Source: Daphnia pulex
Taxonomy: Eukaryota; Arthropoda; Branchiopoda; Diplostraca; Daphniidae
DNA length: 64,000 bases
Reading direction: 5' to 3'
Assembly: GCF_021134715.1 (NCBI RefSeq)
Contig: NC_060024.1
Span: forward strand, 13,256,974-13,320,973
Part shown: one piece after another, positions 1 through 64,000 of the stretch
How positions within the stretch are numbered: the first letter of the stretch is position 1
Layout: each line of letters begins with the position of its first letter
Made by a program: the position numbers and the translations under genes
Notes under the pieces: model-generated
What the model was told of the DNA's origin: nothing
The model's input: the letters and a program-made list of their open reading frames with translations, nothing else
Database searches by the model: none

Positions 1-1276
1 TCTCTCTTTCGGTGAAATGGCTCCGTTTGATGTGTCATCCAATCGCGGATGCATCCATTTCTCTCTGTTCAAGAGAGAAAAGAGAAATCAATTCCCCTTT
101 ACTTGGCATCTAATCTCTTTTTTTCTTATTCTTCACTGCTGTTGTGCAACAATTACACACACACACACATACTATACTGCATCAGCTCCTAACGACGGCA
201 GCAGCCAGCAGGAAAACAAGGAAAAATCTAATCCTCCTTCTCTTTGGGATGTCTATAGAAATAAAAAAGAAACAGAGTGGGAAGTTTTGCATCATAGATA
301 TGGGATGATATCATTCAGCAGACAAACCCTCGGACAAACCTATGATATAAGACATTAAAGTTATGTGTATTTCTCTGCGCCGGCCGCTGTTTACTCGAAT
401 ACTTTTCTGCAAATGAAATTGTGACATTCTCTCATCAGTCAGAGTTATTATTATTATTATCATGTGTGTGTGTGTATTCACCTTCGTGTACTATTCTGCA
501 TTATTTGCGCACGTGCGCGGTTATATTGTCTGGTGGGAATATCGATCCACACCGCGGGAGGACAGGCTACACCGCATCTCATTAATTTGATTCGACTATA
601 TTATACACTCATGTCGGTGATGTCATATCCCGGTGTGTTGCGTCGCGTATATTTCCGCCAAGTAAATCATTATATCAAATAGGATGTGACAACATCGGGG
701 AAGGGGGGGGGGAGGGGAATTGATAAAAACTTATTCCAGAAAATGATTTCAACGTATTACTTATTATGATGTTCTCCAATTTTTCTTAGAACTCTGCTGC
801 CAAGTCTGGTATAGTGCCCTATATGAAATCAATGATGCGCACATTGTGATGAGCAACCATTCACGCTCTGCCGGCTGCTGGTATCTTTCGTGATTACGCC
901 GTGTTGTATATATATTATAGGCTGGATACAATAGATATTTAGCCTCCATTTGATGGATTGCGTACACTCTGACCCCCCCCCCCACCCCACTCCGCATGTG
1001 TGCACACAATTGCCAGATAGACGTGTCCAACATGTGTATGTACAAAATACCCGATGTCTACTATAATAATAAAAAAAACGAAATGTTACACACACGACTG
1101 CTGATTAGAGAGAGACAGAGAGTAGTAGTGATGGGCACGCCACCACTCGTGTATCGCCCAAGCAAATCATCCTGTTAGACAATCAGTTCCGCTGATTCTG
1201 TCAACCGGGTACGTGGCATCATCTGTGCAACCATTTGATCCACAAAGAAACGTCCGCACTGCACGACCCCCCGTGA
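1..1276. other. Intergenic, no gene seen
   Basis: Low-complexity stretches only: a GT run near 463-476, a G-rich run near 704-716 and a C run near 973-983. ORFs here are short, overlap each other in several frames and show no domain or convincing splice structure. Confidence 0.5.
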
Positions 1277-1589
1277 CTAATATAGCCAAGTGTCCGTTAC
1301 AAAGGTCAATACCAGCGGGGGGTATATTCGGTGACTGTATTCCAGTAAGTTGACGGGTCCCCGTGGTGTCTCATCAGATTTCCGGTTTATGGGAAGAGGT
1401 CGTCGTATTATATCGTGTATGGTGTCGAATGACAGGTAAATAAAACATATAATAAACACCATCAAAACAGTCAAATAATGACGCCGGTTAAATAATTTCC
1501 CTCGCAGGATTTGTTTGTTTATTTGTTTGTTGATTTCTTCTGCAAGAGGCGAACTTCTCGGTGACAGCTGAGCTTGATAAAACTGTGCA
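1277..1589 (-). CDS. Possible exon of a single-pass membrane protein (uncertain)
   Basis: An open frame on the minus strand follows an AG acceptor-like site (minus-strand ...ttgcacag, exon from about 1589) and runs to a TAG at 1277. It encodes a basic segment with a repeated NKQI, then a hydrophobic stretch (YLTVLMVFIICFIYLSF), then a polar segment ending YPPLVLTF near a GTAACG donor-like site. This is the layout of the start of a type II membrane protein. There is no ATG at its beginning, so it would be an internal exon or a remnant. No family is recognised and no partner exon is seen between 1 and 1276. It may equally be a chance ORF or pseudogene. Confidence 0.25.
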
Positions 1590-1650
1590 ATAAACAACTG
1601 TCCAATAAAATCAACACAACAACACTGTCAAACGGCCCGCAAGAGAACAA

Positions 1651-1696
1651 CCATGATCTATAAATAAGGGGCAAATATCTTATTTATAGATCATGG
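1651..1696. repeat. Perfect 18-bp inverted repeat (hairpin)
   Basis: CCATGATCTATAAATAAG at 1651-1668 is followed by a 10-nt spacer and its exact reverse complement at 1679-1696. The flanks are A/C-rich and not complementary. It lies just upstream of a dispersed repeat copy. Confidence 0.85.
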
Positions 1697-1739
1697 AACA
1701 ACAGCAACACAACAACGTCGGGGAAACTAATGGGGCTTG

Positions 1740-3188
1740 TTCCGGTCTAACAGTATAATTATCTGCGGGTTTCGTGCAAATTTTGACTTTTATCTTGTCT
1801 GTGGTATGCTCAGTGTAACTTGATGAGACAATGAGTTTACTATTACTATTCTTTCTACTAGATTAGATTACTATTTTACTATTAGATTACTAAAATTATC
1901 GGTTAGGTAATCTGGGATCGATTTTTAATTTCAATCGATATCTTAAATTTTAAGCATGACTAATTAGAAAATGAGTGTCGTCTGCTTTTATTTTTTTACA
2001 CACTTTCAAGTTTCGATTTTCGAAAAAAGAGTAAAAGACGAATATTAAGATTATAAAGAAAATGAAACTTTTTGGAAACGTATTTGGCTGCACAAAGAAT
2101 AAAGCAACAAATAAAATTTTAAAAATGTGGTCGTCGTAAACTGTGATGTCGTGGCTAATAATCACTCGACACTGCTGGTTGGCATGAAAATAAAACTTAG
2201 AATACAAATGCAATGATTATGGGTACTTTTAGTTAAACCTGTTTTCAATTTGTGAAATGTTGGTGTCTGACCAGCATTTATAACGTAAGCCCCCCTCTCA
2301 ATGCATGGAAGTTTGTTTGCACCATGTAACCTTTTCCTTTGTGCAGATTTGAGGCCTGAGCCTGCCATCGTAACAAGATAGGCCAGTTTTGCATGCTGCT
2401 ATTGACCAGTCATCAACATCAATCTCAGTATCATTACCAGGGTAATGATTTTCGTAACTTTTATTAACTTGTGACTACCTAGATATTTTAATGATGCATG
2501 ACTTGTATAAATGCAGTATGGTATTACATGTAATCGTCAAATTCTTTTTATTCACAACTAGAGTTAACCCATTGTCTCATTTTCAACTTTTCCTTAGTCT
2601 ACTTGTTGTGTTAATATTTTTCGTAACCCAGTTTTTATTTTTTATTTAGATAAACAGCATCCCTCTTGATTGAAGAAACTATCGATATGTCGATCGAGTT
2701 CCGGATCTCTTTTTCCCCTTTCTTTCAATGTCCTCGTGTTCACCCATGTGAGTGTGGGTGTATTCACGAGGACGCCTTTTTCCTATTCCGCCTGGTGGAT
2801 TGAACTTATTTCTGCGGATGGAGCACTCGTGGATGCATGTGGCCGTATTTCCCAGGCTTTAAAGGTAGGACAAATTTATCTATTCTTCTTTTTTGACTAT
2901 TTGTTGGCGTTGATTGTAAATCGTTTTATAGTACAGAGTACTTTTATTCGTGAGCTAGGCCTTTTGACTGAAACTGTTTTCTCTTGCCGTTTTTTGTTCA
3001 ATCAGTCAGAGTTCTTTCAATAAGTCATTTGTAGAACAACTGCAGATCAGGCCCAGTTTTGTACCTCACAAACTCTGTGGGTAAACAATCCAATTCCAAA
3101 ATTTTGTTTAACTTTAAACACTTGAAGCAAAATGCAACAAGAAAATGTTATCACCAAGAAGAACCTGCCGCCACACCAGGCACCTTAG
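1740..3188 (+). repeat. Dispersed repeat family, copy 1
   Basis: This stretch is recognisably the same as 50722-52027 (copy 3) and, more diverged, 33960-34110 plus 36451-37732 (copy 2). Shared landmarks in order are a TTCCGGTCT start (copies 1 and 3), a GTGTCGTCTGCTT segment, TGTGCAGATTTGAGGCC, a TATTTTTCGTAACC stretch, an exon-like block (2650-2864 here) and an end near CTTGAAGCAAA...CACCAGGCACC. No long reading frame is shared, so it is not an intact coding element. The class is not recognised; it could be a decayed transposable element or a duplicated noncoding gene. Confidence 0.7.
2650..2864 (+). other. Exon-like block inside repeat copy 1
   Basis: The block is preceded by a T-rich tract ending in AG and followed by GTAGGAC. 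The matching blocks are 37177-37397 in copy 2 and 51565-51773 in copy 3. Lengths are 215, 221 and 209 nt, so they differ by multiples of three, yet each reading frame carries stops in at least one copy. Splice-like boundaries are retained without a retained protein frame, which fits a noncoding exon or an old gene fragment. Confidence 0.4.
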
Positions 3189-3897
3189 GTTCGTTTATTG
3201 GCCACGAAATTATCTTAATGAATTTCTTTTGTCGAGCTGATAATATTCTCATCATTGCCCGTTGGCTATTCATTCGGGCAATTGCGCAACGTCCCGTCAT
3301 CAATCTGACATTCGCTTTCTTTGTCATTCACAAGAGCCGCTGCGGATATCTAACCCGCAAAAACCGACTGGAAAAAGTCTTAACATCTCTGCTTGGGCTA
3401 CAAAGATGGATGCCGAGTCAACTGAGCGGGGAGAAAATCATGAAACAAGAGAGTGGGGGGAAAACATAGAAACTCGATACCCTCTTCAAGTCGGGGCCCT
3501 TCATCCGTTCCATCCATCACGTCGTCAATCGCCCGTAAAAGCTGATCCGCTTGAATGAAGCGAATTACCATCTATGCAAGTTTTAGTATGCTATATACTA
3601 TCACTGCATCCCACGTGCGGATATCTTGAGTCTGATGTTCGTTTTTTTTTTGTTTTTTGTTTTGTTTTTCTAATCCCTCGCGGATATCATCACGGTCGGC
3701 ATCCATCCAACGTCGGGAAAATGTGGAACTTATATTTCTTATTCACCATCGATCGAACCGTCGTCGTCTCCTACATAAGCCGAGTTCTTTTCCTTGTTGT
3801 CAACTTATAATTTTGATGAAGCAGCTGAGCTATTACGTATTAATGGATCGGAGCCTAGGCAATTAAGCAAAGGGTTTTTGTCATTAATAATTGAACG

Positions 3898-3917
3898 AGT
3901 CTAGACCGGTCTAGACT
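3898..3917. repeat. Perfect 20-bp palindrome
   Basis: AGTCTAGACCGGTCTAGACT equals its own reverse complement. It sits in gene-free DNA and no function is assigned. Confidence 0.8.
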
Positions 3918-4207
3918 AGATCTTCAGACATGACGGTCTAGTAGTATATGTACTTGAACGGCAATGATACGCAGATACGCCAATTTAATTATTATGTCCG
4001 CTTGTAATAGGAGACATGTGAGAGGGGCCGTTTTCCGGCGAGCTATAGTCAGCGTATTACAATAGCGTTGGACCATGCGGAATTCCGTTCGATGTAGTCG
4101 ACGAGACTCATGAAAGGTCGACACTGAGCCGAACGATGTCGTCGCCTAGTAACTCGATTTCGCATCGCACAAGTTAGGCTATCAATTATGCAACATCGCC
4201 ATGGTTG

Positions 4208-4228
4208 TTTTTTTTTTTTTTTTTTTTT
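4208..4228. repeat. Poly-T tract
   Basis: Uninterrupted run of 21 T. Similar long T runs occur at 19502-19520, 46539-46563 and 49114-49133. Confidence 0.9.
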
Positions 4229-7200
4229 AGAAATTCCAACATTCATTTGCTATTCCGTTCGACTAAGTCGTCCGTGTATAAATGCAGATTATATGTCTGC
4301 ATTTATTCCAGCTGCAGCCTACGATTGGCGACGGTAGGGGAATCCAGCGCATCCGATAATGAGTGCAGCATCCAACCAGTCATCCAGTGCCAGTCGATTG
4401 ATGAATGACGTTGCCAAAAATAATCAGTTCAATACTTTGCATACCTGGTAGACTCCCGTCTGCTTCTTTGTACTACTACCCAATCCACTAATTGCGACAT
4501 TGAAATATTCCAATCCAAATTTTCGATGGCGCATTCGTACGTGCCGCTTTTACTCGTCTCCGATGTGCGACATTCTCAAATTTTAAGAAGAATTCAGGGA
4601 ATTGCGTGCCCGTCGCTGGTTAGACAATAAATGTGTCTGTTATTATTGCGGCTGTTGATCCTCCTCCGCTTTCGACTGTTTTCCCCTTTTATGGATTGCA
4701 CATACATATATAGAAATCGGCTTGCATCAATGCACAATTGCACATTGATCGATCGGCTTCTTTGAGGTTCGACAGGGCAGGCAACCCGTTTCTGATTAGA
4801 CGGGCCAGGAATGTTGGCCCGGTGTCTTTTGATGAATGTCTCCAGCTTTGCCACCACAACCGAAGCTTTAAAGCCATTCCATTTCTGGCACGTGTGCTGT
4901 GTTATAGTACCAATCTAGTAAGTAGTGCATCTTCCGACCTCCTCCCCAATAAATCTCACGGCCAACAATTTCTCGGTTGTCCATAAAATGTGCCACAGCA
5001 ACCCGGCGTTGTATTTTTATGAAAGATGAGTATATACAAGTGTGCACACACGTTCAAGTACAGAGGGATTCGTAATGTCGAGTTATTGACGTGTGTGTGT
5101 GCCTCGGCATTTTATATTGCTCGATTCGCATGCATAGTGCATACGCCCGAGGATAACTCAAGTCCCATCAACTGTTTTGTGCGGATGCGCATAAATACGT
5201 GCGTGCAGAGACTGGCTGGATCTAAAAAAAATAAAAAAATAGAGAGCAGGGGATTCTGCACGAACATCTATCCCAGATTTGATGACGGGGAAACGGATGA
5301 GATCTTTCCGGAAACGGAAATCCGCAGCGGCAGTAAATAGATATCTGCGCGTAGTTGCCGGCGGCTGTTGCTCTTGCGTCACGTTCGTCACGTCTATACC
5401 AAACTGATTGAAGGACTTTTTTTTTTTCTTTTTCTTTTAAGTTGGAAGTTATAATGCAGGAGCAAGCGTATCGTCATTCTCCAGCCGAGCATTTCATAAT
5501 CAAATCCAATTTAATCCGATTTGAACGTATTTATAGAATTCAGTATATTATTATTATCGATCTGGGGGGACTATATTTATGTTTCCTCCCTATTGTATGC
5601 CGGCAGGCCTTTACCTTTCACCTTTTCAATTTTCGGCTATCAACAACAAAATTCTACCTAATTTGCTGGATGGCAAAGGTTAGATTTTCCCTTTCATTGC
5701 ACATGGATTTGAGTTTTTTTTTTCTTACCTGCAGATTATTCGCCATGGTTTTCTGCAGTCTATTGGCCAATCAAATGGGACCGTGCTTTTAACATCGTAG
5801 CCTGCTGGGCAGGGATCAGCGTGCTGAAGTCATAGATCATACAATATTAGTTAATTTGTTTGACATATTGCGCTCTATGTTATTATTAAAGTCGACCTAA
5901 AACATAAGTTGGTACTATATAGTTTCCGGATGGACGAATAGTGTTCTCTCCGAAGTTCATGTGGCAGAAGTAACGCATGTGCTGGCCGTCTTTGCCAAGC
6001 CAATTATCCGCCTAGCTGCTTATTAGGCTCATCATTTCATCACTTGATTGGGTTTAATTGCTCCAGGACTCTGTCTACTCCCCCTCGGCTGCTATCAAGT
6101 TTTCTCAACTACATATATACGTAGATTGAGCAAAGATGACACACGTACAACATTTGACTATAGACTCTGGCGATTGAACTTGATTTCCCGTTGCTTCGGC
6201 ATCAAACGCCCATCCGTTCTCGATTTGATATACAGTTGATGCCATCCGATTTGTTTGTGTATTTTTTCTCCTCTGCTCGGGTTCGTCGAGGACGCACTAC
6301 ATCTTTTGACTTGGAGATAGTGCGGCGCTATTGACGACGCAATCTTGATAGCGCCAGTGCCCAAGATACACAGACATCTACGTCCTATGTGTGTACATCT
6401 CAGATTTACTATCGGGGGGGTTAGAAAAGAAGTGTGCTATACGGGTGCCATTGAAATGGGTCGAGCTCTATATCAAGTTTACCCGCCCTTTTTTTAAATT
6501 TATTATTCGCCCAAAGTCGTTGTAAAGACGTGCGTGCGGATAGAATAAAAAAGGATTTCTATCCTTTTTTATTCTTTTTTTTTTCAATACCCCGACGAGA
6601 GAGAGAGAGTCAACATCAGAGAGAACTTTTGATTCCCGGCCGATATAAGAGCGACGGTAGAGACAGTCGATTCCCGCGTGTGACAATGCCAACAACTATA
6701 TGTACAGCGCGCAGCACTTATTCCCCATTAGATGATGAGTGTAGGAAACTATTACATACATATCCACCAGCTTCTCCTTTTTTACTCTTTTCTTAAACAT
6801 TTTTTAGCCGATTCACTTTTCAAAACCGCCAGTCAATCAAATGCCATTACGAGTTCCTACTCTTTTGAGACTCTTTTTCCAGATCTATAGATTTCTTTGA
6901 AGTGCTCAAACATCCAGCTCGCCCGCTTTTGATCCGTCTCTATGGCGATTCAAAAGTTCGATATTCGCCAAAGCCGATCCATTCAGTGTACGTCACTGAT
7001 AATACAGTTCCAATTCTTTCCACATATAGTATCATGACCGTGGTCGCTAGTACATGTACATATGTATTCACCATCTTTGCCTATTCAGCATTCATCCTTG
7101 ACATTCCCGCAAAAAGGAATCTCCAACCGGCGGGACTGGATTACACACAGCCATGCATGTTTAATAGACAGAAAAATGTCGAGCAATATTTTTCAAGAGA

Positions 7201-7555
7201 AGAATGAGTCGCGCTGCATGCGATGGGTAAACATCAGTCGTCGGTTGAGCTCTTGTTGACATTTTTTTGTCGTTTGACAAGATATAGAAATTCTGTGTCA
7301 AGAGGTACCGACAGGAGCGTGCGTATATACATTTCGGTACCGAGGTTTTTTTGTTTGTTTTGTTTTTAAATCATCTATGCGGTTCTCTGCGTCATTTCGA
7401 GGAGCGCATTTAATGCAAAGACATTTCTTCTCTGATGAGTCTTTTTGAATGCTCTCAGCTGTTATTCGCGTTCAAAAGAGCCGCGCATTTTATTTTCCCT
7501 GCTAAGAAGGGAAGCCGAGTGCTTTAACCTTTTGATCGCCTTCACAAAACAATTG

Positions 7556-7583
7556 TGCAAAGAAGAAGAAGAAGAAGAAGAAG
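7556..7583. repeat. AAG trinucleotide microsatellite
   Basis: About nine AAG units in tandem in noncoding DNA. Confidence 0.9.
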
Positions 7584-9410
7584 GTTGACGGGGAGGACAA
7601 ACAACCCCCGACATGTCAAGGGCTCGTTGGTAAAAAGAAAAAGGACAATACCGACACTCACAGTATATAGCTAAAGGTACCAATAGTCTCATTGTTACAC
7701 CGCTGCTGCTGCTGCTGGGTAAAAGGACCTGGTCCATATAATCTTGTTTTCCGCGTGTATTAAAGGACTACACACCCGGCGCGGATTCCTTCATCGTCCA
7801 TCAGCAAACAAAAGAAAAGAGGACCGTCGTCCAATCCATAAAAGTCAAAAGGGATTTCAGCTCGATTGAGGACTCATCGACGTTTAGCCGGGCAAAAGAA
7901 TGAAAGGCCGCCACACTCGCCACTTGAATCGATCGACTTTTGTCTATAGTCCCACTCTCGTCTTCTCTTTCTTTAATGAGACCGCGTGCCGTCGATGAGG
8001 GAGGGGAGGGGGGGGGGCTACAATATATTGGATGATTACAAAGAACCGCTTCAGCATGTGCACGCTGACGGCAACCGCGGGACTCGCGGGACGACATTAG
8101 AAAATTTCGCATCCGCCTCGCTGGCGTCTCTATTTTGTTTCTTTCCCTTTTGACTCTGCGCCCCGGCAACAGCAGAAACGCCGTCAGCGTGCGATCCGAG
8201 CGGATGAGAACAGGGCAAGCGGAACACAGTAACACACACACAAAGTACACGACCCGACATGATGCAGGATCGCCGTATTATTATTATACGGAGACAGCAC
8301 GACGAGAAAAATCACGACAAAGTTTGCCGTCACGACGGGGATTCCCCAGGCGATATAACCGCGCCCTTTTTTTTAAAAATTATTATTTTCAGTGGAAATT
8401 TTGAGCCGAATTTCTTTTACTATCAACTCCGCCGATTATCAACCGCCTATCTCAAATCATTGGAGCGGGAACATCCGAGTAATGCGATTGATTGACGTAC
8501 AGGCCATGAACGTTCCATCGGGAGTCGTCGATTCGCTAGCTGAGATGTTGATCCAAGTCTTTTCGATAGGTTAAAGGTTATATACTATTAGGTTGCCTTC
8601 AGACCTGTCAATACATTTACAGGCTCTCTCTTTCTATCGATACAAAGTAGAGTGTACATCTTGATGGCCGTGTGTGTGGAAATTGAAAGGGGAGGATCGT
8701 GAATGCAGCACGAGGACCTGCAATCGATATTTCAATTTTGTCTGTTTGGAACAATAAAAGCTGATTTGCATGGCTGGCGGAACAACCACGCCGCTCCTCT
8801 TGCCTCATACATACATCATGGCAGACACAGCACAGTGCGTGTGTCTGTGTGTCTGACTATGCTCTGCTGCCGACTGTCAAGTTGTAAGGATTCGCCCAAA
8901 TCGATGAATTCGATCAGGAGTCGAATAAGGAAACGCGGGCCAAAAAGGAAGGAAACGGGAGGAAATGAAAGGGATATACAATAAGGAAAATGAGAGAAAC
9001 ACAAAATGACGTCGTCGGTCGTATAATTACAATGTATGAAAAGGCCGGGAAATCCATCGAATTCGCCAATCAACTCTCTCCTGATGGAAATGCGAATCCA
9101 ATTTTTCCACATTGGATTTAAGGAGTATCACTTGCCAACAAATGGGAATAAGAAGTTCCGGAGAAAAGTGTTTTGTGGCGCTAAATTATCGTCGTCGTTG
9201 CGCATCGAGTCAGTGTCGAACTCAACACTTTGATAAGAAAACATTTTAATTCATATTTTTTTTTCCAGCAGGAAGAGAGATTACGTCACATGCAGGTGCT
9301 CTTACATAATGGAATCAAAAAGCGCAGTAACGCAACTCTTTGACGTGTCAATCACTCGGTAGCAGCCACGCTGCGAATTCTGTTTCCATGGATACTGCTG
9401 GCTGTATCGG

Positions 9411-9424
9411 CCCCCCCCCCCCCC
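9411..9424. repeat. Poly-C tract
   Basis: Fourteen consecutive C bases on the plus strand. Confidence 0.9.
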
Positions 9425-10014
9425 GCCAACTTGGCCGTCTGCTGATGTGCCAACTGCACTTGGCAAAACAATTCTATTCGAAATCCATTGCATGCGAATC
9501 ATTATCGGGATAGCATCCACCACAGAAGGTCTATACACGTATTGTACATTATTCGCATTTGAGTGATGAACGGTTAGTACGTGTGATCCGTCACGTTCGT
9601 CATTTTGACGGACATTTCGGTACAAATTCCCAGGAAAAAGTTCAATCCGCCTGCAATACTCGGAAGATGATATTTTTTACCTGCGCAAAAACATGGTTTT
9701 TACATTTATCTAGCTGCATCCGGAAACCGCAAAAGCGCATCCGGCCATCCGGGCTATATTAGCTGTACAACGTCAGCGATGTTGGTTGGAGTTGTCCGCT
9801 GCTGCCCTGCGGTTATTTTTGGTTACATGTAGTAGTATCATGGGCACACGGCAACATCTATACCGTACAGTATGTATAGAGACATCAATAAAATATGAGC
9901 GCTGACGTGAACCGAGTATCTTTTGCCCTGTGCTGTGCTGCTTCTGCGCTACGCTCTCTCTATATGTATACGTGCCCTTTTGGGGCTGATGATGGGACTT
10001 GCCCCTTTTCAACA

Positions 10015-10052
10015 GATAAAAGCCGATCCAGTTGTCATGGTTGACTTTAGTA
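10015..10052 (+). promoter_or_regulatory. Core promoter of opsin A (TATA-like plus initiator)
   Basis: GATAAAAGCCGATCC is followed about 34 nt later by CTTTAGT. The same arrangement stands before opsin B (24348) and opsin C (43292), where the box is TATAAAAG. The spacing fits a TATA box and an initiator, placing the likely start near 10049 and giving a leader of about 414 nt. Conservation among three paralogs whose surroundings are otherwise unalike is the main support. Confidence 0.65.
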
Positions 10053-10278
10053 GTAGTCGACTGCTGCTGCCGGATCGTGGAACAGTTACACACAGCACCA
10101 GCAGCCAAACTTGTTGTCATTCGATTGTTCGATCGCCGAGTCCAAACTGAATGTTGTCCATTTTCATTTGACATTTGTGTGTACATTTCGGGAATTAAGT
10201 TTAACCCCTTTTTTCTTTTTCTGTTGTCCAAAAGATAAAAGGTGCGCCCAGAAAAGACTTTGTGTGTTTCATGTCAAG

Positions 10279-10377
10279 ATGACGGACGACGTTACTGGGC
10301 CCAATTTAAGTGGATGCCGGAATCCCCGAGTGAATTTCGACGTCCTATCCATCAATTGGATTCTGGGAGATCCGTGA
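10279..10377 (+). other. Upstream ORF in the opsin A leader (32 aa)
   Basis: ATG at 10279 opens a 32-residue frame that starts MTDD and ends GDP before TGA, 85 nt upstream of the opsin start. Opsin B has a 28-residue uORF that also ends in Asp-Pro at GATCCGTGA, and opsin C a 70-residue one starting MTAT. A role in limiting opsin translation is inference. Confidence 0.4.
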
Positions 10378-10462
10378 CGGCTTCAGCCGAGCTACAGCAG
10401 TGGCTGGCCCAGTAGATTGACATAGAACTCGCAGCCGGACAACACAGCGCGACGAATAGAGG

Positions 10463-13400
10463 ATGGCCAGCATTTTTGTCAATTCCAGCACGAGCGCCGG
10501 CGACACTTCCGCCAATTTTTCAGCCGGAGCCGTTCTCTTGCGATTCATCCTGGATCTGGTCAAAGATCAGCGCCATCAAAGTGAAACTATCGGTCGTGAT
10601 CAAGTCATTGTGACAAACACTTCCGCAACTCCTGATGCCGACCAGGAATGGATGGCCCAGCATTTGCTGATGCCCATCTGGGCCTACCAGTCGGCCGCCG
10701 GTTATTTGATCTTCATCAGCGTCCTTGGTCTCTTCATGAACATTGTCGTCGTCCTAGTCATCATCAACGACCCTCAGGTACGTACATGTCGACTCTTCAT
10801 TTAAATCACATCATGTTTGATGTAAATATAGCAGACAGCGAGAGTTGTGTGTGTATAGAAGAGTTGTACTAGCGAGCTCAAGAGTTATTGCGCATCATCC
10901 CCTTAAGTGGTTTCCTTATTCCTTTTTCTCCCCCCCCCCTTTTATTATTTCATTAACTAGATATATCTGTCGTCGTCCTTGCGGGTCCTCGACGAACCCC
11001 GCAGAGTTCGGTTCGTTACGTCTGGCTGGGCTTAGCTCCTTGGCTCGTTAATATCTTGTTATGGCCGACGGGTTTATATTTTTAGTTTGTGAATTGCTCG
11101 AAAATGTCGGCATGTAGAGCTAGATGAGACTGTGTGTAATTATGTGTATACAGCTTTTATTACTGCGCTGCCAAACCTACTGGACAAGGGCGTATACTAC
11201 ACTCAAAAGGAAACTGTTGCACGTGTAGTTTACGGGTCCTTTTCTTGGCCATTATCCGGCTAATAGGCGTCTTTTGTCGCAGGGTGAAAGAGTGCGCCCA
11301 CACACAAAGGCCATATACTCACAAATACCGTAGAGATATACTTACTCCTGACTTTGATTCGCCTCGGCTCCTGTTTGTCAATGGAGTGTCTGCACATCAG
11401 GCGCTGTTGTATACACAAAAGGAGCTAGAGCGATCTACAGTTTCCATAGTTGATTTGTCATCGAGTGTCATCATCATAATCACAAGAGCCAACTCTTGTC
11501 ACATCCCCCGCGTCTTTCTGTTTCCTCCATCCTGTCACGTCGTGATTCTTCCTCCTACCCCCCCGTTATAGTGTCTGCTATGATAAGTGCCTGTTCCGTG
11601 CGCCCTGTGTTGTCTCTCGTCCGTAGTCTCTATCCTCCATCCCGGTCGTCGTCATATTATATATCCGCTCGATCGTTTTATTGCGTTATGTACTACGCTA
11701 GCGCGTCTCGTCTTCTTTGATTATTAGTCTTCTATCCCTTTGATATTTTGGCGTGATGCGCCAGATTCTGAGCTCCAGATTTTCACCCTGCCGGCGCCGT
11801 AATAACCAACTTTCCCGGCCGTCTATTATTTTTTTTTCTTTTTCCCCCAACAGGAAAGAAAAATAAATAACGTGCCATCATCTTTAATACAAAAGAGCTC
11901 GTCGGCCTGTGTATCAATATAACCGCGTAGTTATTTCGCCACGCTCTAGAGTCGCACGAACACTCTATAGATCATCATAAAGAGAAAAAAGGGAAAAGAA
12001 ATAGTCTTAAGAAAATAAAAGCCCATGACGCACAAAAGGAGCTTTCATGTCCCTGAAGACTATCAGCACGTCCCTGCGAATACTATTTAGACTGCGCCGC
12101 GTCGTGTGTAGATATAGTTTGGAATAATCATCTGCACTAGCGATCTACATGGTTATACATGAGGACGACAATAACTTTGGTCAAGTTCTTTCGCTCCACT
12201 CCTAGCCACTTGGCTCCTCCCCCTCTCTCTCTTGTTTAGATCATCTTTCCATTGGAGATTGTTGCAGATTTAGTCGCCCGTGTGGGGGTAGTTTGTTGAG
12301 TATATAGAGCGGCTGGCGGGCACAAACTGTGATGTTCAACAACGGAACTAGATTGGCAGAAAGAAAGTTCTGATTCTAAGTGAAACTTCATGGCGGTACT
12401 TCATTAATAATCTCTGGCAACTTTTGAACTCCCGCCGTCTTTACTTTGCGTAATCATGTTAGACAGCAGCGGGAAAGGTGCGCTAGAGTGCCTACGGGAT
12501 ATAGGCAACGCCCGCATATGCTTTCAAATGAATACAGTCTGGAATTAAATGTCTGTCTCGTTTTAAATGGGGATAATGAAATTCTTGGAAATTCTCCATT
12601 TCTTCCTTTTCTTTCTCTATTTCTCGTTTGGGAAATTTTCAATAAAGAAACTGATGTTTTATATCCATGTAGAAGTCGCCGCTGAATTGGATGTTGCTCA
12701 ATTTGGCCTGTTCCGACGGAATGATTGCCGGATTCGGGTATATTTCAATCAGTTTTTATACTTTAATCTAATAAATCGATGATGATGAAAGAATTTGATT
12801 ATTCCCAGGACGCCCATCTCGGCAGCTGCAGCTCTGCAATATAATTGGCCTTTCAGCGATGAATTGTGTGTCGCCTACGCCATGATCATGTCCACTGCAG
12901 GTGCGTCTTGAATTATTAATTTGAACAAAATTTAAATCTAATCATGTCTGGATGACGATGGGTGGATGTTGGATATGTATAGGAATCGGATCGATCACGA
13001 CATTGACGGCGCTGGCCTTGTGGCGATGTCAACTGGTCGTGTACTGCCCGGCCAAGCGGAGCGGGGCCTTCGCCAATCACCACAGCGGCGGCGGCGGCGG
13101 CGGCGGCAGCGCCAAACTGGGCCGAGTCCAGGCCGCCGTTTTGCTGACTCTCATCTGGGCCTATTCGTTGGCCGTCACTTGCCCGCCGCTATTCGGATGG
13201 GGACGCTACGACAGAGAAGCCGCCCACATCAGGTAAATAATCAATTTAATGAATAATTTCTCCCGGTTATTCGTTCGATCAAAAAGTGAAGTTGACTGTA
13301 CCGGCTGAACCCATTTTTCATTTCTCGACATACTTTGAATGATTAAGCGGCGCTAGACCCCTTTTTGTCCTCCGCCCACGAGAATGTGTCGTGGGAGTAT

Positions 13401-16270
13401 GTACCGACTCTTCAACAGTCATTTCTTTGGAAAGGGGAAAGCTAACATCCTTTCCCGTCAAATTTCTTCATCTTGAAATGTTACAGCTTGTTCATCTCGC
13501 CCATTTCTCGAGAAAGGATTCATCTCTTGAATGTCTCGTCATTTAATTGAAAAGTGTTGCCATTTGCTTCCCCAAGTGTTGCCACCACCTCAGCTTGATC
13601 GTTAGTCGTCGTCGGCAAATGGGTGAGAATAATAATGAAGGTGTGCGTTTATGGTCGTTTTTATCATTCCGTCGGGGGGTTTTCTTCTTCTTCCACATCT
13701 TCCGGGCCGTTAGAAACTTCAATCCGCGCTCGTCTTCTCCTTACGCACTCGAGTGGCGACTGTTGGCGAGACCCAAGTTGTCACGGCTTCCACACGAACG
13801 CACATTGCCGGTCGATTTCTTCTCCATCCGTTTTCTCGTCCTCATTTCTTCTTCCTTTTCCTCTTGTTATTTTAAAAAAAGACTCGCAGACCGACGCACG
13901 CCACGGGCGCCGACGTCATTATCGCCCCGCAACTCCCGGCTGGCTAAACAAGCGAACAAGTCCTTATTAAAAGGAAAAAATCTCTCGACAAAAACAAAAC
14001 AAGAGGGCCTTTATATGGTTTTCGCTTTTTTGTTTTGTTGTATGTTTTTGGTTTTTGGCTCTGCTGCCAAATCGCAAGGTTCATAATGAAGTCGTTGAGA
14101 GCCGAGGACGACCTTATCCGATTCCTGCGACAGGAAATGTTATCAGCATCTTGGGTTAGATTTTTCTTTTTTTAATGAGACCCGAGTTTGACGTCATCGG
14201 TAGGAGTCTAGGAGAAATGCAACGGTGAAAACGCGATTGATTGGTCGCAAAGTAGACAAACTGGATAACAGTCGCAAGAATTTGGCAATAATGTTTAGAG
14301 ACTTTGATCCGCTGTGACACACGTGCCGTATTGTTTTGAGTTACACGTCCGTCAGAGCGTGTGCGCTGGAAAACGGGAGGGGTGTTTTTAAGAAATGATA
14401 ATAGTCCACCTCTATACAAGTCGACGACGTCGGGTGACATACTGACATGCCACGCAGAAGGAATGTAATATCCACATCTCAATTTCGGTCGCCACCCTTT
14501 TTTAATATGACAGTTACTGCGTTACATAAAACAACTCGACTACTCCTCCATTCATATATGTCTAGAGAGAGAGACAATTTCGACGAGGAATGGCATTTCA
14601 TTCCCAGAAATAAGCGGTAATACCGTAGGGAAATGATTGAACGATGTTTCATTTTTTATTTTGACTTGTTTTATTACGTGACAAAAAAAAAAGCGGAGTG
14701 AATCGTTTCAACTTTATTATTTCCTTTCTTCTCAATGTGTTTATTGTTATGCTTATTTATCTTTTGATGTTTGAATATTTTTTTCAGCTGCTCGGTCAAC
14801 TGGGAGTCCAAGATGGCCAACAACCGGTCGTACATCCTCTACATGTTCGCCTTTGGATTATTCGTCCCCCTGGTCGTCATCATTTGCTCTTACGTCAGCA
14901 TCTTACGTGTAGTCAAAAAGGTAACCTAACAACAGCCATCATCGATCGTGTCATTGTGGAAACTAATGGAATATTCTTTCCTTTATGTTACACCTTCGGT
15001 CAAATCAACAGACGGGCAAGTTCAAGAGGTCCATGATGGTGACGTTTCAGCCGACGCCGCAACACCAAATCAGCGACCACCAAGCGAATCCGACGGCAAA
15101 GAAAATGGAACAGAAAAAAGGAAACGACGCGGCCGAGAAGCGAGTGACGGTGATGGTGGCCTGTATGGTCGGAGCCTTTATGGCCGCCTGGACTCCTTAT
15201 TCCATTCTGGCCCTCTTCGAGACTTTTATCGGAGTCGCCGGCCATTCCGGCGGACCAGGCAGGAACATGTCGAACACGACGTTTAGCCTCGACGGCCAGC
15301 AGCAATTCAACGACAACCAGCCGACGACCAGCAATGAGGCAGACGACAGCCATTTCTTTTATTATTACGTCGGAACTATTTCGCCGGCATTTGCCACCAT
15401 TCCGTCGCTCTTCGCCAAAACATCCGCCGTCCTCAATCCGCTCATCTACGGACTACTCAACACTCAGGTGAGTTTCTCAGATTTCTATCCGAAATTGCAT
15501 AACAACTTAATATTTTACGAATAATTCCTAATTTTTGTTTTTGTTTTTTTAATTATTTCCATCCTCAGTTCCGATTGGCCTGGGATAAATTTACGACGCA
15601 GCTCCTGGGTCGCCAGCACCACCAACACAATCACCGCCGCCATAAGAATAAACACCTGCGACACTTACTCAACTGCCCAAGCGGATCGCCAACGTTAAAG
15701 CCGTCGGCGTCTGTCCACCTGTCGATGAAAGATATTGTTTCCAACGAGTCGCAATCGGCTTACGTCATGCCCAACACGCACACCGGGCAGCCGGGCATCA
15801 ACTTAGCCATCAGTCCTCCCATTATGCGTTACCTCATCCAGCAACAACGGCGCCAGCCGTCAAAGTCCAGTCTCTTTGACGAACCTGAGACGTCCTTCAC
15901 CTACCAACAGCCCATCCGGATGAAACCGTGCAAGAATTCCCTGCAGGATCAGCCGGAAGAGGAGGTCATCAAGTCGGTGATGCTGCTGGCAGTCGGTTCG
16001 ATCTCCGGGAGCGTCACCAACGACAACCCGAACGAAGACTCTGCTTTCTCCCAGCAGACGTCGTTCGTCGAAGATAACACCATCGACAGCGGGTTGGTCC
16101 TTCATGGCGACACCGTCCCGTCACAGTCGCCAATTAGGCTGCCGGCAACGACCCAATCCAATCAAAACGATCGCAGAATTATCGACGATGGCGATGGCGT
16201 GGCCAATGCTGTAATAGGAGCCGACAACATCATCAGGATCAGTTACATCACGGCGTCTGTTGATTGCTGA
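10463..16270 (+). CDS. Ciliary-type opsin A (pteropsin-like), 7 exons
   Basis: Light-sensing G-protein-coupled receptor of the plasma membrane. Exons: 10463-10777, 12673-12737, 12809-12900, 12983-13232, 14788-14920, 15012-15467, 15569-16270. All introns are GT/AG and phases agree, giving 670 residues. The N-terminus has Asn-X-Ser/Thr sites and TM1 holds YLIFISVLGLFMNIVVVLVI. Cys147 and Cys242 match the conserved disulfide. Tyr150 is at the 113 position and Glu236 at the 181 position. Lys421 in FAKTSAVLNPLIYG is the retinal-binding lysine, followed by NPLIY and LNTQFR (NTQ where vertebrate ciliary opsins have NKQ). The E/DRY triad is Trp171-Arg172-Cys173. Loop 2 has seven Gly, extracellular loop 3 is about 50 residues longer than usual, and the C-tail is about 230 residues. 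The start was chosen because ATGGCC is shared by all three paralogs. Exon 2 lacks one codon present in B and C. Confidence 0.93.
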
Positions 16271-19200
16271 GCGGTTATGGCCTCATGGAATCGGAACGGG
16301 AAATTTGATGACAAACTTTATCGACAAGTTCAAAATGAGGTGAGATTACGTAGAGTTGACTATCCTGTTGTATAATCCAAAAGTTCCGTATCATTTTATT
16401 CATATCAAAGATGACCTATTTAAATATTGCATTAGTTATTATTACGACATCGGGTAATCACCCTTTTCAATTATTTCCTACAGCCACCGGAAATGTAAAT
16501 TGATCTCACACGACGCTACTTGCATAGTCTATTCCTATTGCCGAATTGATGTTTATTCATGATTCCCACGGAACCTTAAACAAATGCCCACTCTTATTAT
16601 CATGATTATTATGCAAATAATCTCAAACGTTGACGAATATTATTCTAAATTTTAAGCCGTATTATGGCAATTTGAGAAAATGTTTTCCGTAAAATAGTTG
16701 ATTCAAACGAATAACCCACTGTCATTATATTGCCCGTGTGTCTTTCCTTTCGCTTGTCAATCACAACTCACATTATCAGATTTATTATTATATTATGGTC
16801 TAGAGCATCTAGACATTTAAAAATACTACCATATCCAACATAACCCAAAAAAATTATTCTGGATGTACATATATACTTGTTAGTTGTTACAAGTGTTTTT
16901 TAAACATAGCTAAAAATTGATCACAGGGTTGTCTGTATAAATAAAACATTTTACCGGGAATTGATTCCACGTGATTTGTTTTTTTAGTTGGAAGTATTAC
17001 GGCTTCAACATTTCAGTATTCAAGATGCGCTCTACAAAGGCTTTGCTGTCTTCCTCTCCGATTGCTATTTTTGTTGAGTATTATGCTATCTACGTACATA
17101 CAACCGCATTTTCTTTTTTCAATATATATTTCCGACAGTTGTGATTGTCCATCGGGAAATCGGATTTCATTTTCTTTCTCTCCTCGAATGGGCACTGTCT
17201 GTGACAGCGCTTTATTTATCCGTTATCCGAAGGGTTTCTTTATACGGTGCAGGTTACGGTGCGGTATAGGGTCAGTGTCGGTGTTTTATACAGGTACAGG
17301 TTTTGGGGGCATACGGGAGGAAGTTGGCATTTTGGAGTTTTTGAATCGCGCGCCTAGAGGTTTCTTGTTTAACTGACAATAGATGGCTTTTGGATTGATT
17401 TGAACCGCGCGCGTCGAGCCTGGCTTGCCTCTTTACTCGCTAGATGGCACTGCGTTTGACTCCCGAATATTTTAGACCGCGCCTCCCGCCACCCCACGTC
17501 GCACTTATTTGCTCTAATCTTTTCTTTTCTTTAAAAAAAAAAGATGTTTACCAGGTTATACTTACATTTTATACACTCACGTCAGCTCTGCTCACGTGTC
17601 CACACACTCGTCGTGTGTGATGTGAAGGCAATCAGCGTAGTCAAATAGCAATGAAGGAGGACAACGGAACTAGGAGGACATAATTCGTGGCCAGCTGGTC
17701 AGTCTGATCGTTACCGTCGAGTCGCCAGACGCGGCTAGACGTATTTCCGAGTATTTCTGCTCTTGTGTTCACGTTATTTTCACAGCCCTTGATTTTTTTT
17801 TTTTTGCATTTGCCATTGCCCTCGCAGCAATGTGAGTATACATATACTACACCTTCGTCGTTAGCCAGTAGATCGATTCCACGTGTAATTCCCCCAATTT
17901 AGCGTCTTCTGAGGCATTTGACATTTTGTAATTCTCATTCGACTAGTTCACTGTGGCGACTGCAAGACCTTTGAGTTTGACTTTTTATGGAAGAGGAACA
18001 TGAACATGCATCCGGCAAATACTTGTAGACCTAAAACCTTCTTCTGAAGAAGTAACGGACAAACGCATAATGTTAGCGTTGCATTCACATTTGAGAAAAC
18101 CCAAGAAGAAAGTTACAGGTCGCAAAAATCCTGCCAATTCCATAAATAAAGCATTGGTTGCGAGGATTTACAACTTCAATAGTCGGCCTATGTACTGTAG
18201 AAACGTATAGGGAGTCACACAGGGTCGGCACGACAGCACGAACAATCCACACGTGTAGTATATAGCATCCACAGCGACTTGTATCATTCTCCTGCTGCGC
18301 AGAAATAAGAGATGGGAAGTCGCGCTGGCTTATATACAAGCGCGATTTGTTTGCCTTGATTAATATAGGAGCCAGAGCCACGAGCGGGCGACTTGTACTA
18401 CAATGCCATGCCAAAGGACGAAACTAAACAGAAATGCGTGGCCAGCAAAGTTGAATCTTTATTCTTTATTCTCGTCGCTCTTTGCTGTATATAGCACGCG
18501 CCCAGCCAAGTTTTCGCGCTCTCGATTCATTGCGTGCGATTGCGTGTTCACTCATCCATCCTTCCGCTGCGCTGTCTGTAGCCCCCGAAGCAACGGCGTC
18601 GACAGCACAGCAAGAACATTATTGCATCGCATGGATGGACCGCTGCAGCAGCTCTCTTTATAACTGTATACTGCTGGGGCGCGTGAGTTCGTCTATTATA
18701 CAAATACATCGCGGACGAGGATATGTATACCGCGGATATATAGGCTCTGCTTATAACAGCATAGACACAGCACGATGCGTGCCAACCGCCTTTACCTTTG
18801 AAGTTGCCTCCTCCCCACTTTCCTTTTTGTTGGGCAACTCATCTAGTCTTCTATGGCGCTGATCAACACAAGCACGAATATATTTCTAAAAGAGCTTCAA
18901 TTGCTGGCGGCATGATGAATTGGCCGCATGATTTGAATTTGTTTAACAGACTGAAACAGACATCAAGAATCGCGAACTCTAAACGCTACCGGTACAAATA
19001 TTATGGAAATGATGGTTAATATATATATGGTTTTAAAGATATATCCTTTTCCTGAAACTAACCATCACTTCCGGGTTGAATTTCTTCCGCTTTCTTCGCC
19101 TATCTTATTCTTCCCCAGAGATGGCACTTGGTTTTTTAAACGAGTGAAACCAACCGAATTAAACCAAGAATGTGTTTTTCAACACAATAACTTCTTTCCA

Positions 19201-22200
19201 ACGTCCAGCAGTTTCCCATCATTGGATACTGTGAATATTACAATATGCAGAAAAAAAGGGGATTTATATTTATATAAAATTGCTCTTAAGATAAACTAAT
19301 ACCCCGAGGTGTTGATACGCGTGGTTAATGCCTAATAACAGCCGTATAATCATCAGTGAATGTTTCGTCTAAAAAAGTATTAATTATAGAACGGATGGAT
19401 CCCATGCTGGTTGCTATATCGTGTTAGCTGGATCATTATATACATGTGTGAAGAGGCATTGCTGCCGAGCCCGTTTTCAAATATGTTCCATGTAAACATT
19501 CTTTTTTTTTTTTTTTTTTTCAATTTAGATCCAACCTGCCATTTTTTCATCTCAATTTCAAATCACCGGTTATTTTAATTAGAATCGCCTCTCACATGTA
19601 TAATACATGTTACCTAATTATGTTGTCATCAATTCATCATCCATATGAGGAAAATTTGAACAATCTGAAATTTATTAATTGCTTCTGCAGATTCTTGCTG
19701 CTGTAGGAAATAGAAATAGAATACTGATTAGGCTTAAATGTTGCCACGTTTTTTTTTTTTATAATAAAACCTCTCGAAGCTAGTGCAATCTGAAAGGTCT
19801 ATACGTTGTAATATAGACACAGGCTAGACAGACTGATGTGATACATTTCATTGAAAGCTAAATTAAACTGGACTTAAAGAAGCGCATATCATAAGAATGC
19901 ATTGGTGATCAACAATTCGCTGCAGCAAAGTTTCGTAACATTTTCAATGCGCACACATAATATATGATGGAGCTGATCCATTTAATACTCCTTCTCAATA
20001 ATAATGAGATAAGCCTATTCGCATCAATGAAAGTTTCGTTGGAGCTTTCATTCGCGACTCAGGCACAGCCTGCTGCTGAACCTTTGATATAGCAGATGGC
20101 ATATGGCAGTTTGAATCGCGTCGCGTGCAAAAAGATCGCTCTGAATTGAGCAAGCGAACGTGATAACCGTCGATCGATATAAACCCATCAAGAATCAACA
20201 GTATCCATGTACGCGGAAACAGCCACGTACAGCACCAGTTCATCCGCCATGCATATATAATTTAATATTTCACCCGCAAAGCTTTTCGATAGATTTGATA
20301 CCTCCATCTTTTTTTCAAGTATTTCTTCTAACTGTCATACAATTTATTGATTTCTGTGTCGAGATTCTAGACTGAAATGGAGCGAAGAACTTTTGTTCAG
20401 AATTTCCACTGAATTTTGATGAGGCTGCGCAAACTTTTCTTTTTCCGTATTACGTGCTATGTTCTTCGTCAGCATGAATCAGGGATTATTAGGCCGCTTA
20501 ATGCTCTTATCTAACGCTATAACTCTGTTAACCTTTGCCGTTTCTGCCGTCCTGCTGCACGTAGGCCACACAACCTACAGACTTATGATTCCAAAATCAC
20601 TGCGTAGGCCTATAGCCTATAGTTGTCGACCGCTTATCCTCACAATTAGCAGTCGCCTAATTATTATTGTTTCAAAAAGTTATTGGCTGCAGCATTTGAT
20701 ACGGAACAAACTTTTAAGACGCATTGATTGATTTTCAGCTGAATCATTAATTTTGTCCCGCTTCGTTTTGGTGTGCTAAAGAGTCATGACTCTTTTATGT
20801 CAGTAGAATTTTCAAATTCCTACATCGTGTAATATTGAAAATTATACTGATGTAAACTTAGGAACCGCCAAAGCACCGTTTTGGATCTTCCCGTTGAAAT
20901 TGTTCGCTAAAAAATAACTAATTAATCAAAGATGGCAAAGAAACGCCTATATACACTATATGAAACTATTTCTTTAGAAACATTCGGAGGGAGCCCTCAA
21001 AACATTTTTAAAAGTTCAGGGAGTCGAGAGACGTAGATCATTTATTATCCAAATCAAACTGAGGTACGTGGGAAGACCGTGAATTTCATCTAATATCGCC
21101 ATTATTGATGGGCGATTTACATCTGCAGACTGCAGGTCTATCTATATACCCTATATGCTGCGTTCGACAGGAAATCCAAATGGAAAACGTCGTGAGATTG
21201 AATGTTTGATGGTATATAGTGCTGAGCTCTTCCTTTCACCTCGTGTACCACCGAAAGCGCGGTACATTTGATTTTATTTGGACATGTGTAGGTAGTTTGG
21301 TAAATAAGCTTACGTATGCATCTGTTTGCCCAACTGCCTAATATCAAACTCGGGGGAAAAATGCAAAAATCTGATGAAATATACTGGACGATATACACTT
21401 TTGGTCCGATAAATCCCCGCTGACGTCATCCAACACACCACTGCATCATACAACCGATGTATATAAGCGCATTTCCTCTCCTATATATAGTAGGCTATAT
21501 GCTCTCTGTTATATAAATCAAAATCTTGTATGCAAATAATGTCTGTCTCTGTCTGTAACTGAGCCAACATGCAGGAAGCTTTCAGTTGAATTGCTGCTGT
21601 GGACTTGGCCGGGACTTGGTCGCAAACGCCGCTTCTCTCTCTTTGACTTTTGCAAAATGAAAAATTGTACACATCTTAAATAATAATGAATGTTCGTGAA
21701 TATTTGAGCGCGTGATGGCTGCGCTTGGCGATGCGTTATAATGGCTTCCGAAGTCTCTTTTATATAGACTATCCATAAAAGAAAAGGATACATGTGTATT
21801 TATTTCATACTGATGACGTTAGATAATACAGTAGAGTATGTATTATACGGCAGCACATTTTTTAGTTATTTGAAAGCCATGCGTGTTTATATACTTTCAT
21901 TCGATTGAATAGTCTCGCGTCCAATGAGTAAATATGTGATAAAGGCTATAAGATATATTTGCGGCGTGACCTTATATAGATTTATCACTTCAGATCGAAT
22001 TGAAACTATAACATGTTTGAAGGTCAATTCCCGGTCAATTCACTTTTCATGGTGGCCTTTTTTTTTTAAACAGGCGCGTGTATACTTTTTTTTAAATAAA
22101 TATATAGTAAAGCTGAGTCCGTCTCCATATAGTGTTGCTATGGTTAACAATGGCATTCCGATTGATTGACTCCGTAGGCCTATATATTCACAACAAATTG

Positions 22201-24340
22201 GCCTTTCCGGGTATTTAAGCTTGCCGTATACGAAACATTTGCATGTTGCGCACAAGGCAGGGCCTTCCTGGCGAGTGAAAAAGATCAATAGAATATATAC
22301 CTGTGTAAAGAAAAAATTTCAAATATCAACTAGCAAAAGTAAAAGTCTAATATTAAAATAAAGTTCTATATTAGTGCTGTTGTGCCGCTTTCTCTGTCAT
22401 TTTTTGGATGATTTTAATACGTAACGTTTTAGACCTCACGTGGCCTCACGTCACGTTCACGTACAAATTTAATCCGCACAGAGCAGCAACAGTGCAGCAC
22501 GTGTGGATAGTTTAACAGAGGCCGTGGCAACCAGCACTTGCTGCCACTCTGATAAGCTCCATATTATTTCGGCTTTTATATAACGTAGATATATAAAACA
22601 TAGATCCTAAAGACATCACCCTGCATCAGTGTCACGTGGAATATTTCAAATCTGATAACCCGTTGCCTCGCCGCCAATGATGTTCATGGCAAATAACATT
22701 GAGCATTGAGATATGAGTTGCTATATGGCTGTTCGCGGAATTACTCGTGATGCTCCCAAGTTATATATTAGAAAGTCGCAGACAAAGTCTTGTATATATA
22801 TAACTCTCCTGTTTATACAGATTATTCCGGCTTATAAATGCCCTATCAGACAGCACAGCAGCACAATGTCAAATAATAACAAAAGAGAGACAGACTAAAT
22901 ATATATGCTGGCGGCTGACATCCAACTGTGTGCTGTGGATGCGCTGATATTATTATTACGACGAGTCAATTTGGTGGGGAAAAAATCCACGAATTGCGAG
23001 GGCGTCCCTAGTGACAGAATGCTCTTGGTTTGCGCCTTAGCAGTCTGGTGCTGCTGCTGCTGTCTACAGCACTTTATAGCTAGCGTCAAATTGGAAACAC
23101 ATGATTGTCTCTTATATATGTGCACTTTTGAGCTCTTTATCCGAATTATAATCGCGACCGGTCCCGTTGCGTTTGCGCTGATTTAACCGCAGACAGACAG
23201 ACAAGAGTCAAAGCGAGTCAAAGAAAGAAATCTTTCCAGATGATAGCCTACATATATATATTAGATGGATCTTAAGTCATCAACGGATAATACACAACGT
23301 CGTCGAGATCTCTGAAAAGGAACAAAGAAAGACAACAACAATGAGCGCACATCATATCGTCAGAATGAAAAAGCTATACTATATTAGGAGGAATATATAT
23401 AAGGAATATAATCGTATATCTTTTATCTATGTTTTTTCTCGCTCTACAGTTGGCGCGAAAGGCTTGCGTAATGTACAACACAACGCCGAGAGAGAGAGAC
23501 TAGAGAGAGTTACACACTTGAACGAGCCCCTTGTTTTTAATGAGAGCCGTGGCCAGCAGCGTCGTCAGCATCAGCACAATATTGCGGTTGCTGATTGTCG
23601 AAAGAATCCAGCGAGTTGCATCGAATCAACTTGAGTGTATGCATACTACAGAGTTGACGAGGCTACATCGTATATAGTATAACAACACCTGATGAGACAA
23701 ATCATCAATTTTTCTTATATCTATATAAGATTCTCAAATATTTCCCAGATAATGAACCAGTCCATATTGCTGGTTGTTCTCTAGGGCCACAATGAACAAT
23801 AATTATAATATCTATACTTTGAATGTCGTCTTGAAATGATGATATGTGCAGCAAGACTATACTATAATGAACTTGGCTACTGTTTACATTTGCTGGGTAC
23901 GACAATCATGCACGCGGGTCACGAAGATCGGTGTCACACAATCAAATAAAAAAACAGATGCAAAAAGCCCGCTGCTTCTTCTTCAAAACAGCTGCTGCGC
24001 TGCCTATAATAGAAAATATTATTTGCCTGATGTTGGGTCGTATATGATAATGACTCCCCTATACAATTGCGTGTGTTGTAGCATCAGTAGTAGCGGTGGT
24101 GTGTCTGGCATCATCCTGTCTAGTCGGAGCTCGATCGAATAATGTGCGAAGAGAGAGAGAGAGAGATAGGCAGCCATCAACGATTAAAAGATTTTGGGTG
24201 CTGCGCTTCTGCGCTGAAAGCTTGTGACTTTGAAAGAAGACGACGACGACTTTTCGGTGGAGCGCTGCCATCCGGCCGGCGTATCATATCCCCGGGTATA
24301 TATACTATACGGTATATATATACGTACCATGTCGACATGT
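16271..24340. other. Intergenic between opsins A and B
   Basis: About 8 kb, AT-rich, with many short TATA-type alternations. It includes a T run at 19502-19520. No coding exon, RNA gene or full mobile element could be supported; the ORFs are short and without domains. Confidence 0.5.
16940..16945 (+). terminator. Candidate polyadenylation signal of opsin A
   Basis: First clear AATAAA after the stop codon, about 670 nt downstream. A nearer variant signal could be used instead. Confidence 0.3.
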
Positions 24341-24347
24341 TTCTTTC

Positions 24348-24385
24348 TATAAAAGCCGATCCGGCTGTCAAGGTTGACTTTAGTC
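24348..24385 (+). promoter_or_regulatory. Core promoter of opsin B
   Basis: TATAAAAGCCGATCC is followed by CTTTAGTCG with the A of TTTAGT at 24382. The block is nearly identical to the one before opsin A over about 38 nt and has the same spacing as the one before opsin C. It implies a leader of about 490 nt. Confidence 0.7.
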
Positions 24386-24680
24386 GTCCGTCCGTCTCCT
24401 GCTGGGTGAGAGAGAGAGTGATAGCGCGCATATTCGAGTGGATGATCGGCTATGAACTTTCAGTCTCTATAGACTTGGCCGTTGCTCTTTATTTGCCACA
24501 CCAGTTTCAACTCTGCCCTGCCATTTTCTCGTTAGTCTCTGTTGAGTTTGTTTTCCGAAATTATTCTGGCATCAAATTGGATGGACGAAGTATTAGAACG
24601 TTTAAGCCGACTGGCCAATTGAAGATTCGGATGTAAAGACAAAAGGTGCTCACAAATATTATTAGGTTGCATTCGTCAGG

Positions 24681-24767
24681 ATGCTGACGGCCAGCATCCA
24701 GCAAAGTGGACGGATTATTATTCGACAAATGAGTTTCGATGGCTGTGCGCGGACGCACGATCCGTGA
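24681..24767 (+). other. Upstream ORF in the opsin B leader (28 aa)
   Basis: ATG at 24681 opens a 28-residue frame ending in Asp-Pro and TGA within GATCCGTGA, the same ending as the opsin A uORF. It lies 104 nt before the opsin start. Confidence 0.35.
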
Positions 24768-24871
24768 TGGTTTCGATCGGCAACTCAACAATCTGCATGA
24801 CCTAATCAAACGCTCCGCTGATGCTTATTCCTTCATTCCGCCAACATCAGAAGATGCACAACCGGATCAGG

Positions 24872-27800
24872 ATGGCCATCCCTACGACTTCAAACATTTA
24901 CCCGGACGTTTCAGACGCTTTCCTTGCCGGGTTCGGTCTAGTCGTCGCCAAAGAGCAGCAATGGCGTCAAGAAGATTTGATGGCCAACGCTTTGTTACGC
25001 AACTCGTCGTTCGACAACGCAATCGCATCATCAACTGGCGACCAACAGACAGAATTGGCCCATTTGCTGATGCCCATCTGGGCCTACCAATCGGCCGCCG
25101 TCTATTTGATCTTCATCAGCGTCCTCGGGCTCGTCATGAACATTGTCGTCATCCTAGTCATCGTCAACGATCCGCAGGTTGTTATATTTAACGGATTATT
25201 ATGTAACTTGGAATGTTTAGTCGATTGAGTTTATTCGTGAATCCAATGTTTATGATGATAATTCATTTCGCCCAATTACGACACAGAAGATGACGTCGCT
25301 GAATTGGATGTTGCTCAATTTGGCTTGTTCCGACGGATTGATTGCCGGATTCGGGTATATTTCAATCAGTTTTTATACTTTAATCTAATAAATCGATGAT
25401 GATGAAAGAATTTGATTATTCAGGACGCCCATCTCGGCAGCTGCAGCTCTGCAATATAATTGGCCTTTCAGCGATGAATTGTGCGTCGCTTACGCCATGA
25501 TTATGTCCACTGCAGGTGCGTCTTTCATTTTTAATTTGAACAAAATTTAAATCCAAGTTTAAATGTAATATCATGTCTGAATGACGATGGGGTGGATGTT
25601 GGACATAGGAATCGGATCGATCACGACATTGACGGCGCTGGCCTTGTGGCGATGTCAACTGGTCGTGTACTGCCCGGCCAAGCGGAGCGGGGCCTTCGCC
25701 AATCACCACAGCGGCGGCGGCGGCGGCGGTGGCAGCGCCAAACTGGGCCGAGTCCAGGCCGCCGTTTTGTTGACTCTCATCTGGGCCTATTCGCTGGCCG
25801 TCACTTGCCCGCCGCTGTTCGGATGGGGACGCTACGACCGAGAAGCAGCCCACATCAGGTATGAAATAATCAAGTCTAAGTGCCTAAAATTCCTAGAAGA
25901 ACCATAACCTATAGGCGAAGTGACAAAGAGCTTGAACAAAACAAAGGAAAGGTCAGGGTAAGTTCTATTGATTTATTGTACATTCCAGCATTTTCTACTA
26001 TTCAGGTGGGTCCTGGACAACAGTCCCGTCATAAAACCTCAACAAATCTCTCCAGGCGTATAACAGGAGCCAATGATCCCTCTTTCGCTCACCTTGTTTA
26101 ACACTCGCATTTCCCATTTCTAATCATGTTGTTATTCACAATTGTGTCTGAACCTTGTCTGTATAGTTGCTCGGTGAACTGGGAGTCCAAGATGGCCAAC
26201 AACCGGTCCTACATCCTCTACATGTTCGCCTTTGGATTGCTCGTCCCGTTTCTCGTCATCGTTGTCTCCTATGTCAGCATCTTGCGTGTCGTCAAAAAGG
26301 TACAGTAACTCGACCTGACGCTATATTGATGGGAAACATATAGTTGGTTTTACCTTGTGTGTGTTGCCCAGACGGCGTAGAGTGCACCGAACGGAGTGGA
26401 GGCAGCTCTCTACTTATTATGTAATTGTAAGCCGCGTTATAGCCATGGCAACTTGTTGCTCTGGTGGGAGCCAGCGTTCCCTCTGGTGAGAGTCTTTCCT
26501 TTCCGTTCCCTATATCCGACGGTCAAGTTGGTGAAAAACAGGTCCGTCCATTGTCGAATAATTCTAAAAGTGCATAAAGCGCTGCTGCATCGACGCTGGG
26601 GTGCAGTGAATAACCCAGTCGGTTCTATCTCTTATTTACTTTCAAAAGTAGCTCTATTGCCGTTTTAAGACGATAAACAATGGAACGCATTGTTATTATG
26701 AGCAGAGAGATTCATCGCCCTAGATCAACGCATATAGGCTACCCCCAAGCTAGATAACCAAGTGCATATAGGATATTATTATAAAGTTAGGAAAAAGTTA
26801 CGACTACCGTTTTTTTTTTAAATGTTGTGCCACGTAGACGGATGAATTGTTATTCACGCTAAAAAATATTGAGAATGATTATAACGATGCCCAACTGTTT
26901 GCCCGACCAAGGATTTATTATTATACTTCTAATTATAATAATGAACTTGATCGATTTTTTAGGCTAAAGCACAATTCCTAAAAATAAAAACCTCTATGTA
27001 CATAATCAATTGTTACATTTCTTTTGGTGGCCGATATTACAGACGAAAGAAATGAGGAGAAAATCGCAGGCCTCCATGACGGGTTACAACATGCACAAGG
27101 AAAAGAGGAGCCGACGAGCAGAGTCCGACTCGGATCATCAACATCCATCGTCTACGAGTACTAATAAAAGGAAACCTCGGTCGAAAAATAAAATCAAGCG
27201 GAGCAGCAACAGCGACGCGGCCGAGAAACGGGTGACGGTCATGGTGGCCTGTATGGTCGGAGCCTTTATGGCCGCCTGGACTCCTTATTCCATTCTGGCC
27301 CTCTTCGAGACTTTTATCGGAGTCGCCGGCCATTCCGGCGGACCAGGCAGGAACATGTCGAACACGACGTTCAGCCTCGACGGCCAGCAGCAATTCAACG
27401 ACAATCAGCCGACGACCAGCAATGAGGCAGACGACAGCAATTTCTTTTATTATTACGTCGGAACTATTTCGCCAGCATTCGCCACCATTCCGTCGCTCTT
27501 TGCCAAAACATCCGCCGTCTTTAATCCGCTCATTTACGGACTTCTCAACACACAGGTGAATAAATCATATCCTTCTATTTTTATACAGTACATTTCAATT
27601 GAATATCAATTATTTATTTAAAATTGACAGTTCCGATCGGCTTGGGTGAAATTTACGAGTCGCTTTTTGCGTCCACGACCACGTCGACATCACCGTCGTC
27701 GCCGCAACAGCAAAGATTTGGCGGTCAACATTTCCGGCCTCGCCAAGCCCAACAGGAAAAAAGAATTGTGGCAATTGCTGAATTGCGCAGGTGGCAATTC

Positions 27801-28356
27801 GACGTCTCTGAGGCAATCGGCCACTGTCCACCTGTCGATGAAGGAAATCGTTTCCAACGAGTCGCAATCGGCTTACGTCATGGCCAACACGGTGGGGGGC
27901 CAGCAGCAGGTCGTTAGCGCCCGTCAAGGAGGAGATCAAGAAGATCAAGACCAACGACGAAGGCCGAAAAATCCGGCGAATAAGACATCGTGTTCATCAA
28001 TGTCCGATCCAGAAACATCCGTCACTCAAGAGCAGACGATCCAGATGAAATCCTTCCGGCAACGACATCCGCTCAGCGTCCAGCAGCAGCAGCCGGAAGA
28101 GCAGCCAGCACAAGAACAAAAGGCCGCCACCACCACCAAGTTGGCGGCAGTCGGAATGATTTCAGAATCGACCAGCTGCTCGTGCACCAACGGCGACCAC
28201 AATGTCGTCACGACCACCACATTGGAGGAGGAAGTTTCGGTTTTCTCGGCGGATGCGTCAGCTGGCGCAGCAACGACATTCACCAAAAGTGAAACTCATC
28301 CGCAGACAGTTGCATCGGTTACATCAGCCTGTCCAGCATCAATCGAAGCGAAATAA
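24872..28356 (+). CDS. Ciliary-type opsin B (pteropsin-like), 7 exons
   Basis: Second paralog of the tandem opsin family. Exons: 24872-25177, 25287-25354, 25424-25515, 25609-25858, 26167-26299, 27043-27555, 27631-28356. Together they give 695 residues with the same phases as opsins A and C. ATG 24872 (ATGGCC) matches the paralog starts; ATGs at 24821 and 24854 are in frame but lack counterparts. It keeps TM1 (YLIFISVLGLVMNIVVILVI), Cys and Tyr at the 110/113 region (LCVAY), the Trp-Arg-Cys triad (Trp169), Glu at 181, retinal Lys438 in FAKTSAVFNPLIYG and LNTQFR. Cytoplasmic loop 3 is longest here and rich in Lys, Arg and Ser. The C-tail shares LSMKEIVSNESQSAYVM with opsin A and DSTSC-type motifs with opsin C. 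Introns 2 and 3 are nearly the same as in opsin A. Confidence 0.93.
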
Positions 28357-28380
28357 TCGCCAACACTTTCTCCGATGAAT

Positions 28381-28386
28381 AATAAA
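28381..28386 (+). terminator. Polyadenylation signal of opsin B
   Basis: AATAAA 25 nt after the opsin B stop, implying a very short 3' UTR. Confidence 0.5.
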
Positions 28387-28399
28387 TGATTAAAAGCTC

Positions 28400-31300
28400 A
28401 TCGCATCAGCCGCCCGTTTAGTATATAAGGCACATTTACCAGTCGGGGCCAGAATCTTTCGCACAAATTTGACCGAGTACAATTGATTCGCAGTGTTTAA
28501 TTGGGCTGTTAATATGTCTCTAATTTGATGGAAATTTACATTCCACTTTTGATGTTAATAATTTGGCAAATTTCGGGGGAAATGAGCTGTAACGTCAATT
28601 TCTTCACGCAGTTATTGGTGACTATTTTTCACGCCCCCTCCCTTTGTCACAAACCGTTACAGAAAAGTATCTCTTCCCCCTCACTTTTTGTATAGTTGTC
28701 AGCCATTTTGGATTACGTAGATCACCCCTTCCCCAGCATATCGTCTTCAAACCGTCACAAAAGTTGACGGCCCCTCCCTTTTCTAATAAAACGTGTGACG
28801 TCCTTCACGGACTTTTTCTTTTTCTCTATACCCGGGAAAAACATTTAGTCGATCTGTTACTGGGTTGGGCAAAAGCTTTATTTGTCGAAAGAAAGCGGCT
28901 AAAAAATTTGATTTTAAAATCAATATTAATCCCATTTTGCCCTTTTTCTTTCATCCTTTTTGTGCGTGGGATGTTATTCCCGGAAATCGGCATTTCCTAT
29001 ATTCCTCATTGGCACACTGTCGTCGTCTTTTGAACCGCTTCTGAATTCCGACTGACGATATAATCTTATCATTTTCAAATTTGCATTAATGGCAACTGAT
29101 TTGAATCGCGCGCGCGCTGAATATACCTATTTGCTTGAGACGGCCGCCGAATATTTTGAGCTCAATCGAGTTAGAAACGGCATAAATTGGCGCGCTAAAA
29201 TTTGTTTACTAATGTTCATCGCCATTTTCTCTTCCTACCTTTTTATCCGCTGTATATTCAAGTTCTAAATATTAGTCACATTTTGATTTCGGTATAGCTA
29301 TCCGAGATGATGACTGCGATCGATGTAGTGGTTTCAATTATAATGTCCAATTTTGAAATTCCGTGCGTGCTGCTGGTGTATATAACCTACGGCTTCAGGC
29401 ATGTCGACTGTCGAGTTTTGATATCTGAAAAATGTTCCATCGCTATTCGTGTGTATACTGGTATAGCCAACAGTATAAATCATAGTTTCTCCGTATAGGG
29501 TAGGCTATATAGTCGATATCCTTGATGTTTTCCTCCGTTCGCGGAAATAACATTGTTATCCGGGGGGAAAAATCTGGAAAGGCCATTCCTTTCATCGCTC
29601 AGCACTCTCTTTTCTGGTGGATACTTCCGTTCTCATCCGCTCCGTGATTCTCGAGATGATGTTTGTATATTTTTGTAGCAGCAGCAGTATAGCAGCAGTC
29701 TATTATTATGTCGTCGGTTCCTTCCAGCAGCAGCATGGGGGAGCCTATATCACTTGAAATTCCCTCCTCGATTTCTTCCGGTACCTTTTATAATCGTACC
29801 GTATTCACAAGGCTTAAAAATAGCCAACGCCTATTATCTTATTACACGATGTTATACCAAGATGTATCAGGCCATTTTTTTTATACTAATAGATGATATT
29901 TATCACTCTCTTTATATATTATGACGATATAAAAGTATTGGTCCGTCACGATCCATTTAACCCTACAGATTCATACATGTCTCCTTTCATATCCGTGTCT
30001 CCCCAGCATATCAAAGGTGGACAATCATATTTGGCTTTTGGAATTTAAACTGATATACTCGTCATCCATATTGAATGTGTTGTGCTAAGTTATATCCCCC
30101 AAGGCATAATATTTCAAAAACATTTATTATAAAATATCACATTTTAATTCAGATCTATTTATTTATTATATACGATGACTTATATCCATTGCTATCAAAT
30201 GTTTCATCAGTCCCCATTACAACTCTGTAAAAATACATTATGGTGTCATACTCACCTGTAACGAAACATTACCCACTTGAAGATGATCTATAAAAGAATA
30301 CCAGACGCCATTGTATAGGCTGCAGCATGTCGAGATGTAATGATAGATCTCAGATTGGGACGTGCCATATCCGAGAAAAAGCTGGGAATCGAACTGCGTC
30401 GTATATGGAGGCATTTACAACACGGAACGCAATATGTTATTCCCTGGAAAAAAAAATATGAGATCCGTCATGAGCGGCCAGGTGCCAGGTGCACACCAAA
30501 CAACATCTCGGACAGCAGCGTCGGGAGATATTATCTGTATGAAAATAATGCGTTCACAAGAAAGACCAATAACCAGCAATATATCCTGGAGACAAAATAA
30601 TTCGTCGACGTCATAGTATATTATGTATATACCTGTATGTGCAAATTTATAGGCCTAATTAGTTGTCGGGCAGGAACATAAATAAGCGCCTTCCTAATAA
30701 AAGATTCAGTCGCATGCATGAGAGATTATAAAGAAATGATTGAAAATTCGATGGCATATTGCCTGCTGATGGATGCAGCAGCACATATTGATTGCGAAGG
30801 TATATAGCTGTGAATAACTTGATGAGATCTGAAGTTATTCTATATCTGCTGCTGCTGGGGGATCGTTATTGTCCTGCGTAGGAAGGATCGGCTCGATATT
30901 ATGGCCTATTATAAAAGACATCTAGATCTATAGGCAACGATACCGAAATCTACCTTTGACTTCCGGCGACTGTGTGTATGTAGGACGAGACGTGACACGT
31001 CATTATCACGTATAATGGGGCGGGTGCTGTCTCGTCGACTGGGCATCGGTTACACGTCGACCGGGAGCGTGAACGACGTTTGATATCAAGACGACAGAAG
31101 ATTATATATATAAGGATGACACGGATTAGATTGATTAGGGTGGGTGTGACTTTCGTTATTAAAGACAGCGACTGAAAATGTCTCACATGACCACCAAAGG
31201 GGATCACGCCGGGTCTGCATAATATAATATTAGAATAAGCCAGCACCAAAAAAACAATAAAATCAAGGAATAGACACTACGCCACATCACCTGTTGCTTT

Positions 31301-33940
31301 TATTATGCTATGAGACACAGGAATTTCCTTTGTTCTTCCCGGTAAATAATAAGCGAGAGATACCTACCCAATTAGTCAATGTCACACAAACGGGATATAG
31401 ATATCTAAATGTTTGAATGTGCTGACCTTTGAAAACGGCAAGGTGACCTTTTGAAATTCAAAACCGCGCGCGGTGGCAAATATAATCCATTCATGCACTG
31501 CTGCCCTTTGACAGCACGGCGCGTCGATAAATATACATATGCATGATTACACAGGCCACTGACTCACGCGTGTAAATAGACAATTTTTAATCAGACCGAT
31601 GCTATTGACACAAATGTATGTGTGTATAGACATGGCGCGGGCCTGCTGTATAGAACGAAGCACCGGTGCAGTATAGCGGCATCCAATTTACGGATTGAGG
31701 ATATATACAATCAATGTTTATGTTAGAGGAGTTGCTGGTTGATCTTTGCCGTCAGTCTCAATAGCCGGTATAGCTCTGCGTCTATAAGACTCTACTGTAT
31801 AAGCCCGCCGCCCTATAGAAAATGAGGGTTTTCAATTGCACTTGATGGTGAAAGATCAATAACGTATATAGGCGCCCAATTCTTTCGTATACATTTTCCG
31901 CGCTTGACTAAATAACAAAGACTCTCATCTCATATCTCGGAAATGAAATGCAATAATGAAATAGAGTAGCAGACGAGCTGTATATACACGGAGAGACGAC
32001 TGATGCGTCGCTAGAAGTTGAGCGCCACATTCATTCAGCAAAAAAAGATCAAGAAGAAAAATCAAATTCAATTTTAATTCCGTTTTCCAGTCAAATTGAC
32101 TTGACTTTAAACCTTTTGCGTGATATTACTTCATCGACTTATATATGTATATACTCTTGTACATAGCGACAGCTAGCCTTATTCGCTGGATAAATCAGTT
32201 ATTCGACTCTGGCCAATCAATTGTTTTATCAAAACCAACCGCGGAATAAGCGCAATTATTTTTTTATAGTTTTAATCGAAGAAATAATTATAAATCAAGT
32301 TTTGCGAGACCGCATAATAAAATCACCTCCAGATTATTTGACAAGGCTGTTAGGTAATAAGAACTGTTCATTATTACATAACAGTTTCCAGCGCATTACA
32401 CTGTGCCATCCTGTCGGAATGTGGTACCATGGCGAGTTCGGAATCCGAAAGGAGTAGGCAACCATAGATAGTTTATTTTCTGTGTAATAATATCTTTTAA
32501 TGTCGCCCAGTTTATTACATCTGGATATATATTCTACTGTGCCGTTTGATCAACAGTCACGAAACAACCGCCATCAGGGGGAATTGTCGACCATCTCGCG
32601 TTCATTCAATATCCGCAAACTCGCCAATGCGCAAAAGAAATACATTTGAATATAAAAACAGATCTCACCACTGAAAAGGAATTGACATGTAAATCTTACC
32701 TTAATGAACATGAATAACTTTAAGAACCAGTATATTTCCTTTTTTATCTGCTGCCTTATTCTTTTTGGGATCCGTAATAATAATTCTACGCGTGCTTCCC
32801 TCCCTCTCTTATTCTCTTCCCTTTATAGCCTATATAGGGCCTATACTACGTGTAATCAATATAAAAGTCCAGAATTTTCCACAAATGCATTTTCTGCCTG
32901 CGGTTTTGCTCCGGAGTTATACGCGGCAGAATATGAAAATACGTCAAGCAGCAGCAACTGTATAGGATATAGCTTTATAGTCTTATTATATACCAAACAC
33001 CCAACGTATCAAATATATAATACGCAGCACAATCCTATATACGATATTCGTCCAAGTGAACTTTATTACTATTATACAGGGCTCTCAACTCTTTTTGAAC
33101 ATTTAGCGTCTTTTCCTTTTCGCCTTTTTTGACATTTAGGACATTTAGACATTTATTACTACGCAAGACGAATAAGAATCATATTGGGTGGCAGTCACCT
33201 AACTCTAGCATGAAGGAAACTTGACATACATTCGAGTCCAAAGCTCTCGAAGAATAAAAGATGTGGAATAACAAAACAAGGGAAAAGGTCAACTTATTCC
33301 TTTGATAGACTATATACATTATACAGACGTAATTTCTATACAGATTCATGATGGAACTGTGTAAATTATACGGGCAAGTCGTGGATGTGGTGAACAAACA
33401 GGGCTAAAACAAATCAGTTGTAGGCTATACACCTACGCGGTTGCTGAGTTATAAGTGGCAACTGGAACTTAGGATTCACCTCTCCTGGGTTTTGGCGCAC
33501 GAAAGTTGTCGAATAATTACTTAATCTCAGCCAAAAGTGTGTTGAAACTAACGCATTATATGTGTTGCCCCCGCAAATTTAACGAATGTTTATAAAGTCA
33601 TGTATATCTATCCTTGGAAGTTGGAAATTCACCATGAAAATTTAAAGACGATGTACTGTACGCCCATCCACCCACGTTGAATTTGACTTGTCAGAATGTT
33701 TCTTTCGTTTCTCACCTGCTGCCGGTTTATATTTCTTTTTCCAGGATGAAGGCGTCAAATATTCATAGCCGCGACGCATATACTGATAGAGAATAAAGGC
33801 ACAATTCGTCTGGCGATTAAACCACTTTTAACTTTTATCGTTTATGCCGTTTAGGGAAGGAATTTTCTGGGGTGGGGGCAGTCGAGGAATCGATTCTTTA
33901 TTTATTTTTGGGGGGGATTATTTATTTTTTAAATTTTCAA
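28400..33940. other. Intergenic between opsin B and the foldback region
   Basis: AT-rich DNA without a supportable gene. At 28630-28800 pyrimidine-rich motifs recur (CCCCTCCCTTTGTCACA, then CCGTCACAAAAGTTGACGGCCCCTCCC spread over two places), which may be a decayed transposon end, but the element cannot be delimited. Confidence 0.4.
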
Positions 33941-33959
33941 CTAAAACTTATTCCCTCAA

Positions 33960-34110
33960 CTTATTTAGTTTGATTTTTTATCATTTTTTATTTCTATCGA
34001 TATCGCATTAATCGTAAGCATGCTGATTAATAATAAGAAAATTGGACAAGTGTGAAGTGTCGAGTTGTCGACTGCTTTCTTTTAGTTTTGAGCAGGTTTG
34101 AAAGTTGATA
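33960..34110 (+). repeat. Dispersed repeat family, copy 2, left fragment
   Basis: Similar to copy 1 around 1930-2010 (ATCGATATC, a CATG-ATTAAT stretch, GTGTCGA-GTCTGCTTTC). It is cut at 34110 by an inserted element and resumes at 36451. The left limit is approximate. Confidence 0.5.
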
Positions 34111-34800
34111 TGGAAGCCCAAAACCGCCACTTTTTCAATATACATTTTTTTTTTAAATATCAATATATAAAACAGAAAAGAATATAAAAACTGAAAAAAG
34201 TATTATATAAAAACCAAAAAGAGTGTAATATAAAAAACAAAAAGTTGATATAAAATGCAAAAAAAGTCAATATAAAACCCAAAAAAGTTCAATATATAAT
34301 CCCAAAAAGTTCAATATAAAAACGGCAGCCACCTAGCGGTCAAAATAATTACTTCATGCCACATCTCCACCCCCTTTATAGCCAGTTTGAATCCAGTAGT
34401 ACAAACGGGGATTCTTGCGCGATAAGCGCATATTTGAGCATTTTATTTAATCACATAATTAAAAAACGAGTAAGCGCTTAAATAACGCTACTTAATGCGC
34501 ATCGCTTTAAATTATTATTTTTTAAATTTAATGCGAAGGAAAACGACTGTGGCTGACTGCGGCGACTGGTCAGAGGAGTAACGCGAGCCCGTCTGTTTTT
34601 TCCAGCGGTTATCGCTGGTCCGTCCGCTATTTTAGCGCTTTCGCCCGTCCGCTGTTTTCGACGGCTCATTATAAGCGAAAAATAATCCATTCAAATGTTT
34701 TGCGCTAGATCTAGCGCTATATCTAAGCGCGCGTGTCCTAGCGATTTGTTTGCGATAAACTAACACGCGATGCGCTAAATATATATTTAGCGCAATTCAT
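34111..34800 (+). repeat. Left inverted arm of the foldback element
   Basis: Pairs with 35760-36450. Clear matching landmarks are the terminal 30 nt, GGCAGCCACCTAGCGGTCAA, CCACATCTCCACCCCC, the GTTTGAATCCAGTAGTA block and GCTAGATCTAGCG. The inner limit is approximate because the arms diverge with indels. Confidence 0.7.
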
Positions 34801-35470
34801 TGCATCTCATTTTTTTTACGAAACGCGCAAGCGCTTGGTTAATTAAAGTAAATGGTTTCGGAAAAGAAAACCATTGCGCGACCGGACGAGTAGCACGTGC
34901 CCGTCCATTATTTCAGCGCTTATCATGAGTCAGTTTGCTTGTCGTAGCGCTTATCGTCGCCCGTCCGCTGTTTAATAAGGCGACTCGCTGCGCACGGGTT
35001 ATGCGCGTTTTGTAAATAATACGCATCTTGCGCGCGACATGCTAAATTTTGAGCATTTTATTTAATCTTTAATTAAAAAACGGCGCTAGGCGTATAGGCT
35101 TGCGCTTAAATAATTTGAGCGCTTATCGCTGGTCCTTCAAGCTGGGTTAGCGCTGTTGCCCGCTCATTATGCGTAAAAAAATTAAAACACATTTTCACTC
35201 TACATCTAGCGCTAAATAAACGCGCATGGCGCTAGTGATGTATTTGCGATTTACTTGCGCGCAATGCGCTAAATTATTTAGCGCAATTCATTCCATCGTA
35301 GCATTTTATGGAACGCGTAAGCGCTTCGTTAATTTAACTAAATGGTTCAGGAAAAGAAAACCATTGCGCGACTGGCTCCATTATTTCAGCGCTTATCACG
35401 AGTAATTTTGCTTGTCCTAGCGCTTATCGTCGTCCGTCCGCTGTTTAAGGCTGTTTCGCTGCGCAAAAAA
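34436..35470 (+). repeat. AGCGC-rich direct duplication inside the foldback element
   Basis: The order GAGCATTTTATTTAATC, AGCGCTTAAATAA, TTATCGCTGGTCC, ATGCGCTAAAT, GCGCAATTCATT, GAAAAGAAAACCATTGCGCG, ATTATTTCAGCGCTTATCA appears from 34436 and again from 35051. The second unit is shorter through deletions. The motif AGCGC or GCGCT recurs dozens of times. Confidence 0.7.
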
Positions 35471-35759
35471 TGTCATAGTTTTAGCGCTGCGAAATCGTAA
35501 ACTCGCTCATGATAAACTTAAGATTAACTTGCGCTCAATGCGCTAAATAGCCGGATTAAGTTCATTACATAAATTAAGAAGCGCTCATATAATTTGCTGA
35601 AATAAATATTTAGCGCAGATCTAGCGCAAAATATATTGACTTCATTATTTTTCGCGCTAAATATTTATTTTTGCTAGTTATTTCAACAAAGCTAATACAA
35701 GCGCTAATATGATGTACGGGCGCGCGCTTCTCGTCCCGTCTCGTCCATTTGCCGTAATC

Positions 35760-36450
35760 GTTTTCCCTTTCGTAACTTTTTATTAAAATTAACGAAACGC
35801 TTGCGGGTTTCCTAAATAATGCAATAAAATAAATTGTGCTAAATATAGCGCATCACGCGCAAGTTTATCGCAAACACATAGCTAGTCCCACGATCGCTTC
35901 GATAGCGCTAGATCTAGCGTGAAACATTTGAATGAATTATTTTTCACGTATATAATGATCCGCCGAAAACAGCGAAAGGACTAGCGGAAATAGCGAAAGG
36001 GCTCGCATTACTCGTCTAACCAGTCAGCGCAGTCGTTTTCCTTTGGATTAAATACAAAAAGTTAATTTAGAGCGATTTGCATTAAGTAGCGTTATTTAAG
36101 CGCTTGCTCGTTTTTTAATTATGTGATTAAATCCTCGTTTGTATACTACTGGATTCAAACTGGCTATAAAGGGGGTGGAGATGTGGCATGAAGTAATTAT
36201 TTTGACCGCTAGGTGGCTGCCGTTTTTATATTGAACTTTTTTTGGATTATACACTGAACTTTTTGGGGGTTTTATATTGACTTTTTTTTGCTTTTTATAT
36301 CAACTTTTTGTTTTTTATATTACACTCTTTTTGGTTTTTATATAAAACTTTTTTCAGTTGAATTTGTTTTTTATATATTCTTTTCTGTTTTATATAATGA
36401 TATTTTGAAAATCATTATTATATTGAAAAAGTGGCGGTTTTGGGCTTCCA
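35760..36450 (-). repeat. Right inverted arm of the foldback element
   Basis: Reverse-complement partner of 34111-34800, with the same landmarks in opposite order and orientation. Inner limit approximate. Confidence 0.7.
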
Positions 36451-37732
36451 TAAGTTGAGACCACGAAGCATATGCAAACAAAGTTTGAGAATATAAAGAA
36501 AACGGAACGATAACTCTTCTGAAAACGTGCGTGGCTGCACGAAAAAATTATGAAAAAAAACAAAACAACAAGAACAAATCAAATTACGAAAATGTGATCG
36601 TCTCGTGTGATGTGTCTGGTCTCTGGTGTCGTAGCTCTCCACTCGATGCTTTTTGGCGGGTAAATAAAACTAAGAATAGAAATGCAATGATTATATGGGA
36701 GCTTAAATAGTAAAGTTAAACCTGTTCAGGCTGTTCTAAATTTGTGAAATTTTAGTTCCAGTGTCTAGCACATGCAAGCCCATGCCTGTCGATGTATGGC
36801 ATTTTCTTTGCACTATGTAACCCTTTTTCCATTTGTGCAGATTTGAGGCCATCGTAACAACACATCAAGTTCTGCTTGTGCTGAGTCTGTCATTAGTCTG
36901 TTTGTCTCACCTGTCATCACCAGATATCTCAGCATGATCTCAGCATCACCGCTTAGGTAATGTTTTTGGTTACTATTATTCCTGCATGATCTGCACCTGC
37001 TAGACATTTTACTGTTGCATTACCTGCATCAATGCAGTGTATTACATTGAAACCTTGAATTGACCCATTCATTAACAATTAGAGTTTACCCAGTGTTTCA
37101 TTTTCAATTCTGACTTGTTGTGGTTTAAGTTGTTCTGTGAATATTTTTCGTAACCTATTTTTCTTTTTTTGTTTAGATACACAGCATCCCCATTGCATTG
37201 GAAAAACTACAGATGCCAATCGAGTTATGGATCACTTCTTTCCCCTTTCTTTCAATGTTCTCGTGTACGCCCATGCGAGTGTAGGTGTATTCACGAGGAC
37301 ACCCTTTTTACCCTATCCCGTCTGGTGTAATTGAAATCTTCAGCGAATGGATGGAGCAACTGACGTAGATGCCTGGCTGTATTTCCTAGTCATAAAGGTA
37401 GGACAAAATTGATCTCAATTTTTCCTTTTTGGCAATTTTTGGTGGCGTTCATTATAAATCGATCGTTAGTACCGGTTAGTACATACTACGTGGATTCGAT
37501 GAGCTAGGCGGTTGACTGCAACTGTTTTCTCTCTCTGATTTGTTTTTTCTCAGCACTAAAAATCTCATGTGTCGACCGACTGTCGCAGACCAGGCCTGTT
37601 TTGGTACTTTAAAACTTTTTCTGTTGATTAAACCATCCCATTTGAAAATATTTGAACTTGAAACACTTGAAGCAAAGTGCAGCAAGACCATTTTTTGACC
37701 AAGAGCCTGGACCTGGAGCCACACAGGCACCT
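36451..37732 (+). repeat. Dispersed repeat family, copy 2, right fragment
   Basis: Continues the family sequence beyond the inserted element: TTTGAGAATATAAAGAAAA, TGTGCAGATTTGAGGCC, TATTTTTCGTAACC, the exon-like block 37177-37397 with AG and GTAGGAC borders, and the CTTGAAGCAAA...CAGGCACCTC end. It is more diverged from copies 1 and 3 than those are from each other. Confidence 0.65.
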
Positions 37733-40700
37733 CCTCGTTAACGTGATGTAATAAAACTGGTTGCCGTTATATAGTCTTCCTATCCTACATGACTAGCATA
37801 TATAGGTCTGTGTGCATTTCTTAGAGATGAATCAGATGATAATAGATTACGCCCAGGGCAATAGCCTACCATGTTCGAGATTCATTAATGAAGCACTGTG
37901 ATTAAACTTGACGCGTTTGTAGAGGGCCCCAAGTTGGAAAAAGTTGAGCCTTTCCAGCAACCAGCTCACGTCGCCTTATTAGAATCAACTTTGGCCCTTT
38001 ATCAGAATATAAAGTCTCAAATGTTTTCATTATTATTAGCCTTCTCCTTTTCGTTTATTTCGCATCGCCGATCGAAGCCAAGCGGTGAGACACACATCTT
38101 TGACGTTTTCATTTACAGCATCCATGTAGACCTGTGCACACACAGCAAAATGCTGTCTAGAAAATCGTCCCGTAAAGCTCCTTTTGGCGCCTTTGACAGC
38201 TCCTTTTTCTCTCTCTAGGCTGTGGATACTTTCTTGTGTCAACATGTTCAGCTGATTATGTTCGCCTGTGGAAGACAAGGAAAGATTCCGCTCGAGATGT
38301 CAAAGAAAAGAAAAGAAAAATGCGCTTGTGCTGTGACGATGATCGTTCAGCCGAAGCGGGAATTTTTGACGAGACAGATGTGACGTCAAACGTCGTGCGT
38401 TTCCAATTCTTTGCCAATCTAACCAGCCTGATTTGCTATATACTCTCCCACTCACTGTGTATATAACATGGCCAATCTCTATTACGGGATGTGTGTGTGT
38501 GTAATATCTAACATTTCTCCGTGTATATACACACACAGCTATATTATATAGAGGCTTGCAGTTCTTTTGTATACATAGTATAGGGAATAATGAATAGAAT
38601 CGAGGATCCAATCTACACAAAATACAAAGGGAAATAGGCATGGGAAGATGTATCACGCGCACACGCGGCTCTTCCTTATGTTTATAAACTCTCTCTCCCT
38701 CTGTATGTGTGCGTGTAGCGGGGCGGCTTGCTAATGAGCTCTCTCGCTTGGCAAAAGTCTATTTTTATTTTGTGACTTTCTTATTATACCCAGCTCTGGT
38801 CTATACTTTTCTTTTGACTTTTTGGCCTATTCTATTATGGATAACGAGTCGCCCATTTGCTAAAACATGACGACGACTAAGAGCCCAGCAATTGAAATGA
38901 AACAAAACACTAATATCAAATCTGTTCCTGAAACAGCGCAGCAGAGCACATCAGAAATTCCGAATTTTTGTTTTTTTCTTATGAACACAACCTTGAATTT
39001 TCTCCACGCGTCGTCAAATATCGATCGCCAACGACGGGCGGGGGCCCGCCCGCCAATCTGTTATTAGCCTACATACGTAGTACATATAATAATAATGATT
39101 ATTATTGTTGTTTCCAGTCGTCAAATGAATGTACGTAGTCGAGCGATGAGTAGCTTTCAGACATCTGCCATATTTCTATGTATCTCAATACGTTTGCCAA
39201 AAGGAGAGCAGACAAAAGGCCAATAGTTTCAGGAGTTGTGCATACACACATTTCCATTTGGAATTATCCCGATGGGCGAAAAAAGGGCCAATGCGACGAC
39301 TTGTGTACAAGGACACTGTCGTCGGTGAATCCAACAGCAGCAGCAGCAACAATTCCCGTATTGTTGTTGGGCTTCAGTCGAGTATGTAGGTAGCGATAGA
39401 CGAGACGTGGAAGCTTATAGACAGTCAGAGTTCCACTTGAATGGACCACTCGTCTTTGATTGGGACTCGGTCGTCGTCATATTTATTCACGGGATTAAAA
39501 ATTGAACGAGAAGCGACACGCAGTGTGGGTTGCATGGAAAAGAGTAACGCGCTTCTGCCTCAGGTTGTGGTATGTACCCACGCGTTTGTATTTTGATGAC
39601 TCGGCAAAAAGATGCGGAGGTCGCCACATTGAAACGGTGGACACAATTCTATTGATAGCGGAAACATAAAAAAGGGCAGCAGTCGATCCTGATGAGCAGT
39701 CTAGATATATGTGTACTGTTATTTATATAAGAAACCCAACCCACACGTTGATGGCCGGACTATAACCGTCCATCTCTTTGGCTGGGAAGACGTAGGTGGA
39801 CGACTAAAGAGATTTATATGTGTGTGTAGGAGAAATATACTGTAGCCTTGGGTCACTATCTCTTCTAGATAATCATCTGATGGCCAACCTTTTGGAGAGA
39901 ATATAAAAAAAGGAGGAGATCCTAATTTAGAGCGATTTGGCATCATCCATTTCCATTCTTCTCTCGGAAAGCGACTGAAAGTTCAAAGTTTCTCATTTCT
40001 CCCGAATTTATAGAACCGGAGACAACAAGGAAGTAGAAAATCCTTCCGTGAAGTATATAATAAATACGCTGGATATCGAATATCATCCGCCGTTGCGTAT
40101 AATTATTATTCTGAAAAGACACGCGAGTCTCTGTCGTCGGATATATCTCTACTAAAACCAGTTAAAGATCCTCGTGCAACTATATAAAAGAGAGAGCAAC
40201 GAATGTCATTAGATCTACTATGTGTCTATATATTATTTCTGTGTGTGTGCAGCAGTCGCGTAGGACTGAAATTGTGTCCGTCTCTTAATGTTTCTTCCGC
40301 CATCGTCCGACGGAGCAGCCCAGCATCAGTGCAGGCAATCCAATTCCTTTATACATCTTTCTCGGTAAAACTGCTGCATAAAGATCCTATCCATCCGGCC
40401 CGATCGATCCCGGTCGAACCCCCCCACTCCATATGTGCCATATTCCGCTTCCACCCATTCATCCGCATCTGCTTCGACTCTCATTTTCACATCCGGCTAT
40501 TCACTATTATTTACACAGGCGTAAAAGTCTGATGAACTGCACGTTTGACCGATGACCAGTTCATTCATTCAGAGACGAATTGAATTATTAATAACCCGCT
40601 AATGGCATTATATTAGACTCTATTGTCTTAGATTGTTCGCCGGCTCCATCTCTGAGCTTTAGCGGGCATCCAGTTGTGACGGATGGATTCCAAATATTTT

Positions 40701-43290
40701 AGTTTCAGTCTGTACATATACCCAACGCCTGATGAAAAATCGGCAGCAACGGCTCCCGATGAATTCAACGGCGCCTATAACCTTAATGAATTACAATCAA
40801 AAGGGCCTTTTTTCTTCTTTTCTCTAAATGAGGACAATCAAGTCTGTGCGGAATATGTAGAACTCTTTAAGCCGATGACGTCCGCGTCCTTCACGAAGGT
40901 GATGGGGATGTCGTGCCAAAAATTTGAGTTTGCTGGTTTGACTGCGCGGACGGACGCCAATAAATAATTGAGCACGTGTTTCGATCGCTTCTATATATAC
41001 AAAAGTTGAGTTTGAATTGACAATCCTGTTATTCTGGCGGTGGGAAATGTTTTTGCCATATTGATTTGTACCGGCATTTCCACGGCAGTTGCCAATCCAG
41101 CACGTCGTCGGCTATATACCTGCCGGCTAGAAATCATTAATGAAGGCCCTGTTATCGACTTTGATTTCACAGTATAGTAAGATGTGAGAATCTCATTAGA
41201 CTAATTATGCTGCTGATGCACGGGTGCCCTTTTAACTAACGATTTCGTTATTCCCCTACGCTCCGGTCAGTTGATGCGTTAGACGGTCGCAGCAGATTCA
41301 ACGAGGAAAACGGATGGCCGAGGAATTTATTTGACTTTAAATCAATTCCTATCTATCGATTTCCCATAGGCTGAAATCCTGCCAGACATGTAATAGTTGG
41401 ATAGGCTCGAAGCTCAATCGATATAGTCGTTCTAAAGCCATATGGCCATCCAATCAGCAAGAAACTTGGAATAAAAGTTGAGAGTTATAAACCGACACTT
41501 GATGTATTAGCCGTTGTCCAATTGACGTCAAAGGGTTTGCCAGAAAAAAAGAGATATAGTACATCATTGAACGCGAATGTCTTCCGGCTGCTGTGATTCT
41601 GAATCCAGGAACAATTTTTCAGATTCTCCACGGAAATTTTGGGTTTGCCAGCAAACCATCGAAGGCATCACTTTCGATTGTTTTGTTGTTTTTTTTTAAA
41701 AAAAGATAAGAATGTTGAGTCTATGCATTTTCCGCCGCCACGTTAACTCTTCAACAAATAAGCAATTTAGTAATTAATGTGTACACTTTAGATTTATTAG
41801 TTGGATGGCAAGAAGCGACCACAGCTGCTGCTGAAGGAGCGCCGCTATTATGCGCCGGAGACGTCCAATATCCTCGACGTACATACTAAATCAGCTGCAC
41901 TATTAATGTAAACGAATGTTTCTTAAAATAGCTCGGTAAATCATTTTTTGTGTGTGTTTACTTTTATAAGCTAAAAATAATTTTCGTCCTAATTATTATG
42001 ATTCTTGGAATTTTCATCATTTTAAAAATTCCGGTCCCGTGTACACGATGATATAAGCCAACCAGCAGAATAAAGTGATGGCGTTAATAATTCTTTGGCG
42101 GATTTATTTTTGGCAAGTGTTGCCATAGCGACGCAATAAAGTTAATTGCCCGTGCATGATGTTGATGTCTATACGTGAGACGTCTGGCATGATGGAATGT
42201 GTACATACGCAGCACGCCAAGTTGTTGTAGTAGTCGGCAACACGACACTATAGCGACAGCACAGTGCGTGTTCGCCAAAACTCAATCCGACCCGCTGGCC
42301 AACAACAAATCAATGAATAAGGCGGCGACAGTTTGTTCCGCTGTGTATTGGTTATGCAACTCCATCATGCATATCAATATACATAGTAGATATGTATTGG
42401 CATCTAACTATTAGACGCTGCTGTAATATAACGCTGGCAGCTGGATCGGCTTAATAATTTGATTCTTTTTTTTTTTCTTTCTAGCGGCGGCCAATCGATC
42501 TAAATCAGTCGAAATCAATCTTCTTCTTCTCCTTCTCGGCCCGTCTTATTCCACTTTTCGGCTGGATGGCTGGCCGGCCTGACAATGAAACGGGATTCAG
42601 CGACGCGTAGTGCGTGTGCCGTCGCCCAGTGCTGCTGGCCCATTGTATTGCCCGCGAGCTGCACATCTTGTGTCGTGCAGTGAAATTCGATCATCAAGTC
42701 GACAGTGAGAAGTGAATGGGAATCGAAGAAAGAAGAAGAAGAAAATGGCCAGCAAAGAGGACGGAAAGGAATAAAGAAAAAGACGAAAAGGATATTTACT
42801 GCGTGCAGAGCAAAGAGATGATGTCATTATCCATAAAAAGAGAGAGAGAAATAAGAGCCAAGTTGCAAAGAAAAATCCCGAAATGAATTGAATTTCTTCC
42901 ACTCAGCTTTGGAGGTGTGTCCATGTGGACAAAGCCAATCGGCCGATATCAGCAATCGCGAAAAACGGAAGCAGCAAAAGGCGTTTAATAGCGCACACGC
43001 CGCCAATTGCGGATCTAACGACATTAACTCCCAGCATCAGCCAGTTAAAATCTGATGCAATCAGCAAAATGTAGAATCCCTACACTACTGTGCATGTATC
43101 TGTGATGTTACATCTTTCCTGACGTGGACGCGACGGCGACGATCGCGCATATCCGCTGGATATATTCCGGACTGTGAAAAAGGGGGTGGGGGGAAGGGGG
43201 GAGAGAGGAAAGGGCTTGGATCTTGCGCTCCTGTGGTGTGGCCGGAATAAATACAACACAAAGTGCTCCTCTAGCTCCTCTACTAGATAT
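37733..43290. other. Intergenic upstream of opsin C
   Basis: No gene is supported. Around 37907-38020 one plus-strand frame has a protein-like segment (FVEGPKLEKVEPFQQPAH...) without an acceptable start, splice border or known domain; it may be a gene fragment. The rest is AT-rich with CT and GT microsatellites. Confidence 0.4.
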
Positions 43291-43291
43291 A

Positions 43292-43326
43292 TATAAAAGA
43301 CGGTCCGTCACGCGACAGCCTTTAGT
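43292..43326 (+). promoter_or_regulatory. Core promoter of opsin C
   Basis: TATAAAAG, then GGTCCG, then CTTTAGTCGG with the A of TTTAGT at 43324. The arrangement and spacing match those before opsins A and B. It implies a leader of about 729 nt. Confidence 0.65.
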
Positions 43327-43838
43327 CGGCCACCGCTGCTCCCCAAGTAAGAAACTATACAGCCCGTGTCGCACATCCCATCCAGCGCCGATCCGCAGTG
43401 CTGGTCTATATTCGTCACCCAAAAGTTGTTTGATCCGCAACAAATAAAACAGTGCGCGCCGTGGTGAATGGGCCAGCCATCAAGTGATGGTCCATGTTCG
43501 TGTGCCAGCAGCAGCAGAAGCTTTTGTCTTGTGATTTATTAGCCGTCACATCGATTGCGTCATTCACAATTCGCGTTGTGTGCTGAGACGACGAGAAGGG
43601 GCCGCCAGCCCAACTTTTTTTCGACCAAAGTTTTCCCCTTTTATTCCGACCGAGTGAGCGGCGAAGAAATCAAATCACCGTCCAGGTTGTTGACCACATT
43701 TCCTGGGGCACGGCCACTGTGTGTTGATTGCCCATCGGACGTTGTGGCGCAATCGGAAAGAAAAAGACAAAACCAATAAGACTGTGTAGATATAATCTAA
43801 CACAGGAGCGTGATACAAGCTTGAGCTGTCATGTGAAA

Positions 43839-44051
43839 ATGACGGCGACCGCCATTGTGATTGATGCCCAGAGCGGATGGATTATTTCCACCTTGTTCTT
43901 AAAATACTATTTGGCGGATCGCTCGGTTAATATTGCCTCCGACCGGATGCTTTGCGGATCGCTGACAATCGCGACGGACATCCGAGAGTCTCGAAGCTGG
44001 CCCGTCAGCCATTGCCACTGCCCGTTGGCCGCCTCGTCGATATTTGAATAA
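43839..44051 (+). other. Upstream ORF in the opsin C leader (70 aa)
   Basis: ATG 43839 opens a 70-residue frame starting MTAT that ends TAA at 44049-44051, one base before the opsin start codon at 44053 (TAAGATGG). Such close stop-start spacing could favour or block reinitiation. Opsins A and B carry smaller uORFs at comparable places. Confidence 0.4.
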
Positions 44052-44052
44052 G

Positions 44053-47000
44053 ATGGCCAACATCAGCAATAACGAGTCCAACGAGACTGCTGATGCTGTC
44101 CGGCTGCTCGGATTTGTCATGGACATGTTCAATGAACAACAGCAACAATGGCGGGAGCATCAAAGTGATTGGTTGGCCAACAACCGATCGACAGACGTCG
44201 ATCAAGTGCAAGTCGGTGACGCAACAACAACATCAACAGACCGGACGATCGAAGAGTTGCAGCTCCTGATGCCCGTCTGGGCCTACCAGTCGGCCGCCGC
44301 CTATTTGATCTTCATCAGCGTCCTTGGTCTCTTCATGAACATTGTCGTCGTCCTAGTCATCGTCAGTGATCCACAGGTATTTTTAAATGGTCATCGGATA
44401 TAGTATTTGCTGTCAGTCTTCTCTCAACGGCTATGATGGCCGTCCGTTCTCTTAATAGTCTCAGATTGTTTTGTGTTCATTTCGTCACCGACGGTGGGTT
44501 TTGGAATAATTCAAATGTCTCGGCAGCACAGAGGATTAAACGGCGACACGCGCAGATGATGGAAAGCGAGACGAGATATGAATAGCTGCAGGTGGGCAGA
44601 TTCTGCCCATTTCGGTGTGTGTGGTGCAATATGTACGAATAATGGGCGCGGCGAAGAATGAATGACAAGTGACGGCAGCAGTGTTATTATACAAAAAGTA
44701 GGCAGCCAAGGAATAATGAAACGATCTAATTATTAATAACCGACTATGCATAGTTGAAATAGCGTGAAATAGTTTTATTTTATTTATAGCACACGTCTAG
44801 CCGGCAGCAGCAGTTGATATTAGCCATAATGAATACCTAGACATCATCAAGGAAAAGAAAGAACTGAAATTAGAAAGAATATTAACCGGATATACCTATT
44901 TAATAACCAAACGAATTTTCAAGCAGAATGATGGCGGATTAATTAAATTTTTTCTTTTTTTTTTTTGTTGTAGATCGGAAGTCTTGAAAATAAGTCTGAA
45001 ATGTTGACAGATTCGTTGTTCTCATCATTCTCGTCTTAATTCCTTTTGTGTTGTGTTTGCCGGTTGCATTTGATTCTATAAGGGAATCCGTCCGTCATTT
45101 GATCCAAATGAATAAAGATGGCCATTTTGATGCAGCTGTCCAGTTGCCACTGTTTGTTACAGCACTCAGAAGGACGCAACTATGTAGGGACGACGGACCG
45201 GCAGCAGAAAGTTTGAGTGCCAGGAGCTCTCATATGGTGGCTGAACTCGGCCAATAAGGCCATGAGCTTTTGCTCTCGTTTTTTCCTCACTAGATTATTC
45301 GCCGCTTGAAATTTTGTCTCTCCATCGGTGGACCGAATTTCCCATTCCAGTTGCGTCATCCATGAAATAATGACCCGTGTTTTTTTTATTTATTTATTTA
45401 TTTGTAAGGCCTTATATTACTGCTGGGAAATGGATGGACTATGTGATGTGCATTTCTTATGTCGGTGGAGCCTTTTTTTCTGTTGAGTGCGCGGCAGTTA
45501 CCAACATTTATCGAATTCTTTTCGGGTTTGCCCAGCCGGTTCTCCTGATGATTTATTCGTATTTTTTCTTCGGAATTGCAGAGAATGACGCCCTTGAATT
45601 GGATGCTCCTCAATTTGGCCTGCTCCGACGGAACCATCGCCGGATTCGGGTAAAATTTTGTTATCATTTTGAATGGGCACTTGACGAACCTAACCTTTAC
45701 GTAATCACAGGACGACGATATCGACGGCTGCAGCTTTTAAATTCGGTTGGCCTTTCAGCGATGAATTGTGTGTCGCCTACGCCATGATTATGTCCACTGC
45801 AGGTGCGTTTTTCATTTTTAATTTAAACACAGTAATTTTAAAATGTTATATCATGTCTGGATGACGATGGGTGGATGTTGGACATGTATAGGAATTGGAT
45901 CGATCACGACATTGACGGCGCTGGCCTTGTGGCGATGTCAACTGGTCGTGTACTGCCCGGCCAAGCGGAGCGGGGCCTTCGCCAATCACCACAGCGGCGG
46001 CGGTGGCGGCGGCAGCGCCAAACTGGGCCGAGTCCAGGCTGCCGTTTTGCTGACTCTCATCTGGGCTTATTCGTTGGCCGTCACTTGCCCGCCGCTGTTC
46101 GGATGGGGACGCTACGACCGAGAAGCCGCCCACATCAGGTATGAAATAACCAACACATTGAATGGATCCTATTCATTAGTCCATTTAGACTTAATGGAAA
46201 CGTAGAGATGAGCACTGCCAAGCGACGGGCCAATATATGCCGGCATCATCCTCTTTGCAAGATTGCAGAGGTTATCGACCGCGGTAGAGAGAAGATCATT
46301 ATTCACGAAACGTAGAGCCTAGCGCAATTTTATTGCGTCAGAGTCGTACGTGCGCGAGGAATGTTATCACATTTCCGGTCGGGTTCGGGAGTCTAAGGCG
46401 AATAAGTCGGAAAGTAATTGCTGCAGTCCGTCTTTTCTCAATCCATCCTTCAGTCCCTCATCAGCGGAAAGAAAAGATATGGATACGCAGAAATGGCGGA
46501 GAAGAAAAGTTTTTCGACATTTAGGGGGTTTTATTTTATTTTTTTTTTTTTTTTTTTTTTTTTGTTCCACCGGCCCAGCAAAATTCTAAAAAGCGGACGA
46601 AGCCGAAATGCTTTTCCTATTAACAACTTTCCCTTTTGCTGTATGGAAGAGCAATCCGAGATATGGCCGGCGGAGCCCATCATTTGCTTCCAGTTCGTCA
46701 AAATCTAAACGCACATATCACTACATCTCATATCACAACATAATATGTATTATGGAATAGGGGGTAGGACAATATAGTATAATAATAATAATAGGCGCTC
46801 CTCTTATTCCTCTAACGTATTGATTTCGTTCTACTTGAACTGCTGCTGCACAGCCAGCCAAAAGACCCGCCGGGTAATTACACGACAGTCCCTCCCTTGT
46901 TGGCTGTCATTTTAGACGATAATCATTCACGTTGAAACAGCTCGTTCAATCGACTTAGATTCTGCTGTGTATGGGCCTATTGAGGCACATGCTTGTACAG

Positions 47001-48662
47001 CAGTGCCGGGGATTATTATTAGAGACTGACTGACGTTATTACAGCGCACTCGAAACGGAAGCGTCAAATACTTACGCTCGAGTCGGAGAACTTATGCTGG
47101 ATGCCATTCTCTCTCTAAATCGATTTTTTGCGTTTCATGCCATTCAAAATTGCTCGTTTTGAATGCTCAGTTGCTCGGTCAACTGGGAGTCCAAGATGGC
47201 CAACAACCGATCGTACATCCTCTACATGTTCGCCTTTGGATTATTCGTCCCCCTGGTCGTCATCATTTCCTCTTACGTCAGCATCTTACGTGTAGTCAAA
47301 AAGGTAATTGTTTCCGACACCTCAGCACCTGGATCGATTCATCTGCTGACGTCATAATTTGATTAAGTTAAGCAATTTGATTTTTCCTCTATTCTTTTTT
47401 TGACCTACAGACGGGCAAGTTCAAGAGAACGACGTTACAGCAATCGACGCAACAGCAAAACGAGCAGAGGATAACGCCCGATCTCCAGGAAGTGAAGCAA
47501 CAGAATCTGAACAACAACCAACAACCGACCAGGACGTCCAGTAAGAGTAACAGCGACGCGGCCGAGAAGCGAGTGACGGTGATGGTGGCCTGTATGGTCG
47601 GCGCCTTTATGGCCGCCTGGACTCCTTATTCCATTCTGGCCCTCTTCGAGACTTTCATCGGAGTTGCCGGCCATTCCGGCGGACCAGGCAGGAACATGTC
47701 GAACACGACGTTGAGCCTCGACGGCCAGCAGCAATTCAACGACAACCAGCCGACGACCAGCAATGAGGCAGACGACAGCCATTTCTTTTATTATTACGTC
47801 GGAACTATTTCGCCGGCATTCGCCACCATTCCGTCACTGTTCGCCAAAACATCCGCCGTCCTCAATCCGCTCATCTACGGACTACTCAACACTCAGGTGA
47901 GTTCTCCCATCGGTCCTAGACATACTATATTATCACATTGCAATTAATTGAATAATATTGGCTTGACAGTTCCGGTCGGCTTGGGATAAGTTTGTGATTC
48001 GGTTCCTGGGCCGAAGTCGACGTCGCTTCCGGTGTCAGCAGACCAGCCAGGGCCTGGACGAGTCTGGCAATCAAACGGAGCGTCGCCGCCTGCGCCGATT
48101 ACTCGATTTCAGTTTCACGATGAAACAGTCTGTGACTGTCAACTTGCCCATGAGGGAAGTTGTCCCGCTGTCCAACAACGACTCGATCAATTCGACGGGC
48201 AACCAACAACAGAAATCGACTTCATTCAGAAACGTCAGAGGGGCTTCGGCCAATAGTCCGTTGACGTCAGTTCAAGCGGCGACCCAGTACCAATCGAACG
48301 GCGATCAGAATCGCAAGATATCATCCGACTGCGACTATTCCGCCAGACAGCCGAAATACAGGGAATCGGTCAACCCTTTCGTCGGGACTACTGCGACGTC
48401 GGGACTAACGAATTCAAAATTCCCGCCGGGTAAAAAATCGTCCAAGAATTCTCACCGCAATTCCAGGCAACAGCAGCCACAGTCTGAGCAGCCCGTCAAG
48501 TTGGTGGTCGTCCGTTTGCTGTCCGACTCGACCAGCTGTTGCTACACCACCGAAGAAACGTCAGTCAGTCTGAATAGTCCGGCCATCGGCCGCTCGCCAT
48601 CCAGCAAGAGCCAAGCCAATAAAGCAAACAGTTTGCCCAGGCCCAATCGTCAGGTGGAATAA
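44053..48662 (+). CDS. Ciliary-type opsin C (pteropsin-like), 7 exons
   Basis: Third paralog of the tandem opsin family. Exons: 44053-44376, 45582-45649, 45711-45802, 45892-46138, 47171-47303, 47411-47896, 47970-48662. Together they give 680 residues with the paralogs' phases. The N-terminus has several Asn-X-Ser/Thr sites (MANISNNESNETAD). It keeps LCVAY, Trp-Arg-Cys for E/DRY (Trp175), GWGRYDREAAHI with Glu at 181, retinal Lys434 in FAKTSAVLNPLIYG, and LNTQFR. The Gly run in loop 2 has six residues, one fewer than A and B. Exon 3 encodes TTISTAAAFKFGW where A and B have TPISAAAALQYNW, so part of TM2 and loop 1 differs and could tune the pigment. The C-tail is the most divergent but keeps LLSDSTSC. 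Intron 2 is unlike that of A and B; intron 3 is similar. Confidence 0.93.
46539..46563. repeat. Poly-T tract in opsin C intron 4
   Basis: Run of 25 T bases between exons 4 and 5 of opsin C. Confidence 0.9.
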
Positions 48663-50700
48663 AGATGGTACTTGGCTATATGTATCATCATTTCCTATAT
48701 AGATAATATTTGGCCGTGTATTATTACGGAGATGAATGGCCGGGATTGAATTGTCTGTAATTTCTATGATGAATTAGCTCATCTTTGTTATTTATTGCAT
48801 CCCCCTATTTATAATCTGTTCCTGGGTACGATGGGTCGGACGTTCGTTTCCAATCGACTGCTGCTGCCATCAGTTCCTTTTATTATCTCGTGATATGTCG
48901 TCTGTTGCAATCGGCAATCAATGTTGTTTTTTGTTTAGTTTAGTTTTTTGTTTCTTTTCTTTCAGCAGTCGCAGTTGATCTTGTTTTCCAGGAAAAAGGA
49001 ATTGAAAAGGAAATATCCGTTTGATATATTCCATCCAGGCGGAGTTTGTTCCGCTCGCTCGATTGATTCCCAACGACACATGAATTCCAGATTTGATATT
49101 ATAAGCTGATTTCTTTTTTTTTTTTTTTTTTTTCGATTGGATAATCGAGACTTGATTTAGTATACGATACTGTACATTACAGCATACATATAGGTGTAGT
49201 ATTATCTTGTTCGCATTTCTAGACTGCATATGAATTCATTTATCACTGTTTATTATGTCACTTGCGTCACTGTTATGTGCGTCGATATTAGTCAACCATA
49301 TTTGCATACATCAATTACGTATATATTTAGTCAAACAAATTATCAATTTTAAAAAGACTTTCCATCACTATCTCACCTGCCCCACTTATGATGTCACAGG
49401 GTCCGTCGTCTCTTTCAAATGCTGGTGATAAATTTTTATCGTATCTACCCGAATTTCGATACATTTTCTGAATGTGTAATAATAATTAACTTATTCGTTT
49501 TCGTAAATGATATATAGGTAAGCGACGATATGTATAAAACAAGAAATGCGCTGTCATCAATAAATGAATGGCAACAATACATTCCATCCAATCCAATTGC
49601 GCCCAATTCTCTGCAGTACAGCATAGATAGACGACCGTACGTACGTAATAGCATACAGCACATTGAATTCGACCAGAAATGAAGCGAAATCAAATTCTGG
49701 AGAATAAACGAGATGCGCATCGAAGTGAATCCGATTCAAAAGTCGACGGTTGTGTACGTGCATTGTTGCCATGTGTATGCCGCGGCAATATCTCGAAAAT
49801 GAAATGAAAAGAACTGCAGCAAGCGCGTTCGTTCAGGCCCAGCATGGCTGAGGCTGACAAAGTTGCCTTCCAAAGATGAAGAATTTCGCAATATGCATAT
49901 CTCCCACTATAGGACGGATGGAAAATAAGAAAGTCCCGCCACACTGCGCCAACTGGAAATGCAAAATAAATCAAACGATTCATATATTGAAAAAGGCCAA
50001 ATAAAATCAAAACTTTGGACAGAGCGATGATCAAATATATATTGTATGATACATCTGACATTTAACAACGTCAATAAACTAAAATGTCAAGGCCCCCAAA
50101 TCCTCAAGTGTCCCAGAGATAATAATATGGAAACGCGGGGCTCAAATCCGCCGGAAAGTTCTACGCGGGTGTGTTGCCGCTGGCGACGTGTTTTCTGTTG
50201 CCAACTAGACGACGACGACGAGTCTTTTAAATGATGGATCGATTTGGCCTATTCTGTCGAGCTCTATATACGTGCAGGACTGCGGTATTGAATTCCCAGT
50301 TATGCGTTACATTCTACCTAAAAATATCACATTTCTCTCTGCGTTGTAATTTTGCGGCTTTGCGAACAAATTATTCCGGATGCGCAGAATATATCTTTTT
50401 GAGTGCGTCATTTATCAATTTATATCTACAAACGTACTGTAAATAGTAGTTGCTGGGATATACAGTCTGTGATGGCTCGATCCGCTTTTCGTATCGATTC
50501 TTTTCCGCGTGTACGGTACCTATACCGTGCGTGTTATGTATACCTAACTATAAATCTCTCCTCGTTCATTCACGTCCATTAACCCGTGAAACATGCGGGG
50601 CGGGGGCGCTGATCGATGGCCGCCAAAACATTTTGTGACTTTGTATTTTATTTTATTTTTGGTTTTCTCTGTAGCTGAACTTTAATCTTTCCCTTGGCTG
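48663..50700. other. Intergenic downstream of opsin C
   Basis: No supportable gene. AATAAA overlaps the opsin C stop (48658-48663), too close to be the likely poly(A) signal. A T run lies at 49114-49133. Confidence 0.45.
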
Positions 50701-50721
50701 CCAAGGGCGTCCTCTGGCGGG

Positions 50722-52027
50722 TTCCGGTCTAAAAGTTATTATATAATTTGTGCGAGTTTCGTGTAAATTTTAACTTTTATCTTGAGAGTGGTAGGGGGCT
50801 TAGTCAAACTTGTTGATTAGTTTTATGCTAAATAATAATCGCAATCCGCGCTTGCGATTATATCGAAATCATGCTTTGCAGCACTCATTAAAACAAGTTA
50901 GTGTCGTCTGCTTTCATTTTCTTTACAAGTTTCGAAACAGTTATTGAGATTGCAACTTTTTTGGAAACTCGTGTGGCTACCGACGAAGTGCAACAAATTA
51001 TTAAAATGTGAGCATCGTGTGAACTGCAGCTTTTCACTTCATGCTGTTTAGTAGGTAGATAACAGTTAAGAACAAATGAAAGATATGGGAGTATGGTCTA
51101 TAAACTGTATATATCTATAACTATATCGACCATGATCATGGGAGCTATGAAGAGTTGTTCCCAATTTGTGAAATGTTGGTGTATTGTGTAAGCCCCTGTC
51201 AATGCATTATTGCAGTTTGTTTGCAATGTAACCTTTTCCTTTGTGCAGATTTGAGGCCTGAACCTACCATCGTAACAACAAGATATGCCAGTCTTGCATG
51301 TGTTTGTCATTGACCAGTCATCAACATCAATCTCAGTATCATTGTCAGGGCCTAATGATTTTCGTTACTTTTATTAATCTGTGACCAGCTAGATATTTTA
51401 ATGATGCATGATTTGCATGAATGCAGTATGGTATTACATGTAATCGTCAACTTCTTATTTATTAACAACTATAGTTGACCCAGACATTGTCTCATTTTCA
51501 ACTTTTCCTTAGTCTACTTGTTGTGTCAATATTTTTCGTAACCCAATTTTTATTTCTTATTTAGATAAGTATCATTCCTCTTGATTGGAGAAACAACCGA
51601 TATGTCGATCGAGTTCTGGATCTCTTCTTCCCCTTTCTTTAAATGTCTTCCACCCATGTGAGTGTGGGTGTATTCACGAGGACCCCCTTTCCAATCCTAC
51701 CTGGCGACGGTGGATTCAACTTTACTGTGGACTGGATGGAGCACTTGTGAATTTGTATTTCCCAGGCTTAAAGGTAGGACAAAGTGATCACTATTTAACT
51801 ATTTGGTGGTGTTGATTGTCGATCGTTTTATAGTACGGAGTACGTTTATTCCTGAGCTAGGCCTTTTGACTGAAATAACTGTTTTCTCTTGCCGTTTTTG
51901 TCACTCATTATGGGTTCATTCAATAACTGATTCCTAGAAAGACTGCAGATCCAGTTTTGTACCTCACAACTTGGTTGAACTTACGTCAAGCAAAGCGCAA
52001 CTAGAAAATTTTATGACCAATAGGGAC
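50722..52027 (+). repeat. Dispersed repeat family, copy 3
   Basis: Closely similar to copy 1 (1740-3188). Shared stretches include TTCCGGTCTAA, GTGTCGTCTGCTTTCATTTT-like sequence, TGTGCAGATTTGAGGCCTGA, CCAGTCATCAACATCAATCT and the exon-like block 51565-51773 followed by GTAGGAC. It is shorter than copy 1 through internal deletions. Confidence 0.7.
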
Positions 52028-52029
52028 TT

Positions 52030-53320
52030 CCCCGTTTCTCCATCACGCCAAGGACCTGAACTAAAAATAAAAAATCGAATGTCAAACACACAACATCAGA
52101 CCGTACATTGATAGTTTGTCGTGATAGTCAAGGCGTTGCCATCGTGACTTTTCAAGATTTCCGTCAGAGTAAACATATAGGGGGGGATCTTTTTCATTGG
52201 ATTGACTGTCGGAGATCACTAGGCTGTATATGTAACAATTTCTTCCCTGGCGTTGCCATACATGCCGAGCAGTGCCGAGTTCTTCATTCGTGAGGAACAG
52301 ACGGGAGCACCGCACTGTACACACCCGATTCCCACAAGCATTTAACATCAGGGCGGTCTTACCCTTATATCTATTGGCGGCGTTGTCATGGCGACCGCTC
52401 CTCCCGAGTGTACACACACACACACACACACAAGAGAGTGGAACACCATCGCCGGCACATTAGAGAATAGTGTAGCCTTACCCGTTTCATAACTTTTTAT
52501 TCCCTAAAGTGACGAAGGGAATCAACAATAAAGAATTTTCAATACAATTGCAAGTTATATACGATCAAGTCAATGCGCCAGTGTGTGTGTGTGACGTGCA
52601 ATCAGCATTTTTCATTTTTGATCAGCGTCTGACGATCAATTCTCATCCGATTACCACCGAGTGATTTTTTTTTCGTTGCCCTGGGATTTTTTAGCCCGTC
52701 GTGTTGTTTTTTCTCTCTCTACTCGCCACTTGTGTGCCAGACAACGCAGCCCTGATGTGAGAAAGTATTATCGTTCGTTCGTTCGTGAGAAAAGAAGAGG
52801 ACCACAACAGCAGTGACTATATAGCAATCTTTTCTCTCTCTCTCTCTCCCAGGAATCGCTGTATAAGCACCTTACACACACAACATTTCTCTTTCCTTCT
52901 TTGGCCACTTTTTTTGGGGGACTGCTCCTACCGGTCCCTCATCGTCGCCCACTGATCCTGACGTCGACTCTAGGCAGTTTCTCAAATATATCAGTCGCCT
53001 TCTCTCCCAGCATTTTGCCTTTTTTCTCCGAATTCCAATTTGTTGCCATGCAGCTTTTCATCTAGGCCGCCCATCCCATTTTCTATCCCTCGGCTGAGAC
53101 CCCCGTGTCAAACGGATTCCCGATACAACTCGGGCAGTAACGACGACGACTTGATATCCCGATATTTTCTTGTCGGGAATCCGAAAGTGATAACCGAAAA
53201 AAAAAATCGATGGATTTATATCATCCAACCGCATAGATTGATAGTTGCTCGAATCAAAGCGATATTGCTCCTGTGTGTGTCATCCCGCTGGAGGGGCTTC
53301 AGTCGATCATCACAGTTGAG
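52030..53320. other. Intergenic and possible 5' leader of the next gene
   Basis: No coding exon seen. CAGTTGAG followed by GTAATC (about 53319) and a T-rich acceptor ending TATAG (about 53345) could define a small 5' UTR intron of the gene starting at 53428. Confidence 0.35.
52412..52432. repeat. CA dinucleotide microsatellite
   Basis: Ten or more CA units in gene-free DNA. Confidence 0.9.
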
Positions 53321-53427
53321 GTAATCGATTCCTTTTTTTTTTATAGGTTCTAGACGAGGCCAAACAGTCCGAAAGTTTTGTACCATAACTTTGTAATAAA
53401 ACCAATCAGCCGCTGTTACACTAAAAG

Positions 53428-56278
53428 ATGTCGCCGACCGTGCCGACGACGACCGACCCCCGTGATGACGAAGATAACGACGACGATCCTAGCTGGATTT
53501 TACTACGTCAGATGGACGTTCTCCATCGTCGTGTTGCCTTGTCGAATTTCGAGCCGACGACAGGAGTCGACCAATCAACAGGGCGGCAACAACATCAGGA
53601 TCGACAAGTTCATCTCGGCTGGAGCTGCAGCAACCTACAGCAGGATCCTGTCGTCGAAGGGATGGCGGCTGCTGCCTACGCCGGCCTCGTGACGGTCCTG
53701 GGCAACAAAGGAAAAGAGGCCGAGAGCGGAGATTGTTGGTTAATGAGCCATCAGCAAAGCTCGTCATCGGGGCCGAAAGGGACGACGGATGACGGTGGTG
53801 GCGTTGGCAACCGAGACGAGGCGATTAAGACGGCCGACTTTTGGATCCATCAGCTCCGTTCCGTTTTGCACGAAACGCGCTCCAATCTCAATCTCATTGT
53901 CGCCTTTCATCAACGTCAACTGCAACAACAACAGGCCAAACAACCAGCAACAACACCAGCCGGTATGGAAAAACTCTTGGCATTCGTAAGGAAATGGCGG
54001 CCAGTTGCTAGGCGGCAACTAACAAAGTGAATAATAATGAAAAACAGTCAATTATAGAATAAAGCATCATTAATAAGCGGCCCATTCTTTTGTATAGAAA
54101 GATCTATCTGTCTCGACATTGATAGAAAAAGTTATTCAAGTTAATGGATAGATCTATCTAGCTATTCTGAGCTCCAAACAAATACATATATCCCAGGATG
54201 TATTGGGAATGAAAGCCAATCGGGATAGCGGAGCACAGCAATAACTTTTTTTTTCCGCTCCAGCTACCACACAGGAAGGGGAGGCGTCCACCAGCACCCC
54301 GATCCTTGTATTCCGCATGGGCGATTCTTCTCATCTCGGTAGTAAAAAAAGATTTAGAGAAGATAATAATAACCCGAGCTGAGCTGAGTTTAGAGGCGCC
54401 ATTCTCACTTGACTGTATTATCATTTGCATACATCAAAGAGCCTTAATTCATCATTTAGAGCCAGCCCTGATTTTTATTAGGAGTTTTAAGTGAATGCAA
54501 GTCATTTTGAATGTCATGTGTCGTGTCTAACCATCATGTTAATTTGAAATATCCGCAATTTTACAGCGGCGCAGCTGGAACCATCAAGAGCGATAATCCG
54601 ATCCAGCCAGTCTGACGTGGCAGTTCAAACCGAACTGATGAACAATCAGGAGCAGGAGACGGGCCAAACTGCTGCCGCCGCCCAGACGAAATCGAATTAT
54701 TATCGGAAATCAGTTAGACGGGCAAGTGATGATCACGTAGCCGCCGGCTCTTTAATCGGGCAACTGTCACCGCCGCTTCACAATCCAGCGAATGCGAAGG
54801 CAACCTCATCCAGCAGGAGCAAAGTGTTGCCGGAATCTTTGGAAGCCGGCGACGGCGGATGTCATTTCATCCGGGCTGGCAACAGCTGTTGCGCATTGTC
54901 CACCCACTCTTGCCGTTTCCATTCATGCAGCTGCTGTTGCCGGGCGACTAATAGGCAAATCTTATCCAAACGGCCGTCGGATTCGAGTCGAACCAAGAGA
55001 ACAAGGAGCCGGAAGAGACTGGACCAAGATGACAAAGAGTCGAATCGTCACGACAGCACGGCGGCGATTTTGCTATTGAACGAGGCCTGGCAGCTGGCCG
55101 GATTGCACACTCGCCAACGGATGTCCATTCTCAGTCGCCACTACCGAATTCTTTACCAAAGGCATCGGAGACTACGCCGGAAGCATGGCCAATTGCGCCG
55201 CATCTTCCAGCGCACCCGCCGTCGCACACTTTACGTCCAGCTCCAACTCCAGGTAAAGAGAGACCTTTATTTATTCATCTCGTCATTATCATTCTGGCCG
55301 CCGCCGCCGTCACCACCGCCACCTAAAATCCCCCGATGGATAATGTTTTATGCATTGAATATTTTGTCACGTCATTTTTTTTTCCTGATGCATCTGTCCG
55401 CCGAGTTCATTTTACTAGACACAAAATTGACTTCTTTTACATATTCAGATTTTTTATTTTCTTTAGAGAATGTAAATATTGGCCAGTGAGTATATTCTCG
55501 CTCGCTCGACTTTGATGCCTTTCCAAGTAGTTTGTTTATGCTTCCGGAAGGTTTTTTATTTATTTTTTTGTGACCCCACTTTACTTGTACCGACTAGTCT
55601 ACTTCCTCGAGATACTGCACAAACACACGTGTGTTTATATCCGGAACATGTGTCAATATCCTCACTTTAAATGTGTCGACAGCCTGAACAAACAAACAAC
55701 CGGCAACTTAATTCCTTTTAGATAGATTCGAGTCGGCTTACTACTATAGATGTATAGTGCCGTATTGTGAGTGCAGTGTTGTCGCTCAATAACACTTGAG
55801 TTACATAACCAGTGTCCCAACTCTTTTGTTATGTGATATACGTCAACGTCACTCGTGACGTAATATCCAATAAATAACCAACAGCCTCTCTCTGTCAAAC
55901 AGTTGGTATGACATTTTGACTTTATTCATGTTTTGCGTGCATTGGCCCGGTTGGTGGCCCATATAGATTCTGTTGGAGTCGATCGGAAGTCAAGTGGACG
56001 ACGTGGCCTCTGACTGGGTTGACCGTTTGAAAGGATTGGTGACGCTCCAGGCTGATGGACTGATGGGAGTACCACCTTCGTCCTCTTCTCCGGATGTGTC
56101 TTATTCGCCCCTCGCCAAGGATTCGACCGGACGGCAGCAGCAGTTCAGAGCCAACGATGAGAATTATTCCTTCAGTCTGTACCGATGGTACTCGTCCTTG
56201 TCTCTCAAGCTGAGCTGGCTGCAAACGTCGCATGGGACCGTCCTGGAAAATCTGCTCCTGTGGATCCCTCGCACGTGA
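53428..56278 (+). CDS. Unrecognised three-exon gene, about 510 aa
   Basis: Exon 1 starts with MSPTVPTT at 53428. It ends either at 53962 (CCG|GTATGG, joined to TTTTACAG|CG at 54567) or at 53985 (TTC|GTAAGG, joined to GCGCAG|CTG at 54575). Both keep frame, giving 510 or 515 residues. Exon 2 ends at 55252 (CTCCAG|GTAAAG) and exon 3 is 55967-56278. The protein has an acidic start, a Gln-rich stretch (HQRQLQQQQ), a Ser-rich middle, a Cys-rich run (NSCCALSTHSCRFHSCSCCC), a basic region with TKRTRSRKR, a long Arg/His-rich helix-like segment and a hydrophobic, Trp-containing C-terminus (WYSSLSLKLSWLQ). No signal peptide or membrane segment is evident. The family is not recognised; a nuclear location is possible from the basic runs, but this is inference. 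Confidence 0.6.
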
Positions 56279-58856
56279 TGTCGACGATCTCGCACCTATC
56301 AATCTTTCATCCGACCAAAGAGGCTTCTTATTTATTTAACATTTTCGTCTGAGACGTGAGAACGTAGTTCTTGCAGACTATCAAGTTAAAAAACGTTGCC
56401 ATTATCGCCATCCATCCCAGCAACTGCTGCGTCGAAAGAGTTGAGCCAAAAAAAGAGAAAAACAAAAGGGGGTGCTGTGCTGATTTATTTATTCTTTTGA
56501 TAAATGTCTCGTTAGAATCTTATTGCACTCCCATTTCCTTTCTTCTCCGGTAACAAACATTTGAATATTCCGTCTAACGTGTGTCTCCTAGGAATTCCCC
56601 TACTCCTTCGTGCTGAAATTTCATTTCAAAAGCTTCTGGCGCACGATATTATTGGCGCCCAATGTAATTCAAATTTGAACTTACACACATCTAGTAACGT
56701 ACAGATTTACTACGTATATGTCTATAGAGGAATATAAGACATTGTTTAACCCATTTCAACCGTCTCTTTTCTTTTAGACAATTGGACCCGTGTATACTGT
56801 GCAGCTCCAACATTATTGGCATTCGGTGACCCTGGTAGTGTACATATACGTCTACATAGTCTCTGTTGTTATGACTCACGTGTCTTTGAGACGAGAAACG
56901 ACACACGACGAAAGATGGGAGAGAGAGCTTTGAGCTCTCTTTTGAATATTCCATTAGATTCTCTCCCGGCAACCTCGTCATCTTTTCAACAATTGGATCC
57001 AGCGCGGCGGCAGCAGCACACTGTTCGAGCTCACGTGCGTTCCTCATACTACAGCTGTCTTATATAACGGTGAATAGTCTTGCAAAAGTCTAATCAAGAA
57101 ATCATATTACAGGATTTTCTAAAAGTAGATAGATCCTTGTGTCGTCAGGACACGTGAAGCTATTTGACGTACCGAAATCTCATTTTAAATTCTCGTGCCG
57201 CCGCATCGTGACGATAATCTTAAAGTGAAAAAAGAAAAATGGCGCTTGCTGAAAAAAGTATTACAAATTTTTTCACTCGACATCTAGTCCCTGGTGATCC
57301 CGCGGTCTAAAAAAGTACTTTTACACGCCCGCCCTGATTACATAAGCCGCCTGTATGTGGTATAGCTGCGGCAGTTGTTCCTCCATCCGACTTGTATACT
57401 TTAGGCCCCGCTCCCGAAAACAAAACACATATGTGAACTTGAAGTGCGTCTAGTGAGTAATAAGTTAGGAGGAGCGAATCCTTATATTGCCACTTTGGAC
57501 TAGTAAAAACCTGTACCCAAAGTTAAAGTTTGCCTCCCCATAATAATTAGTATGTTTCGAGCAAAGTATTTCGTCAGAATCATTTTATTGCGAAAAATGT
57601 CCAGGCGCCAGTTTGATTGCAAAGTTCACGTGAAAGCTCCTTGATGTGGATACATTTGGCAACAGCCCATTCCATCGAGGTAGAGAGAGAGAGCTATTAT
57701 TACCGACGAAAAAGCCTCTGGTCTGAAATGTGATTTGAAGATGAGATTTACTTATTTTTCTTCTTCTCTCCATAGCCCGAAACTCGATTTGAGATCCTCT
57801 TTGCGACTAGCCCCCAAAAAATGGAGAAAAGTAAAAGGCTTAAAGGAGCCAACTGTGAAAGTCTTGCCTGTTGTCACGTGTGCTGCAGATTGAAATGACG
57901 TGCCGAATAAGTTAGTAGGCCATGGCTGGCACTCCCGCCAAGGCACATGTCCAGGCTGCCTCCCTCTCCACTTTTCCTTGTTTCTATTTGGTTGCGCTGC
58001 GTACTGTGTATACGTGTGGCATCATCCTGTTGGCTGATCCCGTGAATAATGATGTGTCGAGGGGGTCCCGTGTCAAGGCCGCCACTGCACCAATTTATTT
58101 GCCGAACAACAACAAAAAATACGATCGATCGGGCAGACGGCCCTGCACACACACACATGTCGATCCACCCAATAAATAGAGTAGATATCTCTCTCGAGAA
58201 TATTTATTTTTCCTCTTCGTCTATTATATTCGTGCAAACTCTCCGGCCCAGGGAAAGAAAAAGAAATAGACAACAAACGAAAAAGCAAACATTCTTTGAC
58301 AGCCGGGCTCCCCCAAGCTTAGACGAGTTGCACTTGAATCGACTTTTCTGCGAGTCGTCTTTAATGATGAGACCCGGCCCCACAGCCATATTGGTTGCTT
58401 CTTGATTGTTGAACAAGTAACTAAAGAGAGAGAAAAGAACTCGGAAGACGAGAGCCGTATTTCCATTTTTTTTTTAATTGAAATTTTTTCCAAGAACTCG
58501 CAAGGCGCACAATTTCTTTCTAGTCGACTTCTATCGACATCTTTCCTGTAATTCACTTCTGTTTTCCGGAATCCTTAAACTCTTTTATTTCCTTTTTTTT
58601 TCCCGTGGTGAAACTTTTCTTCTTCCGAGTTCTCGTTTCCTCCCCGACACACTTGTAATTACTATCCTTTTCTTTCGCCTAGCGTCCATTAAGCCGACAT
58701 TGTGCGGATCCAATTGAATCATCTCGTCATTGTTGCCGACTCTTGTCGGCGGGAGCGGACGGACGAAAATGGGGAAACGGAAATTCGACTGGAGAAAAAA
58801 CAAAATTAAAGACGCAAACGAAAGAAATTCTGGTTATGCAATCCCACTTTGAATAT
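56279..58856. other. Intergenic
   Basis: No supportable exon on either strand. Includes low-complexity GA and T tracts. Confidence 0.45.
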
Positions 58857-58862
58857 TTTATT
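58857..58862 (-). terminator. Polyadenylation signal of the SINA-like gene
   Basis: Minus-strand AATAAA about 260 nt beyond the stop at 59122. Confidence 0.55.
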
Positions 58863-59121
58863 GGTGCGAATCGGATCCGCTGATGGTTGCCAAACCATGA
58901 GAATTCCAATAAAAACATTCAGATTTAATCAATCTCTATCTGAATTGAAAAGGAAAAGGGGGTGGGGGAGGGCAACGAAGGAAAGAATACAAAAGCGAGG
59001 AATACAAATTCGATTTGACCAGGAACACACACAGGAAAAAGATAACAAGAAAAACACTCAAAAGAGAAAATAGTAAATCTTTGAGATGATTCCAGTTCTC
59101 CGTTTCCCATCAGGAAAACAA

Positions 59122-60939
59122 CTAGTTGGAGACTATTGGATTCGTTTCTTGAGAACTGTTGGTAGTTGTAGGATCGCCCAGTTGTTCCAGCTGAACGTAC
59201 AGACGCAATTTGGAGCCCCTTTCTCGAGTGTAATTTTGCAACTTGTCGCCGCGAATGCTGAAACAATCTTCAGAGTGGCACAGCTGACTCGTCCTCGTCG
59301 ATTCAGCGTGCAACTGACGAGTGAAGGAAACCCGTCGACCCAGCGTTCCGTTCACCGTCACCGTGTAAGTGTAATCGGACTCGGAGTGACCTCCGGAAGC
59401 GGACGGAAGACCCGCCGATCCCGGAGTGCCTTCTCCACAACCTCCCGCCAAATAAGCCGAGACGTAAAACATCGAGTTGGGGATGTGATGAAAAACGTTG
59501 AGACGGAAAATTCGTCCGAAACAGGAGAGGGCCCAGTCAGTGTAGAACAGAGTTGGCGAATTGAGTTCGACGTCGATTTCCTGGCGGCTACCTTCCAAGA
59601 AGCGGAGCGGATGCGTCGATCGCAAGTGGGGCACCATCTCCTGCTGGAAACCAGCCCACGAACACGTACGGAAGAGACACTGGTAGTGACGGAAAGGGCA
59701 GGTCGATTCGTGGGTGTTTTTGCCCGACAACAAAATCGAAACTGGACATCCCAGCCCAGCGTTCTGGCAAGGGTACTTGAGCAGCTGTGCTATCCTCTCC
59801 ACGGCAAAGTTTCTCATTTCCGACAACTTGTCACGACACGTGGGGCATTGGTGTAATTGGCTCTTGCATTTCCCGCAGACCTACATCGCCCCCAAACAAA
59901 CAAAAATTAGTAACGATATTCGACCGTGATATTATACACATGAGTCACTTTGAATTACCAAATGTCCTCGACGGCATTGATGAACGGGAGGGCAAATGGG
60001 TTCCAAGCAGACGGGGCATTCGATCAAGCTCAAGAGTCTGCTATTAAACTCGTCCAAGTCCTTGTTGGCTTCTCGATCGGTGGACGATGTGGAAGCTGAG
60101 GCTTCGGCAGCTGTGGCATCAGATGCTGTCACTTCAATAGACGTCTGAGTTTCAGTTGTATCTTTAAGTCGATTGCTGCGAGAGAAATTAAGAAGTTTCG
60201 GTGGCTGGAATGTTGGGTTCGCCGTTTCCCCTAGGTTTGCCAATAGACGTCGCCTATTGGCAATGGCATAGGCAAATACAGAATCCGTGTTCTGACGTGA
60301 CAGAGTGAATTGCTCGATGCTGGTAGACGCCCGGAAGGAAACCGAAGGGATTTCATTGTCATTTCCAGTTGATGTTGCTCCACTGTTCAGAGTTGGCTGA
60401 AAACTGCTGTTGCTGCTGCTACTATTGCCGCTGGTGCTGGCATGGCTGCTTCCATTGGCTCCGGTTGGACCAGCAACTCTCTCATTGGGCTCAATAGGAT
60501 CAATCAAAATCATTGGCTCTCTGGAACTAGTAGCGACAGCAAGGTGATTATGTCTCAAGTTGCAAGAGCAGACCAGATTGGGAAACCCACACTGGTTGCA
60601 GTTTTGACCCCCGTAGCTATACAGTCTTCTGTAAACTGCAAAAACAAAATTATTTTTTAATACTCTATACTAGTCCTACGATTGACATATCATTTGTATA
60701 CAAAGACACAAATTCATAACACAGTATGGAGAAAATATTTGATTTTTAACATTACCCTTTTAATTGATTAAGGATAAACTATATTTAAAAATCACCAAAG
60801 AGTTTTTTACAAAATAATTCTTACAAGAATTTATGTTTCCGTCAGAGTCTGATGAGCTGCTATCACTATCGGAATCGTGGGCAGGTGGACAGATTCGTTT
60901 CCAACGACCAGGACTCATGTTATCGGAATATCTTTTCAT
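59122..60939 (-). CDS. SINA/SIAH-like RING E3 ubiquitin ligase, 3 exons
   Basis: Predicted E3 ubiquitin ligase that binds substrates through its SINA domain and recruits an E2 through its RING. Minus-strand exons in order: 60939-60825, 60635-59959, 59880-59122. Phases agree and give 516 residues. The start MKRYSDNM is followed by an acidic Ser/Asp run (DSDSDSSSSDSDG). Exon 2 begins with a small Cys cluster (NCNQCGF...VCSC) and then a long Ser/Thr/Ala-rich region. The RING lies at about 245-280 with the spacing C-X2-C-X10-C-X3-H-X2-C-X2-C-X6-C-X2-C. It is followed by SINA zinc-finger residues (CQNAGLGC...H...C and C...C...H...H in HYQCLFRTC...HLRSTH) and a C-terminal beta-rich domain. SIAH proteins are usually about 280-320 residues, so the N-terminal extension of about 240 residues is unusual and marks a SINA-like member rather than SIAH itself. 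Confidence 0.9.
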
Positions 60940-61086
60940 CTTTAAGTGGTAAGTAAAATTAAAAGTGGCCTTGAAATTTACATAAAATGCTGTAGAACAG
61001 CCTAGACAAATAAGAAAAAGGGTGTGGATGTGGAACCTAGGAGAGAGGGTCACCAACTCACAAAAGAAAAACAAAAAGTTTTTACG

Positions 61087-61130
61087 TAGTCTGCTTGGGC
61101 AAATCGATTCATTTCTTAAATATCGATTAA
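61087..61130. promoter_or_regulatory. Paired-ATCGAT promoter module, copy 1
   Basis: TAGTCTGCTTGG, then AAATCGATTC, then CTTAAA and ATCGATTA within about 44 nt, just upstream of the SINA-like gene. It is nearly repeated at 62146-62187. The ATCGAT cores resemble insect DRE/BEAF-type sites (TATCGATA, CGATA), which is established for flies but only inference here. Confidence 0.55.
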
Positions 61131-61316
61131 CTGAAAAACGCCCTTTCTGCCTTTCTCTCTGTAATTTTTACTCTTTTATTTGACGCAAAAAGTAAAAAAT
61201 TGTAGAATAAGAAAATACAAAACAAATGACTAAAGCAGTGAAAAGAATTGTATTAGAAAAAATTTTGATCAAAAAGCGGTGTAAGATAACTTTAAAAAAT
61301 TTAAAGTAGCGAACTT

Positions 61317-61322
61317 TTTATT
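61317..61322 (-). terminator. Polyadenylation signal of the 152-aa gene
   Basis: Minus-strand AATAAA about 55 nt after the stop at 61376. Confidence 0.5.
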
Positions 61323-61375
61323 TGAATAATTGAATATATATGATCTTCGATTGAAAATCCCCATCGCAGTTGACC

Positions 61376-61834
61376 TCATTTCTTGCCAAAAAAATTAAAA
61401 AACGTAGTGTAACTTGGCCCTTCTTTGCCGTCAATGTGCGAGGTGACATCATACTTCATGCGAGGATCGGCTCCCGAATTGCTGCTGGGGTGTATGGTGA
61501 CCTTTGTGTGAGCTTCTACTTGTTTTCCTGGGTGATACTTTTCGGTAGTTCTAATGAATTTCCTGGTTTCAAATTCATTTTCTTTGTAAGCACCTCTGTT
61601 GAAATTTGGGGATGATAGGAAAAGATTATCTTTGTCTTTTCCCGATCCTCCAAGCATGTTAGCAAAGACATGACTAACATCACTGCCTCTGCCTGCTCCC
61701 ATCTGTCTTTTCTCTTCACTGGATATGGAAACTTTTGATCCGTGACCGAAATTTTCCGATCGAATAACAGTAGATCTTGTGCGAACTCCGTCTTTGTCCT
61801 CAGCCGTAATTTTTAAAGACTTTCCATTCGACAT
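61376..61834 (-). CDS. Small unrecognised protein, 152 aa
   Basis: The start ATG at 61834 gives MSNGKSLKITAEDKDG. A noncoding 5' exon probably ends at 61945 (ATT|GTAAGT on the minus strand) and joins the coding exon at 61868 (TGCTTGTTAG acceptor), a 76-nt intron. The protein is hydrophilic, rich in Lys, Ser and Gly, without signal peptide or membrane segment. It ends with the aromatic tail SYTTFFNFFGKK. The family is not recognised. It is transcribed away from the STYX gene, with about 450 nt between start codons, so the two may share a bidirectional promoter. Confidence 0.7.
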   Translation of the reverse strand: MSNGKSLKITAEDKDGVRTRSTVIRSENFGHGSKVSISSEEKRQMGAGRGSDVSHVFANMLGGSGKDKDNLFLSSPNFNRGAYKENEFETRKFIRTTEKYHPGKQVEAHTKVTIHPSSNSGADPRMKYDVTSHIDGKEGPSYTTFFNFFGKK

Positions 61835-61944
61835 TCTTGTTATTGTTACGAACTGGGCAACTGGCAATCTAACAAGCAAAATAACTTTACTTTTTCGTTA
61901 TAAAGAAATTGGTTTGCCTCGGAACAATCGAAAAAAATACTTAC

Positions 61945-62000
61945 AATTTAGAGAACTGAGTAATCGTGTCGAAACGGCTCAAGCAAAGAAACGGGTCTGA
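61945..62000 (-). other. Probable 5' UTR exon of the 152-aa gene
   Basis: On the minus strand this stretch ends ...CTAAATT followed by the strong donor GTAAGTATTT. No start codon suits it, so it is taken as leader. Its upstream limit is not known. Confidence 0.5.
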
Positions 62001-62145
62001 GACGAGTGACAAAATCTTCCCGTCTTTAAAGGGAAGCTGTCTGACACATGCCAGACGTCTATTTATAAACAAGAAACAACGTATTGAACTTGAACCGCCA
62101 ATAAAAGGTTGAACTCGACTCTCGAACCGCCAAAAAGAAAATTTC

Positions 62146-62187
62146 TAGTCTGCTTGGAAAAATCGATTCTCTTAAACATCGATTATC
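62146..62187. promoter_or_regulatory. Paired-ATCGAT promoter module, copy 2
   Basis: TAGTCTGCTTGG, then AAATCGATTC, then CTTAAACATCGATTA, between the divergent STYX and 152-aa genes. It matches the module at 61087-61130 in order and nearly in spacing. Confidence 0.55.
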
Positions 62188-62289
62188 AGACAGCAGAGTG
62201 AAAAAAAAACAAAAAGTTTTCGTTTCAAAACGCAGGCTTAGTGTTTACAGTTTTTCTTTTTATTCTTAATAGTCTTAATAGTCGCCTCA

Positions 62290-63247
62290 ATGGAAGTTCA
62301 GACAAATAGTCACGACATACTTTCGGCCTCGTCGATAACGGCTGATTTCCAAGAACCTAACGATTGGACATATTCGATGAGAAGGGAAATGCAAGAAATT
62401 GTCAAAGGATTGTTCCTTGGGCCCTACTCGGTTGCAGTTCGATCCAAAGTATATGGTTTGCATAGATCTTTTATTCTTGCATTAGCCAATGTAATAAGTA
62501 TAACAACATTACCTTCTTATTTTTTTAAACCCCAGGAGAACTATCTTGAGACTCACGGAATCACTCATATCGTTTGTGTTAGACAAGACATTGAATCTCA
62601 CATGATCAAAACACATTTTGTTGATAAATTCCAGTAAATTAAATTATTCCAAACAAGGAACAAATTGTATGGACTTATTTGTATTGCACTTTTTCCTCAG
62701 ATACCTGGTTGTCAACGTGAAAGATTCAGTCACAGAAAATATCATTCAGCACTTCCAAAAAGTTAAAACTTTCTTGGATAGCTGTTTTTCTGCAGGAGGC
62801 AAAGCTCTTATTCACGGTAATGCTGGCATATCTCGAAGTGCTGCCATTGTTCTGGGCTTTCTTATGCAAAAATACTGCCTTGACTACAGGTATATTTCTC
62901 AACATTCATTCATATATAAGCAGTAAAGCATGACATTCTTTTCAAGCTCTGATCTAATTTTTTTATTTATTTACAGAGAGGCTTTCAGTTTAGTGCAACA
63001 GAGAAGGTTTTGCATTAATCCCAATGAAGGTAGGTATTTTTTTAAATTGTTGCATCTCAGTTCATTAGAATAATAGTCTCACATAGCTCAAACTCTCTTA
63101 ATAGGATTTGTTCAACAGTTAAAGGAATATGAACCTATCTACAAAGCAAACTGGAGTGTAACAAACAATGGTCAGTGCTCAAGGGAGCAAAGCACTTGGA
63201 AACGGAAGCGAGACAGTATCGAAAATGACGATGCTATGGACGAGTGA
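62290..63247 (+). CDS. Styx: STYX pseudophosphatase (serine/threonine/tyrosine-interacting protein)
   Basis: Catalytically dead dual-specificity phosphatase relative that binds phosphorylated partners; in mammals it is known to anchor ERK and to affect F-box proteins. Exons: 62290-62448, 62536-62633, 62701-62889, 62977-63029, 63105-63247. All borders are GT/AG with consistent phases, giving 213 residues. The signature loop reads HGNAGISRSA, with Gly125 where active phosphatases have the nucleophilic Cys; this Gly is the defining STYX feature and is not a new lesion. Other family landmarks are GLFLGPYSVA, HGITHIVCVRQ, YLVVNVKDS, YREAFSLVQQRRFCINPNEGFVQQL kept in pieces across exons, and a basic KRKRDS tail. 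Length is close to vertebrate STYX (about 220). It diverges from the 152-aa gene. Confidence 0.94.
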
Positions 63248-63269
63248 CGCGTTATCCGACATGAGAATC

Positions 63270-63275
63270 AATAAA
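63270..63275 (+). terminator. Polyadenylation signal of STYX
   Basis: AATAAA 23 nt after the STYX stop codon. Confidence 0.6.
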
Positions 63276-63555
63276 AACGTTTTGCGTATGCTGCACAATT
63301 TTTTCTTGACTGTTCCTTGAAGGAATAAAACAAGTGATTTTCAAATGGTTTGCAATCTTTTTAAGTCGATTACCGGTCCAAAGCTTTAATCCATTTATTT
63401 GACGACTAATAATTCAATGCAGTCTAGGAATATCAATCCAGCACCTAATATTTTACCTAAATACTCCCATACGATACGGTATTTAAGTTTCTATCTTCAA
63501 TTGTATTGCAACAACTAATCTAAGTGTAAATTACCGTCGAAGCATTTTATTTAGT

Positions 63556-63780
63556 CCAACGAAGGTAAAGTATTTGTTTAAACTATTGCGATTGAGTTCA
63601 CTGGAATATTTACAGATTCTATTCAACACTTGAAGGAATGTGAACCCATCTACCGCGCAAACTGAAGTGTAACAATTGCTCAAAAGAGTAAAGAACTTGA
63701 AAACGACCGAGACAGTAGGTATCGACGACGCTTTATATGGACGGTTGACATCCTGTATAAAATATGGGACAAAATGTTTT
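63556..63780 (+). pseudogene. Decayed partial copy of the STYX 3' end
   Basis: From CCAACGAAGGTAAAGTATTT onward the sequence follows the end of STYX exon 4, its last intron and exon 5 (63020-63270). Shared pieces include TTCAACA-TT-AAGGAAT-TGAACC-ATCTAC, GCAAACTG-AGTGTAACAA and a degraded GACAGTATCGA region. The frame meets a TGA just after the IYRAN stretch (CAAACTGAAG). There is no upstream phosphatase core. It is a tandem partial duplication because it retains intron sequence. Confidence 0.75.
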
Positions 63781-63851
63781 CCCGTTCTTGGCTGTGCCTC
63801 GACCCAATGATAAGAGTATTTTTTTTTCTTTCAGAAACTTTCGATCGGTGA

Positions 63852-63857
63852 TTTATT
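63852..63857 (-). terminator. Polyadenylation signal of the gene at the right edge
   Basis: Minus-strand AATAAA about 35 nt beyond the stop codon at 63891. Confidence 0.5.
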
Positions 63858-63890
63858 CGAATTAATATACTAGAAACGAGACTTGCTGAA

Positions 63891-64000
63891 TCAAAATCGC
63901 CGACCAAATAGACCACGGGCAACAGATGTAGCTGGTAGAATTTGTTTCTCTTGATTCATTCGTTCCATCAGTTCCTGTTGTTCCTGCACAGCAACAAAAT
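63891..64000 (-). CDS. C-terminal exon of an unidentified gene (partial)
   Basis: A minus-strand frame enters from beyond the window and ends TGA at 63891-63893. It reads ...EQQELMERMNQEKQ, then ILPATSVARGLFGRRF, a helical Glu/Gln-rich stretch followed by a basic aromatic end. A possible acceptor (GCTGTGCAG) lies at the extreme edge, so the exon may start near 63983. The nearby AATAAA supports a real gene end. The family is not recognised from this fragment. Confidence 0.5.
   Translation of the reverse strand, partial: FVAVQEQQELMERMNQEKQILPATSVARGLFGRRF

Follow-up and report, generated by a model that had tools for sequence, protein, structure and literature searches.

A family of Daphnia pulex opsins carries tryptophan or leucine in place of the acid of the E/DRY motif

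The window, a stretch of 64,000 nucleotides of Daphnia pulex DNA (13256974–13320973 of contig C8), contains three opsin genes, A, B and C, each of which we modelled with seven exons. All of their introns are GT–AG and none of the models has an internal stop; the start methionines are our choice. The features of these genes, in positions of the window, are as follows.

10463–16270, plus strand: putative pteropsin gene A, spliced model, 670 amino acids; exons 10463–10777, 12673–12737, 12809–12900, 12983–13232, 14788–14920, 15012–15467 and 15569–16270.
12983–13232, plus strand: exon 4 of gene A, with most of TM3, ICL2 and its glycine run, TM4 and the start of ECL2; its counterparts in B, C and D are nearly identical.
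13021–13029, plus strand: Trp3.49-Arg3.50-Cys3.51 of gene A (TGG CGA TGT), by in-frame reading, alignment and spacing.
15411–15467, plus strand: end of TM7 in exon 6 of gene A, with Lys7.43 (FAKTSAV), NPLIY and NTQ, by motif reading, gene model and alignment with bovine rhodopsin.
24821–28356, plus strand: putative pteropsin gene B, spliced model, 712 amino acids; exons 24821–25177, 25287–25354, 25424–25515, 25609–25858, 26167–26299, 27043–27555 and 27631–28356.
25647–25655, plus strand: Trp3.49-Arg3.50-Cys3.51 of gene B (TGG CGA TGT), by in-frame reading and spacing.
27499–27555, plus strand: equivalent TM7 end of gene B (FAKTSAVF), with motifs as in gene A.
44053–48662, plus strand: putative pteropsin gene C, spliced model, 680 amino acids; exons 44053–44376, 45582–45649, 45711–45802, 45892–46138, 47171–47303, 47411–47896 and 47970–48662.
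45930–45938, plus strand: Trp3.49-Arg3.50-Cys3.51 of gene C (TGG CGA TGT), by in-frame reading and spacing.
47840–47896, plus strand: equivalent TM7 end of gene C, with motifs as in gene A.

At the end of helix 3, the three genes read Leu-Ala-Leu-Trp-Arg-Cys (LALWRC) in frame at 13012 (A), 25638 (B) and 45921 (C). In phmmer alignments with PDB chains, the tryptophan aligned with bovine Glu134 (position 3.49) and the following arginine with bovine Arg135, with no gap against the bovine LAIER. The spacing from Cys3.25 to Arg3.50 was 25 residues in all eight models of the family described below, the same as that between C110 and R135 of bovine rhodopsin, and no Asp-Arg or Glu-Arg was found close to the LALWRC motif in A, B or C. 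The gapless alignment and the fixed spacing rule out a misalignment or a true E/DRY motif close by. A different acceptor for exon 4 was also ruled out in the genomic models: A, B and C all have a phase 1 junction between exons 3 and 4, so the phase fits, and the tryptophan codon lies 38 nt within exon 4. A shifted acceptor is therefore unable to give glutamate at 3.49, and an acceptor 3' of the tryptophan codon would delete part of TM3. The initial annotation had placed Trp at the position of bovine Glu134 in all three window opsins, and had named two outcomes that would overturn this, an E/DRY motif within a few residues and a different exon 4 acceptor. Both were looked for in the genomic models and neither was found, and the placement stands on the alignment, the spacing and the phase-fixed splice site. 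These sequence facts are firm. The register of the very end of the helix is less certain than that of Trp3.49, because the aligner opened a two-residue gap directly after Arg3.50 and other residues fall in the 3.51 column there; compared with bovine rhodopsin, there is one extra residue between Arg3.50 and the following proline, and ICL2 is longer.

The motif had been described for three opsins, and more copies exist. We searched the whole genome (133.19 Mb, 13 contigs) with exon 4 and exon 6/7 peptides and scored the best candidates. This search revealed five further copies beside A–C, giving at least eight intact-looking members in the genome, together with two decayed loci.

Upstream of the window, with its gene end about 160 bases from the window: D, the fourth tandem copy.
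Contig C3: E3.
Contig C10: F10, G10 and H10.
Contig C10: a pseudogene with frameshifts and a TM3 deletion, reading Leu at 3.49.
Contig C8 at 1227533: a relic in which no TM3 was seen.

The five further copies have GT–AG introns and no internal stop. The last exon of H10 is an open frame only and lies outside its model, so the family comprises seven complete GT–AG models plus H10; the core analyses below stop upstream of the last exon. Position 3.49 is Trp (codon TGG) in A, B, C, D, E3 and F10 (six of eight intact-looking copies) and Leu (codon TTG) in G10 and H10 (two of eight). Neither Asp nor Glu occurs there in any of the nine copies with a readable TM3 (six with Trp and three with Leu, including the pseudogene). 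Arg3.50, which the initial annotation had correctly described as retained in A, B and C, is present in all eight intact-looking copies, and in all eight the next residue is Cys. Measured against the canonical class A E/DRY motif, the family lacks the acid at 3.49, has Arg3.50 and lacks Tyr3.51.

As controls we used 28 non-pteropsin receptor loci of the same genome, 24 of them distinct: eight top scorers with 7tm_1 and 16 chosen by similarity to pteropsin exons. All 21 control loci that could be read at 3.49 carry Asp (14) or Glu (7); the remaining three of the 24 were unreadable (L021, L042 and L048). The 7tm_1 top scorers are biased to the canonical motif, and the loci L035–L051, which were chosen by their TM6–TM7 part, are free of that bias. 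L021 reads Ser-Arg-Tyr in an open frame at a point where its alignment starts and which is possibly an intron end, and it was left out of the count. ERC occurs at three other opsin loci, which we read as arthropsin-like, so a Cys at 3.51 is nothing special in this genome. The change from Tyr136 to Cys, reported before for the window genes, does hold across the family, but the ERC loci weaken it as a family marker.

Comparison of the four tandem copies, A–D, revealed a homogenised core and diverged ends. Exon 4 had a dN of 0 and a dS of 0.06–0.13, with the ICL2 glycine run one glycine shorter in C and D, and the TM6–TM7 part of exon 6 was also similar (dS 0.07–0.22). Exons 2, 3 and 5 depended on the pair (dS 0–0.92, 0–0.44 and 0.07–0.45, respectively), and exons 1 and 7 gave dS values of 0.62–1.20 and 0.87–3.06, which are rough because these tails align poorly. 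Identity in intron 3, which adjoins exon 4, was 86–92% for each of the six pairs. A, B and D share an intron 2 with 100% identity, against 49% to that of C. Introns 1, 4, 5 and 6 showed mostly chance-like identity, long introns being compared over 150 bases per end; the exceptions were intron 1 of B and D (83%) and intron 6 of C and D (95%). Because similar introns sit beside similar synonymous sites, this pattern suggests that gene conversion has acted on the core exons of the tandem copies; duplications of different age could add to it. This mosaic is a warning against counting tandem opsin copies as independent. Since exon 4 looks homogenised, A, B and C are not independent witnesses for Trp. 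The initial annotation had argued from the three window paralogs that the shared Trp is not random decay; that ground gives way, and the conclusion itself is borne out by the diverged paralogs.

We analysed selection on a core of 274 gap-free columns from the eight genes (28 pairs). Between A–D and E3 or F10, and between E3 and F10, core dS was 1.27–1.79, which is near saturation of synonymous sites, and dN/dS was 0.06–0.11; over all 28 pairs dN/dS was 0.06–0.21. The TGG codon is unchanged on C8, C3 and C10, whereas the adjoining Arg3.50 codon drifts among CGA, CGT and CGG. A simple Poisson estimate, assuming a star tree, gave a probability of 0.0003–0.003 that TGG would stay in three unconstrained lineages, a rough figure because dS is near saturation. 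Since E3 and F10, the paralogs on two other contigs, still have TGG at near-saturated dS, these comparisons indicate that the paralogs of this one genome share a hydrophobic 3.49 as a conserved trait of the family, and that it is not decay. The alignment shows the acid replaced by a bulky hydrophobic residue, and the codon retention shows selection keeping the change. In a midpoint-rooted tree of the eight genes, G10 and H10 (Leu) split from the six Trp genes with 100/100 support; the trees gave no firm order among E3, F10 and the tandem group. Because the tree parts the Leu clade from the Trp clade, the acid was probably lost before the eight genes split and the present family radiated, each clade then keeping its own residue. 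This timing is our inference from the tree, and Trp and Leu could instead represent two separate losses of the acid.

To place the motif in the rest of the activation switch, we compared 25 positions with bovine rhodopsin across the eight genes. Nineteen are identical in all eight (N1.50, N2.40, D2.50, C3.25, R3.50, W4.50, E181, C187, P5.50, Y5.58, E6.30, T6.34, M6.40, W6.48, P6.50, K7.43, N7.49, P7.50 and Y7.53), including Glu6.30, the TM3–TM6 ionic lock partner, and the Schiff-base lysine 7.43 (bovine K296), which marks all eight as opsins. Four differ from bovine in all eight: E113 (Tyr), E122 (Ile), E134 and Y136. K231 is kept in A–D only, and R147 is Lys in A–D and Arg in the others, in a loop where the alignment is uncertain. 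The stretch from Arg3.50 to Trp4.50 is 35–44 residues long (35 in F10), compared with 26 in bovine rhodopsin, and is thus 9–18 residues longer; in A–D it contains a run of six to seven glycines.

Among the best 60 of the 303 distinct PDB sequences matched by phmmer at E up to 0.001, bovine rhodopsin came first (1e-27), with squid rhodopsin at 2.5e-21 and jumping-spider kumopsin at 8.3e-20. In a 13-row tree the family grouped with bovine rhodopsin and away from the four r-opsin-type rows (100/99); bovine rhodopsin was the one c-opsin outgroup, on a branch flagged as very long and unsure. Non-vertebrate opsins have a counterion pattern in which Glu181 is present and residue 113 is not Glu, most having Tyr there, and all eight genes have Glu181 and Tyr113. 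R-opsins share this pattern, so it is not specific to c-opsins. The affinity to c-opsins, together with the set reported for D. pulex, is the basis on which we name the family, and it suggests that the genes encode intact ciliary opsins of the type called pteropsins in arthropods.

Arg3.50 of rhodopsin is paired with the acid at 3.49 and also with Glu6.30 and Thr6.34. Glu134 is described as becoming protonated as the lock opens (PMC10457330). From the residues retained and lost we infer a mechanism, to which we give about an even chance as a whole: a selected loss of the 3.49 acid, with a looser dark state or larger light response and no Glu134 protonation step. Light would isomerise retinal on Lys7.43 and the G-protein pocket would open as in other c-opsins, with Tyr5.58 and Tyr7.53, kept by alignment, as the putative active-state partners. 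In the dark, the tie to 3.49 would be gone and only the TM6 side of the lock (Glu6.30 and Thr6.34) would still hold Arg3.50. Because of this, the inactive state should be easier to leave, which would raise the basal activity or enlarge the response to light, and activation would proceed without protonation of Glu134. The partner would be Gi/o, by analogy with mosquito Opn3, and the extra length between Arg3.50 and Trp4.50 may be an adaptation of the surface that meets the G protein. For the window genes, a change in basal activity or in the choice of G protein had already been suggested. This suggestion is reasonable, and raised basal activity, stronger light-evoked signalling or a lost Glu134 protonation step are each plausible.

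The loss could also be compensated and quiet, a possibility that we place on the unlikely side. The hydrophobic residue would then pack against neighbouring helices or ICL2, the Arg3.50–Glu6.30 lock would suffice, and dark activity and coupling would be ordinary. Consistent with this, Glu6.30 and Thr6.34 are invariant in all eight genes, and natural receptors are reported with Gly, Ala or Ser at 3.49 (GPR84, and likewise four of 286 human receptors; PMC9508565). In the TP receptor, E3.49V increased agonist efficacy and did not raise basal activity in the results reported (PMC3610872), so loss of the acid need not raise it. However, a quiet site should drift between different hydrophobic residues, whereas Trp is fixed in one clade and Leu in the other, a weak argument given two states in eight genes. 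It is improbable that the proteins do not signal through G proteins at all and are retinal photoisomerases, retinal binders or light-independent receptors. Changes have indeed occurred in the motif and in ICL2, which both face the G protein, but Arg3.50, Tyr5.58, Glu6.30 and NPxxY are kept in all eight genes under strong purifying selection, and would be needless without signalling. The C10 pseudogene and the C8 relic might speak for a motif that has decayed under relaxed constraint or in pseudogenes, but this is highly improbable in view of seven complete GT–AG models plus H10 and the low core dN/dS in 28 of 28 pairs.

With selected loss of the acid as the preferred reading, the family may consist of natural light receptors that work without the acid part of the switch, and each member would be a working, probably Gi/o-coupled light receptor, the Gi/o part by way of mosquito Opn3. 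A stronger form, in which a whole family of light-gated receptors without a 3.49 carboxylate is constitutive or 'superactive', activates independently of pH and is tuned by Trp versus Leu between the clades, is tentative and in our judgement doubtful. The roles usually assigned to Glu134 of rhodopsin are keeping the dark state in place and taking up a proton at activation, and here one animal has eight opsins without the acid. Two hydrophobic forms with the rest of the checked switch kept amount to natural constructs for asking what the acid does, and they are candidates for dark-active or pH-insensitive light sensing. If the family does signal without the 3.49 carboxylate, it would be a ready-made natural test of the E/DRY acid in opsins.

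Bovine rhodopsin resembles the family as its best solved-structure match among the best 60 of 303, with 19 of 25 checked residues identical in all eight genes. It differs in having Glu134 and Tyr136 rather than Trp or Leu and Cys, Glu113 rather than Tyr, and an Arg3.50-to-Trp4.50 stretch 9–18 residues shorter. The closest known group is the arthropod c-opsins (honeybee pteropsin, mosquito GPRop11/12 and D. pulex pteropsins), likened here by class. Mosquito Opn3 belongs with the pteropsins, and its likeness to the present family, as an arthropod opsin, comes through this kinship. Tested in cells, mosquito Opn3 (MosOpn3) was Gi/o-coupled, and light lowered cAMP (PMC5824942). Multiple pteropsins have been reported for D. 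pulex (PMC3851285), and one review calls the pteropsin cascade completely unknown (PMC9776813).

For 85% of rhodopsin-like receptors, an acidic residue (Asp or Glu) is reported at 3.49 (PMC9508565). KSHV ORF74 has Val3.49 and high basal signalling, for which its authors hold Val3.49 partly responsible, together with other changes (PMC12462484). Like the present family, GPR84 and ORF74 have lost the acid and kept Arg3.50; unlike it, they are not light receptors, they carry small residues or Val, and they have further changes in the switch. The kiwi green opsin OPN1MW is a natural opsin without Glu134, but its E134K (Lys3.49) is a basic residue read as loss of function, with a non-functional Glu3.49-to-Arg mutant cited (PMC4511969), whereas the present family is still under purifying selection. 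The scallop Gq-opsin motifs listed in PMC10733189 (DRY, DRF and DRC) differ at the third residue only. Our literature search, which drew on parts of the published texts, found no description of Daphnia opsins with Trp or Leu at 3.49, and we do not claim that none is in print. As the reports on GPR84 and ORF74 describe, a non-acidic 3.49 is known in natural receptors, and the Trp/Leu opsin family is a further variant.

Comparison of the tandem pteropsin genes A, B and C and the upstream copy D revealed a mosaic of homogenised and diverged segments. Exon 4, intron 3 and the TM6–TM7 part of exon 6 were homogenised among all four copies, as was intron 2 in A, B and D only. The N and C termini diverged strongly among A–D, and so did ICL3, except between A and D. 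This pattern, read from the sequences, suggests that gene conversion has repeatedly acted on the receptor core. The segments of the mosaic are as follows (window coordinates, + strand).

12673-13232, gene A, together with its exon 6
25287-25858, gene B, together with its exon 6
45582-46138, gene C, together with its exon 6

Two features of the receptor loops were also observed. ICL2 carries a run of glycines encoded by a GGC/GGT repeat, and exon 6 encodes a long ECL3 insert (GVAGHSGGPGRNMSNTT...) that is near-identical across A–D, reduced in length in the paralogs E3 and F10 and almost missing from G10 and H10.

13084-13110, GGC/GGT repeat of A (7 glycines)
25710-25736, GGC/GGT repeat of B (7 glycines)
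45993-46016, GGC/GGT repeat of C (6 glycines)
15231-15371, ECL3 insert of A
27319-27459, ECL3 insert of B
47660-47800, ECL3 insert of C

Decayed pteropsin copies were found outside the window. One, between G10 and H10, has frameshifts and a TM3 deletion; the other, a relic of exon 4 (with stops) and exon 5, is distant from the tandem array, and both lie on contig C8.

Contig C10, 2529600-2531500 (about 1640-3400 of locus L056), decayed copy
Contig C8, 1227533 region (locus L057), exon 4/5 relic

The window also contains three copies of a 166-nt direct repeat, none of them in opsin exons.

2570-2735, first copy
37097-37262, 61% identical to the first
51485-51650, 92% identical to the first

Downstream of gene C, minus-strand ORFs at 59125-60669 matched the Sina zinc finger (PF21361, 4.4e-17) and the Sina RING (PF21362, 2.5e-05, under its cut-off), and this region is a predicted sina/SIAH-like ubiquitin ligase gene. 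Another minus-strand ORF (61379-61897) matched a DNA/RNA non-specific endonuclease (PF13930, 1.3e-06).
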